Below, in pieces: positions 1 through 31,218 of a stretch of DNA of 31,218 nucleotides (positions within the stretch are counted from its first letter, which is position 1; each line of letters opens with the position of its first letter). Position numbers and translations under genes: made by a program. A model generated the notes under the pieces. The model was not told the origin of the DNA, searched no databases, and saw only the letters and a program-made list of their open reading frames with translations. Location of the stretch: assembly GCF_000720115.1 (NCBI RefSeq), contig NZ_JOIR01000054.1:1-31218 (forward strand). Direction: 5' to 3'. Origin of the DNA: Streptomyces sp. NRRL F-2580. GTDB lineage: Bacteria > Actinomycetota > Actinomycetes > Streptomycetales > Streptomycetaceae.

Positions 1-99
1 GACTGGCTCCACACCTACAATCACCACCGCGGACACACCGCCCTCGCAGGCAAACCACCCGCCAACCGCGTCCCCAACCTCACTGGGCAATACACCTAG
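1..99 (+). mobile_element. IS481/IS3-like transposase, C-terminal fragment
   Basis: The reading frame is open from the window edge and ends with TAG at 97-99. The 32 visible residues contain TYNHHRGHTALAGKPPANRV, which is typical of the C-terminal end of rve-type integrase-core transposases of the IS481 group in Streptomyces. The Y-N-x-x-R-x-H-x-A-L segment precedes the P-x-x-R tail. Whether the upstream part is intact cannot be seen. Its stop codon overlaps the stop codon of the convergent tetR gene, so no right-hand inverted repeat can be recognised between the two genes. The family call rests on this short segment only. Confidence 0.7.
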
Positions 100-755
100 A
101 CCTCGGGAAGGCGGACCCCCGCGATCCGCAGCGCCGCGTCGGCGGTGGCCTCCGCGAAGGCCGTCACCGGCCGCGCCGGATCGGCCCGGTGGATCAGCAT
201 GACGCCCTCGATGAGTCCGAAGACCAGGTCGTTGCGGAGCATCAGCCCCGCCCGGTCCCCGGCCAGTTCGGCGCCGGCGCAGGTCCCGTCGAGCAACACC
301 CGGTAGGCGTCCCTGAGTTCCGCGCGCATCCGGCGGAACTGCGCGAAGCGCGCGCCGCCCACCTCGGGCAGCAGGTAGAGCGCCCCCAGGTCGTACGGAC
401 CCCCGCACAGCAGGAGCACGTCGGAGCGGCACAGCTCCCACAGCCTGCGCGCGGCGGGCCGGCCGCCCTCGGCGAGCAGCCGACGGGCCAGGACCAGCGA
501 GGGCGCGACGGTGGACTCCAACAGTTCGGCGAGGAGTTCCTCCTTGCCGCCGAAGTAGTGGTACATCGTGGCCTGGCGCATTCCGGCCCGCCCGGCGACC
601 GCCCGCGTGGTGGTCGCCGCGTATCCCCGGGCGGTGAACAACTCGGCCGCCGCGCAGAGGAGTTCCTCGCGCGGCGGCCGGCCGCTCTCCGGTCTCAGCC
701 GGTCGGCGCGTGGCCGACCGACCCGTCTCGGGCCCTCGTCTGCTCCCCCACTCAT
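96..755 (-). CDS. TetR/AcrR-family transcriptional regulator
   Basis: This 219-residue protein has the TetR architecture. An N-terminal helix-turn-helix (about residues 28-75) contains AAELFTARGYAATTTRAVAG followed by the recognition helix and MYHYFGGKEELL. A variable all-helical ligand and dimer domain follows. I chose the ATG at 755 because the residues after it (MSGGADEGPRRVGRP) are a normal basic N-terminal arm and because a palindrome at 761-788 would then lie in the leader. A GTG at 779 would add eight residues and overlap that palindrome. Neither start has a strong Shine-Dalgarno sequence. The target is unknown. The gene is separated from the helicase end by about 90 bases, and the C-terminus overlaps the IS fragment by stop codons only. 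Confidence 0.85.
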   Translation of the reverse strand: MSGGADEGPRRVGRPRADRLRPESGRPPREELLCAAAELFTARGYAATTTRAVAGRAGMRQATMYHYFGGKEELLAELLESTVAPSLVLARRLLAEGGRPAARRLWELCRSDVLLLCGGPYDLGALYLLPEVGGARFAQFRRMRAELRDAYRVLLDGTCAGAELAGDRAGLMLRNDLVFGLIEGVMLIHRADPARPVTAFAEATADAALRIAGVRLPEV

Positions 756-760
756 GGAAC

Positions 761-788
761 CGATCGTCGCACAGAGCACGACGAATCG
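761..788. promoter_or_regulatory. Candidate TetR autoregulatory operator
   Basis: An imperfect inverted repeat lies directly upstream of the tetR start. The left arm is CGATCGTCG (761-769) and the right arm CGACGAATCG (779-788), with a 9-base centre and a one-base bulge. TetR-family genes often carry such an operator in their own promoter. This is inferred from position and symmetry only. Confidence 0.4.
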
Positions 789-846
789 ATCATGGCAAGA
801 GATCAGATCAGGCCGACCCAGCTCTCGGAGGAAGCCCCAAAACCGG

Positions 847-3687
847 CTAGCCGACCGAGCTGTAGGCCACTACGCCCCGCAGCAGCGCGTCCACGGCCTT
901 GCGGGCGTTGCGCGCCACCGTGCTCCCGCTGTCGCCGGAGGCCGAAGGGGCCGCCGCCGCGATCTGCCCGAGCACGTCGATGACCTGCTTGCACCAGCGC
1001 ACGAAGTCACCGGCCGGCATCTCCGCCTCGCGCAGCACCTCGTCCAGGCTCTTGTCGGAGGCCCACTGGTACGCCGCCCAGGCGAAGCCGAGGTCCGGCT
1101 CGCGCTGGCCCACGCCCTCCGCCTGGTTGATGCGGTGCTCCTCCTCCAGCGCGTCGAGCCGGCCCCAGATGCGGACCATCTCGCCCAGCGCCTCCTTCGC
1201 GGCGCCGCCCGGCACCTTCGGCGCGACCGCGTCGTCGGACTGCCGCGCCTCGAAGACCAACGCCGAGACGCAGGCGGCCAGTTCGGCCGGGCTGAGGCCC
1301 TCCCACACCTTGGCCCGCAGGCACTCGGAGGCCAGCAGGTCGAGCTCCCCGTACAGCCGGGCGAGCCGCTTGCCGTGCACGGTGACCTCGTCCTCGCGCA
1401 GGTAGTCCAGCTCGGTCAACAGCGCGTGGATCCGGTCGAAGGTGCGGGCGATGGTGTTCGTCCGGCCCTCGATCCGCCGCTCCAGCTGCTGGGTGTCCCG
1501 CTTGAGCCGGTGGTAGCGCTCCGCCCAGCGGGCGTGGTCCTCGCGCTCGTCGCAGCCGTGGCAGGGGTGCGCCCGCAGCTCGGACCGCAGCCGGGCGATC
1601 TCCCGGTCGTCGGCCGCCGCGGCCCGGCCGCGAGCCCGCCGCTCCGGCGTGATGTGCCCGGCCTTGCTCCGCAGCTGCGAGGCCAGGTCCCGACGGGACT
1701 GCGGCGAACGCGCGTTGAAGGTCTTGGGGATCCGCATCCGGTCGAGGGCTTCCACCGGCACGGGGAAGTCGATCGCGGCGAGCCGCTTGACCTGCCGCTC
1801 GGCGGTGAGCACCAGCGGGCGCGGGCCCTCCGCGTACTCGTACCCGCGGTGCCCGTGGACCCGCCCGGCCGGCACGCCCGGGTCCAGGACCAGCGCGAGC
1901 CCGGCGAACTTGCCCGTCGGCACGTGGATGATGTCGCCCGGCTTGAGCTTCTCCAGCGAACTGGCCGCCTGCACCCGGCGCTGGGCGGCGCCCTGCTTGG
2001 CCAGTTCCGTCTCACGGTCCTTCAGGTCGCGCCGCAGCTGCGCGTACTCCTCGAAGTTCCCCAGGTGGCAGGTCATGCCCTCCTGGTAGCCCTCCAGGCC
2101 CTCCTCGTTGCGCTGCACCTGCCGGGAGATCCCGACGACCGAGCGGTCGGCCTGGAACTGCGCGAAGGAGGTCTCCAGCAGCTCGCGCGAGCGGTGCCGC
2201 CCGAACTGGCTGACCAGGTTCACGGCCATGTTGTACGAGGGCTTGAAGCTGGAACGCAGCGGATACGTACGGGTACCCGCGAGGCCGGCGAGCCCCGCCG
2301 GGTCCATGCCCCGCTGCCACAGCACGACCGCGTGGCCCTCGACGTCGATGCCGCGCCGCCCGGCCCGGCCGGTCAGCTGCGTGTACTCGCCGGGCGTGAT
2401 GTCGGCGTGCTGCTCGCCGTTCCACTTGACCAGCTTCTCCAGGATCACCGTGCGCGCGGGCATGTTGATGCCCAGCGCCAGGGTCTCGGTGGCGAAGACG
2501 GCCTTCACCAGACCGCGGACGAACAGCTCCTCCACGACCTCCTTGAAGGTGGGCAGCATGCCCGCGTGGTGCGCGGCGATGCCCCGCTCCAGGCCTTCGA
2601 GCCACTCGTAGTACCCGAGGACGTGCAGGTCCTCGGTGGGGATGGAGGCGGTCCGCGCCTCGACGATCTCGCGGACCCTGAGCCGCGCGGACTCGTCGTT
2701 GAGCCGCAGGCCCGCGTACAGGCACTGCTGGACCGCGGCCTCGCACCCGGCCCGGCTGAAGATGAAGTTGATGGCGGGCAGCAGCCCGTCGCCGTCGAGC
2801 CGGGCGATGACCTCGGGGCGGGACGGGGTCCAGATCCGGCCGCGGGAGCGCCGCTCGCGCTCGCGGTCGGCCTCGCGGACCATCTTGCCGCGCCGCCGGT
2901 CCTTCGGGTTGTAGGTGCGGCTGTTCTCCTCGCGCGCCATGCGCAGCAGGTCGGGGTTGACCTCCCGGCGCGCGGAGCCGCGGCCGCCGTGGTCGGACTC
3001 CTCCTCGAAGAGGTCGTAGATCTTGCGGCCGGCCATGACGTGCTGCCACAGCGGGACGGGCCGCTCCTCGGAGACGATCACCTCGGTGTCCCCGCGGACG
3101 GTGTCCAGCCAGTCGCCGAACTCCTCGGCGTTCGACACCGTGGCCGACAGGGAGACCAGGGTCACCGACTCGGGGAGGTGGATGATCACTTCCTCCCAGA
3201 CGGCCCCGCGGAACCGGTCGGAGAGGTAGTGGACCTCGTCCATCACGACGTAGCCGAGACCGCGCAGCGACTGGGAGCCCGCGTACAGCATGTTGCGGAG
3301 CACCTCGGTGGTCATCACGACCACCGGCGCCTCGGAGTTGACGCTGTTGTCGCCCGTCAGCAGGCCCACCTTGTCGGCGCCGTAGCGCTTGACGAGGTCG
3401 GCGTACTTCTGGTTCGACAGCGCCTTGATCGGCGTCGTGTAGAAGCACTTGCGGCCCTGCTGGAGGGCCAGGTGCACGGCGAACTCGCCGACGATGGTCT
3501 TGCCCGAGCCGGTCGGTGCGGCGACGAGGACGCCCTTGCCCGCCTCCAGTGCCTTGCAGGCCTCGATCTGGTACGGGTCCAGATCGAATTCGTACATCTC
3601 GCGGAAGGGGGCCAGGGCAGTGGCCTCTTCGGCGGCGCGGATCCGGGCAGCGGCGTACCGCTCGGCGGGTGAGAGTTCTTCGGTCAT
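847..3687 (-). CDS. helY: Ski2-like DEVH-box RNA/DNA helicase (HelY family)
   Basis: This 946-residue superfamily 2 helicase of the Ski2/Mtr4 class matches mycobacterial HelY in architecture and neighbourhood. Walker A APTGSGKT is at about residues 57-64, the DEVH box (VMDEVHYLSD) at about 150-153, motif III SAT at about 181-183, and motif VI QLTGRAGRRGID in the second RecA domain. A long C-terminal region with many charged helices and a CHGCDERED cysteine pair follows, as in rRNA-processing helicases. The ATG at 3687 is preferred; an in-frame TTG at 3720 would add 11 residues and has no better ribosome site. It lies 46 bases downstream of the dead kinase gene and is probably co-transcribed from the tatC side. 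The exact substrate in actinobacteria is not certain. Confidence 0.9.
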   Translation of the reverse strand: MTEELSPAERYAAARIRAAEEATALAPFREMYEFDLDPYQIEACKALEAGKGVLVAAPTGSGKTIVGEFAVHLALQQGRKCFYTTPIKALSNQKYADLVKRYGADKVGLLTGDNSVNSEAPVVVMTTEVLRNMLYAGSQSLRGLGYVVMDEVHYLSDRFRGAVWEEVIIHLPESVTLVSLSATVSNAEEFGDWLDTVRGDTEVIVSEERPVPLWQHVMAGRKIYDLFEEESDHGGRGSARREVNPDLLRMAREENSRTYNPKDRRRGKMVREADRERERRSRGRIWTPSRPEVIARLDGDGLLPAINFIFSRAGCEAAVQQCLYAGLRLNDESARLRVREIVEARTASIPTEDLHVLGYYEWLEGLERGIAAHHAGMLPTFKEVVEELFVRGLVKAVFATETLALGINMPARTVILEKLVKWNGEQHADITPGEYTQLTGRAGRRGIDVEGHAVVLWQRGMDPAGLAGLAGTRTYPLRSSFKPSYNMAVNLVSQFGRHRSRELLETSFAQFQADRSVVGISRQVQRNEEGLEGYQEGMTCHLGNFEEYAQLRRDLKDRETELAKQGAAQRRVQAASSLEKLKPGDIIHVPTGKFAGLALVLDPGVPAGRVHGHRGYEYAEGPRPLVLTAERQVKRLAAIDFPVPVEALDRMRIPKTFNARSPQSRRDLASQLRSKAGHITPERRARGRAAAADDREIARLRSELRAHPCHGCDEREDHARWAERYHRLKRDTQQLERRIEGRTNTIARTFDRIHALLTELDYLREDEVTVHGKRLARLYGELDLLASECLRAKVWEGLSPAELAACVSALVFEARQSDDAVAPKVPGGAAKEALGEMVRIWGRLDALEEEHRINQAEGVGQREPDLGFAWAAYQWASDKSLDEVLREAEMPAGDFVRWCKQVIDVLGQIAAAAPSASGDSGSTVARNARKAVDALLRGVVAYSSVG

Positions 3688-3788
3688 CTTGCTGTCGAGC
3701 CTACCCGCCACCTCTGACAACAGTCGCGATCATTTAAGTGAGCAGGCGGACCGCTCCGGGGACGCACTCCGCGGTCACCGGCAGCGCC

Positions 3789-3819
3789 CCTGGGGTCCCC
3801 GGACGGAGTCTGGAGGAGG
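3789..3819 (+). repeat. Short palindromic element, copy A
   Basis: This copy carries the core GGACGGAGTC (3801-3810), flanked on the left by CCTGGGGTCCCC and on the right by TGGAGGAGG. It interrupts the kinase remnant between the codons for ADGEP and ALPVTAEC, shifting the frame. Its flanks are more degenerate than those of the other two copies. Confidence 0.75.
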
Positions 3820-4026
3820 CTCGCCGTCCGCGTACGCGCTCAGGCCCGGGGCCTCCGGGCGCGGTGGACGCTCACCTTCGGGTGGCTCAGGTACCTGCCC
3901 TTGTAGACCTGGGGAAAGACCGTGAGCAGGGTGGCCCGGCCGCAGTCGCCGACCACGGTCACGTCGAAGAGCCCGTCGTCCGGGACGGCGTCCGCGCAGA
4001 TCCGCATGCCACCGCCGTAGGACGAT

Positions 4027-4060
4027 CCTCCCCCCGACTCCGTCCGGGGGGACCCCCAGG
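4027..4060 (-). repeat. Short palindromic element, copy B (inverted)
   Basis: This is the same element in the opposite orientation, with core GACTCCGTCC at 4036-4045 on the plus strand. The arms are six C and six G, and an ACCCCCAGG tail follows. It replaces roughly 12 bases expected to encode the GNGP part of a GNGPSYGGGMR motif in the kinase remnant. The net length change is about +25 bases, which breaks the frame. Confidence 0.78.
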
Positions 4061-4399
4061 ACGGCCACGAGCGTCGCCTCGGTCTCGATCACCGGGCCGT
4101 CGTCGAGGGTGATCCGGTACGGGAACGGCCGGAAGGCGACCGGCTCCGCGATCATCGCCAGGTCGTACTAGAACCGGCCGGCCGGCAGCCGCATCGCGGT
4201 GGTGAGCCGCGCCGGCGCGTCCTCGGCGCCGGTGCCCACCACCGTCCGTACGGAGAAGCCGGCCGCCCGCAACGCGGAAGCGGCCGGCCGCGCGGCGTGC
4301 GCGCCCCGGCCGCGTCCGGCGGTGGGATTGACGAAGAGGGCGACCTCAGAGCTCACCCACCCCGGGGGCACCTCCCGGCGGTGGCCGGGGGCGTACCTG

Positions 4400-5356
4400 T
4401 CAGGTGGCGTCGTCGTAACCGTTGATCCGCTGGCGTCCGCCGTCGGCCTGGCCGGGCAGCGCGGCGGGGGCGGGCACCGACTCCAGCGCGCCGATCGGCG
4501 CCGGGGTCAGGTCCAGCTCGGAGGCCTCGTCGTCGCTCAGACCCGCGTCGGGGTCGTTGCGCCGGCGCCTGCGGTCGTTGAGCAGACAGATGCCGAGGGC
4601 CAGGAAGTACAGGGCCACGATCGGCAGGGCCAGCGCGAGCATGGTCGGGGGGTCACCTGTGGGGGTGGCGAAGGCGGCGAAGATCGTGATGCCGAGGACC
4701 ATGCCCCGCCACCAGCCGCCGAGCCGCTTGCCGGTGAGCACACCGGTGAAGTTCAGGAGGATCAGCAGGAGCGGCAGCTCGAAGGCCAGGCCGAACACGA
4801 TCACCATGCGGGTGACCAGGTCGAGGTAGTCGTCGACCGGCAGCAGATTGCGCGCGTGGTCGGGCGTGAACTCCAGCATGATCGTCGCGGTCTGCGGGAG
4901 GATCTTGTACGCGAGCACCGCGCCCACGCCGAACAGCGGCGCGCCGACCGCGACGAAGCTCCGCGCGTACTTCTTCTCGTGGCTGTGCAGCCCCGGCGCG
5001 GCGAACGCCCACAGCTGGTACAGCCACACCGGCGCGGACAGCACCACGCCGGCCGTCAGCGAGACCTTCAGGGCGATCGAGAACGCCGAGATGAGACCGT
5101 TCACGGTCATGTCGGCGCAGGGGTGGCCGTTGCGCTGGGTCACCACACCGTTCCTGCAGCCGACGGAGTCGAGCATCGGCTTCAAGAGGAAGTTGATGAT
5201 GTCCCGGTAGAAGAAGGCCGAGATGACGGTGATCACCAGGATCGCCAGGACCGACTTCAGCAGACGGTTTCGCAGCTCACGCAGGTGCTCGACAAGAGGC
5301 ATCCGCCCTTCGGCGTCCTTGTCCGCTTTCCCCTGCTTGCGGGCAGACTTGAGCAA
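4400..5356 (-). CDS. tatC: Sec-independent protein translocase TatC
   Basis: TatC is the multispanning receptor of the twin-arginine pathway and binds the RR signal peptide at the membrane. The 318-residue protein shows the family hallmarks: HLRELRNRL near residue 24-32, whose Glu27 matches the signal-binding Glu of E. coli TatC, and PGLHSHEKKY, whose Glu127 matches the second binding Glu. Six hydrophobic segments and the ATPTGDP loop before the last helices are present. The C-terminal tail of about 60 residues after RRRRR is hydrophilic and rich in A and P, as is common in Streptomyces. The start is TTG at 5356, supported by AAGGGA about six bases upstream; the next ATG would remove 18 residues of a conserved basic N-terminus. 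tatA lies 48 bases upstream in the same direction, so the two form one unit. Confidence 0.95.
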   Translation of the reverse strand: MLKSARKQGKADKDAEGRMPLVEHLRELRNRLLKSVLAILVITVISAFFYRDIINFLLKPMLDSVGCRNGVVTQRNGHPCADMTVNGLISAFSIALKVSLTAGVVLSAPVWLYQLWAFAAPGLHSHEKKYARSFVAVGAPLFGVGAVLAYKILPQTATIMLEFTPDHARNLLPVDDYLDLVTRMVIVFGLAFELPLLLILLNFTGVLTGKRLGGWWRGMVLGITIFAAFATPTGDPPTMLALALPIVALYFLALGICLLNDRRRRRNDPDAGLSDDEASELDLTPAPIGALESVPAPAALPGQADGGRQRINGYDDAT

Positions 5357-5404
5357 CCCACGTCCCTTGTCTCGTTGCAGATGACTGGCGCGTTACGGCG
5401 TGCG

Positions 5405-5695
5405 TCAGCCCTGGGCGGCGCGGTTCGGCTCGCTGACCGGGCGGGAGCTGGTGACGTCACCGGGCGCGGCCTGGATGGTGCGCGGGGCGACGGGCTGCTG
5501 CGCGGACTGGTCCGCGGCGGTCGCGGTGGCCGCGTCCTCGGCCTCGCCGTCCTTCTTCATGGCCTTGGCCTCGCTCTTGAGGATGCGGGCCGACTTGCCG
5601 AGGGAGCGGGCCATGTCAGGAAGCTTCTTGGCGCCGAACAGCAGGATGATCACGCCGACGATGACGAGGATTTCCCAACCCCTGAGGTTGCCCAT
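5405..5695 (-). CDS. tatA: Twin-arginine translocase subunit TatA
   Basis: TatA polymerises to form the transport path recruited by TatC. The 96-residue protein has one N-terminal membrane helix (WEILVIVGVIILLFG, residues about 7-21). It is followed by the hinge FGAKKLPDMARSLG, an amphipathic helix and a disordered A/Q/P-rich tail, all typical of the family. The ATG at 5695 has AAAAGGAAG about seven bases upstream; a longer frame upstream is not family-like. TatB is not in the window, which fits actinobacteria where tatB is usually elsewhere. It is probably transcribed from the promoter-like array at 5764-5794. Confidence 0.95.
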   Translation of the reverse strand: MGNLRGWEILVIVGVIILLFGAKKLPDMARSLGKSARILKSEAKAMKKDGEAEDAATATAADQSAQQPVAPRTIQAAPGDVTSSRPVSEPNRAAQG

Positions 5696-5763
5696 AGAAA
5701 TCTTCCTTTTCTCCGAGGTTCGCAGCGCACCGGTACGGGCGCCTGGGACTTTCTCTACCGAGG

Positions 5764-5794
5764 ATCGTAACCCCCGGGGGTTAACGCCCGGCAA
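5764..5794 (-). promoter_or_regulatory. Candidate tatA promoter with long spacer and palindrome
   Basis: On the minus strand a -35-like TTGCCG (5789-5794) and a -10-like TACGAT (5764-5769) are separated by 19 bases. A perfect 16-base palindrome, TAACCCCCGGGGGTTA (5768-5783), fills most of the spacer and touches the -10. Transcription would begin about 60 bases before tatA. A 19-bp spacer carrying a palindrome is the arrangement used by MerR-type activators. Activity is not shown by sequence alone. Confidence 0.4.
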
Positions 5795-5863
5795 TCCCCC
5801 GGCGTACCCCGTCTTGCGTCCTGGCCGGTTGTCAATCCCCTCGTCACACGCCCGACTCGTTCG

Positions 5864-6064
5864 CTACGGTCGCACGCCGCGACCCGCCCTGGCCAGGTCC
5901 GCGGCCGCCCGCTCCAGATCGCCCGAGGCATCGGTGATCCGGCGGCTGGCCTGCGCGACCTGCGCGGAGAGTCTGCGCACCTCCGCGTAGACCCGTACGG
6001 CCAGCACGGCGAGCACGGCGACTCCGAGGAGGACCAGGGCAATTGCGAACATCGGCCACAGCAT
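5864..6064 (-). CDS. Small single-pass membrane protein, unknown function
   Basis: This 66-residue protein starts MLWPMFAIALVLLGVAVLAV and has one membrane helix at about residues 4-26. A helical, heptad-like cytoplasmic tail (VYAEVRRLSAQVAQASRRIT, then DLERAAADLARAGRG) follows. Small proteins of this shape lie upstream of tatA in Streptomyces, but I know no function. The ATG at 6064 is used; a second ATG four codons on is possible. It follows the zinc-ribbon gene after 26 bases in the same direction, so it is likely at the end of the pafBC unit. A coiled-coil membrane scaffold role would be a guess. Confidence 0.7.
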   Translation of the reverse strand: MLWPMFAIALVLLGVAVLAVLAVRVYAEVRRLSAQVAQASRRITDASGDLERAAADLARAGRGVRP

Positions 6065-6090
6065 GGGGCGAGCCTAGGCCACCGCCCGCC

Positions 6091-6318
6091 TCAGATGCTG
6101 CGCAGGGTGCTCACGCCCCCGCCCGTCAGCAGCTCCACAATGCGCTCACCAGCAGGTTTGCGTACGGAGGCACCGCATTCAGGACACGTGAAGGAGTAGA
6201 AGGTGGCCCGTCGGCTGCCGCCGATGGCCAGCCGCAGGGCTCCCGCGTCCAGCTCGAAACGGGCCCGGCAGTCGGGGCAGGAGGCCTTGAAGGCGACGGG
6301 CCCGGACATTGGCGACAT
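6091..6318 (-). CDS. Small zinc-ribbon protein, unknown function
   Basis: The 75-residue protein carries two cysteine pairs, CPDC at about residues 14-17 and CPEC at about 45-48, with a beta-rich stretch between them (FELDAGALRLAIGG then ATFYSFTC). This is a classic zinc ribbon that could bind nucleic acid or protein. The ATG at 6318 has GGGGAG eight bases upstream; ATG 6309 is an alternative. It begins 14 bases after the pafC stop, which suggests translation together with pafBC. No catalytic motif is visible and the function is unknown. Confidence 0.78.
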   Translation of the reverse strand: MSPMSGPVAFKASCPDCRARFELDAGALRLAIGGSRRATFYSFTCPECGASVRKPAGERIVELLTGGGVSTLRSI

Positions 6319-6332
6319 CGGCCCCGCTCCCC

Positions 6333-7301
6333 TCAGACCTGTTCCCCGTACCCCGCGAGTGCTTCTCGAGCGGCGCTCCGCGCGCTCTCCGCCAGCTCTG
6401 TGGGGGTGACGATCCGCCCCTCGCGCCCGAGCCGCAGCGCGAGCCGGCGCAGCGAAGCCGGATCCGGACTGCGCAGCGTGATCCGCAGACCTCCGTCGGC
6501 CAGCTCCTCCGCGCTGTCGTGCGGGTAGTACTCGGCGACCCAGCGCCCGCCCGGACCGACCTCGACGACGACCTCCGGGTCCTCGGCGGCCGGCTGGACC
6601 AGGCCCTCGGACAGATCGCGCGGCTCGATCGCCGGCGGCTCGGCCCGCTCGTCCAGCAGCCGGATCTCCGCCACGCGGTCGAGGCGGAAGGTGCGCCGGG
6701 CCTCGGAGAGGTGGCACCACCCCTCCATGTACGTGTGCCCCACCGCGAACAGCCGGATCGGGTCGACCTTGCGCTCGGTGAGCTCGTCCCGCGCGGGCGA
6801 GTAGTAGCGCAGCCACAGCCGCCGGCGCTCCGCGATGGCCCGGTCGACGTCGGCGAAGACCCCGCCCTCCGATTCGAAGGTCACCGACAGTCGGGAGCTG
6901 GCCCCGGCCGCCTCGCCCGCGGCCGCCTCCAGCTTGGCGGTGGCCCGCAGCAGGGCTTCCCGGTCGCTCTCCCGCAGCCCGGGCAGGGTCGCCACCGCGC
7001 GCGCGGCCACCAGCAGCGCGGTCGCCTCGTCGGCGGCGAGCCGCAGCGGCTCGGCGGTGGACTCACCCGAGGCGTCGGGGTTGCGCCACCAGATGCGCTC
7101 CCCGTCGGTGTCGATGTCGAGCAGGTCCCCGCCGCGGAAGCTGGTCCCGCACATGGGCAGCACGTCGAGGTCCGAGATCAGCTCGTCCTCGGTGATGCCG
7201 AAGGCGCGGGCGACGTCGGCGACGTGCGCCCCGGGGCGCTCGCGCAGGTACGTCACCAGGGACAGCATCCGACGGGTCTGGTCGATGGCGTTGGCAGCCA
7301 T
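6333..7301 (-). CDS. pafC: WYL-domain transcriptional regulator PafC
   Basis: PafC pairs with PafB as an activator of the LexA-independent DNA damage response in mycobacteria. The 322-residue protein has an N-terminal winged helix (about 1-60). A WYL domain from about 147 to 215 contains RRRLWLRYYSPA, GHTYMEGWCHL and TFRLDRV, and a C-terminal WCX-type domain follows. The literal WYL triplet of PafB is WCH here, as is usual for the PafC half. It follows pafB with a 110-base gap that is unusually long for this pair and holds a 15-bp tandem repeat. GGGGGAG lies about ten bases before the ATG. In this genome group the two genes are separate proteins rather than a fusion. Confidence 0.93.
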   Translation of the reverse strand: MAANAIDQTRRMLSLVTYLRERPGAHVADVARAFGITEDELISDLDVLPMCGTSFRGGDLLDIDTDGERIWWRNPDASGESTAEPLRLAADEATALLVAARAVATLPGLRESDREALLRATAKLEAAAGEAAGASSRLSVTFESEGGVFADVDRAIAERRRLWLRYYSPARDELTERKVDPIRLFAVGHTYMEGWCHLSEARRTFRLDRVAEIRLLDERAEPPAIEPRDLSEGLVQPAAEDPEVVVEVGPGGRWVAEYYPHDSAEELADGGLRITLRSPDPASLRRLALRLGREGRIVTPTELAESARSAAREALAGYGEQV

Positions 7302-7333
7302 GCTGGTACGTCTCCCCCTCAGGGCACGTCTTC

Positions 7334-7408
7334 GAATGGGGCGGTCGCGAATGCGGCGATCTGGAATGCGGCGGTCTGCGATGCGGCGGTCTCGAATGCG
7401 GCGGAACC
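7334..7408. repeat. 15-bp tandem repeat, five copies, between pafB and pafC
   Basis: Five direct units of 15 bases run from 7334 to 7408. They read GAATGGGGCGGTCGC, GAATGCGGCGATCTG, GAATGCGGCGGTCTG, CGATGCGGCGGTCTC and GAATGCGGCGGAACC. On the minus strand they encode a five-residue repeat of the type (Q/E/A)-(T/I)-A-(A/P)-(F/S). That frame is the same one as pafB beyond its TGA, and it remains open for 30 codons until TGA at 7319-7321. The repeat may be a neutral minisatellite, a read-through extension or an attenuating RNA segment. Confidence 0.85.
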
Positions 7409-7411
7409 GGT

Positions 7412-8368
7412 TCAGGCCTTGGCGACGGCCCTCAGCCGGTCCACCACGTCGGCCCGCAGGTCGGCGGGCCCGACCACGACGACGTCGGGCCCGAACTCCA
7501 CCAGCCAGGCGTCCAGCCCGTGCCCGTACGGGATCTCCAGCTCGTCCCAGCCGTCCGCGCCCTCGCAGACCGCGGTGGCCTTGGCCCGCAGCGGGTAGCC
7601 CGCCCCGGCGCGCAGCCGGATCAGCGCGGAGCGGTCCGCACTCTCCCCGGCCCAGCTCGCCACGGTCTCCCGTACGGTGACCACGTCAGGGACCTCGGCG
7701 GTGTACTCGGCCGCTCGGGACTTGACCTTGCCGGTGATCCGGGACAGCCGGAACACGCGCTCCGCACCGCGGTCGCGGTCGTAGCCGGCCAGGTACCAGT
7801 GGCCGCGCCAGCACTCCAGCGCCCACGGCTCCACCTGCCGGGTCTCGGGCCGGGCGGCGGTGGACTTGCGGTAGTCGAAGACCACCGGCCGGCGGTCCCG
7901 GCAGGCCAGCATCAGCGGCTCGAAGGCCGCCTCGTGGACCGGGATGCGCGGCTCGATGGCACTGTGCTGGCCCTCGTACGGGTCACCCGCCTCGGGCATC
8001 CCGCCCGCGCGCAGCTTCTGCAGGGCCCCGCTGGCGGCTCCCGCGAGGCGGGCCTGCTGCCAGACCTTGGCCGCCAGCCCCAGGGCGGCGGCCTCCTCGG
8101 CGTCCAGCGAGACGGGAGGCAGCCGGTTGCTGTCCCGGCGTGCCAGGTAACCGGTTTCGCCGTCCAGGTTCTCCACCGTCTCGATGACCAGACCGAGTTC
8201 GCGCAGATCGTCCTTGTCCCGCTCGAACATGCGGTTGAAGGACTCGTCGTTGCCGGCCTCCATGTAGGCCTCGATGGAGCCGCGCAACTCGCGCTTGCTC
8301 AGCGGCCGGCGGGTCCCCAGCAGACACAGCGCCAGATTCATCAGCCGCTCGGCCTTGGCAATCGCCAT
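7412..8368 (-). CDS. pafB: WYL-domain transcriptional regulator PafB
   Basis: PafB is the partner of PafC; the heterodimer activates DNA-repair genes in mycobacteria after damage, probably sensing single-stranded DNA through the WYL domains. The 318-residue protein has a winged helix at about 1-65 (ERLMNLALCLLGTRRPLSKR onward). The WYL domain spans about 147-215 and carries the literal motif HWYLAGYD at 190-197 followed by RVFRLSRI, and a C-terminal extension domain completes it. GGAAGGG lies eight bases before the ATG. It heads the run pafB-pafC-zinc ribbon-membrane protein. The frame continues for 30 codons after the TGA through the tandem repeat described separately. A possible promoter (TTGTCC, 16 bases, TACGGT) lies between the FKBP terminator and this start. 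Confidence 0.94.
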   Translation of the reverse strand: MAIAKAERLMNLALCLLGTRRPLSKRELRGSIEAYMEAGNDESFNRMFERDKDDLRELGLVIETVENLDGETGYLARRDSNRLPPVSLDAEEAAALGLAAKVWQQARLAGAASGALQKLRAGGMPEAGDPYEGQHSAIEPRIPVHEAAFEPLMLACRDRRPVVFDYRKSTAARPETRQVEPWALECWRGHWYLAGYDRDRGAERVFRLSRITGKVKSRAAEYTAEVPDVVTVRETVASWAGESADRSALIRLRAGAGYPLRAKATAVCEGADGWDELEIPYGHGLDAWLVEFGPDVVVVGPADLRADVVDRLRAVAKA

Positions 8369-8440
8369 CGACGCCCTTCCCCCGTTCTCGACACACTCGT
8401 GACCGTTGACCGTACCGCCCCGGCGGTCCCGGACAAAAGC

Positions 8441-8470
8441 GAGGGCCCCCGCCTCACGGCGGGGGCCCTC
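8441..8470 (-). terminator. Intrinsic terminator of the FKBP gene
   Basis: A perfect 13-base stem GAGGGCCCCCGCC (8441-8453) pairs with 8458-8470 around a TCAC loop. It begins 18 bases after the FKBP stop and separates that gene from the pafBC promoter region. Confidence 0.85.
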
Positions 8471-8488
8471 GGAGCGGCTGCCGGTGGA

Positions 8489-8866
8489 TCAGGCGGCCAT
8501 CAGGTCACAGACGAAGATCAGCGTCTCGCCCGGGGCGATCGCGCCGCCCGCGCCGCGGTCACCGTAGGCGAGGTGCGCCGGGATCGTCAGCTTGCGACGG
8601 CCGCCGACCTTCATGCCCGCGATGCCCTGGTCCCAGCCCGCGATGACGCGGCCGGCACCGAGCGGGAACTGCAGGGCGGAACCGCGGTTCCACGAAGCGT
8701 CGAACTCCTCGCCGGTGGAGAAGGCCACACCCACGTAGTGGACGGAGACCATGGCACCGGCCTTGGCCTCGGCGCCGTCGCCCTCCCAGATGTCCTCGAT
8801 CACGAGGTCCTTCGGGGCTTCGCCCTCGGGGAAGTCGATCTCGGGCTTCTCGAGCTTCTGGCTCAC
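8489..8866 (-). CDS. FKBP-type peptidyl-prolyl isomerase, cytosolic
   Basis: This 125-residue protein catalyses cis-trans isomerisation at proline bonds. It is a single FKBP domain with no signal peptide. The known active-site residues are in place: the Tyr of VSVHYVG, the Asp of EEFDASW, the Phe of LQFPLG, the Trp of VIAGWDQGI and the Tyr of HLAYGDRG. The start is taken as GTG 8866 because AGGAG stands seven bases upstream; an ATG at 8881 would place that ribosome site inside the gene. The two-domain FKBP lipoprotein gene lies 43 bases upstream on the same strand. The substrate is unknown. Confidence 0.93.
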   Translation of the reverse strand: MSQKLEKPEIDFPEGEAPKDLVIEDIWEGDGAEAKAGAMVSVHYVGVAFSTGEEFDASWNRGSALQFPLGAGRVIAGWDQGIAGMKVGGRRKLTIPAHLAYGDRGAGGAIAPGETLIFVCDLMAA

Positions 8867-8909
8867 GGAACTGCTCCTCATACGTACGAAACGGTCAACC
8901 GGAACAGTC

Positions 8910-9851
8910 TTACATCACGGTGAGGATGTCGAGGCTGAAGACCAGCGTCGACTTGGCCGGGATGGTGCCCTGCTCCTTGTCACCGAACGCCTGGTCCGGC
9001 GGGATGACCAGCAGGATGCGGCTGCCGACCTTCTTGCCGATCAGGCCGTCCTTCAGACCCGCGACCGAGAGCTCCTTCAGCGGCCACGTGACCGTCTGAC
9101 CGGAGGTGTACGTGCTTTCGAAGGTCTTGTCGTCCTTCCACGTCTTGCCGTTGAACTTCACCACGACGGAGTCGGTGTCCTTGACCACCGCGCCGTCGCC
9201 CTCCAGGACGTAGTTCGAGACCAGCTTGGCCGGCTCGGCGGTGTCCTTCGGGACGGCCACGGAGACCTCCTGGCCGTCCGTGTTCGTGCCGACCTTGGGC
9301 AGGTCCTTGTTGTCCTGGGCAACCTCCTTGCCCGTGGCCGAGGCCGGGACGGTGGCGCCCTTGACGATGTCCACGACGAAGACCAGCGTGGCGTTCGGCT
9401 TGATCTTCGGCTCCGAGCCCTGCGCCCCGTAACCGAGGTCCGGCGGGATCACGAGCTCGACACGGCTGCCGACCTTCTGGCCCTCCAGGCCCTGGTCCCA
9501 GCCCTTGATGACGGCGCCGGCACCGAGGGTCAGGTCGAACGGCGCGGGCCGGCCGAAGCTCTGGTCGAACGGCTCCTTGCCGTCCCACACCTGGCCGAGG
9601 TAGTTGACCTGCGCGATGTCGTTCTTCTTCAGCACCTGCCCGGTGCCCTCGCTGATGGTCACCACCTTCAGCTCCTTGGGCGGCGCGCCCTTCCCCTTCG
9701 ACAGGGTGGGCGTCTCCCCGAACTTGGCACCCTTGGTGATCGCGGGCGCCCCGTTCTTCATCTGGGCGGAGTCGGAGCCGCTGTCGTCGCCACACGCTGC
9801 TGTCGTCAGCAGCAGAAGGGGTACGACAAGCAGGCCGGCAAGTCGGCGCAC
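8910..9851 (-). CDS. FKBP-type isomerase lipoprotein with two FKBP domains
   Basis: The 313-residue precursor has a lipoprotein signal MRRLAGLLVVPLLLLTTAAC with the lipid-modified Cys at residue 20, so it is anchored outside the membrane. Domain 1 (about 60-165) keeps the isomerase residues: QVNYLG, PFDQSF, PFDLTLG, VIKGWDQGL and LGYGAQG. Domain 2 (about 215-313) is FKBP-like, but the matching positions read VVKFNG, TFESTY, VAGLKDGL and QAFGDK. Thus Tyr is replaced by Phe, Asp by Glu, Trp by Leu and Tyr by Phe. Domain 2 is therefore probably a chaperone or binding domain. The gene lies between pafA and the small FKBP; all are read leftward. The ATG at 9851 follows a weak ribosome site (GAGGAAC). 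Confidence 0.93.
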   Translation of the reverse strand: MRRLAGLLVVPLLLLTTAACGDDSGSDSAQMKNGAPAITKGAKFGETPTLSKGKGAPPKELKVVTISEGTGQVLKKNDIAQVNYLGQVWDGKEPFDQSFGRPAPFDLTLGAGAVIKGWDQGLEGQKVGSRVELVIPPDLGYGAQGSEPKIKPNATLVFVVDIVKGATVPASATGKEVAQDNKDLPKVGTNTDGQEVSVAVPKDTAEPAKLVSNYVLEGDGAVVKDTDSVVVKFNGKTWKDDKTFESTYTSGQTVTWPLKELSVAGLKDGLIGKKVGSRILLVIPPDQAFGDKEQGTIPAKSTLVFSLDILTVM

Positions 9852-9907
9852 GGGTTCCTCAGATCTCAGACGGCAAGGCGGTCGCCCGCCACTCTAAGCC
9901 GTGCACA

Positions 9908-9936
9908 GGGCCCCGTACGAGAGACGTACGGGGCCC
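9908..9936 (-). terminator. Intrinsic terminator of pafA
   Basis: A perfect 12-base stem GGGCCCCGTACG (9908-9919) pairs with 9925-9936 around AGAGA. It lies about 30 bases after the pafA stop and separates pafA from the FKBP lipoprotein gene. Confidence 0.85.
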
Positions 9937-9966
9937 CGGTAAGGAGTGCGATGTCACATTGCGGAC

Positions 9967-11328
9967 CTACATGCCGGCGATCAGCTTCTCCACCCGGTCG
10001 TCCACCGACCGGAACGGGTCCTTGCACAGCACCGTCCGCTGCGCCTGATCATTGAGCTTCAGGTGCACCCAGTCGACCGTGAAGTCCCGCCGCTGCTCCT
10101 GCGCCCGGCGGATGAAGTCCCCGCGCAGCCGCGCCCTCGTCGTCTGCGGGGGCACCGACTTGCCCTCGAAGATCTTGAGGTCGTTGCAGATCCGCGCCGC
10201 CTGCCCCTTGCGCTCCAGCAGGTAGTACAGCCCGCGCCGGCGGTGGATGTCGTGGTAGGCGAGGTCTATCTGAGCCACCCGCGGATTCGACATGGTCATG
10301 TTGTGCTTCGCCCGGTACCGCTCGATCAGCTGGTACTTCATGACCCAGTCGATCTCGGTCCCGATCCGGTCCAGGTCCTCCGCGTCGATCGCGTCCAGCG
10401 TGCGACCCCACAGCTCCAGCACCTGGTCCACCACACCCGTACGGATGCCCCGGCGCTCCGCGAAGTCCACCGCCTTGTCGTAGTACTCCCGCTGGATCTC
10501 CAGCGCCGAGGCCTCCCGGCCGCTCGCCAGGCGCACCTTGCGCTGACCCGTGATGTCGTGGCTCACCTCGCGGATCGCCCGGATCGGGTTCTCCAGGGTC
10601 AGGTCACGCATCACCGTGCCCGCCTCGATCATGCGCAGCACCAGGTCGGTGGCCCCGACCTTGAGCAGCATGGTCGTCTCGGACATGTTCGAGTCACCGA
10701 CGATGACGTGCAGCCGGCGGTAGCGCTCGGCGTCCGCGTGCGGCTCGTCCCGGGTGTTGATGATCGGCCGCGAACGGGTCGTGGCGGAACTGACACCCTC
10801 CCAGATGTGCTCGGCCCGCTGGCTCACGCAGTAGACCGCGCCCCGGGGCGTCTGCAGCACCTTGCCCGCGCCGCAGATCAGCTGCCGCGTGACGAGGAAC
10901 GGAATGAGAATGTCCGCCAGGCGGGAGAATTCCCCGTGCCGGGCCACCAGGTAGTTCTCGTGGCAGCCGTACGAGTTGCCCGCCGAGTCGGTGTTGTTCT
11001 TGAAGAGATAGACGTCGCCCGCGATTCCCTCCTCGTGCAGGCGGCGTTCGGCGTCGACGAGCAGTCCTTCGAGAATGCGCTCGCCTGCTTTGTCGTGGGT
11101 GACCAGTTCGGTCACGTTGTCGCATTCGGGAGTTGCATATTCCGGATGCGAACCCACGTCGAGGTACAGGCGGGCGCCGTTCCGCAGGAAGACATTGCTG
11201 CTGCGGCCCCATGACACAACACGGCGGAAGAGGTAGCGCGCCACTTCGTCAGGAGACAGTCGGCGCTGTCCCCTGAACGTGCACGTGACGCCGTACTCGT
11301 TCTCCAGCCCGAAAATGCGGCGGTCCAT
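9967..11328 (-). CDS. pafA: Pup-protein ligase PafA
   Basis: PafA uses ATP to join the C-terminal Glu side chain of Pup to substrate lysines, marking proteins for the proteasome. The 453-residue protein belongs to the glutamine synthetase-like carboxylate-amine ligases. The metal and nucleotide site begins with [11 protein letters not shown] (Glu9 and Tyr12). Asp57 in [17 protein letters not shown] is the catalytic aspartate. [20 protein letters not shown] and [20 protein letters not shown] line the active site. The long loop that marks Dop between the first two motifs is absent, so this is the ligase. No Shine-Dalgarno is seen before ATG 11328, and a -10-like TAATGT ends six bases upstream, which suggests a leaderless message. 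It is a single-gene unit with its own terminator. Confidence 0.97.
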
Positions 11329-11334
11329 GACTGA

Positions 11335-11362
11335 ACATTACGCCTTCTGCCCTCTTCTGAAA
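11335..11362 (-). promoter_or_regulatory. Candidate leaderless promoter of pafA
   Basis: On the minus strand TTTCAG (11357-11362) and TAATGT (11335-11340) are spaced by 16 bases. The -10-like hexamer ends six bases before the ATG, so transcription would start at or next to the start codon. Confidence 0.45.
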
Positions 11363-11455
11363 CCGGGTTCGGGAGCGCCGTTTCGATCAGTTCCCCCGAG
11401 CGAGCCCGCCGAACCGCCGCCGAACAGGCCCCCCGACCGGCGTGGCGCCCCCGCG

Positions 11456-12718
11456 TCACCCCGCCGACGAGGCCCCCGACGCCACCCCGGGCGAACCCTC
11501 CGACACCCCGTCAGACGAACCCGCCACCGTCCGGCCCGGCCCCGCAGTTGCCATCACCCGCTGAGTGACCATCAGCACCGACAGCGCCGCGACCCCCGCC
11601 ACCGCCGCCACCCCGAAGCTCGCCGACGTACCGCCCAGCTCCACCGCCGGCCCCGCCGCCGCCGTACCGATCGCCGCACCCACCCCGAAGAACGTCACCA
11701 GCCACGAGAACGCCTCCGTCACCGTGCCCGCCGGAGCGTGCCGGTCCACGACGATGAACGCACACGCCAGCGCCGGCGCCAGGAACACCCCCGACAACGC
11801 CGCCAGACCCGTCATCGCCACCGGCCCCGGAGTCAGCATCAGCGGCAGATAGCCCAGCGCCAGCAACGCCACCAGGATCCGCAGCCGCCGCTCCGGCGCA
11901 CCCGCCCACTGCCGCGCCCCGTACGTCACCCCGCCGATCAGCGCACCCAGCCCGAGCGCCGCCATCAGCCACCCGTACACCGCCTGGTTCCCGTGGTCGT
12001 CCGCGTACGCCACACCCGCCACCGTGATCGAACCCAGCGCCGTCCCCACGAAGAAGAAGGCACCCAGCAGCGCCAGCAGCCCCCGCGAACGCAACGCACC
12101 CAGCCAGTGGGCCTCCCGCGGCGCCGAACGCCACGTGCGCGAAGGCTCGCTCACCACCACCGACAGCGCACCCAGCACCCCGATCGCGTTGAGCGCCAGC
12201 AGCGCACCGGCCGGGGACCACAGCGCGACGAACAGCGTCACCAGCAGCGGACCGACCGTGAACATGACCTCCTGGGCCACCGCGTCCATCGCGTACGCCG
12301 CGTGCACCTTCTCCTCGCGGCCCCCCAGGACGCCCGGCCACAGCGCCCGCAGCCCGCCCTCCAGGGGCGGCGTGAAGAGCCCCGCGACGACCACCGCGGC
12401 ATACGCGGCCACCGCCGACTGCGTACCCGCCAGCGCCAGCCACACCACGCCCAGCGCCGAGACCACCGCCGCCGGCAGCTGCACCCGCGGCTGCCCGAAC
12501 AGGTCCACCGCCCGGCCCAGCAGGGGCTGGCCCACGGCGTTGGCCACCCCGTACGCGGCGGCGAGGGCCCCCGCGAGGCTGTAGCTGCCCCCCTCCGCGC
12601 GCGTGAACAGCACGATCGCGATCGGCGCGGTCGCGTTCGGCAGCCGCCCCACGAGCGTGCCCACCAGCAGCCTCGCGGCGTGCCGGGTCCGCAGCAGCTC
12701 CGCGTATCCCGCGGCCAT
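11456..12718 (-). CDS. Major facilitator superfamily transporter
   Basis: This 420-residue membrane protein has about twelve hydrophobic helices in two halves. The early loop GQPLLGRAVDLFGQPRV corresponds to the MFS loop 2-3 signature (G-x-L-x-D-x-x-G/R type). A charged central loop (SEPSRTWRSAPREAHWLGAL) divides the halves, and a disordered Ser/Gly-rich tail ends the protein. The substrate cannot be read from sequence; export of a small molecule is the usual role of such proteins. The ATG at 12718 has AAGGGGGCGG just upstream; longer starts run through the operator region. It is divergent from the LacI-type regulator, which probably controls it through the TACGTA boxes at 12754-12780. Confidence 0.88.
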   Translation of the reverse strand: MAAGYAELLRTRHAARLLVGTLVGRLPNATAPIAIVLFTRAEGGSYSLAGALAAAYGVANAVGQPLLGRAVDLFGQPRVQLPAAVVSALGVVWLALAGTQSAVAAYAAVVVAGLFTPPLEGGLRALWPGVLGGREEKVHAAYAMDAVAQEVMFTVGPLLVTLFVALWSPAGALLALNAIGVLGALSVVVSEPSRTWRSAPREAHWLGALRSRGLLALLGAFFFVGTALGSITVAGVAYADDHGNQAVYGWLMAALGLGALIGGVTYGARQWAGAPERRLRILVALLALGYLPLMLTPGPVAMTGLAALSGVFLAPALACAFIVVDRHAPAGTVTEAFSWLVTFFGVGAAIGTAAAGPAVELGGTSASFGVAAVAGVAALSVLMVTQRVMATAGPGRTVAGSSDGVSEGSPGVASGASSAG

Positions 12719-12753
12719 GTCCGCCCCCTTCCGCCCGGATCCTGCCGGGGTAA

Positions 12754-12780
12754 TACGTATAACTTGACGAGTCATACGTA
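12754..12780. promoter_or_regulatory. Paired TACGTA boxes between MFS and lacI genes
   Basis: Two TACGTA hexamers (12754-12759 and 12775-12780) are 21 bases apart centre to centre, which is two helical turns, on either side of a TTGACG. Each hexamer is itself a palindrome. The position in the short divergent promoter fits an operator for the adjacent LacI-type protein. Confidence 0.5.
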
Positions 12781-12863
12781 CCATGGCCGCAGTCCACGGG
12801 TCCACCCCACCACCCCCGCACCACCCCCGCACCACCCACGACCTCGCACTTCAGGAGCGCCCT

Positions 12864-13862
12864 GTGACGAGACCCACCAGCCGCGACGTGGCCACCGCCG
12901 CCGGGGTCTCCCAGGCCACCGTCTCCCTCGTCCTCGGCGACAAATGGCCCGGCCGCGTCTCCGAACGCACCGCCACCCTCGTCCGCGAAACCGCCACCCG
13001 CCTCGGCTACCGCCCCAACCTCGCCGCCCGCAACCTCCGCCTCGGCTCCACCCGCACCGCCCTCCTCGTCGTCCCCGCCCTCACCAACGAGTTCTTCGCC
13101 CGCGTCTACACCGGCGCCGCCCGCGTCGCCGCCGAACACGGCTTCGGCGTCGTCCTCTACCCCTCCCCCGACGGCACCGGCCCCGCCCGCGACCCCTTCG
13201 CCTCCGCCCGCGCCGCCCTCGACGGAGTCATCGCCTCCTCCATGGCCGCCGACGCCCTCGACGCCATCGGCGGCAACACCCTCCCCCTCGTCATGCTCGA
13301 CAGCGACCCCGCCGCCGGCACCGCCGCCGCCCACGTCAACCTCGCCATGGCCGACGGCATGCGCCAGATCACCGAACACCTCCTCACCCTCGGCCACCGC
13401 CGCTACCTCCACCTCGCCTCCGCCGTCGACTCCTGGACCTTCGACACCCGCGCCGAAGCCCTGGCCGCCCTCCTCGGCCCCGACAACGAACTGCGCACCG
13501 TACGGTCCCCCCTCACCGTCGACGGCGCCCGCACGGCCATGGAGACCGCCCTCGCCACCCCCCACGGCAGACCCACCGCCGTCGTCTGCGACGACGACAT
13601 CCTCGCCGCCGGCGCCTGCAAAGCCGCCCGCCGCCTCGGCCTGCGCATCCCCGAGGACCTCTCCGTCACCGGCTTCGACGACCTCGCCCTCGCCACCGCC
13701 GTCGAACCCGAACTCACCACCGTCCACCTCCCCGCCGAACGCGTCGGCGAACAAGGCATGACCGCACTCCTCGCCGTCCTCGAAGGCACCCCCTGGACCG
13801 CCCCCGACATCCCCGTCCGCCTCGTCGTCCGCGACTCCTCCGGCCCCGCCCCCACCCCCTGA
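12864..13862 (+). CDS. LacI-family transcriptional repressor
   Basis: The 333-residue protein begins with the LacI helix-turn-helix, TSRDVATAAGVSQATVSLVL, followed by the hinge helix region GYRPNLAARNLR at about residues 47-60. A periplasmic-binding-protein-like ligand domain follows, including RTALLVVPALTNEFF, TAVVCDDDILAAGACKAARR and LSVTGFDDLALA. The GTG at 12864 is chosen because AGGAG lies six bases upstream and the HTH starts immediately. An in-frame ATG at 12783 would add an implausible proline/histidine-rich extension. The ligand is probably a sugar or nucleoside but cannot be stated. It is divergent from the MFS gene and convergent with prcA. Nearly all codons end in C. Confidence 0.9.
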   Translation: MTRPTSRDVATAAGVSQATVSLVLGDKWPGRVSERTATLVRETATRLGYRPNLAARNLRLGSTRTALLVVPALTNEFFARVYTGAARVAAEHGFGVVLYPSPDGTGPARDPFASARAALDGVIASSMAADALDAIGGNTLPLVMLDSDPAAGTAAAHVNLAMADGMRQITEHLLTLGHRRYLHLASAVDSWTFDTRAEALAALLGPDNELRTVRSPLTVDGARTAMETALATPHGRPTAVVCDDDILAAGACKAARRLGLRIPEDLSVTGFDDLALATAVEPELTTVHLPAERVGEQGMTALLAVLEGTPWTAPDIPVRLVVRDSSGPAPTP

Positions 13863-13886
13863 CCGGGCGGCAACCGGACACGACGA

Positions 13887-13920
13887 AGCCCCGGCCCGCC
13901 GAAAACGGCGAACCGGGGCT
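13887..13920. terminator. Bidirectional terminator between lacI and prcA
   Basis: AGCCCCGG (13887-13894) pairs with CCGGGGCT (13913-13920), and an inner CGCCG/CGGCG stem closes an AAAA loop. It lies between two convergent genes and can serve both. Confidence 0.75.
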
Positions 13921-13950
13921 CCGGCCGTCAAGGTCCCACGCGGCGTCGTC

Positions 13951-14715
13951 CTACTCGGCGTCGTCCTCGGGCGCCTCGTCGTTCGACACGGCATCCGCCT
14001 GCGCGGCCGCCGGCACATCCGCCTCCAGCAACCGCGACAGCTGCCGGCCCCGGATCCGCTTGAACTTGCGCTGCTGCGCCCGCGTACGGTCCAGCACCGC
14101 CACCTCCAGCCGCTCGGCCGGAATCGTCTTGTCCGCACCGTTCGCCTGGCTGGACAGCGCCTGCACCGCCAGCTTCAACGCCTCGGACAACGTCATCCCG
14201 TCCTGGTGACGCTGATCCAGGAACGTACTGATCTGCTCGGCATTGCCACCGACCGCGACCGAACCGTGCTCGTCCACGATCGAACCGTCGTGCGGCAACC
14301 GATAGATCTGGTCCCCGGCCGCGGTCGCACCGACCTCGGCGACCACCAGCTCCACCTCGTACGGCTTCTCACCCGCACTGGAGAAGATCGTGCCGAGCGT
14401 CTGCGCGTACACGTTCGCCAGCCCACGGGCCGTCACGTCGTCACGGTCATAGGTGTACCCGCGCAGATCCGCGTACCGCACACCACCGATCCGCAGGTTC
14501 TCGTACTCGTTGTACTTGCCGGCGGCAGCGAAGCCGATCCGGTCGTAGATCTCGCTGAACTTGTGCAGCGCACGGGACGGGTTCTCGCCGACGAACACGA
14601 TGCCGTCGGCGTACTGCAGCACGACAAGGCTGCGACCGCGGGCGATGCCCTTCCGGGCGTATTCCGCCCGGTCGGCCATGGCCTGCTGGGGTGACACATA
14701 GAACGGAGTCGACAC
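13951..14715 (-). CDS. prcA: 20S proteasome alpha subunit PrcA
   Basis: PrcA forms the outer seven-membered gating rings of the 20S core. The 254-residue sequence begins [20 protein letters not shown], which matches actinobacterial alpha subunits whose N-termini close the gate. The proteasome fold follows, with [40 protein letters not shown] and [20 protein letters not shown]. It has no N-terminal catalytic Thr. The C-terminal tail after [11 protein letters not shown] is acidic and disordered. The start is GTG 14715 with a weak GGAAAG site. It follows prcB by 46 bases and ends at a shared terminator with lacI. Confidence 0.96.
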
Positions 14716-14761
14716 CGGCTTTCCGTCCCTTTCTTCTGGGCTCCTGAGGGGCGACGGACGG

Positions 14762-15601
14762 TCAGAGCAGGGCGGCGCGCGGGCCGTCGGGCTGCTCCAG
14801 ACGACGGTTGGTGACCGTACGGGCGAGTTCCTGCGACTCGGCGTCCGTCAGCCTGCGGAATCCCTCGTCGGTGATGACGGTGACGATCGGATAGATGTGG
14901 CGGTACAGGTCCGGCCCACCCGTCGCCGAGTCGTCGTCGGCGGCGTCGTACAGCGCCTGCACGACCAGCGTGGTGGCCTGCTCCTCCGTCAGATCGGGGC
15001 GGAAGAGCTTCTTCATCGAACCCCGGGCGAAGATCGAACCCGACCCGGTGGCGGCGAAGCCGTGCTCCTCGGAGCGGCCGCCGGTCACGTCGTAGGAGAA
15101 GATCCGGCCCTTCTCCTTGGCCTCGTCGTACCCCGCGAACAGCGGCACGACGGCCAGCCCCTGCATCGCCATGCCCAGATTGCTCCGGATCATGGTGGAC
15201 AGCCGGTTGGCCTTGCCCTCCAGGGAGAGGGTCGTCCCCTCCACCTTCTCGAAGTGCTCCAGCTCCAGCTGGAACAGCTTCACCATCTCCACGGCCAGGC
15301 CGGCCGTACCGGCGATGCCGACGGCGGAGTACTCGTCCGCCGGGAACACCTTCTCGATGTCCCGCTGCGCGATCATGTTCCCCATGGTCGCCCGCCGGTC
15401 ACCGGCGAGGACCACCCCGCCGGGGAAGGTGGCGGCCACGATGGTCGTCCCGTGCGGCGCCTCGACCACGCCCTCCGGCAGCCTGCGGTTGCCGGGCAGC
15501 ATCTCGGGCGAGTGCGCGCCCAGGAAGTCCATGAAGGACGACGACCCCGGCGTCAGGAAGGCTGCCGGTAGACGCCCTGTGCCACGATTGTTGGCTTCCA
15601 C
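14762..15601 (-). CDS. prcB: 20S proteasome beta subunit PrcB
   Basis: PrcB is the catalytic subunit of the proteasome core. The 279-residue precursor carries a propeptide of 51 residues ending EAPHG. Self-cleavage exposes Thr52 ([11 protein letters not shown]), the nucleophile. Asp68 ([10 protein letters not shown]) and Lys84 (DIEKVFP) complete the Thr1/Asp17/Lys33 set of the mature protein. [13 protein letters not shown] near the C-terminal third is also conserved. The start is GTG 15601, preceded by GGAGG seven bases upstream. Both the ribosome site and the first 49 bases lie inside the end of the endonuclease gene, so translation is probably coupled to it. Confidence 0.97.
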
Positions 15602-16140
15602 GCGTGTCCCTCCAAGTATGAGACGACCCGACGAGCTGCGTCGGGATCGTCACCCAACTTGCCGATGGCCGTGTTGCAGTTGAAGCACAGTACGCCTCGG
15701 ACCCTACCCGTCTTGTGGCAGTGATCCACATGTACCGCCGGGCGCTTCAGACAGATACAGCAAAGCCCGCCTTGAGCGGCGATCATTTCGTCGCGATCGG
15801 CCTCGGTCATGCCGTACGAGCGCTTGAGATGCCCCGCCCGGCTTTCGACCGCTCGACACGCCTTGCAACGCGTCGACAACCCGTCCGAGGCGGTCTTGTT
15901 CCGGTCCCATTCCGAGTGGGGCTTGATCTCCCCGCAGCGGCGGCAGTATTTATGCCCCACAGGGGTTTCGACTCGGGGACGCACGTTCTTCCCCTTGGCT
16001 ATCTGACGCTGTTGGTGGTAGTCGGCTGCGCACGGCCTGCAGTAGCACTGCAGGCCGTCACGCATGGCCCGGTTCGAAGCGAAAGCATCGAGCGGCTTGA
16101 CTGCACCACACCGCCCGCACTTCTTTCCCACCTCCGACAC
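15553..16140 (-). CDS. Endonuclease VII-type HNH nuclease within the proteasome operon
   Basis: The 195-residue protein has two similar zinc-binding repeats near the N-terminus, each of the form C-x2-C-G-x2-K-P ... N-x4-D-G-L ... C-x2-C (residues about 8-37 and 66-95). The C-terminal half carries [20 protein letters not shown] followed by CNTAIGKLG, the signature of phage recombination endonuclease VII nucleases with catalytic His/Asp and Asn. GTG 16140 has GGGGAGGG close upstream. It starts 42 bases after the pup stop and its last 49 bases overlap prcB in another frame. Codons such as ATA, AAA and CAT are more frequent than in the neighbouring genes, which suggests a foreign origin. A perfect 12-base stem lies inside the gene at 16032-16058. 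Similar genes are, as far as I recall, present at this site in other Streptomyces, but no role in proteolysis is known to me. Confidence 0.88.
16032..16058. repeat. Intragenic 12-bp perfect inverted repeat
   Basis: ACGGCCTGCAGT (16032-16043) and ACTGCAGGCCGT (16047-16058) flank AGC inside the endonuclease gene, near codons 28-36. Each arm contains CTGCAG. It could fold in mRNA or extrude as a cruciform. Confidence 0.8.
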
Positions 16141-16182
16141 TCACCCTCCCCTGCGAGCATCACCTTCAATTCGAAGGCGAAG

Positions 16183-16395
16183 TCACTCGCCACCCTTCTG
16201 AACGAAGGAGCGCACGAAGTCCTCGGCGTTCTCCTCGAGCACATCATCGATTTCGTCAAGTACGGAGTCGACGTCGTCGGAGAGCTTTTCCTGGCGCTCC
16301 TTGAGGTCGGTCGATTCTTCGACCGCAGCCTCCTCGACCTCCTCGGTCGAGCGCGTCGCCTTCTGCTGTCCGCCGCCGGTGTCCTTGGTCGCCAT
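16183..16395 (-). CDS. pup: Prokaryotic ubiquitin-like protein Pup, ending in GGE
   Basis: Pup is the small disordered tag joined to lysines by PafA and recognised by ARC. The 70-residue protein begins MATKDTGGGQQKATR. The helical ARC-binding region is LKERQEKLSDDVDSVLDEID, and the conserved end is AEDFVRSFVQKGGE. The last residue is encoded as Glu rather than the Gln seen in mycobacteria, so deamidation by Dop is not needed before ligation. GGGTGAGG lies six bases before the ATG. It is the first gene of the pup-endonuclease-prcB-prcA run, and paired hairpins lie in its upstream region. Confidence 0.97.
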   Translation of the reverse strand: MATKDTGGGQQKATRSTEEVEEAAVEESTDLKERQEKLSDDVDSVLDEIDDVLEENAEDFVRSFVQKGGE

Positions 16396-16430
16396 GTCTA
16401 CCTCACCCCGCTCGGTCGCACGCTCACGTC

Positions 16431-16500
16431 GAGAGATCCCGGGATTCGGGATCTCTCAAGATCAGACCCTATGTCGGACCCTACTAGGAGGGTCCGACAT
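16431..16500 (-). promoter_or_regulatory. Two perfect inverted repeats upstream of pup
   Basis: GAGAGATCCC (16431-16440) pairs with GGGATCTCTC (16448-16457), and ATGTCGGACCCT (16471-16482) pairs with AGGGTCCGACAT (16489-16500). A weaker GGGGCC/GGCCCC hairpin (16550-16567) lies just after the dop stop. The 16471-16500 arm pair could end dop transcription, but no T-run follows on the minus strand. The sites may instead be operators or leader RNA structures of the pup operon, whose start is 36 bases further on. Confidence 0.6.
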
Positions 16501-16578
16501 TCGTCCCCGCACTTTCACAACGTCCGGTTCTCCACATGATTCCCGGACCGGGGCCCTTTCAGGCCCCCATGGCACCGC

Positions 16579-18090
16579 TCACTGCCCCGAAAGCACCCGC
16601 ACCAGGTCCTCCGCCGTGCGACAGCGGTCCAGGAGCTCCTTGACGTGGTTCCGGGTCCCCCGCAGGGGTTCCAGCGTCGGGACCCGCTGGAGCGAGTCCC
16701 GGCCGGGAAGGTCGAAGATCACCGAGTCCCAGGAGGCCGCGGCCACGTCGTCCGCGTACTGCTCCAGGCAGCGGCCGCGGAAGTAGGCCCGGGTGTCCTC
16801 CGGGGGCTTGCTCTGGGCCCGCTCGACAGCCGGCTCCTCCACCAGTCGCTTCATCTTGCCCCGGGCCACCAGGCGGTTGTACAGGCCCTTCTCGGGCCGT
16901 ACGTCCGAGTACTGGAGGTCCACCAGGTGCAGCCGCGCCGCGTCCCAGCCCAGCCCGTCCCGGCGCCGGTAGCCCTCCAGGATCTCCCGCTTGGCGATCC
17001 AGTCCAGCTCCCCCGACAGGCTCATCGGGTCGCTCTCCAGCCGGCCCAGCACGTCCTCCCAGCGGACCAGCACGTCCTTGGTCTGCTCGTCCGCCTCGGA
17101 GCCGAAACGCTCCTCGACGTACTTGCGGGCCAGCTCGAAGTACTCCATCTGCAGTTGCACCGCGGTGAGTGTCCGGCCGCTGCGCAGCGTGATGAGGTGC
17201 TTCAGGTCGGGGTCGTGGGAGACCTGGTGGAGGGTGCGTACTGGCTGGTCGACGGCGAGGTCGACGTTGATGAACCCGTCCTCGATCATGGACAGGACCA
17301 GTGCGGTCGTGCCGAGTTTCAGGTACGTGGAGATCTCGGAGAGGTTCGCGTCGCCGATGATCACGTGCAGCCGGCGGTACTTCTCCGCGTCGGAGTGCGG
17401 CTCGTCGCGGGTGTTGATGATGGGCCGCTTGAGGGTGGTCTCCAGGCCGACCTCGACCTCGAAGTAGTCCGCTCGCTGGCTGATCTGGAAGCCGTGCTCG
17501 CGGCCGTCCTGGCCGATGCCGACGCGGCCGGCGCCGGTCACGACCTGCCGGGAGACGAAGAAGGGGGTCAGGTGGCGCACGATCTCCGAGAAGGGGGTCT
17601 CCCGCTTCATCAGGTAGTTCTCGTGCGTGCCGTAGGAGGCGCCCTTGTTGTCGGTGTTGTTCTTGTAGAGGTGGATCGGCTGGGCGCCGGGCAGCTGGGC
17701 CGCCCGTACGGCGGCCTCGGCCATGATCCGCTCGCCGGCCTTGTCCCAGAGGACGGCGTCGAGCGGGTTGGTGATCTCCGGCGAGCTGTATTCGGGGTGC
17801 GCGTGGTCGACGTAGAGCCGTGCGCCGTTGGTGAGGATGACGTTGGCGAGGCCGATGTCCTCGTCGGTCAGCTGGCTGTTGTCGGCGGCCTCGCGGGCGA
17901 GGTCGAAGCCGCGGGCGTCCCGCAGCGGATTCTCCTCCTCGAAGTCCCAGCGGGCGCGTCGCGCCCGGTGCATCGCCGCCGCGTAGGCGTTGACGATCTG
18001 GGACGAGGTGAGCATGGCATTGGCGTTCGGGTGCCCCGGGACGGAGATCCCGTACTCCGTCTCGATCCCCATTACTCGCCGTACGGTCAT
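16579..18090 (-). CDS. dop: Depupylase/Pup deamidase Dop
   Basis: Dop cleaves the isopeptide bond between Pup and substrates and, where Pup ends in Gln, deamidates it. The 503-residue protein is a PafA paralogue of the glutamine synthetase-like fold. [10 protein letters not shown] supplies Glu10, and [15 protein letters not shown] supplies Asp95, the catalytic aspartate. [19 protein letters not shown] and [20 protein letters not shown] complete the site. The insertion [20 protein letters not shown] (about residues 52-71) is the Dop loop that separates it from PafA. ATG 18090 has GGAGG five bases upstream. The gene stands alone between the arc terminator and the hairpins before pup. With a GGE Pup its main job here should be depupylation. 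Confidence 0.97.
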
Positions 18091-18275
18091 GCGGCCCTCC
18101 TTGCCCGGCGGCGCTCCCCTTCGGGAGCGGCGCTCAAGTACCGCTGGTGCTCCGGTGCGTGTGCCTGTGCGGTGCCCGTCCCCGCACTGCGCGACCGGCG
18201 GTACGGAAGAGCCTAGAACCACTGCGCGCTCGTGGGGAGATCATTTCCGTCATTGAATCCGCCCTTTCACCGGCT

Positions 18276-18313
18276 GAAAAGCGGCCGGTAAAGCGGTCGG
18301 GTAAAGCAGTCGG
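18276..18313. repeat. Three imperfect 13-bp direct repeats upstream of dop
   Basis: GAAAAGCGGCCG (18276-18287), GTAAAGCGGTCGG (18288-18300) and GTAAAGCAGTCGG (18301-18313) follow one another directly and run into the arc terminator stem. They lie about 190 bases before the dop start. A regulatory role is possible, but chance duplication cannot be excluded. The rest of the dop upstream region (18091-18275) shows one small hairpin at 18112-18129 and no clear promoter. Confidence 0.5.
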
Positions 18314-18345
18314 CTGCGGATGCCCGGGGAGGGCACCCGCAGCCG
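18311..18345 (-). terminator. Intrinsic terminator of arc
   Basis: A 15-base stem with one mismatch is formed by CGGCTGCGGATGCCC (18311-18325) and GGGCACCCGCAGCCG (18331-18345) around GGGGA. It starts seven bases after the arc stop. Confidence 0.85.
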
Positions 18346-18352
18346 CTCCGCT

Positions 18353-20119
18353 TCAGAGGTACTGACCGGTGTTCGCCACCGTGTCGATGGAGCGTCCGGT
18401 GTCCGCGCCTTGCTTTCCGGTGACGAGGGTGCGGATGAATACGATCCGCTCTCCCTTCTTTCCGGAGATTCGGGCCCAGTCGTCCGGGTTGGTGGTGTTG
18501 GGCAGGTCCTCGTTCTCCTTGAACTCGTCCACGCACGCCTGGAGGAGGTGGGAGACCCGGAGGCCCTTCTGGTCGTGCTCGAGGAAGGCCTTGATCGCCA
18601 TCTTCTTCGCACGGTCCACGATGTTCTGGATCATCGCGCCCGAGTTGAAGTCCTTGAAGTAGAGGACTTCCTTGTCGCCGTTGGCGTACGTGACCTCGAG
18701 GAAGCGGTTCTCCTCGGTTTCGGCGTACATCTGCTCGACGACGGTCTGGATCATGCTGTGGACGGTGCCGTCCTTGGAGCCCTGGTGCTCGGACAGGTCG
18801 TCCGTGTGCAGGGGCAGCGAGGCCTTGAGGTACTTCGCGAAGATGTCCTTCGCGGCCTCGGCGTCCGGGCGCTCGATCTTGATCTTCACGTCGAGGCGGC
18901 CGGGGCGCAGGATGGCGGGGTCGATCATGTCCTCGCGGTTGGAGGCGCCGATGACGATGACGTTCTCCAGGCCTTCCACGCCGTCGATCTCGGCGAGCAG
19001 CTGGGGGACGATGGTGTTCTCCACGTCCGAGCTGACTCCGGATCCGCGGGTGCGGAAGAGGGATTCCATCTCGTCGAAGAAGACGATGACGGGGGTGCCC
19101 TCGCTCGCCTTCTCCCGGGCACGCTGGAAGACGAGGCGGATGTGCCGCTCGGTCTCGCCGACGTACTTGTTGAGGAGTTCGGGGCCCTTGATGTTCAGGA
19201 AGTAGGACTTCCCGGCGGGCTGGCCGGTCACCTCGGCGACCTTCTTGGCAAGGGAGTTGGCGACGGCCTTGGCGATGAGCGTCTTGCCGCAGCCGGGCGG
19301 GCCGTAGAGCAGGATGCCCTTCGGGGGCCGCAGTTCGTGTTCCTTGAACAGGTCCGGGTAGAGGTACGGGAGCTCGACCGCGTCGCGGATCAGCTCGATC
19401 TGGTCGCCCAGGCCACCGATCTTGTCGTAGTCGATGTCGGGGACCTCTTCGAGGACGAGTTCCTCGACCTCGCTCTTGGGGACGACCTCGTAGACGTAGC
19501 CGGAGCGGGGTTCGAGCAGGAGGGCGTCGCCGGGGCGGATGGTGATGTCCAGGAGCGGCTCGGCGAGCCTCACCACCCTCTCCTCGTCGGTGTGCCCGAC
19601 GACCAGGGCGCGCTCGCCGTCCTCGAGGATCTCCTTGAGGGTGACGATGTCCCCGGCCCGCTCGAATTCCATGGCCTCGACCACGTTGAGGGCCTCGTTG
19701 AGCATGACCTCCTGGCCGCGCCGGAGGTCTTCCGGGTCGACGCTGGGGCTGACGTTCACGCGGAGCTTTCGGCCTCCGGTGAAGATGTCGACGGTGCCGT
19801 CCTCGTTGGCCTGCAGGAAGACACCGAAGCCGGCCGGCGGCTGGGCGAGCCGGTCGACTTCTTCCTTGAGGGCCACGATCTGGTCCCGGGCCTCACGGAG
19901 GGTATTCGCGAGTCGTTCGTTCTGTGCGGATACGCCGGCAAGATTTGTCTGCAGCTCGACGATCCGCTCTTCGAGAATCCTCGTGTGTCGCGGAGAGTCG
20001 GCGAGCTTGCGTCGCAGGACGGCGATTTCCTGCTCGAGATAGGCAACCTGGCCGGCGGGGTCCTCAGACCCTCGCCCGGGCCGGATGCCGCGGTTGATGT
20101 CGTCGTCGTGGGCTGCCAC
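18353..20119 (-). CDS. arc: Proteasome-associated AAA ATPase ARC (Mpa)
   Basis: ARC is the hexameric unfoldase that captures pupylated proteins and threads them into the 20S core. The 588-residue protein has an N-terminal coiled coil (about 21-93) that binds Pup. Tandem OB-fold domains follow (about 95-215), then one AAA domain with Walker A GPPGCGKT (273-280), pore loop KYVGE (about 318-322), Walker B VFFDE (346-350) and LRPGRLD. The C-terminus is TGQYL, the docking tail that opens the proteasome gate. GTG 20119 is chosen because GGAGG lies eight bases upstream; an in-frame TTG at 20137 would put that site inside the gene. It is a single-gene unit divergent from the ferredoxin gene. Confidence 0.97.
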
Positions 20120-20157
20120 GGTCCTCACCTCCTCCAAGGGGAGCTGGACGCTTCCTG

Positions 20158-20185
20158 ACCCTACCTGGGCTGGTGGTGATTGAAA
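20158..20185 (-). promoter_or_regulatory. Candidate arc promoter
   Basis: On the minus strand TTTCAA (20180-20185) and TAGGGT (20158-20163) are spaced by 16 bases. This gives a leader of about 30 bases that contains the GGAGG ribosome site. The 200 bases further on, before the ferredoxin start, have no other clear site. Confidence 0.4.
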
Positions 20186-20383
20186 CCCCTAGATCACAAA
20201 GACGGTAGAGGTGTGTCCGATCTTCACCCTTGCGTACTCCCTCACGCCAAGGAAATACCCACCCATCAAACTCGGGAAGCGGCCGGTTGTAAGGTCGAAC
20301 TGTTCAACACCCGTCAGGGCTCGCGCGACTTGCTGCGGGTTGTGACCGGGATGGATCACTCAGCGCAGGGAACGGCAGGAGAT

Positions 20384-20704
20384 ATGACCGTGCAGCACGA
20401 GGCTCCGACGGGCGCGGCCGGTGAGGCCGGCGAGCCGCTTGAGGTCTGGATCGACCAGGACCTCTGCACCGGGGACGGCATCTGTGCGCAGTACGCGCCG
20501 GAGGTGTTCGAGCTGGACATCGATGGTCTGGCGTATGTGAAGAGCCCTGAGGACGAGCTGCTCCAGGACGCGGGGGCGACCACTCCGGTTCCGCTGACGC
20601 TGCTCCAGGACGTGGTCGACTCGGCGAAGGAATGCCCGGGGGACTGTATTCACGTAAGGCGCGTTTCGGACAGGGTGGAAGTCTTCGGTCCTGACGCCGA
20701 GTGA
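20384..20704 (+). CDS. Single-cluster [3Fe-4S]-type ferredoxin
   Basis: The 106-residue protein carries the cluster motif DLCTGDGICAQYAPEVF, where the two Cys are five residues apart and the middle ligand is replaced by Asp. The third ligand is in AKECPGDCIHVRR. This is the pattern of 3Fe-4S ferredoxins that donate electrons to cytochromes P450 and similar enzymes. A second Cys in CPGDC is extra. ATG 20384 has AGGAG just upstream; an upstream in-frame extension is not ferredoxin-like. No redox partner is visible in the window. The gene is divergent from arc and ends four bases before the stop of the convergent gene at 20709. Confidence 0.9.
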   Translation: MTVQHEAPTGAAGEAGEPLEVWIDQDLCTGDGICAQYAPEVFELDIDGLAYVKSPEDELLQDAGATTPVPLTLLQDVVDSAKECPGDCIHVRRVSDRVEVFGPDAE

Positions 20705-20708
20705 CGTT

Positions 20709-21305
20709 TCAAACACTCCGGGCGGCTGAGTCCGTCAGCTCTTGGCGGAATTTTCCGTCGCTCCAGCGCCACTTGGCGAGCTGCTTCGTGTCGGGGCAGC
20801 AGCGCGGTACGCCGGGTGCGGAGTAGCCGAGGAGCGTGGCGGTGACGACGCGGTCGCGCACGGTCAGTTCCGTGGCGGTCTGTCGTTTTCCGGTGTCGAG
20901 GAGGGTGGCGACGACGCGGGGGCGGGCGCCTTCGGTGCGGTCCTGGGTGAGGACGTAGATCGCGTGGGGCGGGGTGCCGGAGCCGGCTTCGCAGCGGACG
21001 GCGGCGACGGTCTCGGGGCGGGCGTCGCCGTCGAGGTCGCCCTGGGCGGTGGCCGTGACGGTCTGGGGGGCGCCGTTGCAGTCGAGGGGGTAGGTGACGG
21101 CCGCGGCGTCGGGAGCGGTGGCCTGGGGGCCGTTCGCGGTGGGCTCCGGCGTGGCGGCGGGGATGCCGGTGGCCGGCTCTACGAGTCCCGCTGTGGCTAT
21201 GACGGCGGCCATGGCGGTGGCCGTGGCGAGCCAGTGGAGGGGCCTGGCCAGGCTGTGCGCCAGGGTGTCCGGAGTCGGCGTCAGCTCGGCGGGGCTGTGC
21301 AGCAC
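20709..21305 (-). CDS. Membrane-anchored or secreted protein, unknown function
   Basis: The 198-residue protein has one hydrophobic N-terminal segment (WLATATAMAAVIATAGLV, about 25-42), a P/A/T-rich linker, and an extracellular domain. That domain contains VTYPLDCNGAPQTVTA, GDLDGDARPETVAAVRCEAG and a C-terminal PRCCPDTKQLAKWRWSDGKF. The Cys pair and the W-x-W-x-D-G-K-F end resemble LppP/LprE-type exported domains, but this is from memory and unproven. GTG 21305 has AGGAG nine bases upstream. The frame is open further upstream into the trmI terminator, but that extension encodes only hairpin sequence. It is convergent with the ferredoxin gene. Confidence 0.72.
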   Translation of the reverse strand: MLHSPAELTPTPDTLAHSLARPLHWLATATAMAAVIATAGLVEPATGIPAATPEPTANGPQATAPDAAAVTYPLDCNGAPQTVTATAQGDLDGDARPETVAAVRCEAGSGTPPHAIYVLTQDRTEGARPRVVATLLDTGKRQTATELTVRDRVVTATLLGYSAPGVPRCCPDTKQLAKWRWSDGKFRQELTDSAARSV

Positions 21306-21433
21306 GCGGGGTGTCTCCTGTGCGAAGGGTGACGGGGAGCCAGCATCGTGCCATACCTCACACGGAGGTGGAACGGCTGGGTCCGCTCCTGTTGGTTCCC
21401 GGGCGGGACGGGGGTCGGCACGCGGACAACGAA

Positions 21434-21487
21434 AAGGCGCTGTGGCGCAGTTCCCGGTCGGTCCGGGGAACTGCGCCACAGCGCCTT
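21434..21487 (-). terminator. Strong intrinsic terminator of trmI (22-bp perfect stem)
   Basis: The arms 21434-21455 and 21466-21487 are perfect complements of 22 bases around a 10-base loop. On the minus strand the stem is followed by TTCG after two closing Ts, giving a short T-run. It starts 35 bases after the trmI stop and shields the downstream gene. Confidence 0.9.
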
Positions 21488-21522
21488 CGTGTTGGGTCGG
21501 CGGTGCGGTGACGCGGTGCGGG

Positions 21523-22419
21523 TTACGCGGAGCGGTCGCTGCCGGGGCCGTCGTAGTCCTCGCCGTAGGCGCCCTTGGCGGGGCGGCGGCGGCGCATGGG
21601 GGGCTCGACGCCGTCCGCGAGGCGGCGGGCGGTGACGAGGAAGCCGGTGTGGCCGATCATGCGGTGGTCCGGGCGGACGGCCAGGCCTTCGACGTGCCAG
21701 TTGCGGATCATCGATTCCCAGGGCTGCGGCTCGGCGAAGCAGCCGATCTCGCGGATGGACTCGACGGTCTTGGACAGCTGGGTGGTGGTGGCCACGTAGC
21801 AGCAGAGGATGCCGCCGGGGACGAGTGCCTTGGAGACGGCCTCGAGGCACTCCCAGGGGGCGAGCATGTCGAGGATGACGCGGTCGACGTCGGTGTCGGA
21901 CAGGTTGTCCTGGAGGTCGCCGACGGTCAGCTGCCAGGCCGGGTGGGGGCCGCCGAAGTAGCGTTCCACGTTGGCGGTGGCGATCTCGGCGAAGTCCGCG
22001 CGGCGCTCGTAGCTGTGGAGCATGCCCTGGTCGCCGATGGCGCGCAGCAGGAAGCTGCTGAGGGAGCCGGAGCCGACACCTGCTTCCACGACGCGGGCGC
22101 CGGGGAAGATGTCGGCGAAGGCCAGGATCTGGCCGGCGTCCTTGGGGTAGACCACGGCGGCGCCGCGGGGCATGGACAGGACATAGTCGGGGAGCAGGGG
22201 ACGCAGCGCGAGGTAGGCGACGTTGCCCGTGGTACGGACAACACTGCCCTCGGGGGCACCGATCAGCTCGTCGTGGGGGAAGGAACCCTTGTGGGTGTGG
22301 AAATTCTTCCCGGCTTCGAGCGTGAACGTGTAGTGGCGGCCCTTGGGGTCGGTGAGCTGAACCTGGTCCCCGACCTCGAAGGGCCCGCGTCGGCGGGCGG
22401 CACCGGTCGGTTCGGACAT
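21523..22419 (-). CDS. trmI: tRNA (adenine-58-N1)-methyltransferase TrmI
   Basis: TrmI methylates N1 of A58 in the T-loop of tRNA using S-adenosylmethionine. The 298-residue protein has the N-terminal beta domain (VGDQVQLTDPKGRHYTFTLE). The Rossmann methyltransferase fold follows, with motif I VVEAGVGSGSLSSFLLRAIG and the post-motif VDRVILDMLAPWE. A basic tail ends the protein. ATG 22419 has no Shine-Dalgarno, and a TACACT hexamer ends six bases upstream, so a leaderless message is possible. The M50 protease stop is only 18 bases upstream, so the gene may also be read from that promoter. Mycobacteria have the same gene in the same neighbourhood. Confidence 0.95.
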   Translation of the reverse strand: MSEPTGAARRRGPFEVGDQVQLTDPKGRHYTFTLEAGKNFHTHKGSFPHDELIGAPEGSVVRTTGNVAYLALRPLLPDYVLSMPRGAAVVYPKDAGQILAFADIFPGARVVEAGVGSGSLSSFLLRAIGDQGMLHSYERRADFAEIATANVERYFGGPHPAWQLTVGDLQDNLSDTDVDRVILDMLAPWECLEAVSKALVPGGILCCYVATTTQLSKTVESIREIGCFAEPQPWESMIRNWHVEGLAVRPDHRMIGHTGFLVTARRLADGVEPPMRRRRPAKGAYGEDYDGPGSDRSA

Positions 22420-22437
22420 GTGACCAGTGTATTGGCT

Positions 22438-23637
22438 TCAGGACTGGGGCCGTGCCATGGCCTTCACGAAGGCCTTTTCGACGTCGAGGGTGGACAGGAC
22501 GCCGTAGACGGCGCCGTCTGGTTCGAGGACGAGGTACTCGGTGGCGGGGGTGGCGCGGAGGCGTTCGAGGAGTTCCTCGCCGGTGAGTTCCGCGGAAACC
22601 TTCATGCCGTCGGTGAGGTCCTGGGCGAGGGTGCTGACGGCGACCCAGGGGCGGCGGTGTTCGGGGACGGCGGCGATGGCGCTTTCGCGGACGATGGCGG
22701 TGGGGTCGCCGTGGCCGTCGACGACGACGAGGGCGCGGGCGCCGGCTTCGTTGGCGCGGCGGAGGGCTTCGGAGAGGGGGGTGGCGTTCTCGACGGGGAT
22801 GGCGCGCCGGGTGAGGGCGCGGGCGCGCAGTTCGGGGAGGTGTGCGCGCAGGCGGGCCATGCGCAGGCTGTTGCCGGCTCCGGTCCAGATGATGGCGGCG
22901 AGGATGGCGGCGAGCAGCGCGTCCATGACGGTGTTCATCCCGCCGATCTCCTGGGTGCGGTTGCCGAGGAGTCCGGTGTGGGTGAGCAGGGGCAGGCCGA
23001 GGAGGACGGCGATGGCGAGGCCGCGGCCGACCCAGGCGGCGGCGATGGTGCCGGCCATGGGTTTGCCGGTGATGCCCCAGATGACGGCGCGGAGCATGCG
23101 GCCGCCGTCGAGGGGGAGGCCGGGGAGCAGGTTGAAGGCGGCGACGAGGAGGTTGGAGATCATCAGGCCGGCGAGGAGGACGCCGGGGACGCTGGCCGGT
23201 TCGACGGCTTTCATGCCGAGGTGGAAGGCGCCGGCGAGGAGGAGGGAGAGGAGGGGGCCGACGAAGGCGAGGACGAATTCGCGGCCGGGGGTCTCGGATT
23301 CCTTTTCGATCTCGGAGACTCCGCCGAAGAACTGGAGCTGGATGCGGCGCACGGGGAGTTTGAAGCGGAGGGCCGCGACGGTGTGCGCGAGTTCGTGGAC
23401 GAGGACGGAGGCGTAGAAGGCGACGGCGAAGAAGAGGGAGACGAGGTAGCGGACGGGTCCGAGGTCGGGCAGGATGCGGTCGAGCTGGTCGCCGAAGACC
23501 CAGGTGATGAGGGCGGCGACGAGGAACCAGCTGGGCGAGACGTAGACGGGCACGCCGAAGGGGCGGCCCATGAGGAGTCCGCCGCCCGGTCCTGAGCGCC
23601 GGCCCGCGCGCTCGCCGGTTTCGTCGGTGTCTGCCAC
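22438..23637 (-). CDS. Site-2-type M50 metalloprotease with two CBS domains
   Basis: The 399-residue integral membrane protease has the zinc motif VLVHELAHTV and the second metal motif NLLPGLPLDGGRML. The first lies about 70 residues into the membrane domain, as in family M50B. Two CBS domains occupy the C-terminal third (about 270-395: AIPVENATPLSEALRRANEA, then LVVVDGHGDP, then LVLEPDGAVYGVLSTLDVEK). Such proteases cut membrane-bound substrates, and CBS domains bind adenine nucleotides. GTG 23637 has AAGGA six bases upstream. The upstream frame continues through a palindromic repeat and into the divergent nuclease gene, so it is not used. The substrate is unknown. Confidence 0.92.
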   Translation of the reverse strand: MADTDETGERAGRRSGPGGGLLMGRPFGVPVYVSPSWFLVAALITWVFGDQLDRILPDLGPVRYLVSLFFAVAFYASVLVHELAHTVAALRFKLPVRRIQLQFFGGVSEIEKESETPGREFVLAFVGPLLSLLLAGAFHLGMKAVEPASVPGVLLAGLMISNLLVAAFNLLPGLPLDGGRMLRAVIWGITGKPMAGTIAAAWVGRGLAIAVLLGLPLLTHTGLLGNRTQEIGGMNTVMDALLAAILAAIIWTGAGNSLRMARLRAHLPELRARALTRRAIPVENATPLSEALRRANEAGARALVVVDGHGDPTAIVRESAIAAVPEHRRPWVAVSTLAQDLTDGMKVSAELTGEELLERLRATPATEYLVLEPDGAVYGVLSTLDVEKAFVKAMARPQS

Positions 23638-23655
23638 GGCTGTCCTTCGTTCCTC

Positions 23656-23683
23656 GGGTTTCCCCCGGACGGAGTCTGGGGGA
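23656..23683 (+). repeat. Short palindromic element, copy C (intergenic)
   Basis: The core GGACGGAGTC (23667-23676) is flanked by CCCCC on the left and TGGGGG on the right. The arms pair over nine bases with one G-T, around a GGA loop. It lies 19 bases before the M50 protease start in the divergent promoter region shared with the nuclease gene. Confidence 0.8.
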
Positions 23684-23806
23684 TCGGTGTTTCCAGTGTG
23701 GTCCGCAGTGCGTAAGCGGGCTGTGATGCTCCGATCATGCAGTGCGAGGGGGTCCGGCGTCGATGCTATGCGCGTGCTGTCGGTGGCGGGTCGTAGGGTT
23801 TTGTCC

Positions 23807-24700
23807 ATGACGACGAGCCCCGGTGCTGTGCCAGGCCCAGCCGATGCCGCGACGCCGAGCGCTGTGGCGCCCGCTTCGCTCTCCCCTTCGCGGGCGAGCG
23901 ACTTCATGCAGTGCCCCCTGCTGTACCGGTTTCGGGTGATCGACAAGCTGCCGGAGAAGCCCAGTGCTGCGGCTACCCGCGGGACGCTGGTGCATGCGGT
24001 GCTGGAGCGGCTGTTTGATCATCCGGCGCCGGAGCGGACGGCTCCGCGGGCGAAGGCGCTGGTCCCGGGGCAGTGGGACCGGTTGCTGGAGGCGAAGCCG
24101 GAGCTGACGGAGCTGTTCCCGGGGGGTGATGAGGGGGCGGGGCTGGCGCGGTGGCTGACGGAGGCGGAGGCGCTGGTCGAGCGCTGGTTCACGCTGGAGG
24201 ACCCGACGCGGCTGGAGCCGGTGGAGCGGGAGTTCTTCGTGGAGACGGAGCTGGAGTCGGGGCTTCGGCTGCGGGGGATCATCGACCGGGTGGACGTGGC
24301 GCCGACGGGTGAGGTGCGGATCGTCGACTACAAGACGGGCAAGGCGCCGCGGCCGGAGTACGCCGAGGGTGCGCTGTTCCAGATGAAGTTCTACGCGCTG
24401 GTGGTGTGGCGGCTGAAGCAGGTGGTGCCGCGGCGGCTGCAGCTGGTGTACCTGGGCAGTGGTGACGTGTTGACGTACGACCCGGTGGTGGCGGACCTGG
24501 AGCGGGTGGAGCGGAAGCTGCTCGCGCTGTGGGAGGCGATCCGGGAGGCGACGGAGTCGGGTGAGTGGCGGCCGCGGCCGACGAAGCTGTGCGGCTGGTG
24601 TGATCATCAGGCGGTGTGTCCCGAGTTCGGGGGGACTCCCCCGCCGTATCCGCTGGTGATCGTGCCGCGGCCCGGGTCGGAGCGCCCGGCGGAATCATGA
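23807..24700 (+). CDS. RecB-family exonuclease with Fe-S cluster motif
   Basis: The 297-residue protein is a stand-alone PD-(D/E)XK nuclease of the RecB/AddB/Cas4 class. RGTLVHAVLERLF holds the motif His, RGIIDRVDV holds a metal Asp, IVDYKTGK the catalytic D-x-K, and FQMKFYALVVWR the Q-x3-Y-type motif. One Cys at the N-terminus (SDFMQCPLLYRFR) and three at the C-terminus (LCGWCDHQAVCPEF) match the 4Fe-4S arrangement of AddB and Cas4. ATG 23807 has no good ribosome site, and TAGGGT ends seven bases upstream, so a leaderless message is possible. The mycobacterial counterpart also lies beside trmI. The substrate is presumably single-stranded or damaged DNA ends. Confidence 0.9.
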   Translation: MTTSPGAVPGPADAATPSAVAPASLSPSRASDFMQCPLLYRFRVIDKLPEKPSAAATRGTLVHAVLERLFDHPAPERTAPRAKALVPGQWDRLLEAKPELTELFPGGDEGAGLARWLTEAEALVERWFTLEDPTRLEPVEREFFVETELESGLRLRGIIDRVDVAPTGEVRIVDYKTGKAPRPEYAEGALFQMKFYALVVWRLKQVVPRRLQLVYLGSGDVLTYDPVVADLERVERKLLALWEAIREATESGEWRPRPTKLCGWCDHQAVCPEFGGTPPPYPLVIVPRPGSERPAES

Positions 24701-24764
24701 TCGTCGTATCAGGGCAGAATGGACGGGCCCGCCGTAGCCGCCCGACGAATACGAGGTAGACCCC

Positions 24765-25436
24765 GTGGCCATCCGCGTCCTGCTGGTCGACGACCAGCCA
24801 CTTCTGCGCACCGGCTTCCGGATGATCCTGGAGGCCGAGGAGGACCTCGCGGTGGTCGGTGAGGCCGGGGACGGTCTGCAGGCGCTGGACCAGGTGCGGG
24901 CGTTGCAGCCCGACGTGGTGCTGATGGACATCCGGATGCCGCGGATGGACGGGGTGGAGGCGACCCGGCAGATCACCGGCCCGGGCCGGGACGGTCCGGC
25001 GAAGGTGCTGGTGCTGACCACGTTCGATCTGGACGAGTACGTGGTGGAGGCGCTGCGGGCGGGGGCGAGCGGGTTCCTGCTGAAGGACGCGCCGGCGGCG
25101 GAGCTGGTGCAGGCGATCCGGGTGGTGGCGGGCGGTGAGGCGATGCTCGCGCCGAGCATCACGCGGCGGCTGCTGGACAAGTACGCGGGGCATCTGCCGT
25201 CGGGTGAGGAGAGCGTCCCGGACACGCTGGGGACGCTGACCGAGCGCGAGGTCGAGGTGCTGAAGCTGGTGGCCCGGGGACTGTCGAACGCGGAGATCGC
25301 GGCGGACCTGTTCGTGAGCGAGACGACGGTCAAGACGCATGTGGGGCACGTGCTGACGAAGCTGGGGCTGCGTGACCGGGTGCAGGCGGCCGTGTACGCG
25401 TACGAGAGCGGTCTGGTGCGTCCCGGCGCGCAGTAG
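24765..25436 (+). CDS. NarL/FixJ-family response regulator, no kinase nearby
   Basis: The 223-residue protein has a receiver domain with acidic residues Asp9 and Asp10 (LLVDDQ), phosphoacceptor Asp55 (VLMDIRMPRMDG), switch Thr (VLVLTTF) and Lys (FLLKDAP). A LuxR-type helix-turn-helix follows from about 155 to 211 (LTEREVEVLKLVARGLSNAE, then VSETTVKTHVGHVLTKLGL). GTG 24765 has GAGGTAG about five bases upstream. It is 64 bases after the nuclease gene on the same strand and ends at a bidirectional terminator. No sensor kinase is in the window, so its signal is unknown. Confidence 0.94.
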   Translation: MAIRVLLVDDQPLLRTGFRMILEAEEDLAVVGEAGDGLQALDQVRALQPDVVLMDIRMPRMDGVEATRQITGPGRDGPAKVLVLTTFDLDEYVVEALRAGASGFLLKDAPAAELVQAIRVVAGGEAMLAPSITRRLLDKYAGHLPSGEESVPDTLGTLTEREVEVLKLVARGLSNAEIAADLFVSETTVKTHVGHVLTKLGLRDRVQAAVYAYESGLVRPGAQ

Positions 25437-25453
25437 GGGCCGCGGGGAAGCGG

Positions 25454-25492
25454 AACGGGCCGGCAGCCGCGTGGTGCGGCTGCCGGCCCGTT
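25454..25492. terminator. Bidirectional terminator, 17-bp perfect stem
   Basis: The arms AACGGGCCGGCAGCCGC (25454-25470) and 25476-25492 are perfect complements around GTGGT. AA at one end and TT at the other suit both strands. It separates the response regulator from the convergent binding-protein gene. Confidence 0.9.
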
Positions 25493-25510
25493 GTGCGTGG
25501 CCCGGTCGGG

Positions 25511-27094
25511 TCAGCCCTTGCTGATCTCCCAGAAGCGGAAGACGGTCGAGGCGTCGAGGGACCACTGGAGGCCGTTCACGTTCTGGCGGGTGACGGCGTA
25601 CTGCTTGCCCTGCCAGAGCGGGAGGATCGGGAGCTCGTCGGCGACGATGTCCTGGAGTCGGTTGTAGTCGGTGTTGGCCGCGGTGCGGTCGGACTTCGCG
25701 GAGGTCGACGGGATGATCGTCCCGGTGATCTCCTTGTTGTCGTAGTTGTTGTGCAGGACGTTGTCCGGGCCGAAGAACGGCTGCGTGAAGTTGTCGGCGT
25801 CCGGGTAGTCGGGGACCCAGCCCTTCACGTAGATGCCGTACTTGCCGTCCTGGATGTCCTTCTCGTACTGCTCGAACTCGACGGACTTGACGTCGGCGTC
25901 GAACAGGCCGCTCTCGTTGAGCTGCTTGGCGATGACCTCGAACTGCTGGTCCGTGGAGGGGCCGTAGCGGGACGGGGTGGAGTACAGGGTGAGCTTGACC
26001 TTGCCGTTGATGCCGGCGGCCTTGAGTACGGCCTTGGCCTTCTCGGGCTGCGGGGTGCCGCCGTAGCGGTCGAAGAACGGGGTGGTGTGTCCGGCGATGC
26101 CGGTGGGGACGATGGAGTAGAGCGCGGTGGCGGTGCCCGCGTATACGTCCCGGACGAGGGCCTCGCGGTCCACGAGGTAGGCGATGGCCTTGCGGACGGG
26201 CAGCTTGCCGACGACGGGGTCGTTGACGTTGAAGACCATGTGCTCGACCTCGGCGCCGGTGCCCTGGACGACGTCGACCTTGTTGTCGCCGGTCTTGGTC
26301 GAGGCGAGGGCGGCGATGTCCTTGGCGGCGAGGCCGCGGAACGCGAAGTCCACGTCGCCGCTCTCCAGGACCTTCTTGAGGCCGCTCTGGTCGCCGTTGA
26401 AGAACTTCAGCGTGACGCCGGTGTTCTTGGCCTTGGCCTTGCCGGTGTAGGACTCGTTGACGGAGAAGGTGGCGCTCTTCTCGCTGAACGAGTCGAGCTT
26501 GTAGACGCCGGAGCCGATCGCCTTGTTGTCCGTACGCAGCTTGTCCGCCGGGTACTCGCTGTGGTCGACGATGGAGCCCGCACCGGAGGCGATCTTGCTC
26601 GGGAAGGTCGCGTCGGAGGTCTTGAGGCGGAAGACGACGGTCTTGTCGTCGGGGGCGTCGATGCCGGCGATCGACGAGAGCATCACGGCCGGGCCGTTCT
26701 CGTCATTGATCTTCAGTGTGCGCTCGAAGGAGAACTTGACGTCCTTCGCGGTGAGGCTGTGGCCGTTGCTGAACTTCAGGCCCTCGCGCAGGGTGCACTT
26801 GTAGAGCTTGCTGTCGCCGCCCTCGAAGGCGCAGGACTGCGCGGCGTCGGGCTCGGGGGTGGTGCCGCCCTTGGGGAAGCTCAGCAGCGACTGGAAGACG
26901 TTGTTGAAGAGCAGCCAGGAGCCCGGGTCGTAGCCGGAGGCGGGGTCGGTGGACTTCACCTTGTCGGATATGCCCATGACCACGCCCTTGCCGCTGCCGG
27001 CATTGGAGCCATCGGTCGAACCGCAACCGCTGAGCAGCGCGGCGGCGGTGGCTGCGCCGAGCGGGGCCGCCAGCCACTGGTTACGTCGATTCAC
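25511..27094 (-). CDS. ABC peptide-binding lipoprotein (SBP family 5), downstream paralogue
   Basis: The 527-residue precursor has a lipoprotein signal ending LLSGC with the lipid Cys at about residue 24. A family 5 extracellular solute-binding domain follows: CTLREGLKFSNGHSLTAKDV, VKFSFERTL, VRKAIAYLVDREALV, GWVPDYPDADNF and LPILPLWQGKQYAVTR. These proteins deliver oligopeptides to an ABC importer. GTG 27094 has AAGGA seven bases upstream. No permease or ATPase gene is adjacent. The next gene upstream is a paralogue of similar length 70 bases away. Confidence 0.92.
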   Translation of the reverse strand: MNRRNQWLAAPLGAATAAALLSGCGSTDGSNAGSGKGVVMGISDKVKSTDPASGYDPGSWLLFNNVFQSLLSFPKGGTTPEPDAAQSCAFEGGDSKLYKCTLREGLKFSNGHSLTAKDVKFSFERTLKINDENGPAVMLSSIAGIDAPDDKTVVFRLKTSDATFPSKIASGAGSIVDHSEYPADKLRTDNKAIGSGVYKLDSFSEKSATFSVNESYTGKAKAKNTGVTLKFFNGDQSGLKKVLESGDVDFAFRGLAAKDIAALASTKTGDNKVDVVQGTGAEVEHMVFNVNDPVVGKLPVRKAIAYLVDREALVRDVYAGTATALYSIVPTGIAGHTTPFFDRYGGTPQPEKAKAVLKAAGINGKVKLTLYSTPSRYGPSTDQQFEVIAKQLNESGLFDADVKSVEFEQYEKDIQDGKYGIYVKGWVPDYPDADNFTQPFFGPDNVLHNNYDNKEITGTIIPSTSAKSDRTAANTDYNRLQDIVADELPILPLWQGKQYAVTRQNVNGLQWSLDASTVFRFWEISKG

Positions 27095-27164
27095 GCGAAC
27101 GTCCTTCACAGTCGAACTGTTTCGTTGCCCGGCTCGCGACACCCGCTGCCGGTCGTTGCCTTGC

Positions 27165-28769
27165 TCAGCCGCTTACGCCGCGGCCGAGCTCCCACAGCTG
27201 GAGGTCGGAGATGGCGTTGACCGACCACTCCACTCCGGTGATCCCGTCGCGTGCGGCGACGTACTGCTTGCCCTGCCACAGGGGCAGGACGGGCACGTCC
27301 TCGGCGACGATGTCCTGTATCTCCGTGAACGCGGGGACGGCGACGCCTCGGTCGGCCGCGCGCCGCGATTCGGGGATGAGCCTGGTGCGCACCGTGTTGT
27401 TGGCGTACGGCGTGCCCAGGAAGTTGTCCTGCTCCAGGAACGGGGCGAGGAAGTTGTCGGCGTCCGCGTAGTCGGGGAACCAGCCGAGCCCGTAGGCGGC
27501 GTGGTCGCCCTTCTTCTGCGCGGGGCGGAAGTCGGCCCACTCGCTGCCCTGGACGGTGATGTCGAAGAGCTGGGTGGAGTTGAGCTGGGCCTTGAGGGCC
27601 TCGAACTCGGCGGCCGTGCCGTCGCCGTAGTGGTCGTTGGTGTAGTGCAGCGTCAGCTTGACCGGGGTCTTGATCCCGGCTTCCTTCAGCAGCGCGGCGG
27701 CTTTGGCCGTGTTGGCCTCGCCGTACTTGTTGTAGAAGGAGTTGACGTGGCCGGTCACGGTGGTGGGGACCAGCGAGTAGAGCGGCTGCGCGGACTTGCC
27801 GTAGACCTTGGAGATCAGTGCGCCGCGGTCGACGGAGGCGGCGAGCGCCTGGCGTACGGCCTTGTCCTTGACGACGGGCGCCTCGGTGTTGAAGCCGATG
27901 TAGCGGATCTCCAGGCCGGGCATCGGGACGAGCTTGACGCCCTTGGGCGGCTGCGCGGAGAACTGGGTGATCTGGGCGGGCGACAGGGTGCGGGAGACCA
28001 TGTGGATCTTCCCGTCGGTGAGCGCCTTGCCCATGGCCGGGGAGTCGGGGAACGTGCGCAGTTCGACCTTGTCGTTCTGCAGCTTGAGGTCGCCCTTGTA
28101 GTGCGGGTTCTTGGTGAAGACGGCGCGGACCAGCTGGTTGCCCTTGACCTCGGCCTTCATCGTGTACGGGCCGGAGCCGTCCACGGCGAAGCCCTCGCGG
28201 AGCTTCTTGGCGTCGTAGTTCTTCTCGCTGACGATGCCGGCGGCGGGGGTGGAGAGCTTGAACGGGAAGGTCGCGTCCGGGGTCTTCAGGTGGAAGACGA
28301 CGGCGTCGGCGCCCTTGACCTCGACGTTGTCGAGGGTGGAGAGCAGCGAGGACGGGCCGTTCTCGTCCTTGATGGCGAGGACGCGGTCGATGGAGAACTT
28401 GACGTCCTTGGCGGTGAGCGGCTCGCCGTCGGCGAACTTCAGCCCGGGGCGCAGGGTGCAGCGGTAGCTCTCGTTGCCGGCGTCGGTGAAGCGGCAGGAG
28501 GAGGCCGCTTCGGGGACGGGCTGGCCGCCGCCGCGCGGGGTGTGCATCAGCGTCTGGACGGTCTGGCGCAGGACGTTCCAGGCGCCGGCGTCGTAGGCGT
28601 AGGCCGGGTCGAAGGGGGCGGGAGCGAAGTCTGCGGCCTCGAACCGGTCGGTGGTGCCGACGACGATCGCTCCGGATCCTGCTCCTCCGCCGCTCGCGCT
28701 GCCGCATGCGGCGAGCACGGGGGTGAGCAGTCCGGCCGCGGCCGTCAGCACCAAGGTCTTGCGGTTCAT
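27165..28769 (-). CDS. ABC peptide-binding lipoprotein (SBP family 5), upstream paralogue
   Basis: The 534-residue precursor begins MNRKTLVLTAAAGLLTPVLA and continues to the lipobox Cys at residue 22. The family 5 binding domain shares many blocks with its neighbour: CTLRPGLKFADGEPLTAKDV, VRQALAASVDRGALISKVYG, LGWFPDYADADNFLAPF and VPVLPLWQGKQYVAARDG. The two are therefore products of a tandem duplication that has diverged, especially in the middle. ATG 28769 has GGGAG eleven bases upstream. The long region upstream (to 29366) must hold its promoter. No transporter components lie next to it. Confidence 0.92.
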   Translation of the reverse strand: MNRKTLVLTAAAGLLTPVLAACGSASGGGAGSGAIVVGTTDRFEAADFAPAPFDPAYAYDAGAWNVLRQTVQTLMHTPRGGGQPVPEAASSCRFTDAGNESYRCTLRPGLKFADGEPLTAKDVKFSIDRVLAIKDENGPSSLLSTLDNVEVKGADAVVFHLKTPDATFPFKLSTPAAGIVSEKNYDAKKLREGFAVDGSGPYTMKAEVKGNQLVRAVFTKNPHYKGDLKLQNDKVELRTFPDSPAMGKALTDGKIHMVSRTLSPAQITQFSAQPPKGVKLVPMPGLEIRYIGFNTEAPVVKDKAVRQALAASVDRGALISKVYGKSAQPLYSLVPTTVTGHVNSFYNKYGEANTAKAAALLKEAGIKTPVKLTLHYTNDHYGDGTAAEFEALKAQLNSTQLFDITVQGSEWADFRPAQKKGDHAAYGLGWFPDYADADNFLAPFLEQDNFLGTPYANNTVRTRLIPESRRAADRGVAVPAFTEIQDIVAEDVPVLPLWQGKQYVAARDGITGVEWSVNAISDLQLWELGRGVSG

Positions 28770-29366
28770 GCTGGAAGTACTCCCTGTAACCGGCACTTGC
28801 TCAAAGCGGCGTAAAGGGCACTTCGCGGCGGTCGCCCGTTCAGGGCGGAACGATCGGGCCGGTGTAGTGACGATCGGTCCACGCGGCCCCGGCACAGGGG
28901 TGTGCGTCCGGGACGGCAGAGGTGCGGCGTAGTGCCCGCGCTGACACTAGTGGCCCGGGACGGGATGGCTGGAACTGGCCGGACTTGGGGTGTAATCGCA
29001 CCGTGATGGGAGCGAACTGCCTGTTCATGCGCAGGGGTGCGCAGATTCGGTCAGGGACTGATCAATCCGGACACAAGGGAAGGCGCAGGGACCCTCGGAC
29101 AGGCCCATGAGGGGTTTGGCGGGTGACCAAGCTCACTCTGAGCAACCATCCGGGGGAGGATGGAATTTCAGCCTCCGGGGCTTGCGACGGAAGATCCTTC
29201 CGCTGGACCTCGATCCCACAGGCGTTCCGTTCGGAACGGAGCGTGCTCACGGCGTGCCGGTCCGTATCGGCGCACGGCCGTGCGTGCCGATGTTGCCGTG
29301 GGTAACAAGCGCGGTGTCGCGGGGAGGGGCGGGTACCCGCTCCGTTCACGCGCTAAGTTCAGCCGC
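28770..29366. other. Intergenic region of about 600 bases with several palindromes
   Basis: No convincing gene is found here; short open frames on both strands lack ribosome sites and family-like sequence. Palindromes visible are CGGAAG-ATC-CTTCCG (29188-29202), CGTTCC-GTTC-GGAACG (29223-29238) and the unbroken CGCACGGCCGTGCG (29271-29284). The left part must contain the promoter of the upstream binding-protein gene. I do not recognise a riboswitch or tRNA. Confidence 0.6.
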
Positions 29367-30068
29367 TCAGTTCATCGACGCGATGAGGGAGCGCAGGAAC
29401 GCGAGGTCCACGTCCTCCAGCGAACGCACGACCGTACGCCCCGGAGCCGGTTCGATCACGCCCACCGAGGGGATCGCCACGACTCGGCAGCCGGCGGCCT
29501 CGGCGGCCGCCACCCCGGTGCTGGTGTCCTCGATGACCGCGCAGCGCGACGGGTGGGCGCCCAGCGTCCGCGCCGCGAGCAGGTACGGGTCGGGGTGCGG
29601 CTTGGTACGGGCGACCTCGTCCCCGGCGACCGTCATCGTGAAGCGGTCGCGGCCCAGGGTGAGCAGGACCCGGTCGATGACCCGGCGGTGCGAGGCGGAG
29701 ACGAGGGCGGTGGGCACGTTGTGCCGGGCCAGCTCGGCGAGCAGCCGCTCGGCACCGGGCATCAGCGGCACCCGGTCGGCGATGCGGGCCTCGAAGCGCT
29801 CGTTGAGCAGGACGCTCAGCTCGGCGAGGCCGATGGCGGCGCCGGTCGCCTCGATCAGGAAGGTCGCGCTGCGGCTCATCGGGCCGCCGACGACCACGTC
29901 CCGCCAGGACTCCTCGAGCCGGTGGCCGAGCTCCTGGAAGATCTCCGCCTCGATCTCCCACCAGAAGCCCTCGGTGTCGACCAGGGTGCCGTCCATGTCG
30001 AGCAGCACCGCCTGCAGGGCCGAACCGTCGGCCGTACGGGCGACGGGGGCGGGAATGGTGCTCGTCAT
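29367..30068 (-). CDS. HAD-superfamily hydrolase (phosphatase-like)
   Basis: The 233-residue protein has HAD motif I LLDMDGTLVDTEG (Asp24 nucleophile, Asp26 acid/base), a helical C1 cap after it, motif II TALVSASHRR, the motif III Lys in ARTKPHPDPYL, and motif IV VIEDTSTGVAAAEAAG. This is the beta-phosphoglucomutase/phosphatase subgroup acting on small phosphorylated metabolites. The substrate is not readable. GAGAGG lies about seven bases before the ATG. The gene follows metH on the same strand with a 111-base gap holding a long hairpin. Confidence 0.92.
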   Translation of the reverse strand: MTSTIPAPVARTADGSALQAVLLDMDGTLVDTEGFWWEIEAEIFQELGHRLEESWRDVVVGGPMSRSATFLIEATGAAIGLAELSVLLNERFEARIADRVPLMPGAERLLAELARHNVPTALVSASHRRVIDRVLLTLGRDRFTMTVAGDEVARTKPHPDPYLLAARTLGAHPSRCAVIEDTSTGVAAAEAAGCRVVAIPSVGVIEPAPGRTVVRSLEDVDLAFLRSLIASMN

Positions 30069-30094
30069 GCGCGTACCTCTCGGAAGGGACGAGA

Positions 30095-30147
30095 AGGCCG
30101 GTCACCTCTTCCCGCGGGGCATTCCCCTGGGAACAGGCGACCGGCCT
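30095..30147 (-). terminator. Long branched hairpin between metH and the HAD gene
   Basis: AGGCCGGTC (30095-30103) pairs with GACCGGCCT (30139-30147). Inside it CC, TTCCC and GGGG pair with CCCC, GGGAA and GG, giving a long interrupted stem. It lies 32 bases after the metH stop and 26 bases before the HAD start. A terminator of metH is the simplest reading; a leader RNA of the HAD gene is the alternative. Confidence 0.65.
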
Positions 30148-30179
30148 GTATGGGACCGACAAGTGTACGTCGGTTGACC

Positions 30180-31218
30180 TCAGCGTGCGTTGAAATACTT
30201 CGCTTCGGGGTGGTGAATCACGATCGCGTCCGTGGACTGCTCGGGGTGGAGCTGGAACTCCTCGGACAGGTGGACGCCGATCCGCTCCGGCTGCAGGAGG
30301 TCGGCGATCTTGGCGCGGTCCTCCAGGTCGGGGCAGGCGCCGTAGCCGAGCGAGAAGCGGGCGCCGCGGTACTTGAGGTCGAACATGTCCTCGACCTTGG
30401 CCGGGTCCTCGCCGCCGAAGCCGAGCTCGGCGCGGACGCGGGCGTGCCAGTACTCGGCCATGGCCTCGGCGAGCTGCACGGAGAGGCCGTGCAGCTCCAG
30501 GTACTCGCGGTAGGAGTCGGACTCGAAGAGCTTGGCCGTGGCCTCGCCGATCTTCGAGCCGACGGTGACCACCTGGAGGCCGACGACGTCGGTCTCGCCG
30601 GACTCCTCCGGGCGGAAGAAGTCGGCGAGGCACAGCCGGCGGCCGCGGCGCTGGCGGGGGAAGGTGAAGCGGGTCCGCTCGTTGCCGTCGTCGTCGAGGA
30701 TGATCAGGTCCTCGCCCTTGGACACGCAGGGGAAGTAGCCGTAGACGACCGCGGCCTCGAGGAGGTTCTCGGTGTGCAGCTTGTCCAGGAGACCGCGCAG
30801 CCGCGGGCGGCCCTCGCTCTCGACGAGCTCCTCGTACGTGGCCCCGCCCGCGCGGGCCTGCTTGAGGCCCCACTGGCCCTTGAAGAGGGCGCCCTCGTCG
30901 AGCCAGGAGGCGTAGTCCTTGAGCGGGATGCCCTTGACGACGCGGGTGCCCCAGAACGGCGGGGCGGGGACCGGGTTGTCGACGGCGACGTCGGAGCGGC
31001 CGCCCGGCTCCTCGGGCTCCTCCACCTGGAGGGCGGGCGTGTCGCGCTTGGCGACGCGGCGCTGCTTCAGCTCGGGGAGGGTGGCGCCGGGGACGCCGCG
31101 CTTGACGGCGATGAGGGCGTCCATGAGGCGCAGGCCTTCGAAGGCGTCGCGGGCGTAGCGGACTTCGCCTTCGTAGATTTCGTGGAGGTCTTGTTCGACG
31201 TAGGCGCGGGTGAGGGCG
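30180..31218 (-). CDS. metH: Cobalamin-dependent methionine synthase MetH, C-terminal part
   Basis: The frame is open to the window edge, and 345 residues plus the stop are visible. The C-terminal reactivation domain is recognised by PPFWGTRVVKGIPL, LYYP-type VVYGYFPC, RRLCLADFF, AEAMAEYWHARVRAELGFG and the S-adenosylmethionine site YRGARFSLGYGACPDLEDR, followed by the LSEEFQLHPEQSTDAIVIHH end. MetH methylates homocysteine with methyltetrahydrofolate through cobalamin; this domain restores the oxidised cofactor. The start and the substrate domains lie outside the window, and no cobalamin riboswitch can be assessed here. Confidence 0.96.
   Translation of the reverse strand, partial: ALTRAYVEQDLHEIYEGEVRYARDAFEGLRLMDALIAVKRGVPGATLPELKQRRVAKRDTPALQVEEPEEPGGRSDVAVDNPVPAPPFWGTRVVKGIPLKDYASWLDEGALFKGQWGLKQARAGGATYEELVESEGRPRLRGLLDKLHTENLLEAAVVYGYFPCVSKGEDLIILDDDGNERTRFTFPRQRRGRRLCLADFFRPEESGETDVVGLQVVTVGSKIGEATAKLFESDSYREYLELHGLSVQLAEAMAEYWHARVRAELGFGGEDPAKVEDMFDLKYRGARFSLGYGACPDLEDRAKIADLLQPERIGVHLSEEFQLHPEQSTDAIVIHHPEAKYFNAR

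What the first reader, a model, noticed from the sequence alone, without database searches (positions are those of the whole stretch)
3789..23683. A short palindromic element in three copies, both orientations
The 10-base core GGACGGAGTC, flanked by C-rich and G-rich arms that pair with each other, occurs at 3801-3810 (+), 4036-4045 (-) and 23667-23676 (+). Copies A and B align over about 30 bases despite being inverted. Two copies break the kinase frame at points where the parent sequence can be reconstructed on both sides, so they look inserted rather than ancestral. The third is intergenic, next to a promoter. A small, non-coding, structured, mobile-looking repeat fits best (REP- or MITE-like). 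I cannot name it.
Basis: partly seen in the sequence, partly recalled or inferred. Interest (0 to 1): 0.72.

Follow-up and report, generated by a model that had tools for sequence, protein, structure and literature searches.

The report
Tiny hopping hairpins in Streptomyces genomes
A 31-base hairpin-forming DNA snippet has spread to dozens of places in this soil bacterium and its relatives, swapping out a few bases at each landing site studied, and the enzyme that moves it has not been identified.

Summary
The three copies belong to a dispersed hairpin repeat, consensus TGGGGGTCCCCCCGGACGRAGTCYGGGGGAG (31 bp). Own genome: 73 core matches at up to 2 mismatches, against 8 for the reversed pattern. 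One relative has 41 copies, 26 letter-identical. In a class sample it occurs in 27 of 40 same-genus genomes and 0 of 354 others. Related elements share its ends and C-rich arm but have other stems that still pair, mostly with C-GNA-G or C-GNNA-G loops. Copies are insertions: 15 of 15 aligned relatives with the kinase lack copies A and B. Insertion replaces bases: typically 31 in, 4 out, net +27, which keeps a reading frame; no target duplication was seen. A fourth, related element lies at 4363-4392. It fails two REP tests: no constant GT[AG]G foot, and no Y1 transposase in 9 of 12 high-copy genomes, the host among them. It lacks the target duplication of a MITE. Best explanation: a Streptomyces-specific, non-autonomous, REP-like hairpin element moved by an unidentified enzyme.

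The parts
3791..3818 (+). Copy A, decayed 28-bp copy of the element inside the kinase remnant (strand opposite to the gene)
   Evidence: Absent from 15 of 15 aligned relatives that carry the kinase; AGCG at the empty site in most of them; net +23
4028..4058 (-). Copy B, full-length 31-bp element (one substitution, G where the consensus has Y) inside the kinase remnant
   Evidence: Absent from 15 of 15 aligned relatives; GGCAACG, conserved in most of them, replaced by C plus 31 bp, net +25
23654..23683 (+). Copy C, hairpin intact, 5' prefix degraded to TCGGGTTT; intergenic between an M50 peptidase gene and a PDDEXK nuclease gene
   Evidence: Exact core match; not seen in the 7 relatives aligned (of 24 other loci fetched), whose intergenic DNA is diverged
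4363..4392 (+). Copy D, a related element with another stem (CGGGGGCACCTCCCGGCGGTGGCCGGGGGC), between the kinase remnant and tatC
   Evidence: Family pattern hit; the relatives aligned there have no such sequence, though some have other hairpins or elements at this boundary
3735..4356 (-). Host gene: decayed YegS/diacylglycerol-kinase-like gene, about 300 bp missing near 4200 (ends inferred from the alignment)
   Evidence: Intact orthologue in L032 has DAGK_cat and YegS_C; 308 bases of L032 against 4 in the window between BLAST pieces; stops in the frame tried
4400..5356 (-). tatC, intact neighbour
   Evidence: Pfam TatC, E 7e-64
22438..23637 (-). M50 peptidase gene (start codon inferred); copy C lies 17-46 bp upstream
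   Evidence: Pfam Peptidase_M50, E 3e-21

Best explanation
The three copies (and the related one at 4363-4392) belong to a Streptomyces family of about 30-45 bp non-autonomous mobile elements: 5' prefix TGGGGG-YM, a hairpin whose stem varies but keeps pairing, a GNA or GNNA loop closed by C-G in most, and a 3' end GGGGGA(G/T). Shown: copies lie in sites that are empty in relatives, in both orientations, in unrelated sequences, mostly between genes, sometimes inside genes without breaking the frame, and inside other repeats. Shown at the resolved sites: insertion is a replacement, typically 4 target bases out and 31 in, with no target duplication. Shown: some genomes hold a homogeneous variant of their own, which points to recent spread. 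Inferred: the hairpin is recognised as folded single-stranded DNA by an enzyme acting in trans, which copies or moves it and joins it at short CC-RGCG-like or palindromic targets. The enzyme is not identified; a resident Y1 (IS200/RAYT) transposase is not found in the host genome. Inferred: the decaying kinase gene kept insertions because selection there was relaxed.
For: Copy number against reversed-pattern controls: 73 against 8 in the own genome; 41, 16, 11, 16, 8 and 11 near-full-length matches against 0 in six relatives, 26 of the 41 in G078 identical. Empty orthologous sites: kinase 15 of 15 aligned; a coding gene of G012, where 13 of 13 aligned relatives lack exactly 27 columns (13 of 19 other loci fetched were aligned); a coding gene of G078, +27 against its nearest relative and 24-30 columns against nine more diverged ones. 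Host-repeat sites (paralogous, not orthologous): of 50 distinct R1 sites 31 read GGCG and 1 AGCG where 12 carry a 31-bp element of one of two stem types; R2: 5 of 6 read CAGCG, 1 has C plus 31 bp. Stems in 30 distinct members picked: summed inner-stem energy -79.4, shuffles mean -26.8, best of 200 -43.7; 24 of 30 loops C-GNA-G or C-GNNA-G. Genome-specific variants: GGGGGAT in G251 and GTCCTGGGGGA in G242, ten uniform GGCCGAAGGC copies in G506. Placement: 84 of 109 copies noncoding on both sides, 8 in frame inside genes, 2 frame-shifting, 15 with one coding-like side. Matches on 10 Streptomyces plasmids, 2 of them exact, one of these inside an annotated CDS in an open frame.
Against: No mobilising gene was found: PF01797 in 6 of 24 genomes, 3 of 12 high-copy and 3 of 12 low-copy, not in the host; PF00078 in 7 of 12 high-copy and 3 of 12 low-copy genomes, but not in the richest, G078. 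Only these two families were searched. Replacement is not constant (A +23, B +25; about 2-7 bases lost). Filled R1 sites may in part have multiplied as composites. The sameness of the ends in the wider family is partly built into the search pattern. A replication-strand bias appears in G078 (11 with, 30 against the fork, p 0.004) but not in G242 (20 with, 13 against, p 0.30). Folding of A and B alone is not better than shuffles. No strain-level polymorphism was available.
Confidence: 0.62

Rival explanations
1. Repair capture: short hairpin DNA fragments are joined into chromosome breaks by end joining or template switching; the few bases lost are trimming at the break.
For: Small target losses of variable size; neither transposase family searched explains the copies.
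Against: The edges are constant over dozens of unrelated sites, and the same 4-base replacement recurs at R1 sites with two stem types; random capture would give ragged ends.
Confidence: 0.15
2. Reverse transcription of a stable RNA hairpin and insertion of the copy.
For: Small target deletions are known for target-primed reverse transcription (recalled); constant ends fit an RNA copy; PF00078 is in 7 of 12 high-copy against 3 of 12 low-copy genomes, the host included.
Against: The genome with most copies, G078, and G002, G008, G113 and G144 have no PF00078 match.
Confidence: 0.08
3. Classical REP/REPIN moved by a RAYT (TnpA-REP).
For: Size, imperfect hairpin, mostly intergenic habit, genome-specific dominant variants.
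Against: No constant GT[AG]G foot: the base before TGGGGG is G in 17 of 65 exact copies. PF01797 absent from 9 of 12 high-copy genomes including the host. Around 10 Y1 loci a loose family pattern gave 4 hits in 2 loci, none with the family's ends intact, against 10 hits in 87 kb of background loci.
Confidence: 0.06
4. MITE of a DDE insertion sequence.
For: Short, non-coding, dispersed, both orientations.
Against: No target duplication at the sites resolved (A, B, R1, R2, L114, L133); bases are lost instead. The palindrome is the element itself rather than terminal repeats around a spacer.
Confidence: 0.03
5. Not mobile: terminator or regulatory hairpins that arose or were kept for function, homogenised by gene conversion.
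For: Mostly noncoding places; GC-rich hairpin.
Against: Insertions into coding genes that are empty in relatives and into other repeats; no terminator-like T-run at copy C; 31 bp is short for homologous conversion (recalled).
Confidence: 0.06

Closest known systems
REP sequences / REPINs with RAYT (TnpA-REP) transposases (PMC2817692 and PMC6006769, passages; PMC3116915, start of abstract in a search listing)
   Same: Short imperfect palindromes, high copy, mainly intergenic, variants with preserved pairing; PMC6006769 reports REPs inside tnpA-REP genes that do not disrupt the frame
   Different: No constant GT[AG]G foot, no Y1 transposase in 9 of 12 high-copy genomes, ends TGGGGG/GGGGGA, bases lost at the target
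CGTC-tagged repeats and Rickettsia RPEs (PMC3733652, passages)
   Same: Palindromic repeats; CGTC repeats lack a dedicated transposase; some such repeats lie inside genes
   Different: No CGTC tag at the ends; found only in one genus in my class sample; replacement of target bases. 'Streptomyces' does not occur in that paper's main text (0 hits)
MITEs (recalled)
   Same: Short, non-autonomous, dispersed
   Different: No target duplication; the whole element is the palindrome
Repetitive hairpin-forming elements of sponge mitochondria (PMC2800124, title and start of abstract in a listing)
   Same: Invading short hairpins in intergenic DNA
   Different: Organelle genomes of animals; no sequence relation was tested

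Membership tests
REP (GTAG-type) | 20-40 bp imperfect palindrome in many copies | tested here: met
REP (GTAG-type) | GT[AG]G tetranucleotide at the foot of the hairpin | tested here: not met
   Of 65 distinct exact copies, G precedes TGGGGG (giving GTGG) in 17; the hairpin foot is preceded by the constant TGGGGGTM
REP (GTAG-type) | Cognate RAYT / Y1 transposase in the genome, flanked by the repeats | tested here: not met
   PF01797 absent from 9 of 12 high-copy genomes, the host among them; no intact family member around the 10 Y1 loci. The host is a draft of 156 contigs rated 100% complete
CGTC-tagged repeat / RPE | CGTC at one end | tested here: not met
   Ends of the copies printed
MITE | Target-site duplication | tested here: not met
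   Bases lost, not duplicated, at A, B, R1, R2, L114, L133
MITE | Terminal inverted repeats shared with an autonomous insertion sequence | tested here: inconclusive
   No autonomous partner was seen, but only PF01797 and PF00078 were searched
Mobile element in general | Empty orthologous sites | tested here: met
   15 of 15 aligned for A and B, 13 of 13 aligned for L114
Mobile element in general | Observed movement or strain polymorphism | not testable with these tools
   The genome search holds one genome per species

The most novel reading that the evidence does not exclude
Streptomyces hosts its own class of mobile DNA hairpins that is not built on the REP/RAYT plan: an unknown nuclease-ligase recognises the folded TGGGGG-hairpin-GGGGGA strand and swaps it for about 4 target bases, so that each canonical event adds 27 bp (nine codons) and can settle inside genes as an in-frame peptide, the consensus being free of stops in all six frames.
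Probability: 0.3. Interest if true: 0.85.

Novelty: new variant of a known kind. Interest (0 to 1): 0.62.

Why it matters
If right, an intensively sequenced antibiotic-producing genus carries a whole family of mobile hairpins whose mover is unknown. The replacement rule gives a precise footprint by which the enzyme can be hunted. The copies would explain some small in-frame insertions, broken genes and repetitive intergenic hairpins that affect assembly, annotation and transcript-end analysis in Streptomyces.

Tried and rejected
Chance: rejected by reversed-pattern controls and resampling. RAYT/IS200: and the loci check speak against it. Reverse transcriptase: present in 7 of 12 high-copy and 3 of 12 low-copy genomes but absent from the richest. 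Known RNA family: no Rfam match in the window at gathering thresholds. Phage spread: no match in 50,697 phage records at E 0.1, no exact match in viral contigs. Replication-strand bias: present in G078, not repeated in G242; dropped as a general claim. Position relative to genes: 41 tandem, 22 convergent, 13 divergent, 12 within genes, 5 undetermined; not strong enough to build on. The first coding scan used a 1-mismatch core that lets in chance matches; it was replaced, whose codon model is rough (10% of true coding pieces score below 0.22, threshold 0.25), so in-gene copies are undercounted; L133, coding by its relatives, was missed by it. In one search seven of 16 relatives were left out by a strand slip of my script; they were aligned. 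One of the 16, L047, keeps only the first part of the kinase and is not in the 15. Order-level loci were not aligned. The class sample held no genomes of the same order outside the genus, so the genus limit is untested at that distance; some of its 27 genomes have only weak, 3-mismatch matches. Literature: ten searches of the held open-access library (several listings were capped) showed no description of this family in what was listed; the core string was sought in full text (25 papers hold it, 20 listed, none on Streptomyces repeats by title) and the second stem type (0 papers). Subscription papers are not covered.
Full report
What was checked. The core GGACGGAGTC is at the three stated places and nowhere else in the window at 0 mismatches. 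The bare 10-mer would not be remarkable, but with its arms it is: 3 in the window, 0 in each of 300 first-order Markov resamples, and 73 in the 8.45-Mb genome at up to 2 mismatches against 8 for the reversed pattern; 20 of the 73 are exact. Among 246 genomes of the genus, 209 have at least one match at up to 1 mismatch, with strong differences in number: 48 in G078, 42 in the host, 37 in G251, 27 in G242, and 0-2 in many. The reversed control is mostly 0-1 per genome and 5 at most, so low counts in a genome are not secure.

The unit. Aligned flanks give a 31-bp unit TGGGGGTCCCCCCGGACGRAGTCYGGGGGAG with sharp edges. Full-length searches at up to 3 mismatches find 41, 16, 11, 16, 8 and 11 copies in G078, G251, G242, G002, G008 and G012, and 0 reversed controls in all six; 26 of the 41 in G078 are letter-identical. 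Many copies in G251 end in GGGGGAT, and G242 has a variant with GTCCTGGGGGA; G506 has ten uniform copies with the stem GGCC-GAA-GGC. Of 65 distinct exact copies in the fetched loci, the base before the unit is C in 34, G in 17, A in 11 and T in 3, and the base after GGGGGA is G in 57 and T in 8.

The wider family. A looser pattern (TGGGGG, a C-rich arm and GGGGGA fixed, the middle free) gives 34, 91, 49, 30 and 11 matches in G000, G078, G242, G002 and G251, with 0-1 controls (a few sites count twice because two ends fit, and the listing is cut for the later genomes). The likeness of the ends is therefore partly set by the pattern; what is not set by it is the middle. Thirty distinct members that I picked were folded as DNA: their inner stems differ but keep pairing (summed energy -79.4, shuffles mean -26.8, best of 200 shuffles -43.7), and 24 of 30 have a C-GNA-G or C-GNNA-G loop. 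Such loops are known as unusually stable in single-stranded DNA (recalled). A fourth window element, at 4363-4392, is of this wider family.

Insertion, not ancestry. The gene around A and B is a remnant of a YegS/diacylglycerol-kinase-like gene: an intact orthologue has DAGK_cat and YegS_C. Fifteen of 15 aligned same-genus relatives that carry it lack A and B. At A most relatives read AGCG where the window has the element (net +23); at B the mostly conserved GGCAACG is replaced (net +25). The remnant also lacks about 300 bp near 4200. Copy C is not seen in the 7 relatives aligned there, but that intergenic DNA is diverged. Two further coding sites: in G012 a copy adds exactly 27 bp against 13 of 13 aligned relatives (19 other loci were fetched), and in G078 one adds 27 bp against its nearest relative, 24-30 columns against nine diverged ones.

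The replacement rule. Many copies sit inside other repeats. Among 573 kb of fetched loci (mostly chosen because they hold elements, so proportions are biased), 50 distinct R1 sites show GGCG in 31, AGCG in 1, a 31-bp element in 12 (two stem types), a 32- and a 29-bp element in one each, and other sequence in 4; 6 R2 sites show CAGCG in 5 and C plus 31 bp in 1; at R3/R4 sites (27 in all) filled and empty forms differ by a loss of about 2-6 bases. So the usual event is 31 in, 4 out, +27, without duplication of the target. R1 and R2 look noncoding, so +27 there is not a product of selection on a frame. These are paralogous, not orthologous, comparisons, and amplification of filled R1 repeats as composites is not excluded.

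Where copies live. Of 109 distinct full-length copies (up to 4 mismatches) in the fetched loci, 84 are noncoding on both sides, 15 have one coding-like side, 8 lie in frame within a gene and 2 shift a frame, one of these being window copy B (a rough codon model that misses some coding sites). The consensus has no stop in any of its six frames (read directly from the sequence). An exact copy on a Streptomyces plasmid lies in an annotated CDS, in an open frame. Ten of 72,556 plasmid records match at E 0.1, all Streptomyces, two of them exactly; no phage record does, and no viral contig has an exact match. In the class sample 27 of 40 genomes of the genus and 0 of 354 others match; genomes of the same order were not in that draw.

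How it may work. The precise edges, homogeneous genome-specific variants and empty sites point to a mobile element. The covarying stem with stable DNA loops suggests recognition of the folded strand, as for REPs. But no Y1 transposase is found in 9 of 12 high-copy genomes, the host among them (it is found in the other 3, and in 3 of 12 low-copy genomes). Around the 10 Y1 loci no intact member of the family is seen (4 loose hits in 2 loci; background 10 in 87 kb). A reverse transcriptase is commoner in high-copy genomes (7 of 12 against 3 of 12) but absent from the richest. Lagging-strand bias is seen in G078 but not in G242. The mover is therefore unidentified; an enzyme acting in trans with a 4-base replacement is my best reading, end-joining capture the main rival.

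Comparison with the known. REPs carry GT[AG]G at the foot and a cognate RAYT (PMC2817692 and PMC6006769, passages read); both features were tested and not met. CGTC-tagged repeats lack a dedicated transposase too (PMC3733652, passages) but have another tag, and 'Streptomyces' does not occur in that paper's main text. PMC1590033 (passages) mentions Streptomyces only in its reference list. PMC4681348 (passages) reports that some abundant short transcripts of S. coelicolor and E. coli map to palindromic sequences; the passages name no such Streptomyces family. Ten searches of the held library gave no description of this family in what was listed; that is not proof that none exists.

Verdict. It works like a REP, fails two defining tests of that family, and is best filed as a new variant of the known kind 'short palindromic mobile repeat'.

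Noticed in passing
L027 1500-1660; L094 1380-1540; L088 1500-1650: Tandem arrays of the element with a spacer of about 33-35 bp (units of 64-66 bp) in three genomes; the spacers of L027 and L094 share an AATGTYGCCT motif.
   Followed up: no
G078:C1, all 41 copies: The copies lie between 2.25 and 7.03 Mb of an 8.64-Mb contig, as if kept out of the chromosome arms; listed G242 copies run from 0.42 to 7.76 of 8.53 Mb.
   Followed up: partly
L002, L004, L124 and others, flanks of copies: A second, longer Streptomyces repeat (CAGCCCCGCCGGCGTTTGAGGCGCGGGGTCCGGGGCGGAGCCCCG) is a frequent landing site; its own nature was not studied.
   Followed up: partly
window 4195-4210: About 300 bp of the kinase gene are missing here compared with relatives, with no element at the junction.
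   Followed up: no
L035 about 2335; L047 1462-1633: Relatives have their own elements at the kinase-tatC boundary; in L047 (G025) only the first part of the kinase remains, so this gene decays, and the boundary is hit, more than once.
   Followed up: partly
G114: 24 reverse-transcriptase domain matches in one genome of the genus, several with identical scores.
   Followed up: no
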